Source: Chloroflexota bacterium
GTDB taxonomy: Bacteria > Chloroflexota > Anaerolineae > Anaerolineales > Villigracilaceae
Direction of reading: 5' to 3'
DNA length: 64,000 bases
NCBI GenBank assembly: GCA_016234485.1
Contig: JACRBL010000008.1
Span: 1 to 64,000, forward strand
The notes under the pieces: generated by a model
Databases searched by the model: none
What the model saw: only the letters and a program-made list of their open reading frames with translations
What the model was told of the DNA's origin: nothing
Translations under genes and position numbers: made by a program
Part shown: positions 1-64,000 of the stretch, in pieces
Layout: each line of letters opens with the position of its first letter
How positions within the stretch are numbered: position 1 is the stretch's first letter

Positions 1-2
1 AA

Positions 3-128
3 GAATTGGCTTGCGCAAACAAACTGCACGACTCGATGGATGAGGTACTGGCTTCTGCCGAATACATGCTGGCACAACAGAATAAACCAACCAGCACTTT
101 CCATTTGTCGTTTTCTAAACTTCTATGA
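3..128 (+). CDS. C-terminal fragment of an unrecognised protein
   Basis: An open frame enters from the left edge and stops with TGA at 126-128, giving the last 41 residues of a protein. The fragment is mildly amphipathic (it contains DSMDEVLASAEYML) and ends SFSKLL. It overlaps by a few bases the end of the leftward lipoprotein gene, so the two genes converge. I do not recognise a family, and the fragment is too short to assign a role. It counts as coding mainly because the frame is clean from the edge and has protein-like composition. Confidence 0.45.
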   Translation, partial: ELACANKLHDSMDEVLASAEYMLAQQNKPTSTFHLSFSKLL

Positions 129-371
129 ACGACTACTTAGAGTGTCGTTGCTGACTACAGAAATGGGCAATGGCGTTTGCTCTTGCAGGGCGCTTTTTAT
201 TGGTTGAGGAAAAGCGGTTTTTGTTGCGGTCGGCGAAGGCCGATTTTCGCTCTTCAAAAGTTCCGTTGCGGTTGGCGAAGGCAAATTCGCCCTTTGGATG
301 TCTGGTGAACAACCTGCTAACACCAAGTTCATTCCCAATATCAAAAAGAGGAAAGAAAAGCGTAAATTCAT
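123..371 (-). CDS. small lipoprotein with Pro-Thr rich tail
   Basis: Starting at the internal Met (CAT at 369-371) the product is 82 residues: a short hydrophobic signal ending in a lipobox LVLAGC, so the mature protein should begin with a lipidated Cys at the outer face of the membrane. The rest is low-complexity, with two SPTAT segments separated by a Glu/Lys stretch; the two halves come from a roughly 40-bp imperfect duplication in the DNA (around 210-290, both containing GGCGAAGGC). A longer frame starts at 407, but its first 12 residues would precede the signal peptide. Role unknown. It could also be a degenerate or truncated lipoprotein gene. Confidence 0.55.
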   Translation of the reverse strand: MNLRFSFLFLILGMNLVLAGCSPDIQRANLPSPTATELLKSENRPSPTATKTAFPQPIKSALQEQTPLPISVVSNDTLSSRS

Positions 372-407
372 AGCGATTTTCCTAATCTGCTTAACAAAAA
401 AATACAT

Positions 408-884
408 TTACACAAGTTGACGATACTCTCGATCATGATACACCAACGGCTCCTCCGTCGAGCGGACGTCTGTCGCGGTCACTTCGGCCACGAGGAGCGT
501 GTTCTGTCCCGCTGCGTAGGTGTGGACAACGCGGCAGGTCAGCCAGGCCAGCCCATCGTCGAGCAGGGGCGCGCCGTTTGTCATTGTTATTGTATAACTA
601 TTCATCCGTTCTGCGCCGTGCAATTTTCCCGCGAAGTCCTCGGCCAGTTGACGTTGTGAATTGGACAGGATGTTAATACTAAAAATGTGCGACCGATTTA
701 CGAGATCAAAAACATGCGTGTCGTTTTTCAAAACCACGGTCACCAGCGGCGGTTCGATCGAAAGGGACGTGAACGAGTTTATGGTCATGCCGTACGATTC
801 GCCCTCGTGCGCGGCAAGGATGATCGCCACGCCCGTCGTCCAGGCTCGCATGGCGCGGCGAAAAGATTCTGAGTCGAAAGTCAT
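408..884 (-). CDS. flavin reductase-like FMN-binding protein
   Basis: The 158-residue product matches the flavin reductase / split-barrel FMN-binding fold: the N-terminal FRRAMRAWTTGVAII, then GMTINSFTSLSIEPPLV, the typical start of this family, and a late segment with VAEVTATDV. Such enzymes reduce free FMN or FAD with NAD(P)H, often to feed a monooxygenase, though many family members only bind FMN. Length is normal for the family. It stands alone and divergent from the amidase at 997; no partner oxygenase is visible, so the physiological acceptor is unknown. Confidence 0.8.
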   Translation of the reverse strand: MTFDSESFRRAMRAWTTGVAIILAAHEGESYGMTINSFTSLSIEPPLVTVVLKNDTHVFDLVNRSHIFSINILSNSQRQLAEDFAGKLHGAERMNSYTITMTNGAPLLDDGLAWLTCRVVHTYAAGQNTLLVAEVTATDVRSTEEPLVYHDREYRQLV

Positions 885-996
885 GAATGAGTCTCCATTT
901 CAAATTCATCATACCGAGGCAGCGGGGCAAAGTCAAGATAAAAATCCCGCTCGAAAATTCCTTGCCATTTCCCATTCAATTGAGTACCATCGTGAC

Positions 997-1785
997 ATGG
1001 ACTCAAAACCGACTCACGCGCGCTCCCGTCACAAACGCCCGACGCGCGCCCATTTATTAGGGCCGACCATTTTGACCGCGCTCTTCCTCGCCACGCTCTT
1101 CACCGCATGGACTCCCAACAGTTTTTCGATCGGCAACCTGAACGAACAGTTCGCGTCCCTGCTGACGCCCCGGGCGGCCGCGCCCGACGCGGCCGTGTCC
1201 ACGCCCCTGCCTCCGCCGCGCATCGGCCTGGTGGCGGGACATCTCGGCAACGACTCGGGCGCGGTCTGCTACGACGCGAACGGCGAACCTGAACTGACCG
1301 AGCAGGAAATGAACGAGGAGATCGCCGTGCTGGTGAAGGCCAGCCTGGAAGCCAGGGGGTTTCAAGTGGACGTGTTGCAGGAATACGACTCGCGCCTCGG
1401 AGGCTATCGCGCCGCCGCGCTGGTGTCCATTCACAACGACTCGTGCGATTACGTCAACGACGAAGCGACGGGCTTCAAAGTGGCCGCGGCTCGCGATACG
1501 CGTGATGTCAACCGCGCCGACCGCCTGACCGCCTGTCTCGTTGACCGTTACGGCCGCGCCACGGGGATGAAGTTCCATCGAGGCTCCATCACCGCCGACA
1601 TGACCGATTACCACACCTTCTCGGAAATTGACCCGAACACAGTCGCGGCCATCATCGAGACGGGCTTCCTTAATCTCGACCGCGACTTCCTGCTTGAGCA
1701 CACCGATCTCGTGGTGGACGGAATCGTGCAGGGCATTTTGTGCTTCGTCAACAACGAAAGCGTCGAACCGACTCCCATGCCCTGA
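997..1785 (+). CDS. N-acetylmuramoyl-L-alanine amidase (AmiC-type), membrane-anchored
   Basis: The product is a 262-residue amidase_3-type zinc enzyme that cuts the amide bond between muramic acid and the stem peptide. Residues about 20-40 form a signal/anchor helix, followed by a Pro-rich linker and the catalytic domain beginning RIGLVAGHLG. Family landmarks are GH near the domain start, ALVSIHNDSC (second His region) and IIETGFLNL with the catalytic Glu near the end. I chose the ATG at 997 because upstream in-frame codons run across the opposite flavin reductase gene. The stop overlaps the ATG of the next gene (ATGA), so it is translationally coupled to the L,D-transpeptidase at 1785. The pair would act together in the wall outside the membrane. 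Confidence 0.8.
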   Translation: MDSKPTHARSRHKRPTRAHLLGPTILTALFLATLFTAWTPNSFSIGNLNEQFASLLTPRAAAPDAAVSTPLPPPRIGLVAGHLGNDSGAVCYDANGEPELTEQEMNEEIAVLVKASLEARGFQVDVLQEYDSRLGGYRAAALVSIHNDSCDYVNDEATGFKVAAARDTRDVNRADRLTACLVDRYGRATGMKFHRGSITADMTDYHTFSEIDPNTVAAIIETGFLNLDRDFLLEHTDLVVDGIVQGILCFVNNESVEPTPMP

Positions 1786-2480
1786 TGACTGCCATCCCTG
1801 CCTCTCGCCGCGGACTTCTTTTCGTCCTGCTCCTTTTGGGAGCGGGATTCTCTGCCGTGCTGTGTTGGACGGTCTTCACCTGGGCAACGCCCGCTTCTGC
1901 AGACCTGCCGCCATCCACACCCACCGCCGCGCATTTTGTGATGGCGCTTCTGCCCAAGCCCACGTACACGCCCGTCGCCACATTCACGCCATCGCCAACT
2001 GTTCCGCCCTCGCCCACCGCGACGTCGGCGCTGGAAATAACCATCGTCGAGGAACCCGCCCTCCCGTCCCGCGTGAGCGAGGATGTGGCTCCCGCGTATG
2101 CAGGCGGAAAGTACATCCTCGTGGATATTTCCGAACAGCACATGTACGTCTACGAGAATGACGCGCTGTTATATAGTTTCATCGCTTCGACGGGGATCAA
2201 CAACGGTACGCGCACGGGGGTGTTCCACGTCCAAAGCAAAATTCCCAATGCCTACGGCGCGACCTGGAATATTTGGATGCCCAACTGGCTCGGCATTTAT
2301 TGGGCGGGCGGGCTGGAAAACGGAATCCACTCCCTGCCGATTTTGCCCAACGGCGCCGAGTTGTGGGAAGGCTATCTCGGAAGCCCCATTTCGTATGGAT
2401 GCGTGGTGCTGAGCGCGTACGATTCCACTGTGCTTTACAACTGGGCGGAAATTGGCGTGCCGGTGGAGATTCAGTGGTGA
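1785..2480 (+). CDS. L,D-transpeptidase (YkuD), variant catalytic motif
   Basis: The 231-residue product has an N-terminal membrane helix (about 12-34), a Thr-Pro rich linker with TYTPVATFTPSPT, and a C-terminal YkuD domain from about residue 105 (KYILVDISEQHMYVYEND). The catalytic Cys is C206, in ISYGCVVL. The usual motif is SHGC; here Tyr replaces the His next to Gly, while the upstream His of the motif (GIHSLP) is present. YkuD enzymes make 3-3 crosslinks in peptidoglycan or attach proteins to it. The ATG overlaps the amidase stop. The longer frame starting at 1740 lies inside the amidase gene and is rejected. Confidence 0.85.
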   Translation: MTAIPASRRGLLFVLLLLGAGFSAVLCWTVFTWATPASADLPPSTPTAAHFVMALLPKPTYTPVATFTPSPTVPPSPTATSALEITIVEEPALPSRVSEDVAPAYAGGKYILVDISEQHMYVYENDALLYSFIASTGINNGTRTGVFHVQSKIPNAYGATWNIWMPNWLGIYWAGGLENGIHSLPILPNGAELWEGYLGSPISYGCVVLSAYDSTVLYNWAEIGVPVEIQW

Positions 2481-2521
2481 TAAGAATTTAAGGGCTCTTC
2501 CGTAATTAACGGGGAAGAACC

Positions 2522-2613
2522 TAACCACAAAGGGCACGAAGTACACAAAGGAGGAAGAAGGGATGAATTTTACGGGCGTTTTTCCTTCGTGACCTTTGTG
2601 TCCTTTGTGGTGA
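2522..2613. repeat. family C imperfect palindrome, 9-nt words (copy 1)
   Basis: The left arm begins AACCACAAAGG and the right arm ends CCTTTGTGGT; the arms are built from 9-nt words such as CACAAAGGA and CACGAAGTA. Related sequences occur at 21310-21341 (one arm only) and 41047-41175 (with another repeat inside). It fills the gap between two transpeptidase genes and contains no plausible gene. Confidence 0.8.
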
Positions 2614-2727
2614 AATTGATTTTCCCGTTACATCGTCCCGATGCCTTTTCGAGCAAAACTGCTTAGTATCACAATTAAAGTTTAGTGGTAAACTTCGCAT
2701 AGGATAACCCAGACCTACTTTACCAAT

Positions 2728-3852
2728 ATGAACCCAGACTCCTCCCAAATCCGCACTCTCATTCAAAATGGACGCGACGCCTTGCGACGGGGCAACATGG
2801 CCGAGGCGCGCGGTTGGGCCGAGCAAGTGACCCGCCTCGCTCCTGAACTGGAGGATGGCTGGCTGTTGCTGGCGGCTGTCTCCACCCCAACGGAAAGCCT
2901 GCAATACGCGCGCCGCGCGCTGAAAATTAATCCACGCTCCACGCGCGCCGCCAAAGCCATGGATTGGGCGCGCCGCCGCGCTGGCTTGGACGCGATGCCC
3001 GAAGAGGAAGAACCCGCGCCGCGCAAAGCATCCAGCGCGAACGATGAGGAAGGCGAATCCGCGCCGCGCAGGCGTTGGCTGATTCCCGCGCTGATCGGCG
3101 CGTTGGTGTGTGTGGTTTTGGCATTCGCCGCCTGGTCGGCGCGCAACTCGTCGGTTCTGGCGTCTGTCATCAAGTCGGCCAACGAAGCGCCGCCTTCGCC
3201 CACCGCGCAAAGCGAAGAACCCATCTCGGCCCCGCTCGAACTCGACAAACCCACCTACACCCCCGCGTGGACGTTCACCCCCAGCCTCACGCCAACCTTC
3301 ACGTCCACCTCGACGCCCACCATCACCTTCACGCCTGAATTCACCAGCACGCCTCTCCCCACCGAAACGCCCCTCCCAACCGACACGCCCGGCGTGATGG
3401 AAGTGACCATCCTCGTGGATACGCCCACCTCCATCGCTCCCACCGCCGCGCCCTACGTGGCTCCCACACAGCAAGTCAACAACCCGCCCGTCAGCGGAGG
3501 CGCGCGCTGGATAGACATCAACCTCTCCACCCAGCAATTGTTCGCGTACGAAGGCGACACGCTCGTAAATTCCTTTATCGTTTCCACGGGCGTTTCCGCC
3601 ACCCCCACCGTAACAGGCACATTCAAGGTTTACGCCCGCTATCTTTACGCCGACATGCGCGGCCCTGGCTACTTCCTCCCCGATGTGCCATACACGATGT
3701 ACTTCCATAAAAGTTACGGCATCCACGGAACCTACTGGCACAATAATTTCGGCACGCCCATGAGTCACGGTTGCGTCAATATGAGCATCGCCGACGCGGG
3801 TTGGGTTTACAACTGGTCCACGTTCGGCACGACCGTCACAGTGCACTACTAA
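2728..3852 (+). CDS. L,D-transpeptidase (YkuD) with cytoplasmic TPR-like domain
   Basis: The product has 374 residues. Residues 1-100 form a TPR-like helical region (NMAEARGWAEQVTRLAPELE), followed by a charged stretch, a membrane helix at about 113-133, a long Thr-Pro linker (about 170-235) and a YkuD domain ending in MSHGCVNMS with catalytic C349. Conserved HGTYWHNNFG precedes the motif. The topology is thus inside-to-outside: TPR in the cytoplasm, catalysis in the wall. The TPR part may recruit a cytoplasmic partner, which is inference. The next gene starts one base after the stop, so the two form an operon. Confidence 0.85.
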   Translation: MNPDSSQIRTLIQNGRDALRRGNMAEARGWAEQVTRLAPELEDGWLLLAAVSTPTESLQYARRALKINPRSTRAAKAMDWARRRAGLDAMPEEEEPAPRKASSANDEEGESAPRRRWLIPALIGALVCVVLAFAAWSARNSSVLASVIKSANEAPPSPTAQSEEPISAPLELDKPTYTPAWTFTPSLTPTFTSTSTPTITFTPEFTSTPLPTETPLPTDTPGVMEVTILVDTPTSIAPTAAPYVAPTQQVNNPPVSGGARWIDINLSTQQLFAYEGDTLVNSFIVSTGVSATPTVTGTFKVYARYLYADMRGPGYFLPDVPYTMYFHKSYGIHGTYWHNNFGTPMSHGCVNMSIADAGWVYNWSTFGTTVTVHY

Positions 3853-3853
3853 A

Positions 3854-4909
3854 ATGAACGCCACACACGGCGGACTTTCGCGTCGCGACTTTCTCAAACT
3901 AAGTGGACTGGGACTGCTGGGACTCTTCGTCCCGTCCCGTCCGCTTTCGTTCTTTCCTGACCTCGCGCGGGCCGCGCCAACCGAGCCTCTTTCTCAGGGA
4001 CGCGTCACCACCGACACGTTGTGGGCCTACGACATCCCCTCGCGCAAAGGTAACCGCCTCAAACTCTACTGGCGCGACCTCGTGGTGGACATTGACGCGA
4101 CCGCCATAGACGAAGACCCCGAAGCCTACAACCGCATTTGGTATCGCCTGCTTGATGGGACGTATTTATATTCGGGCTACGTGCAACCCGTCCGCACGAT
4201 ACTCAACGAGCCGCCCGCCTCGCTTCCCAAAGACGGCGCGCTGGGCGAGATCAGCGTCCCCTTCACCGACGCGTACGAAGCGCCCGACGCCGCGTCGAAG
4301 TTCGTCTATCGCCTCTACTACGAGACAACGCATTGGGTGGTGGAGACCGTCAAAAGTCCCGATGGAAGCGTGTGGGCGCGCCTGCTCGATGACAAGTACG
4401 AGCGCTTCTATTTCGTCCCTGCGCGGCATATCCGCATCTTTCCCTATTCCGAGTTGGAGCCGATCTCCCCGTCCGTTTCGCCGCGTAACAAACGCATCGA
4501 AGTGCGCCTCGGCGCGCAACTGATTTTGGCCTACGAATCGAATCAGGTGGTCTTTGGCGCGCGTGCCGCCACGGGCGCGATCATGCAGGTTGGCACGTAC
4601 ACCACGCCCGTCGGCAGTTTCGAGACCTTTCACAAGCGTCCCAGCCGTCACATGGCCGCGGGCGATCTCACCGCCAGCGGTTTTGACCTGCCCGGCGTGC
4701 CGTGGGTGATGTACATTAAAGATAACGGCATCTCGTTGCATGGCACATACTGGCACAACGACTTTGGCCGCCCGCGCTCGCACGGTTGCGTAAACCTTTC
4801 GCCCGCCGCCGCCAAATGGCTCTATCGCTGGACGAAACCCAGCGTGTTGCCCGAAAAGCAATTCAAATACGAATTTTTCGCCGCCACGAAAGTGGATGTT
4901 GTCGAGTAA
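3854..4909 (+). CDS. Tat-exported L,D-transpeptidase (YkuD)
   Basis: The 351-residue product has a twin-arginine signal (LSRRDFLKLSGLGLLGLF), then an N-terminal region of about 200 residues containing SH3-like segments (YRLLDGTYLYSGYVQPV), and a YkuD domain with PRSHGCVNLS, catalytic C312. Conserved HGTYWHNDFGRPRSHGC is complete. It closely resembles the protein encoded at 27497-28501 in architecture. Export by Tat suggests folding before transport. It belongs to the amidase and transpeptidase group of this region and probably modifies peptidoglycan crosslinks. Confidence 0.87.
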   Translation: MNATHGGLSRRDFLKLSGLGLLGLFVPSRPLSFFPDLARAAPTEPLSQGRVTTDTLWAYDIPSRKGNRLKLYWRDLVVDIDATAIDEDPEAYNRIWYRLLDGTYLYSGYVQPVRTILNEPPASLPKDGALGEISVPFTDAYEAPDAASKFVYRLYYETTHWVVETVKSPDGSVWARLLDDKYERFYFVPARHIRIFPYSELEPISPSVSPRNKRIEVRLGAQLILAYESNQVVFGARAATGAIMQVGTYTTPVGSFETFHKRPSRHMAAGDLTASGFDLPGVPWVMYIKDNGISLHGTYWHNDFGRPRSHGCVNLSPAAAKWLYRWTKPSVLPEKQFKYEFFAATKVDVVE

Positions 4910-4935
4910 AATCCTGTCAAAAGTGTAAGTTGGAT

Positions 4936-4941
4936 TATAAT
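4936..4941 (+). promoter_or_regulatory. probable promoter -10 box of the pilin gene
   Basis: TATAAT lies 51 bases before the pilin ATG, with a possible TGTCAA -35 box 16 bases upstream. The leader carries a very strong ribosome binding site, AAAGGAGGTGAG at 4977-4988, which fixes the start at 4993 rather than at in-frame upstream Met codons. Confidence 0.55.
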
Positions 4942-4992
4942 GAAATGGCGCTAAAGTTTTTTTATCTTACAAGTGGAAAGGAGGTGAGGCAC

Positions 4993-5145
4993 ATGTTTCG
5001 TTTGACCCAGAAAGGTCAAGGTTTGGTTGAGTACGCGCTCATTCTTGTTTTGGTCGCCATCGTTGTCATTGCTGTACTGATGCTGCTCGGCCCGATCATT
5101 GGCGACGTATTTAGCACGCTCAACGAAAGTCTTTCCGGTTTGTAA
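4993..5145 (+). CDS. Flp/Fap-type pilin subunit
   Basis: The 50-residue product resembles class IVb Flp pilins: a short charged leader (MFRLTQKGQGLVEYALI), where G(Q)GLVEYAL is the prepilin peptidase site with Glu at +5 and Tyr at +6, followed by one hydrophobic helix. Prepilin peptidase would cut after the Gly. The strong Shine-Dalgarno immediately upstream suggests high expression, as expected of a structural pilin. No tad assembly genes are in the window, so the machinery must be elsewhere. Confidence 0.85.
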   Translation: MFRLTQKGQGLVEYALILVLVAIVVIAVLMLLGPIIGDVFSTLNESLSGL

Positions 5146-5148
5146 GAA

Positions 5149-5176
5149 AAAAACTTCCCGCCACACGGCGGGAGGT
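5149..5176 (-). terminator. Rho-independent terminator of the NUDIX gene
   Basis: The hairpin CCCGCC-ACA-GGCGGG is followed on the minus strand by a run of seven T residues, just after the stop of the gene ending at 5178. It may also stop the pilin transcript, but the T-run is poor in that direction. Confidence 0.8.
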
Positions 5177-5177
5177 T

Positions 5178-5612
5178 TCATTGAAGGGCGTCCAACAATC
5201 CATCGGGGTATAAGGGCGCATTGGCTCCAAATTCGTCCAAATTTTTCCACAGCGCTTTGAAGGGAAAGTTTTGCGTCCCGTCGGTCTCTGTGCCGGCGAT
5301 GGTTTTCTGCGCGTACAAAGCCGCGTCTGTGAAGCGCGCGTCGAAGACCATCACGATCTCGTGACCCATCTCGCCATTGAAGGTGAAGATATTCTCCAGC
5401 GTGAGCAAGTAGACGGGCGACTCGATCTCGGCCCCGATCTCTTCGCGGACCTCGCGGCGGAGCGCCTCTTCGGCGCGTTCGCCAAACTCGATCCCGCCTC
5501 CAAGCGGACGGTAGAACGTTTCGCGCTTTACTGGGTCATATCCCTCGCCGACGAGGATTCGATTCCCGTCACGAAAGATGCAAATGGCAAGCGGACGGAT
5601 TTGGTTGGACAC
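5178..5612 (-). CDS. NUDIX hydrolase
   Basis: The 144-residue product carries a complete Nudix box, GGGIEFGERAEEALRREVRE followed by EIGAE, which binds divalent metal and cleaves nucleoside diphosphate-linked substrates. The start MSNQIRPLAICIFRDGNRIL is typical of small housecleaning Nudix enzymes. A GGAGGG ribosome site precedes the ATG. Substrate cannot be told from sequence. Confidence 0.85.
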   Translation of the reverse strand: MSNQIRPLAICIFRDGNRILVGEGYDPVKRETFYRPLGGGIEFGERAEEALRREVREEIGAEIESPVYLLTLENIFTFNGEMGHEIVMVFDARFTDAALYAQKTIAGTETDGTQNFPFKALWKNLDEFGANAPLYPDGLLDALQ

Positions 5613-5646
5613 ATTCCCTCCAAGTTGCGCAAATTGGCAATTTGCG

Positions 5647-7011
5647 CTACAACAAAATCAATTCGGGTCGACGTTCGAGCGCGGCCTGCATGGACCACGG
5701 CCCCGTCCACGTCACTGTGACCGATTCGATTCGGCCGCGTAAATCTTCCTCGGACTCAACGAAGACGAGTTTATTGGTGGGGGTGCGGCCGCGCCAGCGT
5801 CCCTTCACTTTTTCCTCGAATAACACGTCCACTTTTTCGCCGAGATATTTCTGGTTGATCTCGCCGACGATTTTTTCCTGCAACTCTTCCAGCAGGCGGA
5901 AGCGGCGCATTTTTTCATCGTCGGACAAGTCATCGTTCATCGAGCGCGTGGCGACGGTCCCCTCGCGGGAGGAATAACGCGCGAGGTGGGCCACGTCCAG
6001 CCGAAGGTCAGAGAGGACGCGGAATGTCTCCATAAACTGGGCATCTGTCTCGCCGGGGAATCCGACGATGATATCGGTGGCGATGGAGCAGTCGGGAATC
6101 CGTGCGCGGATTTTTTCCACGAGGTCGCGGTAATTTTGCTGGGTGTAGCCGCGGCGCATGTTTTTTAACACTTCGTCGTCGCCCGCCTGGATGGGGACTT
6201 CGATGTGCGGCATCACTTTGGGGAGCGCGGCGACGGCGTCCATTAAATCTTCGGTGAAGTAGTTGGGATGCGAGGTGAGGAAGCGGATGCGTTCGATGCC
6301 GTCCACTTCATGGACGAGGCGCAGGAGCGCGGCCAGGTTGGGGCCATCGGGAACGTCTTTGCCGTAGCGATCCACGATCTGGCCGAGCAGGGTCACTTCT
6401 TTGACGCCTTGTTTGGCGAGCGAACGAATCTCGCCGATGATGTCGCCCACGGGACGGCTTCGCTCGATGCCGCGCTGGTAGGGGATGATGCAGAAGGTGC
6501 AGGCGTGCGAGCAACCATAAACGATCGGCACATGCGCGCTGACGAGTTGTCCGCGTTCGTGGTCAGGGAGGATGAGACTTGTCCTGAGCGAAGTCGAAGG
6601 ATCGCCGTCCATGAAGCCGAAGCGACGCGCGGTCTCGTCCGCTTCGATGGCGCGGACTTCGCCCTGGCTGAGGAAGGAGATCAGCGGACCGGGGTCGGAG
6701 GGAGGCGAGAAGACGTCCACGAAGGGAAGTTTGGCGCGCAGTTTTTCGGCGCCGCGCACGCCGACCATGCACCCCATCAGGTTGATGACGAGATTGGGAT
6801 TCTTCGTTTTGAGAGGGCGAAGCGAGGTCAGGCGTCCGAAGGCTTTGTCTTCGGCGGACTGGCGAACGACGCAGGTGTTTAAAACGATCACGTCCGCTTC
6901 TTCGGCTTTATCGGTAAAGGCATAACCGAGATGCTCCAGCGACGAGCCGACGCGTTGCGAGTCGGCCACGTTCATCTGACAGCCTTCGGTCCATAGATGG
7001 TATTTTTTCAT
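5647..7011 (-). CDS. miaB: tRNA-2-methylthio-N6-dimethylallyladenosine synthase
   Basis: The 454-residue product is a methylthiotransferase adding a methylthio group to i6A37 of tRNAs. The N-terminal domain has cluster cysteines C11 (TEGCQMN), C47 (LNTCVVR) and C81 (LMGCMVG). The radical SAM motif is C167, C171 and C174 (GCSHACTFCIIPYQRG). A TRAM domain closes the protein. MiaB is favoured over MtaB or RimO by TEGCQMNVADSQ and IIPYQRGIERSR. Start at 7011 follows a GGAGA site; the longer frame has a non-conserved N-terminus. Residues about 138-146 (PSTSLRTSL) come from a dispersed repeat at 6577-6602 lying between the first two domains. Confidence 0.9.
   Translation of the reverse strand: MKKYHLWTEGCQMNVADSQRVGSSLEHLGYAFTDKAEEADVIVLNTCVVRQSAEDKAFGRLTSLRPLKTKNPNLVINLMGCMVGVRGAEKLRAKLPFVDVFSPPSDPGPLISFLSQGEVRAIEADETARRFGFMDGDPSTSLRTSLILPDHERGQLVSAHVPIVYGCSHACTFCIIPYQRGIERSRPVGDIIGEIRSLAKQGVKEVTLLGQIVDRYGKDVPDGPNLAALLRLVHEVDGIERIRFLTSHPNYFTEDLMDAVAALPKVMPHIEVPIQAGDDEVLKNMRRGYTQQNYRDLVEKIRARIPDCSIATDIIVGFPGETDAQFMETFRVLSDLRLDVAHLARYSSREGTVATRSMNDDLSDDEKMRRFRLLEELQEKIVGEINQKYLGEKVDVLFEEKVKGRWRGRTPTNKLVFVESEEDLRGRIESVTVTWTGPWSMQAALERRPELILL
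6577..6602. repeat. short dispersed repeat inside miaB, in frame
   Basis: The segment contains TCCTGAGCGAAGTCGAAGG, a sequence I recognise as widely dispersed in Chloroflexota and other genomes. Read in the miaB frame it encodes DPSTSLRTSLI, placed in the linker between the N-terminal domain and the radical SAM domain. Nothing in the family requires these residues. Confidence 0.65.
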
Positions 7012-7032
7012 TCTGTTCTCCGTAGGGGGCGA

Positions 7033-7038
7033 ATTATA
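7033..7038 (-). promoter_or_regulatory. probable -10 box of miaB
   Basis: On the minus strand TATAAT ends 21 bases upstream of the miaB ATG and is followed by a short leader containing a GGAGA ribosome site. Confidence 0.45.
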
Positions 7039-7136
7039 CCAAGCGAGTCCGTAATGCGAATTGCTTCCACAGGATGCTTGGCGATATTGCGTTTCGCGTG
7101 GTGACAATCGTCACTTTGGCATTTCAGCCCGAATGT

Positions 7137-7142
7137 TATAAT
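7137..7142 (+). promoter_or_regulatory. probable promoter of icd
   Basis: The -10 box TATAAT has a TTGGCA-like -35 box at 7116-7121, 15 bases apart. A leader with AAGGAGA at 7160-7166 leads to the ATG at 7175. Confidence 0.55.
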
Positions 7143-7174
7143 CCCGCTCACAAATTTCGCAAGGAGATAGAAAG

Positions 7175-8575
7175 ATGGCATATCAAAATGTTAAAGTCCC
7201 CGCAGATGGGGCGAAGATTTCGATCAAGGACGGTAAGTTACAGGTTCCTAATAACCCGATCATCCCGTTCGTGGAAGGCGACGGAACGGGCCGCGACATT
7301 TGGCGGGCCTCTGTGCGTGTGTTCGACGCGGCCGTGGAAAAAGCCTACGGCGGCAAGCGCAAGATCCATTGGATGGAAGTGTACGCGGGCGAGAAGCCCT
7401 TCAAAATGTGGCAGACCTGGCTTCCCGATGAGACGACCGATGCTTTCCGCGAATTTTTGGTGGGCATCAAAGGCCCGCTTACCACTCCGATCGGCGGCGG
7501 CATCCGTTCGTTGAACGTCGCGCTCCGCAAACTGCTGGACCTGTATGTGTGTCAGCGCCCCGTGCGTTGGTACAAGGGCGTGCCGTCCCCGGTGTTGCAT
7601 CCCGAATATGTGGACATGGTCATCTTCCGCGAGAACACCGAGGATATTTACACGGGTATCGAATTCCAATACGGAACCGAAGACAACAAAAAATTCAAGG
7701 AACTGTTCAAGGAAGCCTTCCCGAAGGAATACGCCAAGATGCGCTTCCCCGATACGGCGGGCATCGGCCTGAAACCTGTTTCGGTCGAAGGCACCGAGCG
7801 CCTGATCCGCGCCGCCATTCAGTGGTCGTTGGACAACAAACGCAAGAGCGTGAACTTTGTCCACAAGGGCAACATCATGAAGTTCACCGAAGGCGCGTTC
7901 AAGGATTGGGGCTACACCCTCGCCAAGCGTGAGTTCCGCGGAAGCATCGTCACCGAACGCGAGACCTGGATCCTCGGCAACAAGGAAGCCAACGCGAACC
8001 TTTCGGTGGAAGACAACGCCAAGATGATTGACCCTGGCTTCGACATGATGTCCCCGGCCCAGCAGGGCGATATCAAGGCCGAAGTGGAAGAGGCCCTCAA
8101 GTTGTGGCCGACGCACGGCGAAGGCAAGTGGAAGAAGATGCTGCTCATCAAAGATTCCATCGCCGATGTTTCGCTTCAATTCACCCTGATCCGCGCCCGC
8201 GACTACGACGTGATCGCCACCATGAACCTGAACGGCGACTATCTCTCCGACGCGCTGGCCGCGCAGGTGGGCGGGATCGGCATCGCGCCGGGCGCGAATA
8301 TCAACTACGAGACCGGTCACGCCATCTTCGAGGCCACGCACGGAACCGCCCCGAAATACGCCGACCTCGACAAGGTCAACCCTGGCTCGGTCATCCTCTC
8401 CGGCGAGATGATGCTACGCTACATGGGCTGGACCGAAGCCGCCGACCTGATCGTCAAGGGCATGGAAGGCGCGGTCGCGGCCAAGACCGTCACGTATGAC
8501 TTCGCCCGTCTGATGGACGGCGCGAAAGAGGTCAAATGCTCCGAGTTTGGCGACGCGGTGATTGAGCATATGTAG
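7175..8575 (+). CDS. icd: NADP-dependent isocitrate dehydrogenase
   Basis: The 466-residue product converts isocitrate to 2-oxoglutarate and CO2 in the TCA cycle. It shows [11 protein letters not shown] near the start, the substrate loop [20 protein letters not shown] (Ser and Arg residues binding isocitrate), [14 protein letters not shown], and in the C-terminal half [14 protein letters not shown] and [11 protein letters not shown]. It is longer than the roughly 416 residues of E. coli Icd, with extra sequence in the middle, as in several bacterial enzymes of this type. Coenzyme preference is inferred from family resemblance. A good ribosome site and promoter precede it and a strong terminator follows. 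Confidence 0.93.
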
Positions 8576-8600
8576 GAAGTAGACAGGTACACAGGTAAAC

Positions 8601-8632
8601 AAAAGTCGGGACTCAATAGTCCCGACTTTTTG
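8601..8632 (+). terminator. terminator of icd
   Basis: The hairpin AAGTCGGGACT-CAAT-AGTCCCGACTT is followed by a T-run. It begins directly after a short word repeat (8577-8600, words like GTACACAG and GTAAACAA) behind the icd stop. Confidence 0.85.
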
Positions 8633-8984
8633 ATTCTGGTCGAGAACTGTTCCCCCCTCTCCCGATTTTTGGGAACCCCACAGGGGTGCTTAGCGAAGGG
8701 GCCGGGGGTGAGGGCCATGTGCTACGCAACCTTTGCTTGTACACGAAAATGTTTTAGGTCTCTCGTAATTAACGGGAAGACCATCAGATCCGCCACAGAT
8801 TACACAGATTCCCACAGAAAAATCTGTGTAACGCCTGCACTGCACCACATCTGCCCTGGCGGGCGATGCCAGGGAACGCAGTGCGGTGCAAGTGTCTGTG
8901 GCAAAAGAATCTTGTTTTGCAAGGCATCCCGTCAGAAACGGGAGAGCCAATGTTTTAACGGTTGTAATAAGACATTGTTTGTCC
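8632..8984. repeat. gene-free stretch filled with nested dispersed repeats
   Basis: The 463-base gap between icd and the kinase gene holds no gene. It contains a G/C-rich degenerate element (about 8650-8715) and then family D at 8792-8902, whose outer arms are GCCACAGATTACACAG and the matching TCTGTGGC. Family B (8835-8894, CTGCACTGCACC and GCGGTGCAAGTG) sits inside D, and element M (8848-8874, CCTGGC and GCCAGG arms) sits inside B. Removing each inner element restores the outer hairpin. Confidence 0.75.
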
Positions 8985-8990
8985 TATAAT
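8985..8990 (+). promoter_or_regulatory. probable promoter of the Ser/Thr kinase gene
   Basis: The -10 box TATAAT has a TTGTAA -35 box at 8962-8967, spacing 17. The ATG at 9039 follows a leader with AAAAGGAAA. Confidence 0.6.
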
Positions 8991-9038
8991 CAAGGCGATG
9001 GAATTTTATTGTTGTCGTCTCGAGAAAAGGAAATTTTT

Positions 9039-10658
9039 ATGGATCAACCGAGTTGGATAGACCGCACGCTGAATAACCGATACACCATCCAGGGGCTTCT
9101 GGGGCAAGGGGGCATGTCCGCTGTTTACAAAGCGAACGATCCCAATTTAAAACGCGTGGTGGCAGTGAAACTGATTCACAGTCATCTCGCTACCGACCCC
9201 AGTTTCATTACCCGCTTCGAGGAGGAGGCCACCGCGGTCGCGCGCTTACGTCACCCCAACATTGTGCAGGTCTTCGATTTCAACTCGGATGGCGGCGTCT
9301 ATTACATGGTGTTGGAATTTATCCCTGGCGAAACTTTGCAGGAGCATCTCAAGCGCTTGAACGCGTCGGGCAGGAAAATGCCCATTGATGACGCGATCCG
9401 CTACACGGTCAACATTTGCGACGCGATGGGGTACGCCCACAAGCAGGGCATCATCCACCGCGATATCAAGCCCGCCAACATCATGTTGGACGTCCACGGT
9501 CAGGCGATTTTGATGGACTTCGGTATCGTCAAGATTCTCGGCGGCGATAGCCACACGGCCACGGGCGCGGTGGTCGGCACGGCGCGTTACATGTCGCCCG
9601 AAGTGATCCGTGCCGAAGTTCCCGATCAACGCTCGGACGTGTACTCGCTCGGCATCGCGCTCTACGAAATGTTGAGCGGCGAGACGCCCTTCAATTCTGA
9701 CTCGGCCATGTCGTTGATGATGATGCACATGAAAGAGCCAGTGCCAGACCTGCGCCGCGTCCGGGCCGAGATCCCCGCGGCGTTGGTGAACGTTGTCAAA
9801 AAATCGCTGGAGAAAGACGCCAAAGATCGCTACGCCTCCGCCGCCGAAATGGCCGCGGACTTGAAACGCGTCCTCGCGGAACTGGGCAGGGAACCCGCGC
9901 CAAAGCCCGCGGGGATGGAAACGGTCGCGTCGCCAAGCGCGCCAGACATGACCCTCGCCCAGCAACCCTCGAAGCCCGCCGGCAAAATGGACACGGTGGC
10001 CGTCAGCGCGCCGAAAGCGCCCACAACGCAGACATCCACCTCGATCAGTTCCCCGCGTCAGACTCCGCCCCGGCCGGCCGCGAACAACACGAGGCTTTTC
10101 CTCCTGCTGGGCGCGGGCGGCGTGGGCATCTTCCTGCTCGTCGCGGTTGTGGCGGGATTCTTCCTGTTGAAAAATCTCTTTGGTTCTGGCGCGATCGTCG
10201 CGGCGCAGACCAACACTCCCGAATCGAACGCTCCTGCCGCCGCCACCAATACCTTTGCTGTCGTTGTTGCCCCGCCGCAACAAGAGACGCCCACCCTCAC
10301 GCCCGAACCAATCATCGTCCCCACAGACACGATTGTCCCGACCAACACCTTCCCCGCGCTCTTTGTGCAGATCACCAACATCACGCTCAATGGGAATCAA
10401 TACGTGGTGGAATACGAGACGTATGGCTTCACCGAGCAGTTGCCCGGCATGCACATCCACTTTTTCTTCAACACGGTGACGCCCGAACAGGCCGGCAGCC
10501 CCGGTAGCGGCCCGTGGATTCTTTACGGCGGCCCGCGTCCATTTACGAAATACGACGTGGGTAATAAACCCTCCGCCGCCACGCAAATGTGCGCGCTAGT
10601 TGCGAACGCGAACCATTCCATCATTCTTGAGAGCGGGAACTGCGTTTACCTGCCGTGA
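9039..10658 (+). CDS. membrane Ser/Thr protein kinase (PKN family)
   Basis: The 539-residue product is a eukaryotic-like kinase. Its catalytic domain spans about 14-280 with a Gly loop (GQGGMSAVYKA), the Lys in VVAVKLI, the catalytic loop HRDIKPANIM near 140, DFG (MDFGIVK) near 160 and GTARYMSPE. A Pro/Ala rich linker and one membrane helix (about 350-375) follow, then a Thr-Pro stretch and an outside domain of about 120 residues that is not PASTA. The intracellular kinase plus extracellular sensor suggests signalling from the envelope. I chose the ATG at 9039 because of its leader; the frame extends upstream into repeats. Ligand and substrates are unknown. Confidence 0.9.
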   Translation: MDQPSWIDRTLNNRYTIQGLLGQGGMSAVYKANDPNLKRVVAVKLIHSHLATDPSFITRFEEEATAVARLRHPNIVQVFDFNSDGGVYYMVLEFIPGETLQEHLKRLNASGRKMPIDDAIRYTVNICDAMGYAHKQGIIHRDIKPANIMLDVHGQAILMDFGIVKILGGDSHTATGAVVGTARYMSPEVIRAEVPDQRSDVYSLGIALYEMLSGETPFNSDSAMSLMMMHMKEPVPDLRRVRAEIPAALVNVVKKSLEKDAKDRYASAAEMAADLKRVLAELGREPAPKPAGMETVASPSAPDMTLAQQPSKPAGKMDTVAVSAPKAPTTQTSTSISSPRQTPPRPAANNTRLFLLLGAGGVGIFLLVAVVAGFFLLKNLFGSGAIVAAQTNTPESNAPAAATNTFAVVVAPPQQETPTLTPEPIIVPTDTIVPTNTFPALFVQITNITLNGNQYVVEYETYGFTEQLPGMHIHFFFNTVTPEQAGSPGSGPWILYGGPRPFTKYDVGNKPSAATQMCALVANANHSIILESGNCVYLP

Positions 10659-10675
10659 TGCGCCTCTTTACGAAT

Positions 10676-10709
10676 AAAAAAGTCGGGACACGAAGTCCCG
10701 ACTTTTTTA
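10676..10709. terminator. bidirectional terminator
   Basis: The hairpin AAGTCGGGAC-ACGAA-GTCCCGACTT is flanked by A and T runs between two converging genes, so it can serve both. Its stem is nearly the same as the icd terminator. Confidence 0.85.
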
Positions 10710-10710
10710 T

Positions 10711-11229
10711 CTATTGCGTTACGGTGATTGCGAGAACCATTCCAGAGTCATAATGGCGCTGAATGAGACAGGAAAATTCCAGCGTCCCTCCCACCGCGGA
10801 GGCGGGGAAAGTAAAGTCTACGCGATGCGTTTCGCCTGGTTCAATATCTTCCTTGTTCACCACCAGCAACGCCTGCGCGAGCGCCGCATCCAAACTGCCA
10901 GCCACAGAGATCGGCGGGTTGATATTGAAATTGTGCAGGCGGTTTCCGTTATTGGTGATGACGAAGGTGTACGTCACGCCGGCCTGGAACGAGGTCTGAG
11001 ACGCTTCGATGGTGTTATCGGCCAGCGTGATGACGACTTCGTTCCCGCCGACGGTCGCGAGGGGCGCGTCGGTCGCGGCGGGTTCGACGGGAGGCTGGGT
11101 CGCGGTGGGCGGCTCGGTTGGGGGAGGTCCTTCCACGAGGGCAGGTTCAGTGGCCGCGGGCGCGGGGCTTCCGCAGGCAGTCAATGCGAGGGAGGTAACG
11201 ATCAAAAGGGCAAACACGATTCGTTTCAT
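10711..11229 (-). CDS. cupredoxin-domain lipoprotein
   Basis: The 172-residue product has a lipoprotein signal ending LALTACG, a Pro/Thr/Glu linker to about residue 60, and a cupredoxin-like domain. Likely type 1 copper ligands are the His in RLHNFNI and the C-x4-H-x4-M cluster in CLIQRHYDSGM, which matches the plastocyanin/sulfocyanin pattern. It would sit on the outer face of the membrane and carry electrons, or bind copper. The bc-type complex 700 bases away makes an electron carrier role attractive, but the two are not in one operon. Confidence 0.75.
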   Translation of the reverse strand: MKRIVFALLIVTSLALTACGSPAPAATEPALVEGPPPTEPPTATQPPVEPAATDAPLATVGGNEVVITLADNTIEASQTSFQAGVTYTFVITNNGNRLHNFNINPPISVAGSLDAALAQALLVVNKEDIEPGETHRVDFTFPASAVGGTLEFSCLIQRHYDSGMVLAITVTQ

Positions 11230-11327
11230 GGTCTCTTCTCCTTAAGGTTGATTGCAGACAAAGACGAATCGGCGCATTTGAACTTTACCCCTTCAAAATG
11301 TTCTAACCCTACGCTAAGAATGACTGC

Positions 11328-11663
11328 TTACTTCACGTCCACCAACTCCACGTCGAAGACCAGGGTCGCGTTCGGGGGGATGACTCCGCCCGCGCCGCGT
11401 TCGCCGTAGGCCAGATTCGGCGGGATGACCAGTTGCGCCTTGCCGCCGACCTTCATCAGCGCGATGCCTTCGTCCCAGCCTTTGATGACGCGTCCCGCGC
11501 CCAGTTGGAAGGTGATCGGTTCGCCGCGCGGGATGGACGTGTCGAAGACGTTTCCATCCTGAAACTTGCCCGTGTAATGCACGCTGACGGTTTTGCCGGC
11601 CATGGCTTGCGCTCCAGCGCCTGCTTCCACTTCGATGTATTCGAGTCCGCTTGAGGTTTTCAT
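11328..11663 (-). CDS. FKBP-type peptidyl-prolyl isomerase
   Basis: The 111-residue product is a single FKBP domain catalysing cis-trans isomerisation of prolyl bonds. It shows [18 protein letters not shown], the VIKGWDEGI core and [23 protein letters not shown]. No signal peptide is present from the chosen ATG (11663), so it is probably cytoplasmic. Upstream codons of the open frame run back into the neighbouring gene and are rejected; an AGGAGA site lies just before the ATG. Confidence 0.92.
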
Positions 11664-11769
11664 AGGTTCTCCTGAAATGATTGGGGGATGGCGTATTGTA
11701 ATCGTTATCGCATTATAAAAAGAAGGCCGCCGACTGGCGACCTTCTTCCATTCTTGGCCTTCAACTTTA

Positions 11770-13188
11770 CTACGGCGTCGGCGTGACGGCGGGCGTGGGC
11801 TGGACGTAGAGCGCGGCGGCGTCCATGGCGGTGCGCGGCATGCCGGCCATGATCCAGCGAATGAAAACGTCAATCACGTTGGGTTTGAGCGTGGACTTGG
11901 GTGGCATGACGCCGATGATGACCTCGCCCTTTGCATCCTTGATTTCATGTCCCTGAATGACCTGCAACAAATAGGAGTTCGGGTCGCCTGCCACGATGTT
12001 CGGCGCGTTATCGCCCATGTTGATGATGTTGTCGTAACTGTCCATCCAGTAGTTGTTGCTTTCCTTGCCCTCGCGGTGACAGGAGACGCAGTAGCGTTTG
12101 ACGATCGGCGCGATGTGGACATCGTACGAGGGGACTTCTCCCTCGAACAGCGGCGGGAAGAGCGGCTTGAGCGCCTCGGCTGGGATTTCAAAGCGGTCGT
12201 CCCACATGTAGCGCATGAAGGTGACGATGTAATCTATCTCGCCCTTGCTCAGACCTTCGGGGTTGTACATCCTCCCGAACGGATTCATGCCCGAGTCGGG
12301 ACGTCCGTAGGCGATGATCTCGGCCATCGAAGCGTCGTTGACGGTGTATAGCACGTCGCGACTGTTGATCGGCGAGATGGCTTTGCCTTCGAGTCCTTCC
12401 ACGCCCTCGATGACTGTTACCTTGCCGTCGTCGCCGTGACATTCGACGCAGTGAAGCGAGTACAAGTCTTGCCCTGCGAAGATCTGTTCGGCGAGGGTGG
12501 AGGCGAGTTCGGTTTCGGTGGATTCGAGTTTGGGCGCGAAGGTGAGGATGGCGATTGTCAGGCCAATCATCAGGAAGGAGCCGATGCCTGTGAGCCAGGT
12601 CATGGATTTCCACGAAATATCCTTGTAGACGCGCGGCAGGAAAAATAGAAGGGCCATGACAACGCCCGGGATGACGAGTCCCGCATAGGGTTGGAGAGAG
12701 GCGGAAAGTTTGACGAAAAGGGTCGCGTCGTCGGCCGCGACGGTTGGGACGTCGGAGATCAAGGTCAGGATGACAATATCCACGACCATGGTGAACATGA
12801 TGCCCAGAGGCAGGGCGCGTTTGGCGTAGAAGCGATCCTGCTTTTTGTCAACGAACGGGATGAAGAGGAGCAGGCCGATGGCGATGCTGGGGACGAGGAC
12901 GGTGGCCAGCCACTCGATCTTGCCGACGACGGGGATCTGTCCGTAGAGCGCGAGGAATTTGAAGAGGAACAGGAAATACCACTCGGGCCGCGGCAGGTAA
13001 GACGTGTCGCTGGGATCGGCTTTGGGTTCGCCCGCCACGCCGACGAAGGTGGCGAGCAGGATAAGCAGGATGAAAATGCCGAGCGAGACGACCGCATCTT
13101 TGAAGATGCTATCGGGCCAGAAAAATTCGCCCTTGTTCAATTCGCGTTCGTAGCGTGCGTTGATTTGTTTTTTGGTTTCTTCGTTCAT
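11770..13188 (-). CDS. cytochrome b subunit IV fused to dihaem cytochrome c
   Basis: The 472-residue product is the quinol-oxidising complex part equivalent to b6f subunit IV, carrying [18 protein letters not shown] (the PEWY Qo motif) with membrane helices. It continues through further helices to a C-terminal region with two haem c sites, C247VECH and C367VSCH. Met candidates for the sixth ligand are in DSGMNPFG and GVMPPKS. Together with the Rieske and b6-like genes it makes a bc-type complex with its own cytochrome c. The tail is Thr-Pro rich. The gene is separated from the b6 gene by a family A palindrome. An AGGAG site precedes the ATG. Confidence 0.88.
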
Positions 13189-13198
13189 ATCGGCTCCT

Positions 13199-13292
13199 CG
13201 TCATTGCGAGGAGGGTGTTCTTCCCGACGAAGCAATCTCCGCGCTCGCTAAGGAGGGGATTGCTTCGGGCAAAGAACGCCCTCGCAATGACG
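13199..13292. repeat. family A palindrome (copy 1), inside the bc-complex operon
   Basis: The outer arms CGTCATTGCGAG and CTCGCAATGACG enclose inner arms GAAGCAATC and GATTGCTTC. It occupies nearly all of the 111-base gap between the cytochrome b6-like and subunit IV genes, so it would be transcribed as a long hairpin within the operon mRNA. Confidence 0.9.
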
Positions 13293-13299
13293 GTAATAA

Positions 13300-13959
13300 T
13301 TAATCTTCCTTCTTCGGCCAGTGCGATTCGCCGTGGCGGATGATGAGGAACAGGTGGACGCCGATCAATCCCACGAGGACGGCGGGGAGCATCCAGATGT
13401 GTCCCGCGAAGAAACGTTGCAGGGTCAGCGCCGAAAGGTCGGGGCCGCCGCGCAGGGCTTTGAGGATGAACTCGCCGACGAAGGGGACCGTCCCCGCGAT
13501 CTGCGTGCCGACAGTGGTGGCCCAAAACGCGCGCTGATTCCACGGCAACAGGTAGCCTGTGAAGCCCATACCGAGGGTGGCGATCAGCAGACCGACGCCG
13601 ATGAGCCAGGTTAATTCACGGGGATATTTATAAGAAGCGGTGACGAAGACTCTCAGCATGTGGACGAAGACCACGATCACCATCAGCGTCGCGCCCCAGT
13701 GATGGATGCCGCGGATCAGCCAGCCGAAGGCCACGTCGTTCATGATGTAGTTCACGCTGTCGTAGGCGTGGTCGGGCGAGGGGGTGTAGTAGACGGTGAG
13801 GAAGATGCCCGTCAACCCTTGCAGGATGAAGAGGAACAGACTGGCCGAGCCAAGCGTGTTCCACCAATTGCCTTTGGGTTCGGGGCGTTCGAGCAGGGAT
13901 TTTTGCAGGTCGTTCAGACCGAGGCGTTCATTCAGCCAGTCGAAGATATTTTTCCACAT
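13300..13959 (-). CDS. cytochrome b6-like subunit of bc-type complex
   Basis: The 219-residue product has four membrane helices and the two pairs of haem b His ligands: IHHWGATLMVIVVFVHMLRV in helix II, and FFAGHIWMLPAVLVGLIGVH in helix IV. It carries the motif GFTGYLLPW and an amphipathic N-terminal helix WKNIFDWLNERLGL. It is the short, b6-type protein, so the remaining part of cytochrome b is supplied by the next gene. It follows the Rieske gene by three bases, making an operon. It should oxidise quinol and pass electrons to the Rieske protein and to haem c. Confidence 0.93.
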   Translation of the reverse strand: MWKNIFDWLNERLGLNDLQKSLLERPEPKGNWWNTLGSASLFLFILQGLTGIFLTVYYTPSPDHAYDSVNYIMNDVAFGWLIRGIHHWGATLMVIVVFVHMLRVFVTASYKYPRELTWLIGVGLLIATLGMGFTGYLLPWNQRAFWATTVGTQIAGTVPFVGEFILKALRGGPDLSALTLQRFFAGHIWMLPAVLVGLIGVHLFLIIRHGESHWPKKED

Positions 13960-13962
13960 GGC

Positions 13963-14457
13963 TTAGCCCTCCTTATAAAAAATTTCGAGGATGCCGTCCT
14001 CGGTGACGCGGAATTCCGCATAACGGTCGAGGGGACGAGGCGGGGGGCCGTCCAGCACCGCGCCTTCCGCGTCGAAACTCGCGTCGTGACAGGGGCAGAG
14101 GAAGACGCGCTCCTCCTCCTTCCAGTTGACGGTGCAGGCCAGATGCGTGCATCGGCTGTTGAGGATGACGAGGTCGTCGGGCGCGTCCGATTTGCGGATG
14201 ACGAATCCGCCGTGACTGGTGGCGGTGCGCTCCCATCCGTTGACCTGGACGCGGGTGAACGAGAACGGATAGGGTTTGCCAACCTCGGGCATATCCGCCA
14301 GTTTGCCGAGGGGAATCCACGCCTCTTTGGCGACGCCTCCCAGCGCGGGGTCAATTAAATAACCGACGGCAGGGAGTCCCACGGTCGCGCCCACAATTCC
14401 CCCCACGAAATAAACGCTGACTTTCATGAAGTCCCTGCGGCTTAAAGATTCGGGCAT
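13963..14457 (-). CDS. Rieske 2Fe-2S protein of bc-type complex
   Basis: The 164-residue product has a Tat-like N-terminus (LSRRDFMKVS) with an anchor helix, then the Rieske fold. Cluster ligands are C103, H105, C121 and H124 (CTHL and CPCH), with C108 and C123 able to form the usual disulfide. It is first in the leftward operon Rieske, b6, subunit IV-cytochrome c. The start is supported by an AGGTAG site. It moves electrons from quinol to the c-type haems outside the membrane. Confidence 0.93.
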   Translation of the reverse strand: MPESLSRRDFMKVSVYFVGGIVGATVGLPAVGYLIDPALGGVAKEAWIPLGKLADMPEVGKPYPFSFTRVQVNGWERTATSHGGFVIRKSDAPDDLVILNSRCTHLACTVNWKEEERVFLCPCHDASFDAEGAVLDGPPPRPLDRYAEFRVTEDGILEIFYKEG

Positions 14458-14545
14458 GCTACCTCCATAACAGGATGCGATTGCGAGATTCTCGCAACCG
14501 CTAAAACTTTCGAGTAGAATAAGGCCGCTCTATTTTACTTTGTGG

Positions 14546-14551
14546 ATTATA
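14546..14551 (-). promoter_or_regulatory. possible -10 box of the bc-complex operon
   Basis: TATAAT on the minus strand lies about 90 bases before the Rieske ATG, in the gene-free gap 14458-14712 shared with the sdh operon. No clear -35 box was seen, so this is weak. Confidence 0.35.
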
Positions 14552-14712
14552 CGGGTCAAGCCTCTCTTTTTTGAAGGATTTCTGAAACGAATAACCCATG
14601 AGTATTGTCACTATTAAATAAGGAAAGTCAGGTGAGATAATCGGGAGAAACGGAGAAATCTGGTTTTTCAACTGGTTTTTGACACCCTTACTCCACTCGC
14701 AAGGAGGCCTCG

Positions 14713-15087
14713 ATGGGCCTGAAACGGAACGTCAGTCTGGCAAAAGGTTTGAGATACAAGGGGCAGGGTCCCATGCTCACCTTCGTCCTGCACCGCCTGG
14801 GCGGGTTGGCGATGGGCATCTTTGTCACCACGCACATCCTTTCCTCGTTCGTGGGCGGCGACGTGGGGAAATTCTTCAACGACATGTACACAAACTGGCT
14901 GTTTCAGGTTGTGATGTTCTTCCTCATCCTGTTCCACGCCGTCAACGGACTCCGCATCACCATCCTGGACCTCTGGCCGGGTTTGCTCGACCACACGCGC
15001 GAGGCCATTTGGATTGAGTGGGCGGTCTTCATCCCTGTCTACGGGCTGGCGCTCTTCGCCATCGTGACCAGCGCGCTGGGAGGCTAA
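14713..15087 (+). CDS. sdhC: succinate dehydrogenase cytochrome b subunit
   Basis: The 124-residue product has three membrane helices. It carries TFVLHRLGGLAMGIFVTTHI, matching the SdhC signature (His-Arg in the first helix, haem-ligand candidate His in LFHAVNGLR). It anchors the SdhAB catalytic part and helps bind quinone and haem b. An AGGAGGC site precedes the ATG at a good distance. It is the first of four sdh genes in order C, D, A, B. Confidence 0.88.
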   Translation: MGLKRNVSLAKGLRYKGQGPMLTFVLHRLGGLAMGIFVTTHILSSFVGGDVGKFFNDMYTNWLFQVVMFFLILFHAVNGLRITILDLWPGLLDHTREAIWIEWAVFIPVYGLALFAIVTSALGG

Positions 15088-15088
15088 C

Positions 15089-15520
15089 ATGGCATCCAAA
15101 CCCCGAACCCTACCCCTCAATAAACGCGGCATGAACTTTGAAATGTTCATGTGGATCATCACGCGCCTGACCGCCTTGGCGATGTATGGCTTGATCCTGA
15201 TCGCGATCATCGGCGCGTTGATCATGGGCGCGCGCAACCAGATGAACATCGCGGACGTGTTGCGCTGGGGCTTCATGCCCAACGCGGGACACGTGCAAAG
15301 CGTGCCGCTCGAGAATGCGGAGGCGTGGGCGACTCCGTTCTGGCGATGGGTCGGTTCCGCGCTCCTGCTCGTGGCGGTCGGACACGGCGTCCACGGCCTC
15401 GTCGTCATCGCGGACGATTACATCGTCTCCGAGCGCGGACGCGGCGTTGTCCGCTTTATTAGTATTGTGATGATGATCGGCATGTCCATCATCGGGTTGT
15501 ATGTATTGTGGACGGCGTAA
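15089..15520 (+). CDS. sdhD: succinate dehydrogenase membrane anchor subunit
   Basis: The 143-residue product has three membrane helices, starting one base after sdhC. Its N-terminal MWIITRLTALAMYGLILI resembles the anchor family. The His in LLVAVGHGVHGL is a likely haem b ligand. It is longer than E. coli SdhD because of a loop between helices 1 and 2 (about residues 46-75). Assignment rests on position and topology more than on a motif. Confidence 0.82.
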   Translation: MASKPRTLPLNKRGMNFEMFMWIITRLTALAMYGLILIAIIGALIMGARNQMNIADVLRWGFMPNAGHVQSVPLENAEAWATPFWRWVGSALLLVAVGHGVHGLVVIADDYIVSERGRGVVRFISIVMMIGMSIIGLYVLWTA

Positions 15521-15526
15521 ATTGAT

Positions 15527-15597
15527 TAACCGCGAAGAGCGCGAAGGTCGCAAAGAAAATTAATTAAACTTTGCGTTCTTCGCGTGCTTCGCGGTAA
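15527..15597. repeat. palindrome of 9-nt words between sdhD and sdhA
   Basis: The left arm uses words like CGCGAAGAG and CGCGAAGGT, and the right arm CTTCGCGTG and CTTCGCGGT. It is built in the same style as family C but with different words. It fills the 99-base gap within the operon, ending just before the GGAG ribosome site of sdhA. Confidence 0.8.
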
Positions 15598-15619
15598 AAA
15601 GGTTTAGGAGCATTCATTC

Positions 15620-17413
15620 ATGAATAATGTTCATCAATTCGATGTAGTCGTTGTTGGCGCGGGAGGGGCGGGGCTGATGGCTGGACTCTACGCCTCGCGC
15701 GGCGCGAAGACGGCCGTCATCAGCAAACTCTATCCCACGCGTTCGCACACGGGCGCGGCGCAGGGCGGCATCAGCGCGGCGCTCGGCAACTATGAAGAAG
15801 ACAAACCCGAGTGGCATTCCTACGACACGGTCAAGGGCTCCGATTATCTCGGCGACCAGGATGCCATCGAGTTCATGTGCAACGAGGCCATTGACGCGGT
15901 GCTGGAACTCGAACACATGGGATTGCCCTTCGACCGCACGCCACAGGGCAAGATTTCCCAGCGTCCGTTCGGCGGACACACCAACAACGAGACGGGCAAA
16001 CCCGTCCGCCGCGCGGCCCATGCCGCCGACCGCACGGGTCACATGATCTTGCAGACGTTGTATCAGCAGTGCTTGAAAAATAAAGTCAATTTCTTCGATG
16101 AGTATCAAGTCCTTGATTTTCTCATCGTCAACGGCAAGACCGCGGGCGTCATCGCGGTGGAACTCGCCACGGGCGAACTGCACACCTTCCACGCCAAGTC
16201 GGTCGTCTTCGCCACGGGCGGACATGGCCGCATCTTTGAGGTGACGTCCAACGCGTACGCCTACACGGGCGACGGCGCGGCGGTACTTCTGCGCCGCGGC
16301 ATTCCGCTCGAAGACATGGAGTTCTTCCAATTCCATCCCACGGGCATTTACAAGCTCGGCATCCTCATCACCGAGGGCGTGCGCGGCGAGGGCGGCATCC
16401 TGATCAACGGGTTGGGCGAACGCTTCATGCCCAAGTACGCGCCGACCGTGAAAGACCTGGCCTCGCGCGACGTGGTCAGCCGCGCCATCTACACCGAGAT
16501 CCGCGAGGGACGCGGCGTGAACGGGCAGAACTACGTCTACCTCGACGTGCGCCCCGAATCGGTCATCAAGTACGCGGCAATGGACGGGCGCACGAATCTC
16601 GACGGGACGCCGTACACGATCACGGGCGAGCAGGTGCTGGCGAAACTGCCCGACATCATTGACTTCTGCCGCGTCTACCTCGGCGTGGACCCGATCACGC
16701 AGATGATGCCCATCCAGCCGACGGCGCATTACACGATGGGCGGCATCCCGACGAATAAATTTGGCGAAGTGGTCATTGACGAAAACAACACGGTCTTTCC
16801 TGGACTTTACGCGGCGGGCGAGTGCGCGTGCGTTTCTGTCCACGGGGCGAATCGACTTGGCACGAATTCCCTGCTCGACCTGGTGGTGTTCGGCAAGTAC
16901 GCGGGACTCAAAGCCGCCGAGTACGCGAACCAGGCCGAATTTGAGACTCTGCCCAGCGACGTGGAGTCCGCCGCGAGGTCGCAGTTCGACGCGCTCCGCA
17001 ACGGGTCGGGCAAAGAGAACGCGTTCGATCTGTCCACCGAGATGAAGAAAGTCATGTTTGAAGAGGTCGGCATTTATCGAAGCGAAAAAGGCATGAAGGC
17101 GGCCATCCAAAAAATTCAGGAATGGAAGGCGCGCTATCAGCAGGTGAAAGTGTCGGACGCGGGGCGCATCTTCAACACCGAATTGTTGAACGCCTGGGAA
17201 CTCGGCAACATGCTCGACATTGCCGAGGTGGTGGCCGAGTGCGCGCTCAATCGAAAAGAATCGCGCGGCGGACATTCGCGCGAAGATTTCCCGAACCGCG
17301 ACGACCATAACTGGCTCAAGCATACGCTGGCATGGAAGAAGAACGGCAAGGTTGAGATCGGTTACAAGCCAGTGGTAATCACGAAGCACAAGCCGAAAGA
17401 AAGAGTCTACTAA
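15620..17413 (+). CDS. sdhA: succinate dehydrogenase flavoprotein subunit
   Basis: The 597-residue product oxidises succinate to fumarate with covalently bound FAD. It has the N-terminal dinucleotide fold ([16 protein letters not shown]), the flavin-linking His in [10 protein letters not shown], the active-site region [20 protein letters not shown] and the Arg-containing [11 protein letters not shown]. The C-terminal helical domain is complete. It would act on the cytoplasmic side of the membrane with SdhB. Confidence 0.96.
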
Positions 17414-17535
17414 ACGGAATACGCTACAGGCGACATGGCGCGCTTTTCGTGTTGCGTGTTCCGTGTTGCGTATCGAGATGATTTGTTTTGTTCAAATTCA
17501 GTAATTATGGTTTGCTAAAACCCCACTAGTTAATT
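17414..17535. repeat. 7-nt word repeat downstream of sdhA
   Basis: Within 17420-17480 the words TGTTGCG and TGTTCCG recur with small changes, plus an inverted counterpart nearby. No gene is seen. The next element is family A copy 2. Confidence 0.5.
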
Positions 17536-17623
17536 CGTCATTGCGAGCGTTCTTTGCGAAGCAATCCCCGCGTCCGACCAGGAGATTGCTTCGTCGGGAA
17601 AAACACCCTCCTCGCAATGACGG
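17536..17623. repeat. family A palindrome (copy 2), between sdhA and sdhB
   Basis: Outer arms CGTCATTGCGAG and CTCGCAATGACG, inner GAAGCAATC and GATTGCTTC. It ends 16 bases before the sdhB ATG, so in the mRNA a large hairpin would sit directly upstream of the sdhB ribosome site. Confidence 0.9.
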
Positions 17624-17639
17624 AAATGATGAGGATGTT

Positions 17640-18350
17640 ATGCAGGTAACACTTAAAATATTTCGCTACAACCCCGAAGTGGACACGACCTTCCACTATG
17701 AATCTTACGTGATCGAGAACGCGCAGGAGACCGACCGCGTGCTCGACCTGCTCGAACACGTGAAGGGCTACAACGACGGGACGCTTTCCTTCCGACGTTC
17801 ATGCGCGCACGGCGTCTGCGGCTCGGACGCGCTCCGCATCAACGGGCGCAACATGCTGGCCTGCAAAGCCCTCGTGCGCGACGTGGGCGAGAAGATCACG
17901 ATCGAGCCTCTGCTCGGATTGAAAGTGGTCAAAGATTTGATCGTGGACATGGAGCCGTTCTTCGACAATTACAAGAAGGTCCTGCCCTGGTTCATCAACG
18001 ACTCCCCGCTTCCCGCGGACGGGAGGGAGCGTCTGCAAAGCCCCGAGCAACGCGCCCGCTTCGACGACACCACGAAGTGCATCATGTGCGCGGCTTGCAC
18101 CACCTCCTGCCCGTCGTTCTGGGCCAGCGACGATTATCTCGGCCCCGCCGCGTTGGTGGCCGCGCATCGCTTCGTCTTCGATAGCCGCGACGAGGCCGCC
18201 GCGGAGCGCATGGAGATCGTCAGCGAGACGAGCGGGCTGGCGCGCTGTCATACCGCGTTCAACTGCACGATGGCCTGCCCGCGTGAGATTCAGATCACGA
18301 AGGCGATTGGTGAGTTGAAGATGGCGACGATTACGGGGAGAGTTGAGTGA
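17640..18350 (+). CDS. sdhB: succinate dehydrogenase iron-sulfur subunit
   Basis: The 236-residue product passes electrons from FAD to quinone. Its 2Fe-2S ligands lie in SCAHGVCGSDALRINGRN and LACKA, with Asp at the third position as in E. coli SdhB. The second domain has CIMCAACTTSCPSFW for 4Fe-4S, and CHTAFNCTMACPREI for the third cluster. I chose the ATG at 17640; the open frame runs upstream through the palindrome and gives non-conserved residues. The end of the gene is followed by a 7-nt word repeat and a terminator. Confidence 0.94.
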   Translation: MQVTLKIFRYNPEVDTTFHYESYVIENAQETDRVLDLLEHVKGYNDGTLSFRRSCAHGVCGSDALRINGRNMLACKALVRDVGEKITIEPLLGLKVVKDLIVDMEPFFDNYKKVLPWFINDSPLPADGRERLQSPEQRARFDDTTKCIMCAACTTSCPSFWASDDYLGPAALVAAHRFVFDSRDEAAAERMEIVSETSGLARCHTAFNCTMACPREIQITKAIGELKMATITGRVE

Positions 18351-18386
18351 CCAGTTTTCAGTGATCAGTCATCAGTGATCAGTCAG
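18350..18386. repeat. 7-nt word repeat (family H, copy 1)
   Basis: Words CAGTGAT and CAGTCAT repeat in near tandem directly behind the sdhB stop. The same word family occurs at 24904-24934, 33805-33840 and inside the methyltransferase gene at 50644-50720. Confidence 0.75.
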
Positions 18387-18417
18387 GCCGCGTTTCAAGG
18401 ACGCGGCCTTTTTATTT
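18387..18417 (+). terminator. terminator of the sdh operon
   Basis: The stem GGCCGCG and CGCGGCC is followed by a T-run. Confidence 0.85.
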
Positions 18418-18423
18418 CGGTTG

Positions 18424-18429
18424 TATAAT
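18424..18429 (+). promoter_or_regulatory. -10 box of the C39-like peptidase gene
   Basis: TATAAT lies six bases after the sdh terminator, and a leader with AAGGAGGC leads to the ATG at 18466. Confidence 0.5.
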
Positions 18430-18465
18430 CGGAGAAACTTTGTCCGCATTTCAAGGAGGCCGCGC

Positions 18466-19329
18466 ATGGCGTTCAATCTGGTTTACTACTCTCAGCAAGA
18501 CCCGCAGTGGAAGGAAGACCAACTCGGATTTGGCACAGGTTCGCAGGATACCATCGGCTATGTTGGCTGTGCGCTCACCAGCGTGGCCATGCTCCTGAGC
18601 GGGTTTGGATTCACCGTCACGCCGCGGGGACTGAACGAGAACATGAAAGCGGTGGAGGGATTCATCGGCGATCTCATCCGCTGGGAGTATGTCAACAAAG
18701 TGCTTCCGCAGGTGAAAGTCAAGACGAATATCAAGTGCGAGACGAGCGACGCGCCCCTAGGTACGATCGACGCGGCCCTCGCGGCGGGCACTCCCGTCGT
18801 CGTGCGCGTGGACGGGTCTGCTTCGCCGGGCCTGCAATGGCATTACGTGATGGTCTACGCCAAAAAAGGCGCCGACTATCTCATCCTTGACCCGTGGCCG
18901 TATCAGCCTGGGACCGAGAAGGAGGACCTCCTGATGGCGCGTTATGGCCGCGGGAATCCGCTCCAGCGCGCCATTCAGCATGTGCTGATCTTCGAAGTCG
19001 AAGGCGCGGGGACGGGACCGATCGCCACCCCCGCCATCAGCGCCACGCCCGCGGCCGCGGCCTCGAGCGGATTCCAGATTCTCGTCAAAAACATCGTCGG
19101 CAAACAGGGCGCCAAACTTCATTCCGAAGCCTCCCGCCATTCACGCCCCGTGGGGACGGTAAAGGCCAAGGAAATGTTGAACGTTTTGGAAGATAAGGGG
19201 ACCGCCAAGGACAAAGTTGGCGAAGGCGGCAAGATGATCCACGTCCGCTCCGCCTCAGGCTTGGAGGGATATGTGGACGGCGCGTATGTGAAGATAGACT
19301 CGTCCAGTCCAAAAGTCAGAATGGAATAA
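18466..19329 (+). CDS. C39-like papain-fold peptidase with SH3-like tail
   Basis: The 287-residue product starts with a C39-like domain: YYSQQDPQWKEDQLGFG, the likely catalytic Cys in IGYVGCALTSVAM, the His in GLQWHYVMVY and the Asp in LILDPWPY. The tail (about 205-287) carries an SH3-like repeat (GAKLHSEASRHSRPVGTVK) of the kind that binds cell walls. No signal peptide is visible from this ATG, which is odd for a wall enzyme; non-classical export or a cytoplasmic role are both open. AAGGAGGC precedes the ATG. The gene is flanked by its own promoter and terminator. Confidence 0.75.
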   Translation: MAFNLVYYSQQDPQWKEDQLGFGTGSQDTIGYVGCALTSVAMLLSGFGFTVTPRGLNENMKAVEGFIGDLIRWEYVNKVLPQVKVKTNIKCETSDAPLGTIDAALAAGTPVVVRVDGSASPGLQWHYVMVYAKKGADYLILDPWPYQPGTEKEDLLMARYGRGNPLQRAIQHVLIFEVEGAGTGPIATPAISATPAAAASSGFQILVKNIVGKQGAKLHSEASRHSRPVGTVKAKEMLNVLEDKGTAKDKVGEGGKMIHVRSASGLEGYVDGAYVKIDSSSPKVRME

Positions 19330-19333
19330 ACAG

Positions 19334-19368
19334 CAGGCCGCATCGAGGTGATGCGGCCTGATTTTTTT
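19334..19368 (+). terminator. terminator of the C39-like peptidase gene
   Basis: The stem CAGGCCGCAT and ATGCGGCCTG is followed by an eight-base T-run. Confidence 0.88.
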
Positions 19369-19373
19369 TATCG

Positions 19374-19379
19374 TATAAT
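19374..19379 (+). promoter_or_regulatory. -10 box of the SPFH-like gene
   Basis: TATAAT immediately after the terminator T-run, 63 bases before the ATG at 19443. Confidence 0.4.
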
Positions 19380-19442
19380 GGCGTTTATAACCCTTTGTTG
19401 GGTTGCTTCTCAAAATATTCATATAATGGGTATGGCAAAATT

Positions 19443-20039
19443 ATGACTGAGAACAAAAAAATTCCATCCAAAATTTGGTTGTATGTGTTTGCGGGTTGTG
19501 CAGGCATTGTTGTTGCAGTTTTGTGCGTAGGCGCTTTGTTGATTTCAGTGTCACGACAATGGTTCATATTTATCGAGCCTGATGAAAGGGGGGTGGTTCT
19601 TTCGCTAAACCAGCCGACAGGCGAAGTTTTAGAACCTGGTTATCATTTTGTTTCTCCGGACAAACAAGTTATTATTTATAAAATTAGCCACCAGACTTAC
19701 GTCATGAGCGCTAACCCTAATGGAGAAGCCGATTTCATAGAAAGCATAACGAAGGATGGTCAGAAAATCCAAATCGATATTTCCGTGATTTATGCTGTTG
19801 ACCCTGAGCGATTACCTGAACTTTTTAAAACATGGGGAGAAACTTACAGGGATAATGTTGTAAGACCGATGAGTCGTAGTGTCACACGTAACACATTGAG
19901 AGACTTTACTTACGATGAAGTCATCAAGAAACATGATGAGATTGAGAAAAACATCTCTAATGAACTTGAAAAATCCCTGTCCGAAACCTTCTTGATTTTA
20001 GTAAAATTTGAGTTGCTCGATATTCGTCTTGCGCCTTAA
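19443..20039 (+). pseudogene. SPFH/prohibitin-like gene, probably truncated
   Basis: The 198-residue product has one N-terminal membrane helix (about 10-36) and a band 7/SPFH domain (FIEPDERGVVLSLNQPTG, EPGYHFVSPDKQ, QIDISVIYAVDPE). Family members run on with a long coiled coil after a segment like DIRFSPEY. Here the match DIRLAP is followed by TAA where Glu is expected, and then YRAQQ in the same frame before similarity ends. I infer a nonsense change followed by loss of the coiled coil. The region is clearly more AT-rich than its neighbours, which hints at transfer. A short functional protein cannot be excluded. Confidence 0.6.
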
Positions 20040-20238
20040 TACCGTGCACAACAAAGTAAGTGTTCTACGCTGTGGATTCTGCGACTTTTTTAATAGTTTT
20101 TGGCTTTGAGTTTTTCCTGCTCTCAAGCAGAGTCTATACTTGGCTGTCGAGACACGCCCACGAATATCAATGGAAATATTAGGCAGGTCACATTCTTTTG
20201 GCATGACCCGTTAGAAATAAAAAAATAAAGGAGAAAAT
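20040..20238. other. gap after the SPFH-like gene, possible remnant
   Basis: These 199 bases hold no convincing gene. The first 20 bases still read like the SPFH family in the upstream frame; the rest shows nothing recognisable apart from the AAAGGAG ribosome site of the next gene. Confidence 0.4.
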
Positions 20239-20433
20239 ATGCAATTCCTCAAAGACTTTCTACGCAATCTTCTATTTCTCCTCCTTCTCGGAGTGATCCT
20301 CTACTTCATGTTCCCCGACATGATGCGCCAAATCTTTGAACTCTACGGCCTGTTGTTTGGACCGTTAGCGTTGGTGGCGCTTTTGGTGATCGCGTTGCCG
20401 CGCCGAAAGAAAAAGAAAACAGAGAGGGAATAG
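20239..20433 (+). CDS. small two-helix membrane protein
   Basis: The 64-residue product has two hydrophobic stretches (about 8-25 and 35-54) and a very basic tail, RRKKKKTERE, which by the positive-inside rule should be cytoplasmic. AAAGGAG lies just upstream. It is eight bases before the NUDIX gene and probably co-transcribed with it. I do not recognise a family. Confidence 0.65.
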   Translation: MQFLKDFLRNLLFLLLLGVILYFMFPDMMRQIFELYGLLFGPLALVALLVIALPRRKKKKTERE

Positions 20434-20441
20434 ACCTCCTC

Positions 20442-20978
20442 ATGCAACCCTGGAAAACCCAATCCCGCAAGATCATCCTCGAACAACGTCCCTGGCTGGT
20501 GGTGGAACATCACACCGTCGAACTGCCGAACGGTCGCGTCATCCCCGAATGGCCGTGGATCATCACCCCCGATTACGTCAACGTGGTGGCGGTGACGGAG
20601 GACGGGCGCTTCCTCTGCTTTCGTCAGGTCAAGTATGGATTGCAGGGCGAGACCCTCAGCATCGTGGGCGGATTCGTCGAAGCGGGCGAAGACCCGTCCG
20701 CGGCGGCGCGACGCGAACTACTCGAAGAGACGGGCTACGCCTCCGACGACTGGGTCTCCCTCGGTCACTTCAACGTGGATCCGAACCGAGGCATCGCCAC
20801 GGGGCATCTCTACCTGGCGCGGGCGGCGCGCTACGTTCAGCCCCGAAACGCAGATGATCTCGAAGAGCAGAAGATGATCCAGTTGACGCGCGCCGAAATC
20901 GAGTCCGCGCTCGCGAACGGGGAAATCAAAGTCCTGGCCTGGGCCGCCTCCATCACGTTTGCCCTGCGCCATCTATGA
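20442..20978 (+). CDS. NUDIX hydrolase, ADP-ribose pyrophosphatase-like
   Basis: The 178-residue product has a complete Nudix box, GGFVEAGEDPSAAARRELLE followed by ETGY. The N-terminal part WKTQSRKIILEQRPWLVVEH and the VNVVAVTEDGRFLCFRQVK strand resemble ADP-ribose or related sugar-nucleotide pyrophosphatases. Substrate is inferred only. It overlaps nothing and has a weak ribosome site. Confidence 0.83.
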   Translation: MQPWKTQSRKIILEQRPWLVVEHHTVELPNGRVIPEWPWIITPDYVNVVAVTEDGRFLCFRQVKYGLQGETLSIVGGFVEAGEDPSAAARRELLEETGYASDDWVSLGHFNVDPNRGIATGHLYLARAARYVQPRNADDLEEQKMIQLTRAEIESALANGEIKVLAWAASITFALRHL

Positions 20979-21370
20979 ACCCCCACCCGTCCTCCCCTCG
21001 TGAAGCATCCTGTAAGGGCATTCGAAAGAACACGAATGGGGGATGAGAACAGTATTCAACAAGCAAATAAAAGCACGCGTCTGTTGCCTCAACTCCCTCC
21101 CCCAAATTCCGTGCAGTTCGGAATTTGGGGGAGGGCCGGGGTAGGGGTCAGGGTCTTGTCATCTTTTCAGATTATTTTCATCCTCATTCCGTATAATTCT
21201 ACAAAATCTACATTGACCCCACCCTCCGCCTCCATACAATCGGGCATGTTTGCATTTTTCAACAAGATAATCTGTGCAAAGTCCAAAGTTTTAAGGTGTT
21301 CTTGAATTTCCTTTGTGTACTTTGTGTCCTTCGTGGTTAAGGTATTTTTCCAACAATCCGTGTCCAAAAA
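20979..21370. repeat. gene-free stretch with palindrome F1 and a solo family C arm
   Basis: The 392-base gap carries a near-perfect palindrome at 21095-21135 (CTCCCCCAAATTCC and GGAATTTGGGGGAG; family F copy 1) in a G-rich surround. A single right arm of family C lies at 21310-21341 (words CTTTGTGTA and CTTTGTGTC). A TATAAT at 21190-21195 has no obvious gene. No other function is seen. Confidence 0.65.
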
Positions 21371-22672
21371 ATGAATCTCAAACGCCTCCAACTCGGCCTC
21401 CTCCACACCGCCGTCGCCATGACCCTCGTCCCGATCAACAGCGCGCTCAACCGCGTCATGATCCATGAACTCGGCCTCGCCAAAACCCTCGTCACATTGC
21501 TCGCCATCGCGCCCTACCTGCTCTCGCCCATCCAGGTTTTCATCGGCGCGTTCTCCGACCGTCATCCCATCCTCGGCTTTCGACGCACGCCCTACATCCT
21601 GCTCGGCCTGCTCCTCTGCGTGGTGGGCGTGGCAGTCTCGCCGCAGGTGGCCATCCTCATCAGCAAAAACTTCGGGCTTGGCCTGCTCGTGGCCTTCCTC
21701 GCCTTTGGCGCGTGGGGCATGGGCTACAACCTCTCCGCCGTCTCCTACCTCTCCCTCGCCTCCGAACTCTCCGACGAAAAGGGACGCGGCCGCACCATCG
21801 CCGTCATGTTCACGATGATGATCCTCGGCATGATCGCCACAGGACTCGCCCTCAGCGCGCTCATCCCGACGTACTCGCCAGAGACTCTCACCCGCGCCTT
21901 CGGACTCATCGCCGCCACAGCCCTGACCTTGGGCGGGCTCGGCCTCCTCGGGCTGGAACCACGCTCGCGCGTTTCCTCCTCTCCCCGCTCCGAAAATTAC
22001 ACCATCCAACAAATGACCGCGGCCATCACGTCCAACCCCGTGGCGCGCGTCTTCTTCGTTTATCTGCTCCTGCTCCTCGCCGCGCTCCTCGGTCAGGACG
22101 TGTTACTCGAACCCTTCGGCGCGCAGGCCTTTGGCATGACCATCGAACAGACCTCGCGCTTCGTCTCCATCATGGGGACCTTCACCCTGCTGGCCTTCGT
22201 CCTCGCGGCCGCGCTTGAAAAACGCTTCCCCAAGCGCCTCCTCGCACAGACGGGCAACCTCACCGCGCTGGCAGGCTTCGTCACCATCCTCGTCAGCGGG
22301 TTGATGCACTCCAGCGGAATTTTCTATCTCGGCCTCGTCCTGCTGGGTTTTGGCACAGGCCTCTCCACTGTCACCAACCTGTCGTTGATGTTCGACCTCA
22401 CCGTCCCTGAGCAGGTCGGACTCTACATCGGCGCCTGGGGATTCTCGAACGGCCTCTCGCGCCTCGTGGGACTCTTCCTCGCGGGCATCGTCGCCGATTT
22501 GGGCGCGCGCGCTACCGGGTCCGCGCTGAACGGGTACTTGATCGTCTTCGGCATCGAAGCCTTCATGCTGCTCGTCGCCGCCGTCCTGCTCGCGCGCATA
22601 GACGTCTCCGCCTTCCACAAACGCGCCTCCGAACCCTCCTTCTCCGAAAAACTCGCCCTCGCCTCCGACTAA
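21371..22672 (+). CDS. PucC-like (BCD family) MFS transporter
   Basis: The 433-residue product has about 12 membrane helices. Its N-terminus LVPINSALNRVMIHELGLAK and IGAFSDRHPILGFRRTPYI match the PucC/LhaA/bacteriochlorophyll delivery branch of the major facilitator superfamily, where NRVM(I)xELG and the SDxHxxxLGxRRxPYI loop are hallmarks. In phototrophs these proteins help assemble light-harvesting complexes. No other phototrophy gene is in the window, so here it may be a relic, move another pigment or porphyrin, or belong to a still unseen photosynthesis cluster. The start is the only ATG near the conserved region. Confidence 0.78.
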   Translation: MNLKRLQLGLLHTAVAMTLVPINSALNRVMIHELGLAKTLVTLLAIAPYLLSPIQVFIGAFSDRHPILGFRRTPYILLGLLLCVVGVAVSPQVAILISKNFGLGLLVAFLAFGAWGMGYNLSAVSYLSLASELSDEKGRGRTIAVMFTMMILGMIATGLALSALIPTYSPETLTRAFGLIAATALTLGGLGLLGLEPRSRVSSSPRSENYTIQQMTAAITSNPVARVFFVYLLLLLAALLGQDVLLEPFGAQAFGMTIEQTSRFVSIMGTFTLLAFVLAAALEKRFPKRLLAQTGNLTALAGFVTILVSGLMHSSGIFYLGLVLLGFGTGLSTVTNLSLMFDLTVPEQVGLYIGAWGFSNGLSRLVGLFLAGIVADLGARATGSALNGYLIVFGIEAFMLLVAAVLLARIDVSAFHKRASEPSFSEKLALASD

Positions 22673-22704
22673 CCGACCACCCGACTACGCGACCATTCGA
22701 CTAC
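22673..22704. repeat. 8-nt word repeat (family J)
   Basis: Words such as CGACCAC and CGACTACG recur in the whole 32-base gap before the regulator gene. The same words are found at 51769-51808 and 53611-53652. Confidence 0.65.
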
Positions 22705-23310
22705 ATGACCAACCTCATCTCCCTCAAAGAAGCCGCCGAGATCATCGGCATGCACCCAAGCACCGTTCGCTTGTGGACCGATAAGGGCATCATCCCCGCG
22801 CATCGCACCGCGGGCGGACACCGCCGCTACCGCCGCGCCGACGTGGACCTGTGGGCCGAGCACGCCCGCCGCGGCGGAGTGGACCCCGAGAACGTGATGC
22901 AGTCCGCCGTCCGCAATGTGCGCGTCCGCATCGCGGAGGGACAGTTGGAGGCTGAAGCCTGGTACCAAAAATTGGACGACGAGGCTCGCGCCCTATACCG
23001 TCAGAGCGCGCATTCCCTCTTTCAGGGATTGATGCTTTTCCTCTCCACCCAGGGCGAAGACACCAGCTCCGAAGCCCACGCCATCGGATTCGAATATGCC
23101 TCGCGCGCCCGTCGGTATCAACTCAGTTACGCCGAAGCCGCGCAGGCATTTTTATTTTTTCGCAATACGCTGATCGAGTCGGTCGTCCATGCCTACCGCG
23201 AAGCCAACATCCCCTTCGATGAAACGCTTCATCGTATGCATTTCTTCACCGATAAGATCCTCGTCAGCCTTTTGCAAACTTATCAAACCCTGGAGAACAA
23301 TCATGGGTAA
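22705..23310 (+). CDS. MerR-like DNA-binding regulator with helical sensor domain
   Basis: The 201-residue product has an N-terminal winged helix of the MerR/excisionase type (SLKEAAEIIGMHPSTVRLWT, then GIIPAHRTAGGHRRYRRADV). After a linker there is an all-helical domain of about 120 residues (SLFQGLMLFLS, YASRARRYQLSYAEAAQAFL), which resembles the RsbR N-terminal type of sensor region. It follows the PucC-like gene by 32 bases and overlaps the small membrane gene. It may control its own operon; the signal is unknown. Confidence 0.75.
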   Translation: MTNLISLKEAAEIIGMHPSTVRLWTDKGIIPAHRTAGGHRRYRRADVDLWAEHARRGGVDPENVMQSAVRNVRVRIAEGQLEAEAWYQKLDDEARALYRQSAHSLFQGLMLFLSTQGEDTSSEAHAIGFEYASRARRYQLSYAEAAQAFLFFRNTLIESVVHAYREANIPFDETLHRMHFFTDKILVSLLQTYQTLENNHG

Positions 23311-23440
23311 ACCGCGTCAATATCCACCCCTGTATGAAAAGATCGTTCCATTCGCGTTGGGAACGCTCGCGCTGATCGTGATCGTCCTCGTCATGGTCAC
23401 AGTCGCCGTCGCGCTCGGAGTCATTCCCACTCCTGTGTGA
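23303..23440 (+). CDS. 45-residue single-helix membrane protein
   Basis: The gene overlaps the end of the regulator gene by eight bases, which argues for coupled translation. The product MGKPRQYPPLYEKIVPFA continues with one strongly hydrophobic helix (about 17-40) and ends IPTPV. No family is recognised. Its position suggests it links the regulator to the membrane or to the PucC-like carrier; this is inference. Confidence 0.65.
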   Translation: MGKPRQYPPLYEKIVPFALGTLALIVIVLVMVTVAVALGVIPTPV

Positions 23441-23449
23441 CAATTCGTC

Positions 23450-23536
23450 CGTCATTGCGAGCGCTCTTTGCGAAGCAATCCCCTCCCACGGCGCGGAGAT
23501 TGCTTCGTCGGGGAAAGCGCCCTCCTCGCAATGACG
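23450..23536. repeat. family A palindrome (copy 3)
   Basis: Outer arms CGTCATTGCGAG and CTCGCAATGACG with inner GAAGCAATC and GATTGCTTC, between the small membrane gene and the next membrane protein gene. Confidence 0.9.
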
Positions 23537-23583
23537 ATATGAATCTGTGAGTTACTTTACCCCCCCCCTCTTTCGGAGAATCA

Positions 23584-24279
23584 ATGAACACCATCCTGCC
23601 CCTGCTTTCCAGCCTCATCAGTTTTGCGCTGGCCGTTTTCGTACTGAACCGTTACCGCGCCGGCAAAAGACCTCATTCCCTTCTCTGGGGAATCGGCTCC
23701 ATCTTTTACGGCATCGGCGGCTTCTGCGAATTTTACAATGGCGCCTTCGGTTGGAACCCGCTCGTCTTTCGCCTGTGGTATTTATTCGGCGCGATCCTCG
23801 TCGCCGCCTGGCTGGGACAAGGCACGGTCTACCTTTTGGCGAAGCCGCGCCTCGCCAACAGCTTGATGATCGTCCTGCTGCTCGGTTCGCTCTTCGCGTT
23901 TTTCAAAGTCTTCACTGCGCAACTCGATCCCTCGCTCATGGCGGGCGGCGGACACACGGGCAGTGAACTTAGCGGCAAGGCCATCCTCACCGACGGCGTG
24001 CGCGTCCTCACTCCCTTCTTCAATCTTTACGGCACGATCACCCTCGTGGGCGGCGCGGGCTACTCGGCCTACATTTTCTGGCGCAAGCGCATCCTCCTGC
24101 ATCGCACCGTTGGCAACATCCTCATCGCGGTCGGCGCCACGCTCCCAGCCTTTGGCGGATTCTTCAGCCGCCTGCAAGTCCCTGGCGCGCTCTACCTCGG
24201 CGAATTCCTCGGCATCATTCTGCTCTTCCTCGGCTTCTTGCGCGCCACCACCGAAATGCCCGAAACCGCGCCCGCTTAA
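23584..24279 (+). CDS. conserved membrane protein, seven helices
   Basis: The 231-residue product is nearly all hydrophobic with about seven helices (around 5-22, 35-50, 60-82, 92-112, 140-162, 175-195, 203-222). A Glu in GIGGFCEFYNGAFGW lies in helix 2. The layout resembles bacterial 7TM sensor or transporter-like modules but no motif fixes a family. It has no soluble output domain. GGAG lies upstream of the ATG. Confidence 0.65.
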   Translation: MNTILPLLSSLISFALAVFVLNRYRAGKRPHSLLWGIGSIFYGIGGFCEFYNGAFGWNPLVFRLWYLFGAILVAAWLGQGTVYLLAKPRLANSLMIVLLLGSLFAFFKVFTAQLDPSLMAGGGHTGSELSGKAILTDGVRVLTPFFNLYGTITLVGGAGYSAYIFWRKRILLHRTVGNILIAVGATLPAFGGFFSRLQVPGALYLGEFLGIILLFLGFLRATTEMPETAPA

Positions 24280-24292
24280 CCCCCACCCTCGG

Positions 24293-24336
24293 CCCTCCCC
24301 CAAATGCGCCGAACTTCAGGCGCATTTGGGGGAGGG
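24293..24336. repeat. family F palindrome (copy 2)
   Basis: The arms CCCTCCCCCAAATGCG and CGCATTTGGGGGAGGG enclose a short loop. It sits 14 bases behind one gene and ends 27 bases before the TATAAT of the next. It has no T-run, so it is not a normal terminator. Confidence 0.88.
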
Positions 24337-24363
24337 CGCCCGACAGGGCGGGAGGGGGTCAGG

Positions 24364-24369
24364 TATAAT
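24364..24369 (+). promoter_or_regulatory. -10 box six bases before the ATG (leaderless start)
   Basis: TATAAT, six bases, then the ATG at 24376. Transcription would start at or within a base or two of the ATG. No ribosome site fits in between. Confidence 0.6.
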
Positions 24370-24375
24370 CCCTCC

Positions 24376-24861
24376 ATGCTCCTCAACCTCCCCCTCATTC
24401 TCGAAACCCGACGAAACCACGCGCTCGAACACGCCACGCTCCACGTGATGGCGCAGACGCATCCCATCTCCATGGCGGGACATTCCAATCCCACGGGCTT
24501 CTTCATCCTCGCCGACATCTCCACCGAAGACCTCGCCGCCGCCGCCACCCAGGCGTGGACTCGACTCACCGCGGGCGAACGTGACCTCGCGATTCATCCT
24601 GGCTGTGGGACGAACTTCGCCACCACCGTCGGTCTCGCGTCGACCTTTGCCTGGCTCCCGCTTCGAGGGCGAAAGTCCACGCTGACGCGTCTCGCGCTTG
24701 TCCCGTTCGCGTTGCTCTTCGCCGCGCTGGGATTCGCCGCCGCGCGTCAACTCGGCCCCGCGCTCCAACAACATATCACCACCGAAGCGAATTTGGGCGA
24801 GATGAAGATCGCCGAAATTCGTTTCATCCGCAAGGGCGTGCATCGCGTGATAACGAAGTGA
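24376..24861 (+). CDS. DUF6391-like conserved protein
   Basis: The 161-residue product begins MLLNLPLILETRRNHALEHA, with RNHALEHAT a hallmark I associate with the DUF6391 family of Chloroflexota and cyanobacteria (from memory, not checked). It has a Gly/Cys segment IHPGCGTNFATT, one membrane helix pair around 100-125, and a basic end. The two His residues in the opening motif could bind metal. Function is unknown. The start is fixed by the promoter position. Confidence 0.72.
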   Translation: MLLNLPLILETRRNHALEHATLHVMAQTHPISMAGHSNPTGFFILADISTEDLAAAATQAWTRLTAGERDLAIHPGCGTNFATTVGLASTFAWLPLRGRKSTLTRLALVPFALLFAALGFAAARQLGPALQQHITTEANLGEMKIAEIRFIRKGVHRVITK

Positions 24862-24934
24862 AGTACACAGGTAGACAGGTACACACGTAAACACGTACAC
24901 GCGGAACACTGATAACTGATCACTGAACACTGAT
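24862..24934. repeat. 8-nt (family I) then 7-nt (family H) word repeats
   Basis: The first half (24862-24901) repeats words such as GTACACAG and GTAGACAG with period eight. The second half (24904-24934) repeats CTGATAA and CTGATCA with period seven. Together they fill the whole gap before holA. Confidence 0.75.
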
Positions 24935-24938
24935 CCCC

Positions 24939-25892
24939 ATGCCCACCATCCTCCTCTTCGGTACTGACGAATTCGCCATCTCCCGTCGCCTTGCGGACAT
25001 CGCCGCCAAGACTGACAAAGATGGCATGAATACCTCGCGCTTCGAAGCGCGCACCACCAGCGACGAAGCCCTGAACAACGCCGTCAACTCGATGCCCTTT
25101 TTATCGGACAAGCGACTCGTCATCCTTGCCAACCCGTCCCAGAAATATGGGGCGGGCGAGCCGCGCAAGAAGTTTATGGAATTTCTCGGCAAGGTTCCCG
25201 CCACCACTTTGCTGGTGTTGACCGAGACTATTGAAAAGGAAGCCGAAAAACACTGGCTTGTGAAATGGACGGCGAAAAGCGCCGACGCGAAATCCGAAGC
25301 GCTGATGGCTCCCAAAGCCCGCGACATGCAAGGTTGGATCATCAACGAGATGAAGACCCAGGGCGGAAAGATCCTCCCTGATGCCGCGAGCAAACTCAGC
25401 GAGTTGGTCGGCGCGGACACGCGACAGGCCGCGCAGGAGATCGCCAAGGTGTTGGCCTACGTCAACTGGGCGCGGCCCGTCGAGGTCCAGGATGTGGTTG
25501 CGGTGTGCGTCTCGACTGCGGAGGTGGATATCTTCGCGTTCGTGGATAGTCTCGCGGCGGGCGATGGAAAGCAATCCCAATCCATGTTGCGGAAGATGCT
25601 CGAAGACCAGGACGCCGCCGCCATCTTCCCGATGATCATCCGACAGTTCCGCCTACTGATTCAGGCGCGCGAGATCGTGGAGGCACGCGGCATGGTGCAG
25701 GACGTGCAAGAAGCGCTGGGCGTGCATCCATTTGTGGCGGGGAAAATTTTTCAACAGGCGGGACGATTTACGATGCGAAGTCTCGAAGCCGTTTACCGCC
25801 GCCTGCTCAAAATGGACGAGGCCGCAAAAACAAGCGCCATGCCTCTCGACATGGCGCTGGAAATGTTTGTGGTGGAGTTGGCGGGGAAGTGA
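24939..25892 (+). CDS. holA: DNA polymerase III delta subunit
   Basis: The 317-residue product is the clamp-loader subunit that opens the sliding clamp. It shows the N-terminal ILLFGTDEFAISRRLADI, the segment NSMPFLSDKRLVIL typical of HolA, and the C-terminal collar helices (FPMIIRQFRLLIQAREI, LGVHPFVAGKIFQQAGRFT). The family has an AAA-like fold without working ATP site, as here. The ATG is preceded by a word repeat, so the ribosome site is not canonical. Confidence 0.88.
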   Translation: MPTILLFGTDEFAISRRLADIAAKTDKDGMNTSRFEARTTSDEALNNAVNSMPFLSDKRLVILANPSQKYGAGEPRKKFMEFLGKVPATTLLVLTETIEKEAEKHWLVKWTAKSADAKSEALMAPKARDMQGWIINEMKTQGGKILPDAASKLSELVGADTRQAAQEIAKVLAYVNWARPVEVQDVVAVCVSTAEVDIFAFVDSLAAGDGKQSQSMLRKMLEDQDAAAIFPMIIRQFRLLIQAREIVEARGMVQDVQEALGVHPFVAGKIFQQAGRFTMRSLEAVYRRLLKMDEAAKTSAMPLDMALEMFVVELAGK

Positions 25893-25935
25893 TAAGGATT
25901 TGTAGAACTATCTTCGCGTTGCAGTGTGCAAAATT

Positions 25936-26700
25936 CTATACACCTTGATCTTTTTCATCATCCCACCAGGGGCTTTCTAGTTTTGTTTCCAAAGGTCGAT
26001 CGCACCAACACCGCACCTGTTTTGTTATTTTTCCATTTTTATCCCAGTAAGTCCATACTCCCTCAGCAATTCCGTCAACAACAATTCCTCGTTGTGCCAT
26101 TACATTTCCTCCAGGCCAATAGGTTATGTACCATCCATGATGCCATCCATTTTCCTTTTCCGTCCATTTTTGCAGAAAACCAGTTTTACCAATAAAATCT
26201 TTTTGCACCAAAGCCCGTCTTTTTCTTTCTTTGATAGCCAGCAGTTCATCAGCAACTTTCTGTGATTGTTCTTCGGTGTGCCATCTTCTCGTAATTTCCA
26301 TAAGAACAAGAACAACAATATCTTTTTCAGGGATAGTCTCAAGAACCGCTGAGTCTATAGCCATTCCTGCCACTTCTTCCCAATCGTGGTACATCAGGCC
26401 ATATCCTTGCTCTTGTTCTAGCCTATCTTGCAAATGCTTGTGAGCAACCTCTGGAAAAGCATCCCTTACAAGCGTTCCATCTTTTCCATAAATGTCATAC
26501 CAACTTCCGCCAGTCGGGTATTTATTTTCCTCAATGATGATTCTCATTTTTGTCTGACGCGGGACGGTTGTGGAAAACTTTTGATAAGCCTCTTGATATT
26601 CGATAATCTCTCTTTTGTGATCGGGGCATAACAGGATTAATACTGGTTGAATTTCTTCCCAGTAATATTTACGGATTAAATCATTGCATGTAATTTTCAT
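25936..26700 (-). CDS. DUF6557-like protein with MORN-type C-terminus
   Basis: From the ATG at 26700 the product has 254 residues. The N-terminal part (LIRKYYWEEIQPVLI) recalls the DUF6557 family, often found with polymorphic toxin and immunity genes (from memory). The end, GWYITYWPGGNVMAQRGIVV followed by EGVWTYWDKNGK, reads as MORN-like repeats (toxin_15 type). The gene is much more AT-rich than its surroundings, so it is probably acquired. A longer frame begins with TTG at 26784 but would overlap the B3/B4 gene by about 46 bases. Immunity-like function is only a guess. Confidence 0.6.
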   Translation of the reverse strand: MKITCNDLIRKYYWEEIQPVLILLCPDHKREIIEYQEAYQKFSTTVPRQTKMRIIIEENKYPTGGSWYDIYGKDGTLVRDAFPEVAHKHLQDRLEQEQGYGLMYHDWEEVAGMAIDSAVLETIPEKDIVVLVLMEITRRWHTEEQSQKVADELLAIKERKRRALVQKDFIGKTGFLQKWTEKENGWHHGWYITYWPGGNVMAQRGIVVDGIAEGVWTYWDKNGKITKQVRCWCDRPLETKLESPWWDDEKDQGV

Positions 26701-26738
26701 ATTTGGTAAATTGAGACGATTTTTAATCGCGTGTCTTG

Positions 26739-27419
26739 CTATGCTGTTAATAATAAATTTTGCTCCTTTATAGCGTTTGGACAAAATTCTCTCACATTCT
26801 CCTCGATCCGCCTCAAATGCTCATCCACCACATCAGCAGAGACACCCGCGGGCGCGTAGGCCACATAAAGGACATGAGTCGTGGATGGCGTGATCGGCGA
26901 GACGTTATCCTGTCCGTAAATGATGGAGCAAACCACGCCCGTCGCATCGCGCATCACCATGTCGCCCGCGTCCATCAGTTTGGGTTCTCCGTTCATGCGG
27001 ATGAGGGTGTCGCCGCTTTTGGATACATCCATGATGATGGGCGGAATCAGTTTGGCAACATCGTGTCCTGCCGTCAGGATAAGCGTATCCATCTCGGCGA
27101 TGAAATTGGAATCGACCAGCGGTGAAACATCGGGCAGATTCTTTCCCTTCAACACAATCGACTCGAGTTGCTGTAAAACGTGATAAGTCTTGGTGAAACG
27201 CTTGTAATATTTTTGGTAAGCCGCCATGATGGGGAGCGTGACGAAATCCTGCCGTGCGAAGCCTGCAAAACGTTCACGCAGACGCGCTTCTGTTTCGCGT
27301 TTGCGTGCGTCCAATTCAGGAGATGGACGTGTATTGTCCACGCCTGAAAGTTCGAGGATGCCGATTACAGCTCCTGGATGATATGTCTTCCATTCATTAG
27401 TTGCTGAGATTGAAAGCAT
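26739..27419 (-). CDS. B3/B4 tRNA-binding-domain protein
   Basis: The 226-residue product corresponds to a free-standing B3/B4 domain as found in the beta subunit of phenylalanyl-tRNA synthetase: PIMAAYQKYYKRFTKTYHVLQQLE, then NLPDVSPLVDSNFIAEMDTL and AGHDVAKL. Such proteins may edit or bind misacylated tRNA or amino acids. I favour the ATG at 27419; an in-frame TTG four codons earlier is possible. It faces away from the transpeptidase at 27497. Confidence 0.78.
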   Translation of the reverse strand: MLSISATNEWKTYHPGAVIGILELSGVDNTRPSPELDARKRETEARLRERFAGFARQDFVTLPIMAAYQKYYKRFTKTYHVLQQLESIVLKGKNLPDVSPLVDSNFIAEMDTLILTAGHDVAKLIPPIIMDVSKSGDTLIRMNGEPKLMDAGDMVMRDATGVVCSIIYGQDNVSPITPSTTHVLYVAYAPAGVSADVVDEHLRRIEENVREFCPNAIKEQNLLLTA

Positions 27420-27483
27420 AGGAGTTCCCAAAAATTAACTCAACTCTTACAGTATAGCGCTCTTGCCCCTCTCCCAAACGCGA

Positions 27484-27489
27484 TAAAAT
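27484..27489 (+). promoter_or_regulatory. -10 box seven bases before the ATG
   Basis: TAAAAT, seven bases, then the ATG of the transpeptidase gene at 27497; the spacer is mostly C. This fits a leaderless mRNA. Confidence 0.45.
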
Positions 27490-27496
27490 ACCCCCC

Positions 27497-28501
27497 ATGC
27501 TTTCCCGACGCGAATTTCTCAAACTGAGCGGCGCGGGGTTTCTAGCCCTCGTGCTGGCCGAATTGCGCCTCGACAAAGTGCTGGCCGAAGCGCCCGTCAC
27601 GTTTCAGGGACGCGCCGCCATCAGCGGCGTGCCGGTCTACGAAGCCGCGTCGTTCAAGTCGAAGCAGATCAAATTGCTCGGTAAGGACAAGGTCATTGAC
27701 CTGCTCGCGCAATTGACGGGCGAGGGCGATTACAACCGCATCTGGTATCGCTACGCCGAGGGCTTCGTCCACTCGGCCGATATCCAACCCGTCCACACCC
27801 AACTGCAAACGCCCATCACCAAACTCGAACGCAAGCAGGTTCTCGGCGAAGTCACCGTCCCGTATTCGGACACGCGTCGCGGCTACAACATCTACGCCGA
27901 CAATGCCTACCGCGTCTTCTACGGCTCCACCCATTGGGTGACTGCGATCAACGTCAACAAAACGGATGGGAGCGTCTGGTATCAAATCTACGACGATCAT
28001 CTGCATCAAAATTTCCATCTCGACGGGCGCCACGTCCGTCTCATTCCTGACGAGGAGCTGGCTCCGCTTTCGAGCGACGTTCCCGACGCCCTGAAAACCA
28101 TCTACGTGGATCTCGAGACTCAATATGTGCTGGCCTTCGAGGACGAACGCCTCGTCATGCGGACGCGTTGCGCTACTGGCGCGGGTCGCACGAAAACACC
28201 CAAGGGGAAATACTCCACCTATCACAAAGGCCCGTCCGTCCACATGACCAACCAGGGCGACGCGAAGATCGGCATCTACGACCTGCCTGGCGTTCCCTGG
28301 TGCAGTTTCTTCACCAGCACAGGCATCGCCTTCCACGGTGTGTATTGGCACAATGACTTTGGCCAGCCGCGCAGTCACGGATGCGTGAACCTGCCCACCA
28401 GCGCCGCGAAATTCCTCTATCGCTGGACCACTCCCATCGTCCCGCCCGAGAAAAATTATCTCCACAAACCAGGCGCGGGGACGGTGGTACACGTGTCTTA
28501 G
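27497..28501 (+). CDS. Tat-exported L,D-transpeptidase (YkuD)
   Basis: The 334-residue product has the Tat signal LSRREFLKLSGAGFLALVLA, an N-terminal SH3-like region (GVPVYEAASFKSKQIKLLGK), and a YkuD domain with PRSHGCVNLP, catalytic C296, and conserved FHGVYWHNDFGQ. It is the closest relative in this window of the protein at 3854-4909, and both end with a similar FLYRW / LYRWT segment. It should form 3-3 peptidoglycan crosslinks outside the membrane. Confidence 0.88.
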   Translation: MLSRREFLKLSGAGFLALVLAELRLDKVLAEAPVTFQGRAAISGVPVYEAASFKSKQIKLLGKDKVIDLLAQLTGEGDYNRIWYRYAEGFVHSADIQPVHTQLQTPITKLERKQVLGEVTVPYSDTRRGYNIYADNAYRVFYGSTHWVTAINVNKTDGSVWYQIYDDHLHQNFHLDGRHVRLIPDEELAPLSSDVPDALKTIYVDLETQYVLAFEDERLVMRTRCATGAGRTKTPKGKYSTYHKGPSVHMTNQGDAKIGIYDLPGVPWCSFFTSTGIAFHGVYWHNDFGQPRSHGCVNLPTSAAKFLYRWTTPIVPPEKNYLHKPGAGTVVHVS

Positions 28502-28548
28502 GTTGTGGAGTCTTTTGATGTTGCGAGATAGGAGTTAGGAGATAGGGC

Positions 28549-28977
28549 ATGGATGAGAAATTTGTGAAGTTTGAGGATTGGGAGAAAACGGTTCCTGGTT
28601 ACGTGAAGAAAGATCCATTATGGGAATCGCTATACTATCGCGTTGCCCTGTTTCTCTCTGATCTTGTTTGGGATGATTGCGACATCTTGCAAAAGGATTA
28701 CCGAGCCAGGAACAACATTACTCAAATCATGCACAGTTCGGGCAGCGTGAGCGCCAACATGGAAGAGGCATATGGACGCGGCGTCGGAACGCCTGATTAT
28801 GTGCGTATAATTCGGATCAGCCTCGGCGAAGTCCGTGAAACAAGAGGCTGGTACTACCGTTCCCGCCGCGCCCTGCCCACCGATTTACTCGAACATCGCT
28901 ACATGGTGATTGATCACCTCATCTCACTTATCATCAACCTCCTCAACTCTCACAAAAGCAACCTCAGAAAAAAGTAA
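28549..28977 (+). CDS. four-helix bundle protein (23S IVS-encoded type)
   Basis: The 142-residue product belongs to the small four-helix bundle family first seen as an open frame in intervening sequences of 23S rRNA. It shows YYRVALFLSDLVWDDCDILQK, the family core SGSVSANMEEAYGRG, and VRIIRISLGEVRETRGWYYR. Cellular role is unknown; members often appear as single, patchily distributed genes. No rRNA is nearby here. Confidence 0.8.
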   Translation: MDEKFVKFEDWEKTVPGYVKKDPLWESLYYRVALFLSDLVWDDCDILQKDYRARNNITQIMHSSGSVSANMEEAYGRGVGTPDYVRIIRISLGEVRETRGWYYRSRRALPTDLLEHRYMVIDHLISLIINLLNSHKSNLRKK

Positions 28978-29039
28978 CCATCCTCCTCAGCCTATCCCCT
29001 ATCTCGCATTCCCTATCCCACATATTCCAAGGAGTCCCC

Positions 29040-29621
29040 ATGTTAATGGCATTTCAACACAACAACTATCTTCTCCGTCGTCAGGTCTTCGCCCTCGCGG
29101 GAAAGTTTCGCGTGTACGATCCTTCTGAAAATCTTGTGCTCTTCAGCGAGCAGAAAATGTTCCGCCTGCGCGAGGACATTCGCATCTATTCCGACGAATC
29201 GAAAACGCAGGAAGTGTTGACCATCAAAGCCCGCCAGATCATTGACTTTTCCGCCGCCTACGATGTGATGGATTCGACCACGGGCGAAAAGGTCGGCGCT
29301 TTGCGCCGCAAAGGCTGGCGCTCCATGTTGCGCGATGAATGGGAAGTCCTCGACGCGAACGACCAACCGCGCGGGATGCTCTTTGAAGACTCGATGCAAC
29401 TCGCCCTCCTGCGCCGCCTCCTGCTCGGCTCGCTCCTGCCGCAAAATTATGACCTGACCCTCGGCGAGACCCGCGTCGCAGACCTGCGTCAGCGCTTCAA
29501 TCTCTTCCGCTATGAACTTGATCTCGATTTCAGCATGGATCCCACTCGAACGCTGGATCGCCGCCTCGGCATCGCGGCAGGTATTTTGCTCGCGACGGTG
29601 GAAGGAAAGCAAAGCAATTAG
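29040..29621 (+). CDS. LURP-one / tubby-like domain protein
   Basis: The 193-residue product shows the antiparallel repeat pattern of the LURP-one-related (tubby C-terminal-like) fold: LLRRQVFALAGKFRVYDPSE, VLFSEQKMFRLREDIRIYSD, YDVMDSTTGEKVGALRRKGW and WEVLDANDQPRGML. A short hydrophobic C-terminal helix follows. These proteins may bind lipids or act as structural scaffolds; role in bacteria is unknown. AAGGAG lies at good distance from the ATG at 29040. Confidence 0.8.
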   Translation: MLMAFQHNNYLLRRQVFALAGKFRVYDPSENLVLFSEQKMFRLREDIRIYSDESKTQEVLTIKARQIIDFSAAYDVMDSTTGEKVGALRRKGWRSMLRDEWEVLDANDQPRGMLFEDSMQLALLRRLLLGSLLPQNYDLTLGETRVADLRQRFNLFRYELDLDFSMDPTRTLDRRLGIAAGILLATVEGKQSN

Positions 29622-29770
29622 TGGGCGATTTAAATCGCCGCAACACTTGCAAAGTCCACCTCACCTGCACTGCACCGAACGCATTGCGGTGCAAGTGTCG
29701 TGGGCTGACCCAGCCGACGAAGGTCGGTTTTGCAAAGGTTGATGCGACTTGAGTCGCCCCCAAGGTGAAA
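29622..29770. repeat. nested repeat: outer hairpin with family B inside
   Basis: The outer arms begin GGGCGATTTAAATCGC and end GCGACTTGAGTCGCCC. Inside, family B lies at 29665-29697 (CTGCACTGCACC and GCGGTGCAAGTG). It fills the gap before the next gene, and no gene is seen within it. Confidence 0.7.
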
Positions 29771-30199
29771 ATGAAAAAGCAACTCTTCACTGGTTTGGTC
29801 TTCGATGAAACAGGCCGCCCCGCCGAATCCGCTTACGTAGGCGATGAGCCCTGCTACGTGGTGGACGACGCGGGCTTCCGCCGTCACATCCCCTCCGAGC
29901 AGGTGGATCGCGCCGTGCTTGCCAACATGCAGGAACTCATCAAAGGCAGCGAGGACCTGGTCGGCGAGCAGGCCGCGAAAATGATCGGGCAGGAAGATCC
30001 GTTTAGCGTCGCGGCCATCGCCCACCAGATCAAAAACATGGACAAGCAATTCGACGCCATGATGGAAACAGGCCTGCCCGAAGATGCCCGCGCCTACCTC
30101 GGCATGATGGGCTTCAAGATCGTCATCAACTATCACGGCGAAGTCGTCAGCGTGGAACAGCCAGGCATCGCCAGCGATGACGATGACGGCGGCGAGTAA
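29771..30199 (+). CDS. conserved hypothetical protein
   Basis: The 142-residue acidic product begins MKKQLFTGLVFDETGRPAES, continues with strands GDEPCYVVDDAGFRRHI and a helical middle (ANMQELIKGSEDLVGEQAAK), and ends in a run of Asp/Glu. No membrane segment. No family recognised. A GTG two codons upstream is an alternative start. A strong terminator follows, so it ends a transcription unit. Confidence 0.65.
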   Translation: MKKQLFTGLVFDETGRPAESAYVGDEPCYVVDDAGFRRHIPSEQVDRAVLANMQELIKGSEDLVGEQAAKMIGQEDPFSVAAIAHQIKNMDKQFDAMMETGLPEDARAYLGMMGFKIVINYHGEVVSVEQPGIASDDDDGGE

Positions 30200-30213
30200 C
30201 ATCGAAGGATCAC

Positions 30214-30246
30214 AAACGTTCAACGTTAAACGTTGAACGTTTTTTT
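30214..30246 (+). terminator. terminator after the hypothetical gene
   Basis: The stem AAACGTTCAACG and CGTTGAACGTTT is followed by a T-run; the MFS gene begins 10 bases later. Confidence 0.85.
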
Positions 30247-30256
30247 ATGAGGCAAA

Positions 30257-31465
30257 ATGAGCGCATCCGAAAAAATCAAAAAACTCCCTCGCAACGTCTG
30301 GGTCGTCACCGCCACCTCGCTCCTCACCGACATCTCCTCCGAGATGATCGTCTACCTTGTGCCGCTCTTCCTCTCCAACGTGCTCGGCGTCCGCACCGCC
30401 ATCATTGGCCTGATTGACGGCGTCGCCGAAACCACCGCGTCCCTGCTCAAGATTTATTCGGGCGCGCTCAGCGACAAACTCGGCAAGCGCAAATGGCTCA
30501 CAGTCTTGGGCTACTCGCTCTCCACCATCGCCAAACCCTTTCTCTACATCGCCAACGCCTGGGGCTGGATTCTCGGTGTCCGTTTTGCAGACCGCGTCGG
30601 CAAGGGGATTCGCACCGCGCCGCGCGATGCCCTCGTTGCTGACTCAATTGACTCGACCCAGCGCGGACTCGCTTTCGGCATCCACCGCGCCGGCGACACG
30701 CTCGGAGCCTTTCTTGGACTTGGGCTGGCCGCGGCCATCGTGGGCATTCTCCAACCCCAAGCGGACACGCTGACGCGCTCCACGTTCCAGCTGGTCATCC
30801 TCGTCAGCATCATCCCCGCCGTGCTGGCGGTGATCGTCCTCGCCCTCGGCGCGCGCGACGTGGCAAAGGCAAACCCGTCGGCGCGGCCAACCCTCTCCCT
30901 CGCGGGGTTCGACTCTCGCTTCAAAACCTTCCTGGTCATCGTCGTGCTCTTCACCCTCGGAAACTCGTCTGACTCGTTTATCGTCCTGCGCGGCCAGGAG
31001 CGCGGACTGAACGTGTTGCAGGTGATGTTGATGGTGATGACGTTCAACTTCATCTACGCGATCCTCGCGGGACCTCTCGGCGCGCTCTCCGACCGAATCG
31101 GCCGCCGCCGACTCATCCTGTTCGGGTGGCTGGCCTACGGACTGGTCTACCTCGGTTTCGCGTTCTCACAGACGGGCTGGCAGGTGTGGGCGTTGTTCGG
31201 TCTCTATGGCATTTACTACGCCGCCACGGAAGGCGTCGCAAAAGCCCTGATCGCGGACCTCGTTCCCGAATCCCAGCGTGGGACGGCCTACGGTCTTTTC
31301 GCCGCGGCGGTGGGACTCACTGCGCTGCCCGCCTCGCTCATCGCGGGCGTGTTGTGGCAAGGGCTGGGATCCTGGCCCGGGTTTGGCGCGCCCGCCCCGT
31401 TCGTGTTTGGCGCGGCCATGTCCCTGCTGGCGGGGATTCTGTTCTGGCGGCTGGTCAAGGCCTGA
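30257..31465 (+). CDS. MFS transporter
   Basis: The 402-residue product has about 12 membrane helices. It begins LPRNVWVVTATSLLTDISSE, with the MFS loop motif around GALSDKLGKRKWLT and a second half-motif GALSDRIGRRRLIL. VRFADRVGKGIRTAPRDALV is typical of a group of exporters of unknown substrate. It stands as a single gene between two unrelated ones. Confidence 0.87.
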   Translation: MSASEKIKKLPRNVWVVTATSLLTDISSEMIVYLVPLFLSNVLGVRTAIIGLIDGVAETTASLLKIYSGALSDKLGKRKWLTVLGYSLSTIAKPFLYIANAWGWILGVRFADRVGKGIRTAPRDALVADSIDSTQRGLAFGIHRAGDTLGAFLGLGLAAAIVGILQPQADTLTRSTFQLVILVSIIPAVLAVIVLALGARDVAKANPSARPTLSLAGFDSRFKTFLVIVVLFTLGNSSDSFIVLRGQERGLNVLQVMLMVMTFNFIYAILAGPLGALSDRIGRRRLILFGWLAYGLVYLGFAFSQTGWQVWALFGLYGIYYAATEGVAKALIADLVPESQRGTAYGLFAAAVGLTALPASLIAGVLWQGLGSWPGFGAPAPFVFGAAMSLLAGILFWRLVKA

Positions 31466-31486
31466 GCGGGAGGCAAATCCGTGGGG

Positions 31487-31492
31487 TACAAT
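31487..31492 (+). promoter_or_regulatory. -10 box of proC
   Basis: TACAAT about 25 bases before the ATG, followed by a TTGGAGAG ribosome site. Confidence 0.4.
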
Positions 31493-31516
31493 GTCGGCTT
31501 AAAATTGGAGAGAATC

Positions 31517-32365
31517 ATGAATAAGAAAAAGATCGTATTCGTTGGAGCCGGGATGATGGCAGAAGCCATGATCGCGGGCCTCGTCAAAAATAAACTCGCG
31601 CGGCCCGAAGACATCACAGGGACGGGGCCGCGTGAGGAGCGCGGCGCGGAGTTGCGCAAGAAATATGGAATCAAAACCAGCGCCGACAACAACTCTGCCA
31701 TCCACGAAGCGGACGTGGTGGCGCTGTCCGTCAAACCGCAGAGGCTGACCGAAGTGATGAAAGGCCTCAAGGGAGTCCGAAGCGACGCGCTGGTGTTGTC
31801 GGTCATCGCGGGCGCGAACATCAAGAAGATCAGCGCTGGGCTGAAACACAAGGCGGTCGTCCGCTCAATGCCGAATACGCCCGGGCAGATTGGCGAGGGG
31901 ATCACGGTTTGGACAGCCTCGAAAGAAACGACCGACGAACAGCGCGAGACCGCGCGGGCCATTCTTGGCGCGCTGGGCGAAGAGGTTTTTGTGGAGGACG
32001 AGAATTATCTCGACATGGCGACCGCGCTCTCGGGCAACGGCCCCGCGTACGTGTTCCTCTTCACCGAAGCGCTGATCGACGCGGGCGTGCACATGGGTTT
32101 CCCGCGTCGCATTGCCGAACAACTTGTCTTGCAGACCATCAAAGGCTCAGCGTCGTTTTACGAACAGGCGCAAAAACATCCTGCCGCGTTGCGCAATCAG
32201 GTCACGTCTCCAGGCGGGACGTCTGCTGAGGCGTTGTACTATCTTGAAAAGGCAGGCTTCCGCACGGCCATCTCGCGCGCCGTGTGGGCGGCCTATCAAC
32301 GCTCGGTGGAACTGGGGAAAGAGAAGCCTGGGCATATTGAGGTGAATCAGCAGGAAGAAGATTAA
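31517..32365 (+). CDS. proC: pyrroline-5-carboxylate reductase
   Basis: The 282-residue product reduces pyrroline-5-carboxylate to proline with NAD(P)H. It has the N-terminal Rossmann motif FVGAGMMAEAMIAGL, the family segment VVRSMPNTPGQIGEG, the catalytic region ALSGNGPAYVFLF and the C-terminal signature SPGGTSAEALYYLE. Start at 31517 follows a GGAGAG site; the open frame upstream is not conserved. Confidence 0.93.
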   Translation: MNKKKIVFVGAGMMAEAMIAGLVKNKLARPEDITGTGPREERGAELRKKYGIKTSADNNSAIHEADVVALSVKPQRLTEVMKGLKGVRSDALVLSVIAGANIKKISAGLKHKAVVRSMPNTPGQIGEGITVWTASKETTDEQRETARAILGALGEEVFVEDENYLDMATALSGNGPAYVFLFTEALIDAGVHMGFPRRIAEQLVLQTIKGSASFYEQAQKHPAALRNQVTSPGGTSAEALYYLEKAGFRTAISRAVWAAYQRSVELGKEKPGHIEVNQQEED

Positions 32366-32371
32366 TATTGT

Positions 32372-32461
32372 GTCGTTGCGAGGAGGGCGCTTTTCCCGAC
32401 GAAGCAACCCCCACACCAACTTGGAGACTGCTTCGGCGGACGAGCATCGCCTCGCAGAAAC
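32372..32461. repeat. family A palindrome (copy 4), diverged
   Basis: The left arm begins GTCGTTGCGAG and the right arm ends CTCGCAGAAAC. Inner arms are CGAAGCAACC and GACTGCTTCG. The family structure is clear but more point changes are present than in copies 1-3. It lies between proC and the next gene. Confidence 0.85.
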
Positions 32462-32481
32462 AAACACAGGAGTTTACCGTT

Positions 32482-32949
32482 ATGCACCCCAACGCCCAAT
32501 TGATCGAAAAATTTTACGCCTCCTTCCAATCCCACAACGCGGATGGAATGGCCGCCTGCTACCATCCCGACGTCACCTTCACCGATCCCGCCTTCGGGAC
32601 ACTGCGCGGCGCGCAAGCCATGTCCATGTGGCGGATGCTGGTCGGGCGCAGCAAGGATCTACAAGTGACGTTCAGCAATGTAAACGCAGATGACAGTCGC
32701 GGCTCGGCGCACTGGGAGGCCAAATACAGTTTCGGCCCCAAACGCCGTCCCGTGCACAACATCACCGAAGCGGAATTTGTTTTCAAAGACGGCCTCATCT
32801 TCCAGCATACCGACCGCTTCAATTTCTGGAGATGGTCGCGCATGGCGCTGGGCATGACGGGGACATTGCTCGGCTGGACGCCGTTTATCCAGTCCGCGGT
32901 GAGGAAGAGCGCGCTGGGAGGGTTGGAAGAGTTTATGGAGAAATCCTAG
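32482..32949 (+). CDS. SnoaL-like (NTF2 fold) protein
   Basis: The 155-residue product matches the SnoaL-like fold: AQLIEKFYASFQSHNADGMA, CYHPDVTFTDPAFGTLRG, and later ITEAEFVFKDGLIFQHTDRF. These small alpha+beta cone proteins act as isomerases, hydrolases or ligand binders; the reaction cannot be predicted. CAGGAG precedes the ATG. Confidence 0.8.
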   Translation: MHPNAQLIEKFYASFQSHNADGMAACYHPDVTFTDPAFGTLRGAQAMSMWRMLVGRSKDLQVTFSNVNADDSRGSAHWEAKYSFGPKRRPVHNITEAEFVFKDGLIFQHTDRFNFWRWSRMALGMTGTLLGWTPFIQSAVRKSALGGLEEFMEKS

Positions 32950-32960
32950 CTCCCTCCTGC

Positions 32961-33000
32961 CTCCCCCAAATGCGACGAACTTCAGTCGCATTTGGGGGAG
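32961..33000. repeat. family F palindrome (copy 3)
   Basis: The arms CTCCCCCAAATGCGAC and GTCGCATTTGGGGGAG enclose a loop GAACTTCA. It ends 28 bases before the TATAAT of the next gene, an arrangement like copy 2. Confidence 0.9.
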
Positions 33001-33028
33001 GTGCCCAAAGGGCGGAGGGGGTTACACG

Positions 33029-33034
33029 TATAAT
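33029..33034 (+). promoter_or_regulatory. -10 box six bases before the ATG (leaderless start)
   Basis: TATAAT, six bases, then ATG at 33041, the same geometry as at 24364. Confidence 0.6.
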
Positions 33035-33040
33035 CACCTT

Positions 33041-33574
33041 ATGTACCCTCCACAAGAATTCACCACCGACCGTCTCCATCTCCGCCTTCCCCGCCATGAC
33101 GACGCGACCGCCATCTTCGCCGCCTACACCCAAGACCCCGAAGTGACGCGCTACCTCACCTGGCGTCCGCACAAAAGCGTGGACGAGTCTTACGCCATCC
33201 TCGACCTGATCCTCAAACTCTGGCGCGACGGCGAAGTCTTCACCTATGTTCTCACCTTGAAAGACTCAGACCATCCCATCGGCATGATCGCCATCCATCC
33301 CGATGGATTCAAACCCAGCATCGGCTACGTATTGGCGCGTTCGCACTGGGGCAAAGGCTACATGACCGAAGCCGTCCGCGGCGTGACGGACTGGCTCCTC
33401 CGTCAACCCGACATCTACCGCGTCTTCGCCACCTGCGACGTGGACAATCCCGCCTCGGCCAGGGTGATGGAAAAGGCAGGGATGAAATATGAGGGTCTGT
33501 TGCGGAGGTATATGATCCATCCCAACATCAGTGAGGAGCCGAGGGATTGTTTGATGTATGCGGCGACGCGGTAA
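33041..33574 (+). CDS. GNAT acetyltransferase, RimJ-like
   Basis: The 177-residue product is a GNAT-fold N-acetyltransferase of the ribosomal-protein acetylating type by similarity: FTTDRLHLRLPRHDDA, the acetyl-CoA loop region SHWGKGYMTEAV, and ATCDVDNPASARVMEKAGM near the end. Substrate unknown. Start is fixed by the promoter 6 bases upstream. Confidence 0.85.
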   Translation: MYPPQEFTTDRLHLRLPRHDDATAIFAAYTQDPEVTRYLTWRPHKSVDESYAILDLILKLWRDGEVFTYVLTLKDSDHPIGMIAIHPDGFKPSIGYVLARSHWGKGYMTEAVRGVTDWLLRQPDIYRVFATCDVDNPASARVMEKAGMKYEGLLRRYMIHPNISEEPRDCLMYAATR

Positions 33575-33700
33575 CCCCATCCCAACCCCCTCCGCCTGCT
33601 GGCGCAGGCACCTCCCCCAAATGCGACAAGAGTTTGATAGGTTGTCATGCGAAATATTCATGTCGCATTTGGGGGAGGACGGGTGGGGGTTCTGACGAGG
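33575..33700. repeat. family F palindrome (copy 4) with enlarged loop
   Basis: The arms at 33611-33628 and 33661-33678 (CTCCCCCAAATGCGACA and TGTCGCATTTGGGGGAG) are separated by 32 bases that do not occur in the other copies. G/C-rich flanks extend the element from 33576 to about 33692. Confidence 0.85.
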
Positions 33701-33783
33701 CAAATCGGATTCATCTCTACATCGAATCCAATCCCGTCAATTGGGCGATGGATGATGAAAACAAATAAATCGTCCGCGTGTTA

Positions 33784-33840
33784 TATAATTCGGGGCGACT
33801 ACGCACTACTGATCACTGAACACCGAAAACTGATAACTGA
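33784..33840 (+). promoter_or_regulatory. ABC-F promoter with a word repeat in the leader
   Basis: TATAAT at 33784-33789 is followed by a family H 7-nt word repeat (33805-33840, words CTGATCA and CTGAACA) that abuts the ATG at 33841. The repeat replaces the ribosome binding site region. Confidence 0.5.
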
Positions 33841-35898
33841 ATGTCCCTCATCACCGCCACCTCCCTCTCCAAATCCTTCGGCGCGGAAGATATTTTCCGC
33901 GGCGTTACGTTTTCCGTGCCAAAGGGCGCGCGGCTCGCCATCGTCGGTCCCAACGGCTGTGGCAAGACTACCCTGCTCCGTATTCTCATCGGGGACGAAG
34001 AAGCCTCTTCGGGAACAGTGACCCGCGCGAGGTCCGCGCGAATCGGGTACCTCTCGCAGGAGGCCGACTTCCAGATGGAGGGAACGCTCTGGGAGGCGTG
34101 CCTGTCCCCGTTCGCGAGTCTCATTCAACAGCAGGACGAACTCCACCGACTCGAATCGCAAATGGTGAACGCCAGCTCCGACCTGCTCGAACGCTACGGC
34201 AAACTGCAACACGACTTTGAACGGCGCGGCGGATACACGTACGTGACGCGCATCAAGCAGGTGTTGACGGGGCTGGGCTTCGACGCGTCGGACTACGACA
34301 TGCGGCTGGATCACCTCTCGGGCGGACAGCGCACCCGCGCCTTCCTCTCCCGCCTCCTGCTCTCAGACCCCGACCTGCTCCTGCTCGACGAGCCGACCAA
34401 CCACCTCGACATCCGCGCCGTGGAGTGGCTGGAAAGTTATCTCGCGCAATGGGATGGCGCGGCGGTGATCGTCTCGCATGACCGCTACTTCTTGGATCGC
34501 GCCGCCAACGTGATTTTGGAAATGCGTCCCGACGGCGCGGAAGTTTATCGCGGCAACTACACTCACTATTTGCAGCAGCGCGAGGAACGTTGGAATCGCC
34601 GCGAGGAAATTTTCAACAGCGAAAAAGAAAAACTAATCAAAGAAGTGGAGTACATCAAGAAGAATATTTCGGGGCAGAACACGTTGCAGGCCAAGGGCAA
34701 ACTCAAACGGCTGACGCGCGTCGTGCAGGCCATCGAACAATTGGGCATGGACGCGGTCGTCAACTCCAATTGGAGTCAGCTGGGCGTGGAGACAACCACC
34801 TCGCCTTTTGGCGTGGAAGAGGCCGAGCGACACGTGCGCGCCCTGCGTCTGCCCGACAACCGCCCGCCGAAATTCCATCTGCGACTGAAGACCGCCTCGC
34901 GTTCGGGCGAATTGGTCTTGCGGACAAAAAACCTGAAGGTCGGCTATCCCCCCGACAAAGAGCGTGGCGACGCGGGCAAGTTCCTGTTTGCCGCTGAAGA
35001 CATCACCTTGCGCCGACAGGACTGCGCGGCCTTGATCGGTCCCAACGGCGCGGGCAAGACCACCTTCCTGAAAACCGCGTTGGAAAATTTGGCTCCGCTG
35101 GGCGGCGAGGTCATCATGGGCGCGTCGCTCCACATCGGATACTTCGCCCAAGCCCACGAGGGACTCGACCCGCGCAAGACGCTCATGCAGGAAATCCAGT
35201 CGGTGCGGCCTGAGTTTTTGATTCACGAGGTGCGCGACCTGCTGGGCAAGTTCCTGTTTTCGGGCGACGACGCTTTCAAACTCGTGGACATGCTTAGCGG
35301 CGGCGAGCGTGGACGTCTCGCACTCGCCAAACTCGCGCTCCAACAAACCAACTTCCTCCTGCTCGATGAACCCACCAATCACCTCGACATCCCCGCGCAG
35401 GAAGTGTTGCAGTCCGTGCTGGATAACTACGAAGGGACGATTCTGCTCGTCAGCCACGACCGCTATTTGATAGATGCGCTCGCGACGCAAATTTGGGAGA
35501 TTCAGCAGACCTCACAGGTCTCTGAGGCCTGTGAGGTCTCTCAACTGGTGGTCTACAACGGCACATACTCGCAGATGAAGGAAGAGCGGGAAAAACAGGC
35601 CGCGCGACTTGCAGAGCAAAACGATATTCGATACTCGAAAGTCGATGATCGAATATCGAATATCGAATATCGAAAATCAAAATCCGCCAAATCAAAAGAA
35701 GAACGCCGCCGCGTCGCCCAGTTGCAGGAACTCGAAAACGCCATCGCCGCCCTCGAAGCCGACTTGGCGAATCTGGGCGCGCAGTTGGAGAGTCCGTTCG
35801 TGAACCCGAAAGAGGTGGCGGTGATCGGGAAGGAGTACGAGCGCGTCCAGAAGGAGATGGATGAGAAGTTGAGGGAGTGGGAGAGGTTGCAGGGATGA
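33841..35898 (+). CDS. ABC-F type ATPase
   Basis: The 685-residue product has two ABC domains and no membrane segment: Walker A VGPNGCGKTTLL and IGPNGAGKTTFL, signatures LSGGQRTRAF and LSGGERGRLA, Walker B LLLLDEPTNHLD twice, and a charged linker between them (EEIFNSEKEKLIKEVE). ABC-F proteins act on ribosomes. The C-terminal part (595-685) is a coiled coil as in Uup-type members. Two dispersed repeats are read in frame: residues about 555-566 from an AGACCTCACAGGTC palindrome, and about 594-614 from an 8-nt word repeat. Confidence 0.9.
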   Translation: MSLITATSLSKSFGAEDIFRGVTFSVPKGARLAIVGPNGCGKTTLLRILIGDEEASSGTVTRARSARIGYLSQEADFQMEGTLWEACLSPFASLIQQQDELHRLESQMVNASSDLLERYGKLQHDFERRGGYTYVTRIKQVLTGLGFDASDYDMRLDHLSGGQRTRAFLSRLLLSDPDLLLLDEPTNHLDIRAVEWLESYLAQWDGAAVIVSHDRYFLDRAANVILEMRPDGAEVYRGNYTHYLQQREERWNRREEIFNSEKEKLIKEVEYIKKNISGQNTLQAKGKLKRLTRVVQAIEQLGMDAVVNSNWSQLGVETTTSPFGVEEAERHVRALRLPDNRPPKFHLRLKTASRSGELVLRTKNLKVGYPPDKERGDAGKFLFAAEDITLRRQDCAALIGPNGAGKTTFLKTALENLAPLGGEVIMGASLHIGYFAQAHEGLDPRKTLMQEIQSVRPEFLIHEVRDLLGKFLFSGDDAFKLVDMLSGGERGRLALAKLALQQTNFLLLDEPTNHLDIPAQEVLQSVLDNYEGTILLVSHDRYLIDALATQIWEIQQTSQVSEACEVSQLVVYNGTYSQMKEEREKQAARLAEQNDIRYSKVDDRISNIEYRKSKSAKSKEERRRVAQLQELENAIAALEADLANLGAQLESPFVNPKEVAVIGKEYERVQKEMDEKLREWERLQG
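35507..35539. repeat. palindrome inside the ABC-F gene, in frame
   Basis: The arms AGACCTCACAGGTC and GCCTGTGAGGTCT surround a six-base loop. In frame it reads as part of QTSQVSEACEVSQL, between a conserved strand (ALATQIWEI) and the next one (VVYNGTYSQ). Related proteins usually have only a few residues here. Confidence 0.75.
35622..35681. repeat. 8-nt word repeat inside the ABC-F gene, in frame
   Basis: The word GAATATCG repeats with variants, giving the residues DIRYSKVDDRISNIEYRKSK in the C-terminal linker before the coiled coil. The local base composition is far more AT-rich than the rest of the gene. Confidence 0.75.
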
Positions 35899-36602
35899 CT
35901 AAGATCAGCCAATCAATAACTGCAAAACGTTGTGTTTATTGTGGCAGTGCCGAAAATGTTACTGATGATCACATCCCGCCCAAAAATATCTTCCCAAAGC
36001 CACGACCGACTAACATCAACTTAATCACTGTTCCTGCCTGTAAAAAATGCAATTCATCTTTTTCAAATGACGATGAGTATTTTCGTCTCAAACTCTGTAT
36101 AAGCGAGCATGTTGGAAATCATCCTGATGCTTTAGCTAATCAGAATGTTATTTTTCGGTCATTGAGAAAGCCAGAAGCAAAGGGGTTGAGAAAGTCGTTC
36201 ATGGGGGACTTGCAAAGAGTTCAACTTAGGACTCGCGGAGGAATTTATCTTGGACAAACTTACATATTCGATGTCGATTTAAAGAGAATCTTTAGTGTCA
36301 TTGAAAGAATAGTTAGAGGTCTTTATTACGTCGAAACAAGCACGATATTGAGCCAAGAATATGAGGTTGATGTTCATTCTGATGATACATTGAAAGATGA
36401 ATCTCCAGAACTAATTGAGGAGTTGCGCCAGAAGATTTTGACTCCCTTGTCGGAGATACCGCCCAAAATAATTGGAAACAAAACTTTCATGTACCGCTTC
36501 CATATCACAGAAGAAGAACCGATCTTTTCAGTATGGGCTCTTACATTTTACGGACAAGCAAATTTTCTGAGTTTAACAGGACCGCGAAGAGAAATAGGAT
36601 AG
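35895..36602 (+). CDS. HNH-endonuclease-like zinc protein, AT-rich
   Basis: The 235-residue product starts inside the ABC-F stop (ATGA). It has CVYCG, then DDHIPPKNIFP and ACKKCNSSFSNDDEYFR, i.e. two CxxC pairs around a DH motif, which is the zinc-stabilised HNH nuclease pattern. The rest (about 85-235) is not recognised. The gene is much more AT-rich than both neighbours, suggesting recent arrival, possibly as a defence or mobile cargo gene. Nuclease activity is inferred. Confidence 0.7.
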   Translation: MTKISQSITAKRCVYCGSAENVTDDHIPPKNIFPKPRPTNINLITVPACKKCNSSFSNDDEYFRLKLCISEHVGNHPDALANQNVIFRSLRKPEAKGLRKSFMGDLQRVQLRTRGGIYLGQTYIFDVDLKRIFSVIERIVRGLYYVETSTILSQEYEVDVHSDDTLKDESPELIEELRQKILTPLSEIPPKIIGNKTFMYRFHITEEEPIFSVWALTFYGQANFLSLTGPRREIG

Positions 36603-36610
36603 ATGGTGCT

Positions 36611-36616
36611 ATACTA
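36611..36616 (+). promoter_or_regulatory. -10 box of a very short transcription unit
   Basis: TATACT lies 42 bases before a possible 14-codon gene with an AAGGAGTGA ribosome site and a terminator right behind it. Confidence 0.4.
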
Positions 36617-36658
36617 TTCTCATTCGGGGGACTCCCTCTTCCCAAAAGGAGTGACACA

Positions 36659-36703
36659 TGTCCTGGCAAACCCAATTGCACGGGGACTCGGTTTCGTCTT
36701 GAA
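36659..36703 (+). CDS. possible 14-codon gene or remnant of a gene start
   Basis: ATG at 36659, six bases after AAGGAGTGA, encodes MSWQTQLHGDSVSS and then TGA. The peptide resembles the first residues of a group of Chloroflexi proteins (W-x-x-x-L-x-G-D-x-x) that I recall only loosely. With one base change of frame the reading would continue LEN before entering the terminator. So this is either a tiny peptide gene or the two ends of a deleted gene joined together. Confidence 0.3.
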
Positions 36704-36710
36704 AACAAAG

Positions 36711-36742
36711 AAGGCTGGAACATAATTTCCAGCCTTCTTTTC
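36711..36742 (+). terminator. terminator of the short unit
   Basis: The stem GAAGGCTGGAA and TTCCAGCCTTC is followed by a T-run. Confidence 0.85.
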
Positions 36743-36813
36743 GTTCCAATCGCCCTGTCATATTCCCATAAACCACCAAGGGAATTCGTTTTTTAGCCTC
36801 TTAAATAACATTT

Positions 36814-36845
36814 TCTCGGCGAGATCTTAAATTATCTCGCCGAGA
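36814..36845. promoter_or_regulatory. perfect inverted repeat of unknown role
   Basis: Arms TCTCGGCGAGAT and ATCTCGCCGAGA around an AT-rich eight-base loop. Without a T-run it is not an obvious terminator; it could be an operator or another dispersed palindrome. Each arm is itself close to a palindrome (CTCGGCGAG). Confidence 0.5.
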
Positions 36846-36984
36846 TATTTGGAATTTCAGTAAGGAACCCAGGGATTTGACAGTTGGAAGTGGAAAAAGC
36901 ACGGTGGGAAAGGATATTTTTATACACGGAGGGATTTCCTGCTTCCCCCAAAAGCCCTGCCCGGAGACTTTGCGCTTTTGCAAC

Positions 36985-37020
36985 AAAAAAGGCCGCACCT
37001 TTCGATGCGACCTCTTTTTT
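36985..37020 (-). terminator. terminator of the first DsbA-like gene
   Basis: An imperfect stem AGGCCGCA and TGCGACCT with an A-run on its left side (T-run on the minus strand). A T-run on its right may make it work both ways. Confidence 0.65.
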
Positions 37021-37036
37021 CGCAATACGCAACAGC

Positions 37037-37783
37037 CTACTGCAATCCCATCTCTGTGAGCGCGGCTTCGATCTCGGCTTGGAACTGGGCGAAGGGTTGC
37101 GCGCCTTCGATCAGGCGGGTCTTTGTCTCGCCGTTGACTTCGTATGTGAGGACGAACGAAGGCGTGGCCTGGATGCCCGCCGCGACGCCATCCTGACCGT
37201 CCTTAACCACTTGGTCGCCATACTTGCCGCTGGAGAGGCAGGACGTGAAGGCGTTCATATCGAGCCCGAGCGATTCGGCCATGGCTTCCAATTTGCGGGT
37301 GGCATAATCGCCCACGTTTTCGCCCGTGTGATTGGCAAACAGGAAATCGTGGAACTCCCAAAACTGACCCTGATCGCCGGCGCAGTAGGCGGCTTCGGCG
37401 GCCGCGCCCGATTCAGGTCCGATGAATGAACCGAATGAGCGATACACAAAACGGGCCTTGCCGGTGGCGACGTAGGCGTCAATCAACTGCCGCTCGGTCT
37501 GGTCGGCGAAGCGCTTGCAGTACGGGCATTGGAAGTCGGAATATTCGGTGATGGTGATGGGAGCGTCCGGGTCGCCGGTGGAATTGAAATCAACCTGCGG
37601 ACGTTCAAATGGCTCAATGGTCGCCAGGTCAATCGGCTTGAGCATGGGATAGACTACCAGCGCAACGATAAAAATCGCGACGATCGCGATTCCCCCAATC
37701 ATTAACAATCGTCCGCGTTGTTGTTCGCGGGCGCGCTTATCGCGCAATTGCTGGCGCTTGCTTACTACCTGTTCGTTCGGCAT
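37037..37783 (-). CDS. membrane-anchored DsbA-like thioredoxin-fold protein
   Basis: The 248-residue product has a basic cytoplasmic start, one membrane helix (about 27-48) and an outside DsbA/thioredoxin_4 domain with active site CPYC (SDFQCPYCKRFADQ) and the cis-Pro region IQATPSFVL. It would make or reshuffle disulfides in exported proteins. It resembles the neighbour at 37985-38734 from end to end, so the two arose by duplication. A family A repeat separates them. Confidence 0.87.
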   Translation of the reverse strand: MPNEQVVSKRQQLRDKRAREQQRGRLLMIGGIAIVAIFIVALVVYPMLKPIDLATIEPFERPQVDFNSTGDPDAPITITEYSDFQCPYCKRFADQTERQLIDAYVATGKARFVYRSFGSFIGPESGAAAEAAYCAGDQGQFWEFHDFLFANHTGENVGDYATRKLEAMAESLGLDMNAFTSCLSSGKYGDQVVKDGQDGVAAGIQATPSFVLTYEVNGETKTRLIEGAQPFAQFQAEIEAALTEMGLQ

Positions 37784-37863
37784 GATCGTTTAACTTCTCC
37801 TTCTTTCGTAAAGTGGCGGAATTTTGCCATGTTCAACTTGATTTGTCCAGCAATTCTCATTTT

Positions 37864-37963
37864 GTTTTTGCGAGGGTGTTCTCCCTGGCGCCGCCCGCCA
37901 GGGCAGGTGTCCCGAAGCAATCCCCTCTGCCGGACGGGAGACTGCTTCGTTCCTCGCAGAAAC
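37864..37963. repeat. family A palindrome (copy 5) carrying element M
   Basis: Diverged outer arms (TTTTTGCGAGG and CCTCGCAGAAAC). The left inner arm is interrupted by element M at 37883-37909 (CCCTGGCG and CGCCAGGG arms plus CAGGTGT). Removing M restores GTTCT-TCCCG as in copies without it. Confidence 0.8.
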
Positions 37964-37984
37964 ACATAATAGCGTCGGCCAAAC

Positions 37985-38734
37985 CTACTGCGAAAGGGCC
38001 GCTTCGATCATGTCGGCGATGTTCTCGTAGGTGGGGACGAGGTTGGGGCCGTTGGGATTCGTCACGAGGAGGCCGTTGACAAAGGTGGTGGGCGTGCTGG
38101 CGATGCCCAGCGCCACGCCGTCGTTGTAACTTTGGTCCACCTGCGCCTTGTATTTGTTGGATTGGAAGCACGCGCTGAATTGTTCCATGTTCAAGCCCAG
38201 CGCCTCGGCAAAAGCGGTTAACCTGGAATCGCTATACGCGCCCTGGTTTTCTCCGTTCCAATTGAAAAAGGCGATCTCCTTGTATTGCCAAAACTGTCCC
38301 TGCTCGCCGGCGCACATGCTGGCGCTCGCGGCCTGGTCTGATTCCTTCGATGCGGAATTATTATCCAGGAAGGGGAAGTGATGGAAGGTGTAGTAAACCT
38401 TGCCGGTTTTGATGTAGTTCTCGACCAGCAACGGCTCGATATTTTCGCTAAACCGCAGGCAGGCCGGACATTGCAAATCCTCCCACACGTCCACTTTGAC
38501 GGGCGCGCTGGGGTCGCCCATCGTGTTCATGTCCGCCTGTGGATAGGAGCGCGGCGTGACCGCCGCGACTTCGCCCGTCGGCGTTGGCGGAGCGCTTTTG
38601 GTGATCACGAATCCCACCACGAGTACGGCGAGTACAACGATCCCCGCGATGATCATCAGGCGGCTTCGTTGTGCTTCGCGGGCGCGTTTCTCGCGCATCT
38701 GCTCGCGCTTGCTTGTTCTTTGTTCTTTCGGCAT
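37985..38734 (-). CDS. membrane-anchored DsbA-like thioredoxin-fold protein
   Basis: The 249-residue product has the same design as its neighbour: basic start, helix at about 27-46, then a thioredoxin_4 domain with the active site CPAC (LQCPACLRFSEN) and the cis-Pro region IASTPTTFVNGLLV. The different pair of residues between the cysteines suggests a different redox potential from the CPYC partner. MPKEQRTSKREQMREKRARE is nearly the same as in the paralogue. It lies 30 bases behind the LLM oxidoreductase gene. Confidence 0.87.
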   Translation of the reverse strand: MPKEQRTSKREQMREKRAREAQRSRLMIIAGIVVLAVLVVGFVITKSAPPTPTGEVAAVTPRSYPQADMNTMGDPSAPVKVDVWEDLQCPACLRFSENIEPLLVENYIKTGKVYYTFHHFPFLDNNSASKESDQAASASMCAGEQGQFWQYKEIAFFNWNGENQGAYSDSRLTAFAEALGLNMEQFSACFQSNKYKAQVDQSYNDGVALGIASTPTTFVNGLLVTNPNGPNLVPTYENIADMIEAALSQ

Positions 38735-38764
38735 GGCGTTGATAACTCTCTTTCTTTGAATGGT

Positions 38765-39763
38765 TTATCGGAACGAATCTGCCAGGCGCTTCCACCACGC
38801 GTCCTTCTCGCCGGGGACGAAGGGCGTGTAAAGCGTCAGCCGATCGGCGAGACCTTCATAGCGCGCCTTCAAGTCCGCGGCCAGATTCGCTTCCGTTGTG
38901 TGCAGGCAAAACTCGCTGAGCATCTCGTCGGTGATGAGCATGGGCATCTCGGCCCAATCGCCTTTGGCGGCAAACCCCGACAACCTTTCGGCGGTGTTGC
39001 CCCACCCGTGCAAATCCATCACCGCGCGATAAGATGGCGTGGACGCATAAAACGCGATCTGCATCCGCGCGAAGGCTTCCTCTTCGGGCGAGGTGGCGAC
39101 AAAGGCTGTGACGGAGACGCTGACATCCTGCCGCGTCCTTCCCTCCTTTTGCGCGCCTTCCTCGACCGCGGGCAAAATCACCTCCCGCAAATAGCGCGGA
39201 CTGTGGAACGGGTGCGCGTGGAATCCATTGCACAACTCGCCCGCCAGTTTGGCGAGATGCGTGTTGACGCCCGCGATGTAAATGGGGATATTCGGGTTTT
39301 CGATGGAACCAGGGTTGAAGAACGGCGACATCAACGTGATTTTGTAATGCTCGCCGCGGAAATTCAATTTCGTTCCGTTCTGCCAATTATCCCAAAAAGC
39401 GCGGATGACTTGAATTTGCTCGCGCAATTTCCCCGTCACAGACTCAGGCCAGGGCATGCCGAACCTGCGTTCGATGTGCGCCTTCACCTGCGTGCCGAGG
39501 CCGAGGATGAACCGTCCGCCTGATTGCGCGGCCAGGTCCCAGGCGGTGTAGGCCAGGGTGGCAGGCGAGCGCGCAAACGAGACGGCGATGGCCGTCCCGA
39601 AGTGGAGCCGTTCGGTGTGTTCGGCGATCAACGTGCAGGGCAGGAAGGGATCGTGCTGTGTCTCCTGCGTCCACAGCGCGTCGAAGCCGATCTCCTGCGC
39701 GGCTTTGGCAATGGCGGCAACGTCCTTCAATGGGACAAGGGGCAGGCCGGCGTCGAATTTCAT
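38765..39763 (-). CDS. LLM-class F420-dependent oxidoreductase
   Basis: The 332-residue product is a luciferase-like (TIM-barrel) enzyme matching the TIGR03617 type: FDAGLPLVPLKDVAAIAKAA, GFDALWTQETQHDPFLP, FGTAIAVSFARSPATLAYTA and GRFILGLGTQVKAHIERRFG. Such enzymes usually use coenzyme F420. Substrate unknown. ATG at 39763 follows AAAGGACT; the open frame upstream runs through a family A repeat and is rejected. Confidence 0.85.
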   Translation of the reverse strand: MKFDAGLPLVPLKDVAAIAKAAQEIGFDALWTQETQHDPFLPCTLIAEHTERLHFGTAIAVSFARSPATLAYTAWDLAAQSGGRFILGLGTQVKAHIERRFGMPWPESVTGKLREQIQVIRAFWDNWQNGTKLNFRGEHYKITLMSPFFNPGSIENPNIPIYIAGVNTHLAKLAGELCNGFHAHPFHSPRYLREVILPAVEEGAQKEGRTRQDVSVSVTAFVATSPEEEAFARMQIAFYASTPSYRAVMDLHGWGNTAERLSGFAAKGDWAEMPMLITDEMLSEFCLHTTEANLAADLKARYEGLADRLTLYTPFVPGEKDAWWKRLADSFR

Positions 39764-39810
39764 GTTGAGTCCTTTCCTGTTTGGCTCATGTTCAAAAAGA
39801 GTGGAAGTTT

Positions 39811-39929
39811 GTTTCTGCGAGGAGGGTGGTCTCCCTGGCACCGCCCGCCAGGGCAGGTGTCCCGACGAAGCAGTCCCCATCTCTTGGTGGGGGTTGCTTC
39901 GGGCGGAAGTTCACCGCCCTCGCAACGAC
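39811..39929. repeat. family A palindrome (copy 6) carrying element M
   Basis: Outer arms GTTTCTGCGAGG and CCTCGCAACGAC. Element M at 39833-39859 is inserted in the left arm at the same site as in copy 5. Confidence 0.85.
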
Positions 39930-39959
39930 AATCACACTTTTTATGGGTGAGAATCCTTT

Positions 39960-40979
39960 TTACCGCGTCACTTTGACGCGCATCACCAATCTGTCGCGGC
40001 CGCCGAAGCGGTATTTATATTCCTCGTTGCCGCGCATGAAATCGAATTCGCTCCGTCCGTGTTCGCAGGCCCATTGCAGGGTGTGACCGAGCAGAACCCA
40101 GCCCGGCGACAATTCAATGAATTCGCGGTTGACGCCCGAATTGTAGCCCCACAAACGATTGCCGTAATCGAAGTTAAACGCGCCCGCGGCTTTCCTTCCG
40201 CCCACTTCGAGGAAGGCCAGCCAGAGCCAGCCGCCGCGCAGGGCCGTGTGCGCGGTGGCGAGCATTTGAGCGCGCATCGCCTCGGTCAGGAATTTTTCCT
40301 TGGCGGGGTCCTGCTTCATCAACTCGAAGAAGCCGTCCATTTCCGCATCGAGCGTGGACTCATCGTCCACGAGGCGCATGCGCACGGGAATCTCATGCTC
40401 AGATGCGCGGCGCATCTTGCGGCGAATCTCGTGACGTTGCTTCTTATCTATCGAAGCGAGGTAGGTTTCAAAATCAGCGGGGAGGGGGATGTAGGGCGCG
40501 GGCTGGTACGTCTCGCGGACGAATGTCCAGCCGCGGCGCGCGGATTCGGATTCGAGCGCGGGGAGAGTGGGAGAGGCCTCGGGCAGGTTAACCCAATCGA
40601 GGACGCGCCAGCCGTCGGGCAAGGATGATGCGAGAAAGTCCAGCAGGCCGTTGAGGAAGCGCGTCAAATCTGTGGGGCGGACGATCAAATCCAGATAGTC
40701 GGAAATTTCAATCGAACCGAGGAGCATCAGCGCGGGTTCGCCCTCGCGGTTGGGCGTTTGAAAAAGCGGAGCGACGCCAACGAGACGACCATCTTCGTGC
40801 GCGGTGACGGCGGCCAGCAAGGCCTGGGGCCATTCGCCGCCGCCGAGGGTTTGATGCCAGTCGCGCAAATATTGGAAGCGCAAAAACGGAGCGTCGGTGA
40901 TCGTTTCGTGCAACAGGTCGTCCCACTCGCGGGCGAGGGGCGCAAGGGTTTCAAAGGAGGTGTGAAGGGTGAATTCCAT
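39960..40979 (-). CDS. GNAT-fold (BioF2/FemAB-like) acyltransferase
   Basis: The 339-residue product belongs to the double-GNAT group annotated as CelD/BioF2-like acetyltransferase: APLAREWDDLLHETITDAPF, YLRDWHQTLGGG, then VGVAPLFQTPNREGEPALML and the C-terminal GGRKAAGAFNFDYGNRLWGY and EFDFMRGNEEYKYRFG. Members take part in cell-surface polysaccharide or lipid acylation. ATG at 40979 was chosen at the start of similarity; an ATG at 41033 is an alternative. Confidence 0.8.
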   Translation of the reverse strand: MEFTLHTSFETLAPLAREWDDLLHETITDAPFLRFQYLRDWHQTLGGGEWPQALLAAVTAHEDGRLVGVAPLFQTPNREGEPALMLLGSIEISDYLDLIVRPTDLTRFLNGLLDFLASSLPDGWRVLDWVNLPEASPTLPALESESARRGWTFVRETYQPAPYIPLPADFETYLASIDKKQRHEIRRKMRRASEHEIPVRMRLVDDESTLDAEMDGFFELMKQDPAKEKFLTEAMRAQMLATAHTALRGGWLWLAFLEVGGRKAAGAFNFDYGNRLWGYNSGVNREFIELSPGWVLLGHTLQWACEHGRSEFDFMRGNEEYKYRFGGRDRLVMRVKVTR

Positions 40980-41046
40980 GAGGTGTGAAGCACAGATGAA
41001 AGGGATGTAATGATTCTTACGTATCCCTTCCATCGGAAAACCATTT

Positions 41047-41175
41047 TTAACCACAAAGGACACCAAGTATACAAAGAAAGGAAAAGGCGTGAATTTTACA
41101 AAGGGTTTCCTTCGTGACCTCACCAGCACTGCACCGAACGCAGTGCGGTGCAAGTGTTGTGTCCTTTGTGGTTAA
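41047..41175. repeat. family C palindrome (copy 3) with family B inside
   Basis: Outer arms TTAACCACAAAGG and CCTTTGTGGTTAA. The right arm is interrupted by family B at 41123-41156 (CAGCACTGCACC and GCGGTGCAAGTG), inserted between GTGACCT and TGTGTCC, which are contiguous in copy 1. Confidence 0.88.
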
Positions 41176-41225
41176 GCTCTTTCTATTTATACACAACAAC
41201 AAAGTCGGCGGGCAAATTTTACCAG

Positions 41226-41231
41226 TATAAT
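41226..41231 (+). promoter_or_regulatory. -10 box before the 801-residue protein gene
   Basis: TATAAT 29 bases before the ATG; the leader is rich in CAA repeats and has no clear ribosome site. Confidence 0.45.
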
Positions 41232-41260
41232 CAAAACAACAAACCGACAATCACAACAAC

Positions 41261-43666
41261 ATGCCAATGGACCTGAATCTTCTCAGCCTTTATCGTGCCA
41301 ACGGACAAGAGCAAGTTGCCCAGCCCGGCCTGATGGCCTACGCCCCGCCGCGCAAAGCCGCACGCGGGCGCGAACGCGAGTGGCTGTTGATCTCGCTCCT
41401 GCTCAACGGCAACCGTCCCTTTGAAGCCGAAGAATACGAAGCGCTCACCAACGCGGCCGCGTTCGCCTTCCACAACATGCATGGCGCGCTCACTGCCGCC
41501 TTGCGCGCCGCCGCCGACTCGATCAACAACACCCTGCTCGAGCGCAACCTCTCCACCACCGGGCGCGGACAATATGCCATCGGCTGGGTCACGCTGGCGG
41601 CCCTGCGCGATTCGCAACTCACCATTTTGCAATGCGGCCCCACGCACGTGCTGGCGCTGAACGCTGGCGCGCCGCGTCACATTCACGACCCCGCGCTGGC
41701 GGGCAAAGGGCTCGGATTAAGCCAGGGCATCAACCGCTTTTTTTCGCAACTCCAATTGCAACCTGGCGACAGACTGCTCCTCTGTCCCAAACTTCCGCCC
41801 GCTTGGGCCGACGCGCTCACCTCCGATCGCGGCCTGCCCGCGCCCGAGTCCACGCGCAAGCGCTTGCTGGCCGTGGCCGATGGCGACGTGAACGGCGCGC
41901 TGATTCAGGTGACGGACGGAACGGGCGGGATTCACTTCCTCTTGCCCGACGCTCCGCATCCTTCCAACCCCGAAGCGGACGCGACACCTCAAGCGTTTCA
42001 GCCAGCCCCGGCCGCTCTGCCACCCGCGCCCGTGGAGTTTTTCCCCGAACCTGAACCAATCCCGTCCTTCACTCCTCCCGCCGCACATGTAGTAGGACGT
42101 CCGCCCGAAGACGCGCCCTCTGCCTACGCCATCCCTCCGCAATCCGTAGACGCGGACGAGGAGCTGGTGGAACGCCTGGCCGAGATGGCGCTGGCGAGAC
42201 AATTCCCCTCGTCCATTCCGCGCGCGGGCGAAGAGGCCGACTACGACGCGCCCCCCGCCGAAGGTCAGGAAGAAGAAGCGGAAATCGAAACGGTGGACGT
42301 CACGTCCACGCCGCGTCCATCCGCAGAGGAGATCGCCCAACGCCGCGCCGAATCGCAGCGCCAGATGGCGCGCGCCGCGGTCGGCGGAATTAACGCCTGG
42401 CGCAATTTCACCGGGCAGGCTGGAGCGCGCCTCCGCAAGTTTTTGCCCAACCTTTTGCCCGGCGGCGAATCGGACATTTCTCTGCCCGTTCCCGCCATGG
42501 CTTTTATTTCCATCCTCGTGCCACTGTTGATCGTGACAATCGCCGTGGTGGTGTACATGCGCTTTGGCCGCAGTTCGCAATACGAAACGTCTCTCGCACA
42601 GGCCATCGAATTGCGCGCCAGCGCCGTGGAACAGACCGATCCCCTGCGGCAATACGAAACCTGGAACGCCGTTTTGCAATACGCCACGAAGGCCGAAGAA
42701 TATAATCCGACGAACGACGCCGCCTCCATCAAGCAGGAGGCGCAGACTCAATTGGACGCGTTGCTCGGCGTGACGCGCCTGCGTTTCTCGCCCATTTTCA
42801 ACGCCCCGCTCGACGCGCAGATCAGCCGCATGGCCGTCAGCGACAGCGACCTGTTCATGCTCGATGCCTCCAGCGGAAAAATCCTGCGCGCGGCCGTGAA
42901 CGGGCGCGGCCACATGCTGGACGAGAACTTCGATTGCAAACCCGGCCTTTACGGCGATAAGTCGGTCGGCTCGCTGATTGATTTGCAGGCGCTTCCCAAA
43001 GAGAACACGCTCAATTCGTCAGTTCTCGGCGTGGACGCGGCCGGCAACCTTTTATATTGCGCGCAAGGGCAGGTCTCGCGTCCCATGTCGCTCACGCCGC
43101 CCTCCACCAATTGGGGACGCGTCACCGCCATCGCGCTGGACAGCGGACGGCTGTACGTGCTGGACGCGCCCGCCCGCGCTGTGTGGGTGTACGCCAACGA
43201 CAAGGAAGGCGTCTTCACCGACGCGCCGCTCTTTTTCTTCGGCAACCAGATTCCAGAAATTCAAGACGCGATAGACATCGCCGTTTCCAGCGACGGCCTT
43301 TTCCTGCTCCACGCCGATGGGCGCGTCACCTTCTGCACCAACATCGAAGGCTCGCCCGCCCGTTGCGAATCGCCTGTGCAATTGATCAACCGCTTCCCCG
43401 CCTATGGAAGCAGGAACGTGTTCACCGAAGCGCATTACACGCAGATGATCCTCACCGGTCCGCCCGATTCCACCCTGCTACTTTTGGACGCGGAAGGCCA
43501 ATCCATTCACCGACTCGGCTCGCACGGATTCGAGTTGATGGGCATCCTCGGCGCCTCTGCTGGCACGATCCCCGCCGGACCTTTGGGCGCGCTGGCAACC
43601 GCCCCCAATCACATCCTCTACCTGGCCCTCGGCGGACAGGTCTACGTCACAGCCGATGCGCCGTAA
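41261..43666 (+). CDS. PP2C-like domain, membrane helix and beta-propeller-like domain
   Basis: The 801-residue product has an N-terminal region (about 1-235) reminiscent of a PP2C-type phosphatase fold but lacking clear metal Asp motifs (NTLLERNLSTTGRGQYAIGW, GDRLLLCPKLPP). A long acidic/Pro linker and one membrane helix at about 408-432 follow, then an outside domain (about 500-800) with repeated strands (ISRMAVSDSDLFMLDASSGK, AIALDSGRLYVLDAPARAVW) like an NHL/beta-propeller. I infer a sensor with a degenerate phosphatase-like cytoplasmic part. The membrane Ser/Thr kinase in this window could be a functional partner, but it is far away. Confidence 0.68.
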   Translation: MPMDLNLLSLYRANGQEQVAQPGLMAYAPPRKAARGREREWLLISLLLNGNRPFEAEEYEALTNAAAFAFHNMHGALTAALRAAADSINNTLLERNLSTTGRGQYAIGWVTLAALRDSQLTILQCGPTHVLALNAGAPRHIHDPALAGKGLGLSQGINRFFSQLQLQPGDRLLLCPKLPPAWADALTSDRGLPAPESTRKRLLAVADGDVNGALIQVTDGTGGIHFLLPDAPHPSNPEADATPQAFQPAPAALPPAPVEFFPEPEPIPSFTPPAAHVVGRPPEDAPSAYAIPPQSVDADEELVERLAEMALARQFPSSIPRAGEEADYDAPPAEGQEEEAEIETVDVTSTPRPSAEEIAQRRAESQRQMARAAVGGINAWRNFTGQAGARLRKFLPNLLPGGESDISLPVPAMAFISILVPLLIVTIAVVVYMRFGRSSQYETSLAQAIELRASAVEQTDPLRQYETWNAVLQYATKAEEYNPTNDAASIKQEAQTQLDALLGVTRLRFSPIFNAPLDAQISRMAVSDSDLFMLDASSGKILRAAVNGRGHMLDENFDCKPGLYGDKSVGSLIDLQALPKENTLNSSVLGVDAAGNLLYCAQGQVSRPMSLTPPSTNWGRVTAIALDSGRLYVLDAPARAVWVYANDKEGVFTDAPLFFFGNQIPEIQDAIDIAVSSDGLFLLHADGRVTFCTNIEGSPARCESPVQLINRFPAYGSRNVFTEAHYTQMILTGPPDSTLLLLDAEGQSIHRLGSHGFELMGILGASAGTIPAGPLGALATAPNHILYLALGGQVYVTADAP

Positions 43667-43729
43667 CAGGCGGGATGCCACATCGTACCCGTAGCGGTAT
43701 CCCGCCCCACGTGTCAAAAAGGAGTGAGC

Positions 43730-44755
43730 ATGAGTAAATCATCTGGCAATTTCTTTTCATCCCTCCTCAACTTCATCCTCTCGCTCTTCAAGGCGAAACC
43801 CGCGCCTGAACCTCCCGCGCCCACTGTCTCGCCTGATAGCGTGGACGAGCCTGCCGTCCCCACTGTGAGTAAGGTGGCGTTGATCGTCTACGACCCGATC
43901 ATGGAAGACGGGCAGACACTCTCGCAGAAGATGAACTGGTATCGCGCCGAAGAACTCGTCACTGCTTTTGTGGGCGACATACAGCAAACCAGTCACGGCA
44001 TGGCGCGCTACGACATTGTCCAACGCTTTCAGGTGGACGAATTCCCCGTCAAAGCGGACGGCTTTCGCTACACGCCGCAAACCTACCTCGACGTTTTGCG
44101 GGGCGCCGCCCAACCGCATCAGCCGCAGGACGTGGATTACGCGGCCATCCTCTCCCGCTTTGACATCCTCAACAAAATCACACGCGGCGAAATAGACGAG
44201 GTGTGGGTCTTCGCCTTCCCCTACGCGGGGTTTTACGAATCCACTATGGGTGGCGCGGGCGCTTTCTGGTGCAACGCGCCTCCGTTGAAGAACACATCCC
44301 AATGTCCGCGCCGCTTCGTGGTGATGGGATTCAGTTACGAACGCTTCGTGGGCGAGATGCTCGAATCGTTCGGTCATCGCACAGAATCGATCCTTGCCAA
44401 AACCTTCGAGAAGATCACAGGCGAGGCGAACCTGTGGACGCGCTTCATCCGCTACGAAAAGTCCGCGCCGGGAAAGGCTGCCTGCGGCAACATCCACTTT
44501 GCGCCCAACAGCGAGCGAGACTATGATTGGAATAACCCGCGTCCCGTTTCGAGCGAATGTTACGACTGGCTGAACAATTTCCCCAACTTCAAAGGCGATG
44601 TGCGCGTGGTCACTGCGGCGGAATGGGGCAGCGGCGACATTCGCCTGCACCATCAATGGTGGTTGAGGCGTATCCCGCACGTGGCGGGAAGAAAGAACGG
44701 CGTTCATCACAACTGGTGGCAATATTTCATTGACCCGAATAAAGTTGATGTTTAG
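43730..44755 (+). CDS. conserved protein of unknown function
   Basis: The 341-residue product has a short hydrophobic N-terminal segment (FFSSLLNFILSLFKA), a Pro linker, and a conserved domain beginning KVALIVYDPIMEDGQTLSQK. Notable pieces are DEVWVFAFPYAGFYESTMGG, FWCNAPPLKN and IRLHHQWWLRRIPHVAGRKN. Several conserved Trp, Cys and His residues suggest an enzyme or carbohydrate-binding protein. I do not recognise the family. It is 63 bases behind the PP2C-like gene with a GGAGTGA site, so it is probably in the same unit. Confidence 0.65.
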   Translation: MSKSSGNFFSSLLNFILSLFKAKPAPEPPAPTVSPDSVDEPAVPTVSKVALIVYDPIMEDGQTLSQKMNWYRAEELVTAFVGDIQQTSHGMARYDIVQRFQVDEFPVKADGFRYTPQTYLDVLRGAAQPHQPQDVDYAAILSRFDILNKITRGEIDEVWVFAFPYAGFYESTMGGAGAFWCNAPPLKNTSQCPRRFVVMGFSYERFVGEMLESFGHRTESILAKTFEKITGEANLWTRFIRYEKSAPGKAACGNIHFAPNSERDYDWNNPRPVSSECYDWLNNFPNFKGDVRVVTAAEWGSGDIRLHHQWWLRRIPHVAGRKNGVHHNWWQYFIDPNKVDV

Positions 44756-44867
44756 TCCGTTGCGACGGCCCCTGATGTTTGCAATCTTGAAAGCAAATAT
44801 CGTCTTGTCTGCAAACTGCAATGATTGTCCCTGGGACTGAGCATAAGATTATGGAAGAGGATTCGCC

Positions 44868-47800
44868 ATGCCTCAACTTACGACCGCATCATCCGCAGTT
44901 CTGATACCAACCACGCTATTTCTGATTGCCCTGATCTATGGCATATTGGGATTGTATGGCTGGAGGCATCGCGACCTGATGCTTGCGCGAATCTTTACAT
45001 GGATCATGTTGGCGATGGGGTTATGGACGCTGTTGTATGGGTTTGAAATATCCTCGCGCTCCCTTCCCTGGAGCATATTTTGGGCAAAAACCGAATATCT
45101 AGGTATCGTTTTTATACCGGTCTATTGGCTGGCTTTTTCGCTAGTCTATACGGGGAGGGCAAATTTACTGACCACCCGCAATTGGATTTTGCTTTTCATC
45201 ATTCCCATACTAACCCTCCTTCTGGTTTGGACAAACGAGATGCATCGCCTGATCTGGGTAACCACGGGGACCATGAACAAAGGGGGGCTGATCCTGCTCG
45301 ACGTGGTTTATGGGCCGATGTTTTACTTTGCATTTGTTTATTTTTACATTCTTCTGGTCGGCGGAAGCGGCATGACCATCATCAGCGCCATGCGTTTACC
45401 GCCGCTTTACCGCGGCCAGGCAATTACGACCATCGTCGCGATGAGTTTTCCAATGGCAGGAAATATTTTTTATGTGGCCGTTGGCTCAGATATTGATCTG
45501 ACCACCTTCTTTTTCCTTCCCACAGGCATCGCGCTGGCTTGGGCGATCGGGCGCTACCGCTTGTTGGACGTCATCCCCCCCGCGCAGAACATCATTTTAC
45601 AAAATTTGCACGATGGCATCCTCCTGTTGGATCGCCGACGACGCGTCATCTATTTGAACAGCGCGGCGGAAACCATCTTTTCTCGAAAATCGCGCGAGAG
45701 TGTGGGATATTCCTTCGAGGAGGTAAACACCGAGTGCAACGCCGCCGTTGTCCCGTTGTTGGCCGCGGATGCGAAGGCCACGGAGATCACGCTTGCGACG
45801 ATGGGGAGTCTCCGCCAATTTGAGATACGAGTCCTGCCAATGGAGACCGGCTCGAAGTCCATGCACGAGGCGGCCTCGCACCTGGTCATTCTCCATGATG
45901 TGACCGAACGTCGCATCGCGGATACTTCGCTAAAGCGCCGCGATGCGATTCTGCGTGTGGTGAATCTGGTGGCAGGTGAATTTCTGCGTTCGCCAAATTG
46001 GGAGAAGAATGTTCCCACAGTGCTGGAACAATTGGGAACCGCCGCCCTGGCCAGCCGCGCTTATATTTTTGAACGGCATATTTCAGAAAATGGGGTTCCA
46101 TTAGTGAGCCAGCGCTATGAATGGGTAGCTGAAGATATCCAATCGCATTTTGATGATCCTGGCCTGCAAAACCTGGCCTGGGTGGATGCTGGTTTCGCAC
46201 GCTGGGAGGAGTATTTTGAACAGGGGAAAATCATCGCCGGGAAAGTGAAAGACCTGCCCGTCGCCGAACAGGAACTCCTTGTCTCGCAGAATATTCTTTC
46301 GATCGTGGCTGTGCCGATTATCCTGGATGAAAATCTATGGGGTTTCGTTGGCTTCGACGATTGCCTGCGCGAACGCGAGTGGACTGACGCCGAACTGGGA
46401 GCCTTGCGTGCCGCGGCCGATATTTTTGGGGCAGCCTTGATGCGCCGCGAGATCGAATTGCGCCTGTTGCAGAGGCAACATTCGCAGGAATTATTGCAGG
46501 AGATTATCAGCGCCACGCTCGGTAAACGAGACCTGGTCGAGGTTTCGCAATTCCTTGTGGACCATTTGAGCGCCCTCATCAGAGCCGAAAAGTGTTTTCT
46601 CACGCTATGGGACGAGGCGACTCAACGCGTCCTGCCGATGGCCTCTTATGGCTCCCTGAGCGACGATTATCGCCAATTGGTCATCCAGCCCATTCAAAAA
46701 TCGTTAACCGCCTCCGCCCTCGACGTTGGACACATACTAGTGGTGGATGACGCCCAACACTCGATCTATGTGGACCCCGAACTGGCGAAACAATTTGGCG
46801 TTCATTCCGTCCTTGTCATCCCGATGACCTCCAATGAAGCGAGACTCGGAGCCATCCTGCTAGGGTTTTCATATTTCCATCGCTTCACGCCCGATGAGAT
46901 CATCCTAAGCGAAGAGGCCGCCAACCTGGCCGCGCTGGCGATCGCCAAATTCCGCGCGGTGGAAGAGGCGCAGAAGCGCGTCGACGAGGCCGAGTCTCTG
47001 CAACGCGCCGTAACCACCGTTGCTGAATCGCTCAACTTACAGGAAGCCACTTCGCGTTTGCTGGAGCAACTGGCCTACGTGCTCCCACACGATAGCGCCT
47101 CGGTTCAACTTCTGCGCGAGGGCGAACTGGAGATCATCAACGGCGAAGGCTGGACAAACGCATCCTCCGTCATCGGCCTGCGCTTTCCTGTCCCTGGCGA
47201 TAATCCCAATACCAAAGTGATCGAAAGCGGCGAGCCTGTCTTACTCAGGGATACCTACGAAGAATATCCCATCTTTCGCACGCTTGACCATGCCTCTCAT
47301 ATTCGCTCGTGGCTGGGCGTTCCACTCATCGTCCGCAGTCGCGTCATTGGCCTGCTGGCCATAGATAGCCGCGAGACCAATCACTTTACGCACGACAATA
47401 TTCAACTGGTGAGCGCCTTCGCCAGCCAGGTGGCGATTGCCATCGAGAATGCGCGCCTCTTCGACGAGGTGCAACAAATGGCGATCACCGATGGGTTGAC
47501 GGGTTTATACAACCGCCGTCACTTCATGGAGCTTGCCCAGATCGAGTTTGAGCGCGCCCGCCGCTACAAACGTCACCTCTCGGCCATCATGTTCGACATA
47601 GATCATTTCAAGAAAGTCAACGATACCTACGGTCACCCCTTCGGCGACCTGGTTTTGCAAAACCTGGCCGCGCTATGCAAAGTGAAACTCCGCGAAGTCG
47701 ACCCCATCGCCCGCTATGGCGGTGAAGAATTTGTGGCGCTCGTGGTGGAGGCCAACATTAAACATGCCGAATTGGTGGGTGAACGCCTGCGCCGCGAAGT

Positions 47801-47972
47801 GGAAAAAATGGTCACGCATCACGGCACGACCGAAACGCACATCACCGTCAGCATAGGCATCGCCGAGCAGGACGAGAACACCGCCACGCTCGAAGACTTG
47901 ATCGCCCGCGCCGATCAGGCTCTCTACTACTCCAAACATCACGGACGCAACCGCGTCACTCTTGCACGCTGA
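44868..47972 (+). CDS. diguanylate cyclase with 7TM, PAS and GAF sensors
   Basis: The 1034-residue product has an N-terminal seven-helix module (about 10-225, histidine kinase N-terminal 7TM type), a PAS domain (about 235-345), three GAF-like regions (about 365-530, 545-700, 710-865), and a GGDEF domain (about 872-1030). The active site is GGEEF at 951-955. An inhibitory site RxxD (REVD) lies five residues before it, so product inhibition by c-di-GMP is expected. No EAL or HD-GYP domain follows. This enzyme makes c-di-GMP in response to membrane or small-molecule signals. Its 3' end overlaps the opposite gene by 17 bases. Confidence 0.9.
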   Translation: MPQLTTASSAVLIPTTLFLIALIYGILGLYGWRHRDLMLARIFTWIMLAMGLWTLLYGFEISSRSLPWSIFWAKTEYLGIVFIPVYWLAFSLVYTGRANLLTTRNWILLFIIPILTLLLVWTNEMHRLIWVTTGTMNKGGLILLDVVYGPMFYFAFVYFYILLVGGSGMTIISAMRLPPLYRGQAITTIVAMSFPMAGNIFYVAVGSDIDLTTFFFLPTGIALAWAIGRYRLLDVIPPAQNIILQNLHDGILLLDRRRRVIYLNSAAETIFSRKSRESVGYSFEEVNTECNAAVVPLLAADAKATEITLATMGSLRQFEIRVLPMETGSKSMHEAASHLVILHDVTERRIADTSLKRRDAILRVVNLVAGEFLRSPNWEKNVPTVLEQLGTAALASRAYIFERHISENGVPLVSQRYEWVAEDIQSHFDDPGLQNLAWVDAGFARWEEYFEQGKIIAGKVKDLPVAEQELLVSQNILSIVAVPIILDENLWGFVGFDDCLREREWTDAELGALRAAADIFGAALMRREIELRLLQRQHSQELLQEIISATLGKRDLVEVSQFLVDHLSALIRAEKCFLTLWDEATQRVLPMASYGSLSDDYRQLVIQPIQKSLTASALDVGHILVVDDAQHSIYVDPELAKQFGVHSVLVIPMTSNEARLGAILLGFSYFHRFTPDEIILSEEAANLAALAIAKFRAVEEAQKRVDEAESLQRAVTTVAESLNLQEATSRLLEQLAYVLPHDSASVQLLREGELEIINGEGWTNASSVIGLRFPVPGDNPNTKVIESGEPVLLRDTYEEYPIFRTLDHASHIRSWLGVPLIVRSRVIGLLAIDSRETNHFTHDNIQLVSAFASQVAIAIENARLFDEVQQMAITDGLTGLYNRRHFMELAQIEFERARRYKRHLSAIMFDIDHFKKVNDTYGHPFGDLVLQNLAALCKVKLREVDPIARYGGEEFVALVVEANIKHAELVGERLRREVEKMVTHHGTTETHITVSIGIAEQDENTATLEDLIARADQALYYSKHHGRNRVTLAR

Positions 47973-48726
47973 AGACCAGACTGCAACACGTCACTCCCCC
48001 CTCTGCTTTCGACAATTCATCCGCATCCACCGTGACGAGAGGCCGCGCTGCCGCTTCGAGACGCGTTCGCGTCGCCTCGAACGCGGACGGGTAGACGAGC
48101 GCGTCTCCGATCAGCAGGGCATTGGCCGCGAACGGCTCGGACGGGTCCGTCTCGATGAATTCGAAGCCGCAGAAATATTTCTTCTCCACCCAGACGGGAT
48201 TGATGAGCAGGAGATTCTCCGCCACGCGCGTTACACCCGATTTCAAATGCAGACACTCTGTGACGGGGACTCCGATCACCTCGTAATCGAACGGTTTGAG
48301 CAGGTTCGCCATCTGTTCCAGCGCCGACGCGTTCGTGCGGAGCGTTTGCCCCACGAAGATCTTTCGTCCAGCCACCAGCACGTCGCCGCCATCCAGCGTG
48401 GCGGGCGCTTCCACGCGCAACAGCGGACGATACGCCTCCAGCGTCCGCGCGATGGAGTCCACTTCGGGCTTGCGCGAATCGGCGCCTGGGCGCGTCAGCA
48501 GGGCAACCTCGTCCAACACGATGGCCGCGTCCTCCACGAAGACGGAATCGGGCAGAGTTGGTTGCTCGGGCAGGGACACGACCTCCAGTCCAAGCGAGCG
48601 AAGCGCATCGCGATATTGTTCATGCTGCGCGCGGGCGCGGGTCACGTCGATGGGCGAGCGCGCCAGGTGAGTCAACTCGCAGTGGATGACGGAGCGGGAA
48701 ACTTCGCGGGTGATGGCAATGAGCAT
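47956..48726 (-). CDS. dimethylargininase-like amidinohydrolase
   Basis: The 256-residue product has the pentein fold of DDAH/arginine deiminase relatives: LPDSVFVEDAAIV, the substrate Asp/Glu region ATLDGGDVLVAGRKIFVGQT, catalytic H160 in ECLHLKSGVT and the nucleophile C247 in GGVTCCSLVF. DDAH makes citrulline from methylated arginines. Other penteins (citrullinase, ornithine-forming) remain possible. ATG at 48726 has a weak ribosome site. It converges with and overlaps the diguanylate cyclase gene by 17 bases. Confidence 0.85.
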   Translation of the reverse strand: MLIAITREVSRSVIHCELTHLARSPIDVTRARAQHEQYRDALRSLGLEVVSLPEQPTLPDSVFVEDAAIVLDEVALLTRPGADSRKPEVDSIARTLEAYRPLLRVEAPATLDGGDVLVAGRKIFVGQTLRTNASALEQMANLLKPFDYEVIGVPVTECLHLKSGVTRVAENLLLINPVWVEKKYFCGFEFIETDPSEPFAANALLIGDALVYPSAFEATRTRLEAAARPLVTVDADELSKAEGGVTCCSLVFSVQE

Positions 48727-48815
48727 GGTGGGGACTCTTTTCTCTTGTCGCGGATGACGCGGATTTTACGGACGCTTCGCGCACGGATTTTTCTTTTAAT
48801 TCTCTACCGTACATC

Positions 48816-48930
48816 CGTCATTGCGAGCGTTTGTTGCGAAGCAATCTCCTCTCGTTGCACGGAGACTGCTTCGTCGGGACACCTGCCCTGGCGGGCGGCG
48901 CCAGGGAGAGCGCCCTCCTCGCAGAGACGG
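48816..48930. repeat. family A palindrome (copy 7) with element M in the right arm
   Basis: Outer arms CGTCATTGCGAG and CTCGCAGAGACG. Element M (48880-48906) lies reversed in the right arm, at the mirror position of copies 5 and 6. It separates the dimethylargininase gene from vsr. Confidence 0.88.
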
Positions 48931-48936
48931 AATTCA

Positions 48937-49341
48937 CTACAAGTTTTGTAACAAATTCTCCAACTTCGCGATCTTTTGTTTTTTGATGTCACATTCCCAG
49001 ATGCGCACGACCTTCCAGCCTGTTTGCGTGAGGGACGTTGTGACGGCCTTGTCTCGTTTTTTGTTGCGAGCAATTTTCTTTTGCCAATAATCGGAATGGT
49101 CGCGCGGGGTGATATTGCGGCAGTTGTGTCCGTGCCAGAAACATCCGTCCGCGAAGAGCGCCACGCGCTGTTTGGGAAACACAAAATCGGGATGCCCAAA
49201 AAGCGGATAGCCGCGCCGCCAGCCCGTGATCTTGCGCTCCTTGAAAATTTGGATCAACCGCATTTCGGTGGATCGGTTCCCGCGCGATTTGACGGCGCGC
49301 ATGATATTGGAACGATCCTGGTCGGAAAAGGTGTCGGGCAT
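48937..49341 (-). CDS. vsr: very short patch repair endonuclease
   Basis: The 134-residue product matches Vsr: MPDTFSDQDRSNIMRAVKSR, the core FVFPKQRVALFADGCFWHGH with the catalytic Asp just before (GHPDFVF), and DKAVTTSLTQTGWKVVRIWE. Vsr nicks next to T:G mismatches that arise when 5-methylcytosine deaminates, so it protects against mutation at methylated sites. It begins one base after the stop of the cytosine methyltransferase gene, the usual pairing. Confidence 0.92.
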   Translation of the reverse strand: MPDTFSDQDRSNIMRAVKSRGNRSTEMRLIQIFKERKITGWRRGYPLFGHPDFVFPKQRVALFADGCFWHGHNCRNITPRDHSDYWQKKIARNKKRDKAVTTSLTQTGWKVVRIWECDIKKQKIAKLENLLQNL

Positions 49342-49342
49342 T

Positions 49343-50278
49343 TTATTGCTCTTTGCTCGAAAGGAGAATGTGCAACACAGACTCCATCACCGCGTTGACA
49401 AGATTCACAGGGACAGCGTTACCCGCCTGCCTGCGCGTCTGATGCTCGGAGACGGCGATCTTGAAACGATCGGGGAAGCCTTGAAGCCTAAGCATCTCGC
49501 GGGGGGTCAGACGTCGCTCGCCGTCCACGAGCAGGTAGTTGTACGAAGCGCCCGCTCGCAACGCGCACGAATACGGGTAGGACGAGATGTGTCCCGCTTT
49601 GTTTTCGTGCCAGATCGAAGGCGTGACCTCTGGCATATGGCTGACCTTGCGCTTCTTTTGGATCGCGTCCGAGGCATAATATTTTTCGTGGACGTTCTTC
49701 TCCAAAATTTTCGAGAGTGGCGTGAACTTGTCTTGTTTGGGCGGCCACTGAAAGTCAACGGGCTGGTGGAAGCCGACGATGAAGACGCGTTCGCGTTTTT
49801 GCGGCAGGCCATAATGAAGCGCGTTGAGGACTTGATAGTGGACATCGTAGCCCAGGTCGCACAACACGGACAAAATCCGTTTCAGCGTCCGTCCCTGGTC
49901 GTGGCCTGTCAACTGCTTGACATTTTCCAGCACGAAGGCGCGCGGTCGTTTGGCTTTTAAGATTCGGGCAATGTCGAAGAAGAGTGTGCCGCGCGTATCG
50001 TCGAATCCCTTTTTACTGCCGATGATGCTGAACGGCTGGCAGGGAAAGCCCGCGAAAAGAAGATCGTGGTCGGGGATGTCGTTCTCGTTCACTTTGGTGA
50101 TGTCGCCTTGTGGACGTTCGCCAAAGTTGGCGAAGTAGGCCTCGCGGGCGTATGGGTCAATGTCGCTGGAGAAGACACACTCCGAAGCGATGCCGAATTT
50201 TTGGAAGGCCTGCGTGGCGCCGAAACGGAATCCGCCGATGCCGCAGAAGAGGTCAATGTAGCGGAGGGGCGCGGTCAC
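49343..50278 (-). CDS. DNA (cytosine-5) methyltransferase
   Basis: The 311-residue product has the ordered m5C motifs: DLFCGIGGFRFG (I, SAM binding), GFPCQPFS with the nucleophile Cys (IV), FVLENVK (VI), QKRERVFIVGF (VIII), RRLTPREMLRLQGFPDRF (IX) and RQAGNAVPVNLVNAVM (X). The start is GTG at 50278, overlapping the stop of the upstream methyltransferase (GTGA), since no ATG is available near motif I. A restriction endonuclease gene is not seen next to it, so it is a solitary methylase with Vsr. Recognition site cannot be read from sequence. Confidence 0.92.
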   Translation of the reverse strand: MTAPLRYIDLFCGIGGFRFGATQAFQKFGIASECVFSSDIDPYAREAYFANFGERPQGDITKVNENDIPDHDLLFAGFPCQPFSIIGSKKGFDDTRGTLFFDIARILKAKRPRAFVLENVKQLTGHDQGRTLKRILSVLCDLGYDVHYQVLNALHYGLPQKRERVFIVGFHQPVDFQWPPKQDKFTPLSKILEKNVHEKYYASDAIQKKRKVSHMPEVTPSIWHENKAGHISSYPYSCALRAGASYNYLLVDGERRLTPREMLRLQGFPDRFKIAVSEHQTRRQAGNAVPVNLVNAVMESVLHILLSSKEQ

Positions 50279-51024
50279 GGCTTTGCCATCCAGGTTTGAT
50301 ACAGCCCCAGATTGCCGCCCTCGCCATCCGAATAAAATGAATCTACAACAGAGAATCCTGTCTGCGCGGCCAACTCGGATAGTTCGTCCTCGCTGAATTG
50401 GTGGGCGTAGCGCAGACCTTCGCCGCCGCGCCGCCAATCGAGGAGATAGTCGCCTTCGTCCACGTCACGGTCGGAGAGCCCGATCTGCTCCCAGGATTGG
50501 ATGCGAGCGCGCAGTTTGGCGCTGTTGAGGAATTGCCAGTTGGAGAGGATGAACTTTCCATCAGGAGCGAGGAGGGTTGAAACCGTTTTTAGCAAGTTCA
50601 AGCGCAGTTCAGTGGAAGGGATGTGGTGTAAGGTCGCAAAGGCAGTAATCAGTGTCCAGTGTTCAGTGTTCAGCGCCTGATGACTGATAACTGATAACTG
50701 TTCACTGATCACTGATAACTTCGTCAAATCAAACTCCACGAACTTCGCGTCGAATCCCTCGGGCAGGGCGGACGCGTCCGCAAGCAGGGGCACGCTAAAG
50801 TCCAGGCCGAGATACGAGCCGCGGTGGCCGTTTCGGGCGAGGACGCGCGCGAATTCGCCATTGCCGCATCCCAGGTCAAGGATGGACGCGTCCCGCGCGA
50901 GGGTCGGGAGCAGGCGCGTGACGCCAGGTTGGAGTTGCTGGCGCGTGGCGGAAAAGTCCGCGCCGAAGCGGTCGTAAAAGTCACGATTGAGTTGAATGAG
51001 GCGCGCGGCCACGTCTAAATTCAT
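50275..51024 (-). CDS. SAM-dependent methyltransferase with repeat-derived insert
   Basis: The 249-residue product has a class I methyltransferase fold: SILDLGCGNGEFARVLARNG (motif I), GSYLGLDFS (motif II), TAFATLHHIP (motif IV region). It resembles tRNA (Trm9-like) methyltransferases in layout, but that is inference. Residues about 101-127 (LSVISEQLSVISHQ and following) are encoded by a family H word repeat and have no counterpart in the fold. The ATG at 51024 lies six bases from a -10 box. It begins the operon with dcm and vsr. Confidence 0.82.
   Translation of the reverse strand: MNLDVAARLIQLNRDFYDRFGADFSATRQQLQPGVTRLLPTLARDASILDLGCGNGEFARVLARNGHRGSYLGLDFSVPLLADASALPEGFDAKFVEFDLTKLSVISEQLSVISHQALNTEHWTLITAFATLHHIPSTELRLNLLKTVSTLLAPDGKFILSNWQFLNSAKLRARIQSWEQIGLSDRDVDEGDYLLDWRRGGEGLRYAHQFSEDELSELAAQTGFSVVDSFYSDGEGGNLGLYQTWMAKP
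50644..50720. repeat. family H word repeat inside the methyltransferase gene, in frame
   Basis: Words CTGATAA, CTGATCA and relatives repeat with period seven over 77 bases inside the coding sequence. They read through without stop in the used frame, whereas on the other frames the words TGA and TAA would give stops. Confidence 0.85.
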
Positions 51025-51030
51025 GCCGCG

Positions 51031-51047
51031 ATTATAACGGTTATAAT
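51031..51047. promoter_or_regulatory. back-to-back divergent promoters (leaderless both ways)
   Basis: A palindrome ATTATA-ACGGT-TATAAT holds a -10 box for each strand. Rightward TATAAT (51042-51047) is seven bases from the cysH ATG. Leftward TATAAT (51036-51031) is six bases from the methyltransferase ATG. The two genes start only 30 bases apart, so their polymerases cannot bind together. Confidence 0.65.
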
Positions 51048-51054
51048 CTCGCCC

Positions 51055-51771
51055 ATGTCTTTTGCAGACCAGATTCGGCAAAAAGCCGAGGAGTTTGAAA
51101 CCAAATCCCCGCAGGAAATTTTGGAATGGGCGATCCGAGAATACGGCGACGATATCGCGATGAGTTCGTCGTTCCAAACGCAGTCCATGCCGCTGTTGCA
51201 CATGGCGACGCGCATCAAGCCCGACATCCGCATTTTCTTTATCGAGACGGGTTACCATTTTTGGGAGACGCTGATCTTTTGCGTGCGCGTCGCTTCGGAA
51301 TGGAACCTGAACGTGATTGACCTACGCCGCGATCCGCGCTGGGACGCGTTCATGGGACAGAACCTGCGCACCCTGCCCGCCGAAGATCCGAACCTGTGTT
51401 GTTACATCCACAAAGTGCAACCGATGCAGAAAGCGGTCAACAGCGTGTGGGCGTGGATTTCGGGTATCCGCCGCGACCAGACTGAGGAGCGCGCCTACGC
51501 CAGAATCGTGGAGTTGCAGGATGACGGGCTGATCAAGATCAACCCGATGCTCAATTGGACAACTGCCGACGTGAACCGCTACATCGAGGAACACAACCTG
51601 CCGACGCATCCCCTGCTGGAAAAAGGATATCGCTCGATCGGATGCGCGCCCTGCACCGTGGCCATCGGCGCGGACGACTCGGATCGCGCGGGACGTTGGG
51701 CGGGCCGCGGCAAAACCGAATGCGGACTGCATACGAAGATGTTCAAACAGAAAGATTATGTAGTTCCGTAG
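51055..51771 (+). CDS. cysH: assimilatory adenylyl-sulfate (APS) reductase
   Basis: The 238-residue product reduces activated sulfate to sulfite. It has the PP-loop-like region AMSSSFQTQSMPLLHM, IFFIETGYHFWETL and the C115-C116 ... C197-x-x-C200 pattern that holds a 4Fe-4S cluster; this distinguishes APS-type from cluster-free PAPS reductases. The C-terminal catalytic Cys is C223 in TECGLH. Electrons would come from thioredoxin. ATG at 51055 has no ribosome site, consistent with a leaderless mRNA. No other sulfate gene is adjacent. Confidence 0.92.
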   Translation: MSFADQIRQKAEEFETKSPQEILEWAIREYGDDIAMSSSFQTQSMPLLHMATRIKPDIRIFFIETGYHFWETLIFCVRVASEWNLNVIDLRRDPRWDAFMGQNLRTLPAEDPNLCCYIHKVQPMQKAVNSVWAWISGIRRDQTEERAYARIVELQDDGLIKINPMLNWTTADVNRYIEEHNLPTHPLLEKGYRSIGCAPCTVAIGADDSDRAGRWAGRGKTECGLHTKMFKQKDYVVP

Positions 51772-51870
51772 TTTGGTGGTCGCGTAGTCTGATAGTCGTG
51801 TGGTCATACTGCGTGTTGCATGTTCCATTGACCTGTGTACGTGTGTACTTGTTTACCTGTTTACTTTCCA
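51769..51870. repeat. composite word repeat (families J, K, I) between cysH and elp3
   Basis: Three blocks follow each other: words GTAGTCTG and ATAGTCGT (about 51769-51808), then GCGTGTT and GCATGTT, then GTGTACG and GTGTACTT with period eight up to 51866. It takes up the whole gap and touches the elp3 ATG. Confidence 0.7.
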
Positions 51871-53508
51871 ATGACCAAAGAATCCTGGCTTGCCGCCAAC
51901 ACCCTCACCCCCGAAAAGATCGCCATCGCCCGCCGCGTGGTGGACGAAGTGAATCGCGGACGCGACATCGGCGATAGTTTGCGCGCGCACGCGTTGAAAC
52001 CTGGCGGCGTGTTGGGCAAATCGTTCCTCGTGGCGGCCTACAACGAAATGGTGGCGGATGGGACTCTCGCGGCAGACACGTCCCTGTTCGATAAACTCCG
52101 CATGAAACCCGTGCGGACTCTTTCAGGCGTGACGACCGTGACGGTTCTCACCAAGCCGTATCCCTGCCCGGGGAAGTGCATCTTCTGTCCCACGGATGTG
52201 CGGATGCCGAAGAGTTACCTGCCCGATGAGCCTGGCGCGATGCGCGGCTTGGAGCACAACTTCGACCCGTACGCGCAAGTCCGCTCGCGCTTGACGCAAC
52301 TGGAAAACCTCGGCCATCCCACCGATAAAATTGAATTGTTGATTCTTGGCGGGACGTGGAGTTCGTATCGGCGCGATTATCAGGAATGGTTCGTGGCACG
52401 ATGTTTTGAAGCGCTTAATTCACCTAACCCCCCCGTCCCCCCTTACCTTTAAGGGAAGGGGGGTGAAGGGGGGTTAGGTGAATCCCACTCCGCCAACGAA
52501 TCCGCGTCTCATCGTAACGTGGGACTCGTGATCGAGACTCGTCCCGATGAAATCACGCCCGATGAGTTGCGCTGGCTCCGTCATCTCGGCGTGACGAAGG
52601 TGCAACTCGGCGCGCAGAGTTTGGACGATCACATCCTGGAAATCAACAAGCGCGGACACGACGTCGCGTCCACGCATCGCGCCGTCTCGCTCTTGCGCGC
52701 GGCGGGATTCAAAGTTGTGCTCCATTGGATGCCCAACCTGCTGGGCGCGACTCCCGAAAGCGACCGCGCCGACTTCGCCAAACTGTGGACGGGTCTCTGC
52801 CCCGATGAGATCAAAATTTACCCCAATCAATTGCTCGCCAACGCCGAACTCTACGAATACTGGCAGCGCGGCGAATTTCATCCCTACACCACCCAGCAAC
52901 TCATTGACCTGATCGTTGGCATCAAGCCGACCATCCCACGCTATTGCCGCGTCAACCGCGTCATCCGCGACATCCCGTCCACGCATGTGGTGGAGGGAAA
53001 TCGGCGCACGTCCCTGCGGCAGGACATCCAGATCGAGATGAAGAAACGCGGCGTCCATTGCGAGTGCGTCCGTTGCCGCGAAGTGCGCGCGAAAAATATC
53101 AACCCCGAATCCCTGCGGCTGGACGATCTCGCCTACCAGACCGATTCCGCCGAGGAGCATTTCATTTCGTTCGTCACGCCCGATGATAAAATAGCGGGCT
53201 TCGTGCGACTGTCGCTTCCGAACGAGACCTCCCCCGCGACGGGACTCTCCGACCTGGACGGCGCGGCGCTGATCCGCGAAGTCCACGTCTATGGGCAGTC
53301 GCTTCCCGTCGGCGCGGACAGGGCGGGGGCCGCGCAACACGTCGGGCTGGGCAGCCGCCTGCTCGTCGAAGCGGACGCGATCGCGCGGGCGCACGGCTTC
53401 CGTCGCATGGCGGTCATCTCCGCGGTGGGGACGCGCGGTTATTACCTCGATCGCGGTTTTACGCGCGGCGAATATTATTTGGTGAAAGAGTTACATAACG
53501 GACGTTAG
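51871..53508 (+). pseudogene. elp3: Elp3 tRNA-uridine acetyltransferase, interrupted by a palindrome
   Basis: Residues from 51871 give the radical SAM N-terminal part (KPGGVLGKSFLVAAYNEM, then C99PGKC103IFC106P and the GLEHNFDPYAQVRSRL segment). From 52485 on the same frame resumes with SANESASHRNVGLVIETRPD and ends in a GNAT domain (GLGSRLLVEADAIARAHGF). A 64-base palindrome (52419-52482) lies between, replacing a variable loop. It carries TAA at 52450-52452 in the common frame. Without readthrough the two halves (193 and about 330 residues) are separate; each would lack half of the active enzyme. Elp3 modifies wobble uridines. Confidence 0.85.
52419..52482. repeat. palindrome inside elp3 (family G)
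   Basis: The arms TTCACCTAACCCCCC and GGGGGGTTAGGTGAA form a very GC-rich 64-base hairpin, with TAA near its centre. It keeps the reading frame on both sides, so only the stop blocks translation. The host gene resumes similarity right after it. Confidence 0.9.
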
Positions 53509-53654
53509 GACTCGTGCAAAGAACGAGTTCTGTGTTTCTCAGCAGTTGAACTGCTGAACGGCTCGCAGTCCAACTGCTCGCGAACTTCGAAAGCATAACT
53601 ACGCAACACGCAATACGGACTACGCGACCATCCGACTATCAGACTAAACGACTA
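53509..53654. repeat. palindromic and word repeats between elp3 and chromate transporter genes
   Basis: A hairpin CAGCAGTT-GAACTGCTG lies at 53539-53556 with a related piece after it, then families K and J (words CGACTATC and AGACTAAA) up to the ATG at 53655. No gene seen. Confidence 0.6.
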
Positions 53655-54170
53655 ATGAACCTCTACCTCGATCTCTTCCTGACCTTCCTCAAGGTCAACC
53701 TGCTCAGCACCTCTGGTCCCGCTTCGGTGGGATTGTTGTACAACGAGGCCGTGGGCAAATTTGTCACCGAAGGCGAGTTCGTGCAGGCCGTCGGTTTTTC
53801 GTCTGTGCTCCCTGGCTCGGACGCGTTGCAACTGGCGATGTACATCGGCTACGCCGCGGGCGGAATCCCTGGCGGGTTGGTGGCGTTGCTTGGCTCCATA
53901 TTACCGCCGACAATTCTGATCCTCGGCGTGGTGATGGTCTTGCATCGCATCCGACGCGAGGCCTGGGTGCAGAGTTTCGTGGAAGGACTCACACCTGCCA
54001 TCTCGATGGTCATCCTGTTCGCGGCCTGGAAAATTTTTCAAAAAGGCGGCGAGACGGGCTGGCAGGGTTGGTTGATCGGCGCGGCGAGTCTTGTGGCGCT
54101 GTTTTTGAACGCGCCGGCGCGCATCGTCGTTTTGGTCGCGGCCGTATTGGGAGTGTTTTGGTTTTCATGA
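53655..54170 (+). CDS. half-size chromate transporter (ChrA family), subunit 1
   Basis: The 171-residue product has about five or six membrane helices and the family opening FLTFLKVNLLSTSGPASVGL, then VGFSSVLPGSDALQLAMYIG and YAAGGIPGGLVALLGSILPP. Full-length ChrA has two such halves; here they are separate genes that overlap by four bases. In known pairs both halves are needed. Substrate need not be chromate. The ATG is preceded by a word repeat. Confidence 0.85.
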   Translation: MNLYLDLFLTFLKVNLLSTSGPASVGLLYNEAVGKFVTEGEFVQAVGFSSVLPGSDALQLAMYIGYAAGGIPGGLVALLGSILPPTILILGVVMVLHRIRREAWVQSFVEGLTPAISMVILFAAWKIFQKGGETGWQGWLIGAASLVALFLNAPARIVVLVAAVLGVFWFS

Positions 54171-54706
54171 ATCAACCGTCCAAATTTGCCGTCTGGTGGA
54201 AACTGCTGTGGATGTTTCTCAAGGTGAATCTGCTTTCGCCTTCAGGACCCGCCTCCATTGGCCTGCTATACAAGGAAGCCGTCGGGACGGTCATGTCGGA
54301 GGAGCGTTTCGTGGAAGCGGTGGGTTTTTCCAACGTGTTGCCCGGCAGCGAGGCGCTGAAACTTGCCATGTTCGTGGGCTACGCCGCGGGCGGAATCCCT
54401 GGCGTGTTAACCGCCCTGCTTGGCGCGGTGTTGCCTCCCACGGTGATGATGCTGGTGGTGGCGTTTGTTTTGCAACAATTCCAAAGTGAAAACTGGTTGA
54501 ACGGTTTCGTGGCAGGGATGAGCCCCGCGGTGGCCGCGTTGATGGTGACCGTGGCGTGGGAGCTCTCGCGCGCCACCAAAGCCAAGAAGATCACCCGTCG
54601 CTTTTTGCTCATCGCCGCGCTGAGCGCCGTCGCGCTCGCGTTTGACGTGCCATCGCCCCTCGTCCTGCTCGGCGCGGGCGTGTTGGGCGTTTTTCTCTAT
54701 CGTTAA
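54167..54706 (+). CDS. half-size chromate transporter (ChrA family), subunit 2
   Basis: The 179-residue product is a paralogue of the previous one: WMFLKVNLLSPSGPASIGLL, VGFSNVLPGSEALKLAMFVG and GYAAGGIPGVLTALLGAVLP. ATGA overlap with the upstream gene indicates coupling. A frame starting at 54068 runs inside the upstream gene and is rejected. The pair should assemble as a heterodimer in the membrane, probably in opposite orientations. Confidence 0.87.
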   Translation: MNQPSKFAVWWKLLWMFLKVNLLSPSGPASIGLLYKEAVGTVMSEERFVEAVGFSNVLPGSEALKLAMFVGYAAGGIPGVLTALLGAVLPPTVMMLVVAFVLQQFQSENWLNGFVAGMSPAVAALMVTVAWELSRATKAKKITRRFLLIAALSAVALAFDVPSPLVLLGAGVLGVFLYR

Positions 54707-54715
54707 TGATCCTCG

Positions 54716-54779
54716 CGGACTCCAACGTCTCTGACGTTGGAATTCGCCACTACCCGAAGTCTGGAGACTTCGGAGTCCG
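54716..54779. repeat. compound hairpin (family N, copy 1)
   Basis: The outer arms CGGACTCC and GGAGTCCG enclose two small hairpins, AACGTC-TCT-GACGTT and CGAAGTC-TGGA-GACTTCG. A related copy lies in frame inside meaB at 59132-59184. Confidence 0.85.
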
Positions 54780-54801
54780 AAAAAAATAGACAGGCCGTTT
54801 T

Positions 54802-55650
54802 ATGACATCTGAAATCATGATCTTCACCAACGGACGACCCTCGACTTTTCCCGCCATTGAATACGGAGCCTGGCTGGGCGCGTCGCTCGGGACCCCCGTC
54901 CTGCTCGTCGGCCTCGACGAGGATCCCTCGCCCTCCCAAATTGACGAGGAGACGCATCCGCTCGAGGCGGTCTTTGCGCAGGCGGTGGAGGCGTTCAAGC
55001 AGGCAGGGGTGAAGTATTCGCTCGAAGTGTTGCAGGGACACGCCGAAGAGGTGATTCCCGCCCGCGTCAAAGGCAGGGACGCGCTGGTGACGCTGAGTCC
55101 GCTTGGCCGTCCGCCGTTGAAGCGTCTGATGTCGGGGCGGTCGTTTCGTCACATCATGGAGCATGTCGTCGCGCCCATCGTCTATGTGCCGCAGGCAAAA
55201 CTCCCGCTGAAGAAGGTCCTGGTCTGCATGGGCGGTTTGGGTTATGAAATCGCGGCGGAAACTCTTGCCATGCGCATGTCCCAGCCCTCGCACGCCGACG
55301 TGACGTTGCTGACGGTGGTGCCGCCCATTGACCTCGATTATCCCGAAGCGCGGCAGATGCGCGAAAATTGGCAGCGCCTCGCCGAGACCGAAACCGTGGC
55401 GGGCAAGAGCCTGCGCCGCGGACTGGAATCGGCGCGCGCCGCGGGCTTGAACGCGACGGTAAAAGTTCGTAATGGAAATGTGGTGGAAGAAATTTTGGCC
55501 GAAATCAAAGAGGGAAATTACGACCTGTTGTGCATGGGTTCGCCATTAAGCTCGAACGCCCTGCGCCAACTCTATACCCGCAACGTTACGGCTGAGATCG
55601 CAGAGACGGACCTCGTGCCTGTGTTGTCCGCGCGATTTGTGAGGGGATAA
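54802..55650 (+). CDS. tandem universal stress protein
   Basis: The 282-residue product consists of two Usp domains (about 1-135 and 136-282): MIFTNGRPSTFPAIEYGAWL, then KKVLVCMGGLGYEIAAETLA in the second, followed by LLTVVPPIDLDY and DLLCMGSPLSSNALRQLYTR, where G-x2-x9-G-ST-like sequence suggests nucleotide binding. It is probably cytoplasmic. It ends five bases before the stop of the convergent gene at 55655. Confidence 0.82.
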   Translation: MTSEIMIFTNGRPSTFPAIEYGAWLGASLGTPVLLVGLDEDPSPSQIDEETHPLEAVFAQAVEAFKQAGVKYSLEVLQGHAEEVIPARVKGRDALVTLSPLGRPPLKRLMSGRSFRHIMEHVVAPIVYVPQAKLPLKKVLVCMGGLGYEIAAETLAMRMSQPSHADVTLLTVVPPIDLDYPEARQMRENWQRLAETETVAGKSLRRGLESARAAGLNATVKVRNGNVVEEILAEIKEGNYDLLCMGSPLSSNALRQLYTRNVTAEIAETDLVPVLSARFVRG

Positions 55651-55654
55651 GCGC

Positions 55655-56425
55655 CTACAACCCCGGCGTATACTTCTTCTCCCACGCGCGGATCGCGGCT
55701 TGAATGACGGCCTTCACTTCGGGGTCGGTCACTTCGCCCACGCCCGCGAATTTTGTCAACCCCACCCAAACCACCACGCCGCCTTCGGGCGATTCAGTTA
55801 ATCGAATGCCTCGCTTGGCAAGAGTGGTCAGCGCGAGCATGCCCTGAAGGATCTCGTCAATCTGCCCCACGATGGTCGTAGGCGCGGCGGGCTTTTCATC
55901 TTTCTTGACAGCGACAACGGGCGCCGCGGGCTGCTCTGGCGCGGGCGGGGGAGGCGTCATCTGGAGGGGCATCAAGCGCGGCTCTGGCGCGGACGGGGAA
56001 GCGGACGCCGCGGGCGCGGGCGCGACAGGCGCGGCGGCCTTTCCCTCGATCCACGGGCGCATCATGTTCAGCAAAACCAGCAAGCGTTTCCGACTCAGTT
56101 CCGCCAGCGGGGCCACTTCCACGCGGCGGTTGTCGAGATCGAGTTGCGGATTGGCGTTCACATCCAGCCACAGACGGAGGAGCGTGCTTCCCGGCAGGGA
56201 TGGTTTTGCCTCGGCCGCCGCGCGCGCGGCTTGTGCGGTATTAATAGCGCGTTCGGCGTCGCCTTTGGCCTGGGCAACGGCGATCTCGGCTTTTTGCTCG
56301 GCCTGCGCGATCTTTTTCGCGGCGCGGTTATTCGAATCAAAATAGCCGATAGCCATTCCAATAATGAGGGCGATCACGCCAACAATCACGGGAAGGAATT
56401 TGCTCCAATCAATAACGGCCTGCAT
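55655..56425 (-). CDS. membrane-anchored protein of unknown function
   Basis: The 256-residue product has an N-terminal membrane helix (about 8-28), a coiled coil (about 29-68: AAKKIAQAEQKAEIAVAQAK), a domain of about 70 residues (LRLWLDVNANPQLDLDNRRV), a Pro/Ala linker (145-200) and a C-terminal domain (TIVGQIDEILQGMLALTTL, VWVGLTKFAGVGEV). Starts two bases after the mutM stop with a GAGGTAG site, so it is co-transcribed with mutM. I do not recognise the family. Confidence 0.65.
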   Translation of the reverse strand: MQAVIDWSKFLPVIVGVIALIIGMAIGYFDSNNRAAKKIAQAEQKAEIAVAQAKGDAERAINTAQAARAAAEAKPSLPGSTLLRLWLDVNANPQLDLDNRRVEVAPLAELSRKRLLVLLNMMRPWIEGKAAAPVAPAPAASASPSAPEPRLMPLQMTPPPPAPEQPAAPVVAVKKDEKPAAPTTIVGQIDEILQGMLALTTLAKRGIRLTESPEGGVVVWVGLTKFAGVGEVTDPEVKAVIQAAIRAWEKKYTPGL

Positions 56426-56427
56426 AA

Positions 56428-57231
56428 CTACCTCTGTCTCTGGCATTTCGGGCAAACGTGGGTGCCGCGCTGCCCAACGCTCAATTTAATGATTTCCGCC
56501 CCGCAAACGGGACATGGCTTTCCATCACGATCATACACACGAAAATAATTTTGGAATTCGCCGCCGCGATACACCCAATCAATGGACGCGCCGTTGCGAC
56601 GGATGCCCTCGCTCAAGGTGGCGCGAATCGCGTCATGCAGACGTTTGGCCTGGGCGCGTGTGACCGAATCGGACGCGGCCTGCGGGTGGAGCCGCGCGGC
56701 GTGCAAGGCCTCGTCGGTGTAGATGTTGCCGAGGCCCGCCAGGAATCTTTGGTCGAGCAACAGCGGCTTCAATTGGCGATGGCGCTGGCGCAGGTTTTCG
56801 TACAACCAGTCGGGCGTGAACGCGTCCGAAAGCGGCTCCGGGCCGAGGTCCCCGACCACCGAGTCGGGATCGTTCGTCAACCAGACGCGGCCAAACTTGC
56901 GCGTGTCGTTGAATGCCAAAATTTTATCGTCCGAAAGTAGCAGGCGCAAGCGGTCATGCTTTTCGGGTAACGCGTTTCCTTCTTTTACAAACAAATCGCC
57001 GCTCATCCGCAAGTGGATGAATAGATGGAAATCGGAAAGCTGAATATCCACGAATTTTGCGCGTCGCCCCACATTGAGAATCTTCTGCCCGCGAATTTGC
57101 TCGCGAAACTTGCGCGCCGATGGATGCGCCACCGTCCGCGCCCAGCGAATCTCCGCGTTAAGAATCTCCATGCCAATGATGGCAGGTTGAATCGCGCGCG
57201 CAATCGTGTCAACCTCGGGGAGTTCGGGCAT
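56428..57231 (-). CDS. mutM: formamidopyrimidine-DNA glycosylase
   Basis: The 267-residue product removes oxidised purines such as 8-oxoguanine. It has the N-terminal PELPEVDTIA with Pro2 as nucleophile and Glu3, K59 in GRRAKFVDIQL, the DNA-binding segment FNDTRKFGRVW, the H2TH region LLDQRFLAGLGNIYTDEALH and the C-terminal zinc finger CPVC and CPKC. A complete, normal-length enzyme. Confidence 0.95.
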   Translation of the reverse strand: MPELPEVDTIARAIQPAIIGMEILNAEIRWARTVAHPSARKFREQIRGQKILNVGRRAKFVDIQLSDFHLFIHLRMSGDLFVKEGNALPEKHDRLRLLLSDDKILAFNDTRKFGRVWLTNDPDSVVGDLGPEPLSDAFTPDWLYENLRQRHRQLKPLLLDQRFLAGLGNIYTDEALHAARLHPQAASDSVTRAQAKRLHDAIRATLSEGIRRNGASIDWVYRGGEFQNYFRVYDRDGKPCPVCGAEIIKLSVGQRGTHVCPKCQRQR

Positions 57232-57296
57232 GGCGTTTCGTTTTTAGCGGTTAGCGTTTGGCTTTTAGTGATTGGCTAATCGCTAACTGCTAACCA
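57232..57296. repeat. 7-nt word repeat (family L)
   Basis: Words TAGCGGT and TAGCGTT, then the inverse set CGCTAAC and TGCTAAC, fill the gap between prs and mutM. Confidence 0.65.
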
Positions 57297-58283
57297 CTAC
57301 TCATTAAACATCTCTCCCACCGAGCGCCCTTCATGCGCGCGGCGGATGACCTCGCCGACCAGTTCGGCTACGGTGAGGACGGTGATCTTCCCTTGCAAAA
57401 TTTTCATCTTGACTTCGGGAATCGAAACGGTATCGGTGGTGATGATCTGTTTGATGGGCAGTGACGCCAGTCTTTGCGCGCCCTCGCTGGAGAGGATGGG
57501 ATGGATAAACGAAAGATATACATCTCGCGCTCCGCTCTTCTTGACAAGGTTCACCGCCTGCCCGATCGAGCCGCCCGTGTCCACCTCGTCGTCCACGATG
57601 ATCACATCGCGGTCCTTCACGTCGCCAATGAGGGTCAGCGCTTCGGCGTTGGCGTCGTTACCCGTGCGGCGTTTTTCAATGAAGGCAATGGGGGTGTCCA
57701 GGTCGGCGGCGTAGTTGCGTCCCTTTTTGGCAAAGCCCAGGTCCACCGCGACCACTACAGGGTCCTTGAGGTGCGGACGGATATTCTTGTTGATGTAGTC
57801 GGTCAATAACGAGGAGGCCGTCAACACGTCGCCAGGGATTGAGAAGAAACCCTGCACCTGTCCCGCGTGCGGGTCGAGCGTCATGTAGCGGTCGGCGCCC
57901 GCGGCTTCGATCATGTCTGCCACCAGACGGGCGGTGATCGGTACGCGCGGCTGATCTTTTTTATCCGAGCGGCCGTAGCAAAGGTAGGGAACCACCGCCG
58001 TGATGCGCGCGGCCGAGTCCAACCGCAGGGTCTGGATCATAATGAGCAGTTCCATTAAATTACGATGTACTGGCGACGCGGTGGATTGGATCACATACAC
58101 ATCCTGCCCTCGCACGCTGGTCTTCAACTTGATGAAAAGATTCTCGTTTGGAAACTCGATCACCTCGCTCTCGCGCAAGGGGCTGTTGAGATAATCGGAT
58201 ATCTTTTGGGCAAGATCGGGCGAGCCTGTCCCCGCGTAAAGTTTGATGTCGCCGTAGACCTTCATGTTGTGGGTATGATGCAT
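57297..58283 (-). CDS. prs: ribose-phosphate pyrophosphokinase
   Basis: The 328-residue product makes PRPP from ribose-5-phosphate and ATP. It shows the family start IKLYAGTGSPDLAQKISDYL, the metal-binding FSIPGDVLTAS region and the PRPP loop DVIIVDDEVDTGGSIGQAVN. The PRPP motif has EVDTG where many enzymes have DxxDTG. ATG at 58283 overlaps the stop of the GNAT gene (TGATG), with AAAGGAG inside the end of that gene. MKVYG six codons later is an alternative start. Confidence 0.9.
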   Translation of the reverse strand: MHHTHNMKVYGDIKLYAGTGSPDLAQKISDYLNSPLRESEVIEFPNENLFIKLKTSVRGQDVYVIQSTASPVHRNLMELLIMIQTLRLDSAARITAVVPYLCYGRSDKKDQPRVPITARLVADMIEAAGADRYMTLDPHAGQVQGFFSIPGDVLTASSLLTDYINKNIRPHLKDPVVVAVDLGFAKKGRNYAADLDTPIAFIEKRRTGNDANAEALTLIGDVKDRDVIIVDDEVDTGGSIGQAVNLVKKSGARDVYLSFIHPILSSEGAQRLASLPIKQIITTDTVSIPEVKMKILQGKITVLTVAELVGEVIRRAHEGRSVGEMFNE

Positions 58284-58837
58284 CACTTCTCCTTTTTAAG
58301 CGCGTCCCATTCGCGCCGTAACATGCTCATCATGTGAACGTCTAAAAAAAATCCTTTTTTAAAAGCCGCTTCACGCATGGTCCCCTCCAATTTAAACCCG
58401 GCCTTTTCATAAGCGCGCACCGCACGCGGGTTTGCCACATACACGCGCAGGAAAACGCGATTCAAATTCAACGTCTCAAATCCATGCCGTAAAAGCAGGC
58501 GCATCGTCTCTGTGCCAAAGCCCTGATTCCAGACGCTCTTCTCGCCGATCATAATTCCCACCTCGGCGCAATGCGCTACCGAATCAAAATCAAAAAATCC
58601 GCTATTGCCAATTAATTTCCAGCCATCGCCCGCGCGCATTTCAATCGCCAGCGGTTTCTCATTTGGCGTGCGATTTGCCAGTCCCTCAAACCACTTCTCC
58701 TCGTCCGTTATGGACATCGGCAAATACATCGAAAGGCCGAAGGTCACTTCGGGGTCGTTCAGCCACTCCACAAACGTTTTCACATCCTCGCGCTCCACCG
58801 CCCGCAGGCGGATGCGCTCGCCATAAATTCGGCTCAT
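58283..58837 (-). CDS. GNAT acetyltransferase
   Basis: The 184-residue product is a RimJ/SpeG-like GNAT enzyme: GERIRLRAVEREDVKTFVEW, VGIMIGEKSVWNQGFGTETM (acetyl-CoA loop) and VFLRVYVANPRAVRAYEKAG. It overlaps meaB upstream by four bases and prs downstream by one, so the three are translationally coupled. Substrate unknown. Confidence 0.87.
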   Translation of the reverse strand: MSRIYGERIRLRAVEREDVKTFVEWLNDPEVTFGLSMYLPMSITDEEKWFEGLANRTPNEKPLAIEMRAGDGWKLIGNSGFFDFDSVAHCAEVGIMIGEKSVWNQGFGTETMRLLLRHGFETLNLNRVFLRVYVANPRAVRAYEKAGFKLEGTMREAAFKKGFFLDVHMMSMLRREWDALKKEK

Positions 58838-59874
58838 TTCTGCCTCCCGTTCAACAACAACTTCACAGCCTCCCAGGGCGAAAGACTGCGCTCGTAGACA
58901 TTCTTCAGCGTGGACTCAAACTTCCCGTTCGGGACTTCCGCGCGGAACCGCGCCATCAACGCCTCCCGCAACAACGCCTCCATCTCGGACCCGAGGCGGG
59001 CGCGCTCGCGGGCGGCCCAATCTCCACTGGCGCGTAAATGCTCCGCGTGCTCGGCGATGTGCGCGGCCAATTCGGCGATGCCCTGTCCCTCCACTGCCAC
59101 TGTCCGTTGGATGGGAGGAAGCCACATTTTCCCGGACTCCAATGTCTCTGACATTGGATGCAAAGTCGGAGACTTTGCGCTCCGAGCGAACGCGCCATTT
59201 GTCTCTACGCGTCCATGATGGAGGAAAACATGCCGCGTCGGATGCGCCAACTCCAGCATGGATTTGAGCGCCTTCTCGGTATTCTCCACGCCCGGGCGGT
59301 CGGCCTTGTTGATTACCAACACGTCCGCGATCTCGAGGATGCCCGCCTTAATGGCTTGAATATCGTCGCCGAGACCGGGCGCTTCCACCACCAGCGTAGT
59401 GGAAGCGAGGCGGGCAATGTCCACTTCGCTTTGGCCCGCGCCCACCGTTTCGATCAACGTCACGTCGAAGCCCGCCGCGTCGAAGACCTGCGTCATCGCT
59501 GCGGTGGCCTGGGCCAATCCACCCAGCGAGCCGCGCGTCGCCATCGAGCGGATGAACACGCCCGCGTCGCCCGCCAGGTCGCGCATCCGCACGCGGTCGC
59601 CCAGCACCGCGCCCCCCGTGAACGGGCTGGACGGGTCCACCGCCAAAATCGCCACGCGCTTTCCCTCGCGTCGAAAATGTAAAGCCAGTTGGTTCACGAG
59701 CGACGATTTCCCCGTGCCAGGCGCGCCCGTCACGCCGATGAGATGCGTCTTCCCCGTGTGCGGAAAAAGCTCCGCCAGCGCGGCGCGTCCCTCGGCAGAA
59801 TCATTTTCCACCTGCGTCAGCAAGCGCGCCAACGCGAGACGATCCCCTTGAAGAACGGATTGGGAGAGGGTCAT
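58834..59874 (-). CDS. meaB: methylmalonyl-CoA mutase-associated GTPase MeaB
   Basis: The 346-residue product is a SIMIBI-class G protein protecting and reloading B12-dependent mutases. It has the Walker A GVTGAPGTGKSSL, VAILAVDPSSPFTGGAVLGD, DVTLIETVGAGQSE and NKADRPG. Residues about 231-248 (ARSAKSPTLHPMSETLESG) come from a compound hairpin repeat in frame, just before KMWLPPIQRTVA; the homologous region is normally short. The B12-binding mutase subunit gene lies just upstream. The large mutase subunit is not in this window. Confidence 0.9.
   Translation of the reverse strand: MTLSQSVLQGDRLALARLLTQVENDSAEGRAALAELFPHTGKTHLIGVTGAPGTGKSSLVNQLALHFRREGKRVAILAVDPSSPFTGGAVLGDRVRMRDLAGDAGVFIRSMATRGSLGGLAQATAAMTQVFDAAGFDVTLIETVGAGQSEVDIARLASTTLVVEAPGLGDDIQAIKAGILEIADVLVINKADRPGVENTEKALKSMLELAHPTRHVFLHHGRVETNGAFARSAKSPTLHPMSETLESGKMWLPPIQRTVAVEGQGIAELAAHIAEHAEHLRASGDWAARERARLGSEMEALLREALMARFRAEVPNGKFESTLKNVYERSLSPWEAVKLLLNGRQK
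59132..59184. repeat. compound hairpin (family N, copy 2) inside meaB, in frame
   Basis: Outer CGGACTCC and GCGCTCCG, inner AATGTC-TCT-GACATT and AAAGTC-GGA-GACTTT. It has the same plan as 54716-54779. The insert is a whole number of codons. Confidence 0.88.
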
Positions 59875-59934
59875 AGATCAACCGTTACGAAGTACGAAAT
59901 ACGCAGTAAGTAGTACCTGTTGCGTACTGCGTAT
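59875..59934. repeat. 7-nt word repeat (family K-like)
   Basis: Words TACGAAG and TACGAAA lead into the inverse TGCGTAC and TGCGTAT. It fills the gap between meaB and the B12 subunit gene. Confidence 0.65.
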
Positions 59935-60333
59935 TCATCCCTTCACAGATTCCCGAACTTCCCGAATAATATCTTCCGTCGAAGCGCCGGGGCCGTAGAT
60001 GCCGGTCACGCCCATCTGCTTCAAGGCTGGCACATCCTCATCGGGGACAATGCCGCCGAGAAAAACCTTCACGCGCTCTTGTCCATTTGCCTTGAGCAAT
60101 TCCAAAACGCGGGGGGCCAGCGCCATGTGCGCGCCCGAAAGGATGGAAAGCCCCACCACGTCCACATCCTCCTGCAACGCGGCCTCCGCGATCATTTCGG
60201 GAGTCTGGCGCAAGCCGGTGTAGATCACTTCCATGCCGGCGTCGCGCAGGGCGCGCGCCACCACTTTGGCGCCGCGGTCATGTCCATCCAGGCCAGGCTT
60301 GGCAACCAATACGCGAATTTTCTTTTCTGTCAT
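59935..60333 (-). CDS. methylmalonyl-CoA mutase B12-binding subunit
   Basis: The 132-residue product is the free-standing cobalamin-binding domain: [20 protein letters not shown] holds the D-x-H-x-x-G motif whose His is the lower cobalt ligand. [12 protein letters not shown] and [20 protein letters not shown] complete the fold. It acts with a separate large subunit in many bacteria and archaea. It lies upstream of meaB with a promoter (TATAAT on the minus strand at 60361-60366) and a GGAGG site. Confidence 0.92.
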
Positions 60334-60360
60334 TGTGCCTCCGGGAATGATTTCGACGTC

Positions 60361-60366
60361 ATTATA
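60361..60366 (-). promoter_or_regulatory. -10 box of the B12 subunit gene
   Basis: TATAAT on the minus strand about 27 bases upstream of the ATG, followed by a CCGGAGG ribosome site. Confidence 0.5.
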
Positions 60367-60455
60367 CTATGAGACATTTTGGGGATTTTTACCTACTCGC
60401 AACGACATTGTAATTTTTTGGCGCGCTCCGCGACCCTCTTATAAATGAAGTGTGC

Positions 60456-60461
60456 TATACT
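60456..60461 (+). promoter_or_regulatory. -10 box six bases before the ATG (leaderless start)
   Basis: TATACT, six bases, then the ATG at 60468, the same geometry as at 24364 and 33029. Confidence 0.55.
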
Positions 60462-60467
60462 TTTATC

Positions 60468-60707
60468 ATGTTAGCGACACGACCTCATTGGTCTCAATGG
60501 GCCAATCAATTACGCCGACTCAACCTTCAATTTTTAACCGCCTGGTTTCTCGAGGCGGGCGCGCCTGTCGCCCTGCTTGGAGCCCAGGCGCTTTTTGTAG
60601 CCCGTCCGTTTTTGGGCGCGCAAAGCGAAACGATCGCCCTCATGCTCGAAGACGAGCATGAAGCGCGCGCCTTTGCCGCGTTTTTACGCGAGGAGACACG
60701 CGCATGA
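60468..60707 (+). CDS. small conserved protein, first gene of a four-gene cluster
   Basis: The 79-residue product begins MLATRPHWSQWANQLRRLNL and carries a hydrophobic stretch (FLEAGAPVALLGAQALFVAR) followed by an acidic segment (LMLEDEHEARAFAAFL). No family recognised. It overlaps the next gene by four bases. Promoter spacing supports this start. Confidence 0.65.
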   Translation: MLATRPHWSQWANQLRRLNLQFLTAWFLEAGAPVALLGAQALFVARPFLGAQSETIALMLEDEHEARAFAAFLREETRA

Positions 60708-61444
60708 ATCAGATCGTTGCCCTGGCGCTGGTTTTGTTCGCGGCCCTGCTTTTGCTCGCGTTGACCCTCCGCAAGCGCAAATCCCCCGCGGTATTTCGCG
60801 AGATCGCGGCTTTCGCGCGATTGCGTCGGGCCGCGGGCTTGGCCGTCGAGGACGGATCCCGCCTCCACGTCTCGATTGGACGCGGGTCCCTGCTTTCGCC
60901 GCGCGGCGCGGCCTCCCTGTCCGCGCTGGCGTTATTGCGTCAGATCGGCGAGCAGACCTCCACCAGCGACCGTCCGCCCGTTGTCACCAGCGGCGACCCG
61001 GCCGTAGCCGCGCTCTCGCAGGATACGTTGCAGGCCGCCTACCAGTCCGCGGGCGTGACGGAACTCTTCCAACCCAACAGCGGAAGATTGGCCGGCCTCA
61101 CGCCGTTTTCCTACGCGGCCAGCGCGATGGACGTGGCCCGCCAGGATTACGTTTCCACCAACGTGCTGGTCGGCGACTTCGGCCCCGAAGTGGGCCTGCT
61201 GACCGAGGCCTCGGAACGCGAGAGCGCCACGATCATCGCCGCCGCCACCGACTCCGCCGCGCAGGCCATTTTGTTCGCGTCTGCCGCGGAACCGTTGGTG
61301 GGCGAGGAGCTCTTTGCCGCCCCGGCCTACGTGGGCGCTGACCCCGCGCACCGCGCCAGCTTGCAAGCGCAAGATGTGATGCGCTGGTTGTTGATTCTTG
61401 GCCTGTTCGTCATGGCCGCTTTAAAAATGGCGGGGTTGCCATGA
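60704..61444 (+). CDS. DUF6754-like membrane protein
   Basis: The 246-residue product has one N-terminal helix (about 4-22) and one C-terminal helix (about 222-243), with a domain between them: VEDGSRLHVSIGRGSLLSPR, PVVTSGDPAVAALSQDTLQA and FGPEVGLLTEASERESATII. I associate this pattern with DUF6754 of Chloroflexota (from memory). Overlaps both neighbours by four bases, so it is tightly coupled. Confidence 0.7.
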   Translation: MNQIVALALVLFAALLLLALTLRKRKSPAVFREIAAFARLRRAAGLAVEDGSRLHVSIGRGSLLSPRGAASLSALALLRQIGEQTSTSDRPPVVTSGDPAVAALSQDTLQAAYQSAGVTELFQPNSGRLAGLTPFSYAASAMDVARQDYVSTNVLVGDFGPEVGLLTEASERESATIIAAATDSAAQAILFASAAEPLVGEELFAAPAYVGADPAHRASLQAQDVMRWLLILGLFVMAALKMAGLP

Positions 61445-62067
61445 AAGGGAAACTCGTCGCCACGGTCATCGCCATTTCGGTGGGGCTTTTCATTCTGGTC
61501 GGAACGCTTTTGCCGTTCCCCATCCTCGTCCCCATGCGCTTGGAATTACTGCGCTGGGCGGTCATCATTTCCAGCGCGGCGGTGATGGTGGGTATCGCAA
61601 ATTTAATCAGCGTCCACTTTCAAAAGGTGCGCCGCCGCGAGAAAAATTCCATTTACAGCGCCGTCCTGATTCTTTCCATGAGTTTCACGCTGGCGCTGGG
61701 CGTTGTCTTCGGTCCGAACGGCGAGTGGACGCAGGCGCTCTTTGAAGGCATCATCTTCCCCGTCGAAGCATCGCTCATGGCCCTGCTGGCGGTCACGCTC
61801 ATTTACGCCAGCGTCCGCCTCCTGCGCCGCCGCGCCGACCTCATGTCCATCGTCTTTGTCGTGACGGCCGCGTTGACGATCTTCGCCTCCATCTCCCTGC
61901 CCTTCTTCGGCGAGATTCCGTTGCTGGGTGACGTAATCGGCCCGTGGCTGACCTCTACCCTCGCGGCGGGCGGCGCGCGTGGACTTTTGCTGGGCGTGGC
62001 CCTGGGCGCGTTAACCACGGGCTTGCGCGCCCTCTTCGCCTTTGACCGTCCGTTCGGGGGGAAATAA
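61441..62067 (+). CDS. conserved membrane protein
   Basis: The 208-residue product has five or six membrane helices (about 7-29, 36-58, 71-90, 100-123, 130-150, 170-195) with a basic loop KVRRREKN after the second. No motif recognised. It starts inside the DUF6754-like gene and ends one base before the zinc-ribbon gene; the cluster probably makes one complex. Confidence 0.7.
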   Translation: MKGKLVATVIAISVGLFILVGTLLPFPILVPMRLELLRWAVIISSAAVMVGIANLISVHFQKVRRREKNSIYSAVLILSMSFTLALGVVFGPNGEWTQALFEGIIFPVEASLMALLAVTLIYASVRLLRRRADLMSIVFVVTAALTIFASISLPFFGEIPLLGDVIGPWLTSTLAAGGARGLLLGVALGALTTGLRALFAFDRPFGGK

Positions 62068-62068
62068 C

Positions 62069-64000
62069 ATGGCTGACCTTCTCTGTCCACATTGCGGAAT
62101 GCCCAACGCCTCCGAGCAAAGCGTCTGCTCGTTCTGCCTTAAACCCTTATCGGGCAAGGGCGCTGAAGTGTTCCGCCCGGGCGATGCGCCCACCAAGAAA
62201 AGCACCGCCGAGTTGGAACCTGTCCTGCCCGAGTGGTTGCGCGACGCGCGCGAAAAAGCCCGCCACGCCGACGCGGAAAAGACCGCCGAAGACGCGCAGG
62301 CCGCCGCCGAACGCCCCACCCCGAAAAAAGAAGAACCGCCCGATTTCCTGGCGGGTCTCGCCTCGGTGGGCGGCGACGATCAGACCGATGAAATCCCCGA
62401 TTGGATGAGGAGCCCGCCGCCCGTTTCGGCCCCCTCCATCGAAAAAGAAAAGACATTCCCCCGCCGCCAGGAAATTCGTTGGGAAGGCGATGGCGTCACC
62501 GACGAGTTGGGCGGCCTGCCAACCACGCCCGCGTCCGCCGCGCCCGAACAAGACGCCCCCCTTCTCCCGTGGATGCAAGGCTCCGACGCGGCTTCAACAG
62601 AAAATGAAGAAGTCTCGAATTGGCTGAGCAAGGCCGCTCCGCAAGAGGAGGCGCGCCCCATCTCGCCGTTTGCGATGGGTTCGTTCAAACCGCCCTCCAC
62701 CGGCGAGTTGACTGATTGGCTCGACAATGCCTCCTCCGATGCGAACATCACGCCCGCCGCCAAAGACGGGGCCATGGACGACTGGCTGGCAAACCTGCCG
62801 CGCGGCGAAGCTCCGGCCCCTTCTGAAGAATCCAACGAACCGTTCGATGGCGCGATGGGCCTGCCCGCTTGGATGCAACGCGAGGAACCCGCCGCCCAGC
62901 CCAAAGAGGAAGCCTCCGCGCCCGATTGGATGACGCGCGAAGTCCCCTTCGCGGAACCGAAACCCGAATTAGATCTGCCCGCCTGGGTTGGGCCGTTTGG
63001 CGAGAGCGCCGAACCAAAAAGCGAACCTGCCACGCCGGAGTGGCTTCCGCATACGCCCTTTTCTGAATCGAATGAAGAATCGGAAATGCCATCGTGGATG
63101 GCAAAAAGCGAGTCGCCCGCGCCCGATTGGATGACGCGCGAAGTTCCCTTCGCGGAATCCGAAGCAAAGAGCGAAGCGGAAGCGCCATCGTGGATGAGCG
63201 CGTTCGCCCCATCCGCCGAGCCGGCCGAGGAGACGGGCGAAGCCGCTCCGACACAATCGTTTGAACTTACCGGCGAATCAGACCTGCCCTCCTGGTTGGG
63301 GTCTTTGGAGACTACCGAACCCGCGCAGGGAAGCATCGAACCGCCGCCTGCCGATTGGCCGCCCGCCGATGCTAAATCCGAATCGCCCGATTGGATGGAT
63401 ATCTTCCGCGACGGCGCGTCGGCCGCCGAAACGCCGCCCAGCCCAGAGGTCCCGCGCGCCGCGGCCTTTGTCTCCACTAGCGCCGACGCGCCGCAAACCG
63501 GTCAGGCCGACGATCTGTTCGCGTCGGAAATGCCCGATTGGCTTTCCAACATTGCGCCCGCGGAATCGAAACCCGCCGAAGCAAAAGAACCCACGCAGGA
63601 AAACATTGCCCCGGCCGAGTTGCCCTCGTGGGTGCAGGCCATGCGCCCCGTGGAAACCGCCCTGCCGAGCGAACCCGCCGTCACCGTGGAAGGCCCGCTC
63701 GAAGACCGCGGCCCACTGGCGGGATTGCGCGGCGTGTTGCCGTTGGCGAGCATCATTCAGCCCGGCAAGCCCAAGCCGCAATCCATCCGCATGCAAGCGG
63801 ACGAGTCGCAACAAGCCAGCGCGGCCCTGCTCGAGCAAATGCTTTCTGCCGAGAGCGAGGCCAAACCCCTGCGCGGCGAAGGGACGCTGGCCTCTCAGCG
63901 CGCGTTGCGTTGGGCAATTGCGGCCATTCTCTTTTTGATCGTCACCCTCTCATTGATGACCGGTTTGCAAACTGCGCCCCTGCCCAGTTCCCTGCCCGCC
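62069..64000 (+). CDS. zinc-ribbon protein with repeated Trp motif (partial)
   Basis: The frame is open to the right edge (644 codons seen). It begins with a zinc ribbon (C6PHC9 ... C20SFC23). A long acidic, Pro/Ala rich region follows, in which a motif of the form P-x-W-[MLV] or similar appears about 17 times, from LPEWLRD near residue 50 through PDWM at W112 to LPSWVQAM at W521. One unit, APDWMTREVPFAE, occurs twice. A hydrophobic helix near residues 614-634 (ALRWAIAAILFLIVTLSLMT) is followed by an unfinished outside part. Function unknown; repeated short motifs suggest multivalent binding to one partner. Confidence 0.8.
   Translation, partial: MADLLCPHCGMPNASEQSVCSFCLKPLSGKGAEVFRPGDAPTKKSTAELEPVLPEWLRDAREKARHADAEKTAEDAQAAAERPTPKKEEPPDFLAGLASVGGDDQTDEIPDWMRSPPPVSAPSIEKEKTFPRRQEIRWEGDGVTDELGGLPTTPASAAPEQDAPLLPWMQGSDAASTENEEVSNWLSKAAPQEEARPISPFAMGSFKPPSTGELTDWLDNASSDANITPAAKDGAMDDWLANLPRGEAPAPSEESNEPFDGAMGLPAWMQREEPAAQPKEEASAPDWMTREVPFAEPKPELDLPAWVGPFGESAEPKSEPATPEWLPHTPFSESNEESEMPSWMAKSESPAPDWMTREVPFAESEAKSEAEAPSWMSAFAPSAEPAEETGEAAPTQSFELTGESDLPSWLGSLETTEPAQGSIEPPPADWPPADAKSESPDWMDIFRDGASAAETPPSPEVPRAAAFVSTSADAPQTGQADDLFASEMPDWLSNIAPAESKPAEAKEPTQENIAPAELPSWVQAMRPVETALPSEPAVTVEGPLEDRGPLAGLRGVLPLASIIQPGKPKPQSIRMQADESQQASAALLEQMLSAESEAKPLRGEGTLASQRALRWAIAAILFLIVTLSLMTGLQTAPLPSSLPA

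Follow-up and report, generated by a model that had tools for sequence, protein, structure and literature searches.

Unrelated short DNA repeats lie in frame within genes and recur at the same protein loops in Anaerolineales

Palindromic repeats inside genes have been known since the work on Rickettsia, mostly as isolated cases, and MITEs, which are non-autonomous inverted-repeat elements, are likewise able to enter genes. Being isolated, these cases say little on how frequently such inserts arise, on whether particular sites are favoured and on the fate of the encoded peptides. In the accessible part of one study of CGTC-tagged REPs (PMC3733652), RPE-4 and RPE-6 of Rickettsia conorii bear a CGTC tag, different REPs lie near the same recB site in two Xanthomonas species, REPs are reported within other palindromes, and CGTC repeats are recorded for five phyla, Chloroflexi not among them. 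Repeats of the heptamer TAACTGA are described from Beggiatoaceae and Cyanobacteria in the accessible part of PMC4679880.

The DNA analysed here (the window) comprises 64,000 nt from a Chloroflexota bacterium (Anaerolineales; Villigracilaceae), positions 1-64,000 of the forward strand of contig JACRBL010000008.1 in assembly GCA_016234485.1. Its own genome, of 4.5 Mb, is referred to as G000; G001–G014 and L-numbers denote the rows of relatives. The original prediction, made from the letters of the window, was that several dispersed repeat families enter coding sequence in frame, and all six of the repeat-like segments that it claimed, in five genes, are present where it placed them (Table 1). 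At Rfam gathering scores, zero known RNA families were found within the window, and a literature text search with the element letters and peptides gave nothing related, judging by title and abstract.

Table 1. Repeats in genes and intergenic regions of the window.
Feature	Position	Strand	Encoded peptide or details	Further places
24-nt repeat in miaB	6577..6600	-	PSTSLRTS; exact 8-codon insertion	
87-nt CGTC-tagged intergenic repeat	17536..17622	+		23450-23536, 13199-13292, 48816-48935, 39804-39930, 37872-37950, 32371-32439
33-nt double hairpin (15-3-15) in ABC-F gene	35507..35539	+	QTSQVSEACEVS	
TATTCGA/CGAATAT heptamer repeats, second ABC-F linker	35622..35676	+	IRYSKVDDRISNIEYRK	
Palindrome nested in CGTC repeat	37882..37910	+	CCCTGGCGCCGCCCGCCAGGGCAGGTGT	39832-39860, 48874-48917
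Intergenic repeat pair, family D	41046..41173	+	AACCACAAAGGACAC	2515-2615, 21309-21346
AGTNATC-type heptamer repeats in methyltransferase	50641..50720	-	LSVISEQLSVISHQALNTEHWTLIT	
66-nt palindrome, family B, in elp3	52418..52483	+	CCTAACCCCC..GGGGGTTAGG; in-frame TAA 52450-52452	
Hairpin pair in meaB	59134..59183	-	GCAAAGTCTCCGACTTTGC, CCAATGTCAGAGACATTGG	

Insert-free homologues, rather than homologues sharing the inserted residues, were found for miaB, meaB, the first ABC-F site and elp3. The eight miaB residues are missing from all 29 other rows. At the first ABC-F site five relatives (G001, G004, G005, G013 and G014) are shorter by 8 codons, and the meaB versions of G006 and G001 are 14 codons shorter; these net gains of 24 and 42 nt fall below the lengths of the elements themselves (33 and 50 nt), so local loss accompanied insertion. 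The remaining two segments are partly shared within the genus. The methyltransferase segment also occurs in G006, G002, G007 and partly in G013, and the second ABC-F linker differs among relatives, its segment being partly common to G001 and G005; both segments predate this species.

Inserts had been expected in linkers or surface loops. The miaB insert separates two Pfam domain matches, the second ABC-F segment stands directly ahead of the C-terminal domain match, and the elp3 insert falls at a loop of limited length in the solved Elp3 structure 5l7j; in meaB and the methyltransferase the segment lies within a domain match. They had also been expected to be whole numbers of codons in frame, and the exception is elp3: its palindrome has a codon-multiple length yet contains a TAA, the open reading frame 51835-52452 terminates within the insert, and this copy therefore interrupts the gene, which is split in the window.

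Further copies of the elements exist in the genome, and neither of the two results that the original prediction had set as refutations was obtained. The miaB element has 12 matches in its own genome at up to 2 mismatches (reversed control 0). For the other window families we counted sites in an 864-kb sample (19% of G000), merging matches at most 60 nt apart and including the window's own copy. This gave 18 sites for the methyltransferase heptamer, 14 for the ABC-F CGAATAT repeat and 5 and 4 for the two meaB hairpins (all reversed controls 0), and 7 for the arm of the first ABC-F palindrome (control 1). The elp3 palindrome had only 2 sites (control 1); it is thus rare in this genome, and the family rests on copies in relatives.

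The elp3 loop was followed across 98 rows. In 49 of them the same place holds a repeat from a set of at least six unrelated families; empty, composite, nested and broken loops all occur. Family labels are patterns defined once the loops had been seen. A label-free test, using a library of 12-mers from intergenic repeats of G000 with reversed sequence as control, found a library 12-mer in 15 of 96 elp3 loops (reversed control 1) versus 2 of 79 downstream parts; the G000 library matches few A loops and none of the B, E or F loops. A further 31 of the 98 rows have long loops with no assigned family. The idea that these are eroded family D was dropped after comparison with profiles of protein and DNA: in 29 of the 31 nothing clear emerged, and a family D trace was seen in only two. 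L207 scored 10.8, marginally over the top value among 1580 shuffled peptides (10.6), and for L276 there was a match at the DNA level (E 7e-5, without a shuffle control).

The family differs within each of the sister pairs L215/L226, L217/L256 and L209/L230, and supported branches of the elp3 tree require at least seven changes for family A, four for B, seven for C and six for D. Across the whole tree the labels cluster (43 changes versus a shuffled mean of 59.6), indicating that the pattern is in part inherited; family D alone is unclustered (15 versus 15.1). Judged by anchor, most copies of a family share one frame (A, 12 of 14; B, 5 of 5; C, 6 of 8 scorable; D, all 13 scorable of 17), even though families A and C have five and six open frames; family C lies forward in 7 of 9 loops, reversed in one and unscored in one. 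Random landing would mix the frames, so the mostly single frame per family may mean that origins were fewer than the tree counts, that landing is fixed to one nucleotide or that the peptide is under selection. On a rival view, elp3 loop alleles moved between species by segment recombination, so that few insertions and many transfers produced the mosaic; the mostly single frame per family is in its favour. Two sister pairs also alternate between B and C types and, by eye, unusual details of sequence recur in the B loops of L215 and L256. Copies shared at source within a clade may give the same likeness without any transfer, however; the element ends of the G000 B copy are, by eye, unlike those of the other four B copies; and several unlinked genes have the same pattern. 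We consider exchange an unlikely main explanation.

Those unlinked genes are five further insert-bearing ones (UDP-GlcNAc epimerase, a PLP enzyme, ABC-F, methyltransferase and meaB) in which other repeats occupy that loop in relatives, the families being recognised by eye. At the first ABC-F site G010 has another 15-3-15 palindrome, the methyltransferase loop of G001 has an AACGTT repeat in place of the heptamers, and the meaB loop of G010 holds a family A palindrome; by pattern, the meaB hairpins of the window and the inserts in the elp3 loops of L209 and L237 form one family. Across the loops of six other genes there were 12 library matches in 8.8 kb versus 21 in 145 kb elsewhere, several of the 12 being shared by descent. 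Repeats also lie within repeats: 9 of the 11 sample copies of one palindrome sit inside another repeat at the same or an equivalent point, 7 of them within the CGTC repeat and 2 within another palindrome.

That many unrelated families enter coding sequence in frame is thus supported. The original prediction went further and proposed an unusually active process of making new protein segments; in a rival reading along these lines, repeats adapted to coding lengths and frames would be kept for useful peptides. Because a count of 13-nt k-mers over all DNA was dominated by codon-usage words, we used the intergenic library with its reversed control, which undercounts families living mainly in genes because it was made from intergenic repeats. 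In the 864-kb sample it gave 211 intergenic, 39 coding (in 30 genes) and 15 mixed matches, with a reversed control of 0 at 16 nt or more; the coding score exceeded 2 on both flanks for 26 of the 39 coding sites. Density is about 30-fold lower in coding DNA (39 sites in 731 kb versus 211 in 133 kb of non-coding DNA), and stop content reveals no frame preference separating genic from intergenic copies, the open fraction of the six reading frames being 0.73 and 0.72, respectively. The window's own families, chosen because they were found in genes, have genic merged sites of 3/4, 6/7, 7/14, 6/18, 1/5 and 2/2, a larger genic share that points the opposite way to the depletion seen with the intergenic library.

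Besides that share, which an adapted repeat would lead one to expect, and the mostly single frame of each elp3 family, the proposal of active diversification draws on the 33-nt double hairpin, whose 15-3-15 architecture is that of the first ABC-F palindrome. The double hairpin has about 48 genome sites at up to 2 mismatches (control 0). A structure-based search permitting 30 to 38 nt in total returned exactly 33 nt in 12 of 17 cases, and 33-nt double hairpins lie in genes at 5 of 13 sites (ABC-F copy included) versus roughly 34 of 237 others, a comparison set obtained by subtraction and therefore approximate (Fisher p 0.036). Against this stand the coding depletion and equal frame openness, the heptamers, octamers and CGTC repeats (whose full matches span 81 to 94 nt), which are not built in units of three, the stop that breaks elp3 in the window, and sister species with different families and peptides at one loop, which argues against a kept function. 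Landing anywhere followed by purging of harmful copies suffices and fits better, and adaptive diversification as such seems improbable. Least probable of all is that the segments are ordinary fast-evolving coding sequence, repetitive by chance or slippage: the second ABC-F linker and the methyltransferase loop do vary among relatives and heptamers could grow by slippage, but the same DNA is also present as intergenic copies, their reversed controls being zero or close to it, codon drift is not expected to yield long palindromes and empty sites exist. The evidence is contrary for miaB, the first ABC-F site, meaB, elp3, the epimerase and the PLP enzyme; parts of the second ABC-F linker may have such an origin.

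Taken together, the data are probably best explained by dispersed repeats that insert repeatedly, with survivors sitting in tolerant loops that are struck many times. Several gene-less families of short, mostly palindromic or heptamer-type repeats seem, from their copy numbers and lineage-specific sites, to keep inserting across these Anaerolineales. Most insertions within genes would be lost; comparison with relatives shows that survivors are of codon-multiple length, free of stops in the frame used, and sit where a change in length is tolerated. Since only few loops tolerate insertion, the same ones are struck repeatedly, as is seen in elp3, where one loop holds different families by species together with composite and nested states. 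As repeats also land in repeats, a loop that has received one may become the landing site for the next. The encoded peptides would be by-products that are kept, eroded or replaced, and a copy may also break a gene, as in the elp3 of G000. No mobilising enzyme was identified; for a RAYT-type transposase, considered as the mover, Y1_Tnp matches number three in G000, with at least one in each of the 19 genomes searched, and the surroundings of one of the three (C31:50000-55000) held no library repeat. A more tentative extension is that palindromic repeats are preferred landing sites, so that a tolerant loop might become a port through which families enter, replace one another and nest over speciation, mostly in one frame, with a whole order rewriting the same segments; the 33-nt double hairpin, at 11 codons, may then be of a size suited to residence within genes.

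The 98 elp3 rows, in which repeats of different origin stand together in empty, nested, eroded and broken states, form a natural record from which it can be measured, by comparison alone, how fast new protein segments arise, which sites and frames they take and what happens to them. Five other genes follow the same pattern, and together they show which loops of core enzymes accept foreign peptides.

Set beside the known systems, the inserts share with MITEs the form of non-autonomous inverted-repeat elements inside genes; no target-site duplication was visible at miaB, the one site, with the cleanest empty site, where filled and empty states were compared. The methyltransferase insert consists of TAACTGA-type heptamers in reverse, with LSVIS(x)Q peptides as in PMC4679880; direct heptamers (ACTGATAACTGATAACTGTT) occur at the methyltransferase and related sites, and unit variants are common here. 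In the accessible part of that study in-gene copies lie mostly at protein ends, whereas here the insert is inside the domain and common to several species. The 87-nt repeat resembles CGTC-tagged REPs: it begins with CGTC, ends with GACG and has oppositely oriented halves, and at 17536-17622 and 23450-23536 the tag stands at the repeat end (CGTCATTGCGAG...CTCGCAATGACG), as it does in that class. It is likewise of high copy number (at least 40 distinct places in the genome; 40 of 281 candidates scored) and mostly intergenic, with some copies in genes outside the window, but its host, a member of the Chloroflexota, lies outside the five phyla recorded in the accessible part of PMC3733652. The likeness to Rickettsia palindromic elements drawn by the original prediction is one of behaviour: short dispersed palindromic repeats in frame within genes of unrelated function that have insert-free homologues. 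What sets the present case apart is the multitude of unrelated families, heptamer and octamer repeats and the 33-nt double hairpin among them, the 4.5-Mb genome of another phylum, and the single loop that holds different families by species. In-gene palindromic repeats were thus already known from RPEs and REPs; what is new here is multi-family turnover within fixed loops.

We read each of the six repeat-like segments of the original prediction in the DNA and aligned its gene with relatives (7 at genus, 11 at family and 12 at order level); all six are present. The source genome (G000; G001 upward denotes relatives) is a 4.46-Mb draft of 68 contigs in which the window is C39:1–64000; judged by elp3, the closest genomes with a name belong to uncultured Anaerolineales such as SulCav_AS07-7_2_58_45, SURF_68 and UBA7227. 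The miaB insert, exactly 24 nt and encoding PSTSLRTS, is missing from all 29 other rows, and G004 carries an unrelated insertion of 4 residues at the same position. The meaB gene exceeds those of G006 and G001 by 14 codons, the added DNA forming two hairpins; at their place G010 holds a complete palindrome of family A, one of the repeat types labelled in the elp3 loop (see table). The first ABC-F site is a 33-nt palindrome (net +8 codons relative to G001), occupied by a different 15-3-15 palindrome in G010 and half of one in G015, and is empty in G001, G004, G005, G013 and G014. Heptamer repeats occupy the second ABC-F site, within a linker that differs among rows, and the methyltransferase loop, where they are common to G006, G002, G007 and partly G013, and where G001 has an AACGTT repeat instead. 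At another position, the ABC-F proteins of G002 and G005 (L052 and L053) have an insertion of 38 residues, unassigned to any repeat family, which follows the second Walker A (GPNGAGKTT) region directly. Finally, the elp3 insert is a 66-nt palindrome with an in-frame TAA, so that ORF 51835–52452 ends there and the remainder, 95% identical to G006, forms a separate ORF; this TAA may be a sequencing or assembly error of the draft genome.

These elements recur. Across G000, the miaB element has 12 matches and the family D arm 65, with none for the reversed control (the same words read backwards). Merged sites in an 864-kb sample (19% of G000) numbered 4 for the miaB element (3 genic), 7 for the ABC-F arm (6 genic), 14 for the CGAATAT repeat (7 genic), 18 for the methyltransferase heptamer (6 genic), 5 and 4 for the meaB hairpins (1 genic each) and 2 for the elp3 palindrome (both genic); the reversed control gave one site each for the ABC-F arm and the elp3 palindrome and none for the others. 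The other sample copy of the elp3 palindrome reads in frame as KPNPPGPPSLKGKGG inside a 680-residue gene. Because these families were chosen after being sighted in genes, their genic share is an unfair estimate for repeats generally.

We took a census of the sample, in which a simple purpose-made caller gave 736 genes (731 kb coding), using a library of 12-mers each present at least four times in non-coding DNA (736 words, equal to the gene count by coincidence). Matches shorter than 16 nt were discarded because at 12 nt the reversed library yields 80 coding hits against 155. At 16 nt or more, 211 matches were non-coding, 39 were coding (in 30 genes) and 15 were mixed, and the reversed library gave none in the same sample. 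The density was 0.053 per kb within genes versus 1.59 per kb outside, a genic share that is a lower bound because the library is tilted to intergenic families. Both flanks scored above 2 for coding in 26 of the 39 genic copies, and inside most copies the score was low or negative. Pfam searches of 10 of the 30 proteins with repeats identified, among others, PriA, a protein similar to SbcC, enzymes resembling acetyl-CoA synthetase and HemN, a UDP-GlcNAc 2-epimerase and a PLP enzyme.

Individual loci were also recorded. The PriA helicase gene (C8:285–2813; L161) has two repeat inserts, one past the 3' DNA-binding domain; a 1672-residue DUF2298 membrane protein (C31:310466–315484; L196:10466–15484) has five library-matched inserts, and its DUF2298 neighbour (C31:306888–309383) one more. 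A small ORF (C39:98961–99236; L179) is nearly all tandem GWKEGRS units, whose DNA words recur elsewhere. Window positions 4727–4857 and 28322–28452, in different coding genes, share a 131-nt repeat (74%); both genes have HGTYWHNDFG-type motifs and seem to be paralogues from a single enzyme family, which we take to be L,D-transpeptidase-like.

The elp3 loop holds different repeats in different relatives. From 80 named loci and 19 own or relative rows we retained 98, leaving out L249 (contig begins inside the loop), G012 and G026; record titles are nearly all Anaerolineales, Anaerolineae or Chloroflexi, with a few others (for example, L264, Moraxellaceae). Loops were labelled by patterns drawn up after inspection. 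Short loops belong chiefly to more distant rows and the solved Elp3 chain 5l7j, and a stop occurs in G000 only.

Repeat families in the elp3 loop (98 rows) and a nested palindrome in the window
Feature	Sequence or peptide	Rows or window positions
Family A	CTCACCCC..CTCTCCC; LTPTPLPxGEG	14, one of them A+D
Family B	CCTAACCCCC palindrome	5
Family C	ATTTTGC..GCAAAAT, C/G arms	9
Family D	AACCACAAAGGACAC	16
Family E	ATCCGCAGATT	3
Family F	meaB hairpins	2
No named family		31 unassigned, 18 short
Palindrome within CGTC repeat	CCCTGGCRCCGCCCGCCAGGGCAGGTGT	37872–37915, 39822–39865, 48874–48917

The labels were mapped on a quick-search tree of the remainder of the protein, in which 31 of 95 inner branches are unresolved. 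They require 43 changes, compared with a mean of 59.6 after shuffling, indicating partial inheritance. With only the supported branches counted, A must change 7 times, B 4, C 7 and D 6, and supported sister pairs carry unlike families (B in L215 but C in L226; C in L217 but B in L256; F in L209 but A in L230). Some loops are composite: in L227 a D arm is split by a small palindrome and followed by A, G013 has D with a nested palindrome, and L203 has a D arm and then another palindrome. In a label-free test, 15 of 96 loops contained a library 12-mer (1 with the reversed control), as did 2 of 79 downstream parts (960 nt); by label, the library matched 7 of 16 D loops, 1 of 13 A loops and none of families B, E and F.

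Such loops are not confined to elp3. Seven loops of six other genes had 12 library hits in 8.8 kb, several common by descent, versus 21 in 145 kb of the remaining sequence of these six genes (reversed control, elp3 only); miaB, meaB and the epimerase contributed no loop hits. In the epimerase and PLP enzyme, picked from the census for complete copies of the mostly intergenic CGTC repeat, inspection by eye found an octamer repeat in G002 and G007, a different palindrome in G006, family A in G001 and empty loops in other relatives.

The comparisons show sites both with and without inserts, inserts of whole codons, some loops that tolerate them, turnover and nesting. Of 11 sample copies of the palindrome CCCTGGCRCCGCCCGCCAGGGCAGGTGT (on C8 and C39), 7 are nested in the CGTC repeat, where they occupy an identical or equivalent point of its two halves, and 2 lie in a different palindrome, GGCGATTC/GAATCGCC. 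Repeats may therefore be landing sites for other repeats, in which case a loop once struck would be struck again. Y1-type transposases match three times in G000 and at least once in each of 19 genomes, which proves nothing about the mover. Genic and intergenic copies are alike in six-frame openness (0.73 and 0.72, respectively). Purely as arithmetic, the product of one-third in frame, about 0.7 open and a modest share of tolerant positions is a few percent, as observed. Against purely random landing stands the mostly single frame per elp3 family (by anchor, 12 of 14 for A, 5 of 5 for B, 6 of 8 scorable for C and 13 of 13 scorable for D), especially for A and C, which have 5 and 6 open frames (B, 2; D, 3). 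The in-gene repeats are real, beyond chance and wider than first seen; reading them as a process of making new protein segments is unnecessary.

The 33-nt double hairpin (15 nt, 3 nt, 15 nt; window 35507–35539, relatives' loci L339–L362) has a fixed build and variable letters, yet its complementarity is preserved, and the central triplet changes from copy to copy. G000 has about 48 sites, G024 has 48 and G021 has 37 (reversed control, 0); 7 of the 31 genomes searched have none. A literature search covering in-gene repeats of Chloroflexota or Anaerolineae, the element sequences and in-gene palindromes or heptamers found, among the matches listed (titles and abstract openings, with subscription journals mostly uncovered), no publication on such hot loops or the 33-nt element. 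Passages of one study describe REPs inside genes of several species, at roughly the same site in recB of two Xanthomonas, class RPE-4 and RPE-6 as CGTC repeats and offer the opinion that REP-inactivated genes are plausibly eliminated (PMC3733652); part of another describes TAACTGA repeats within genes, chiefly at protein ends (PMC4679880).
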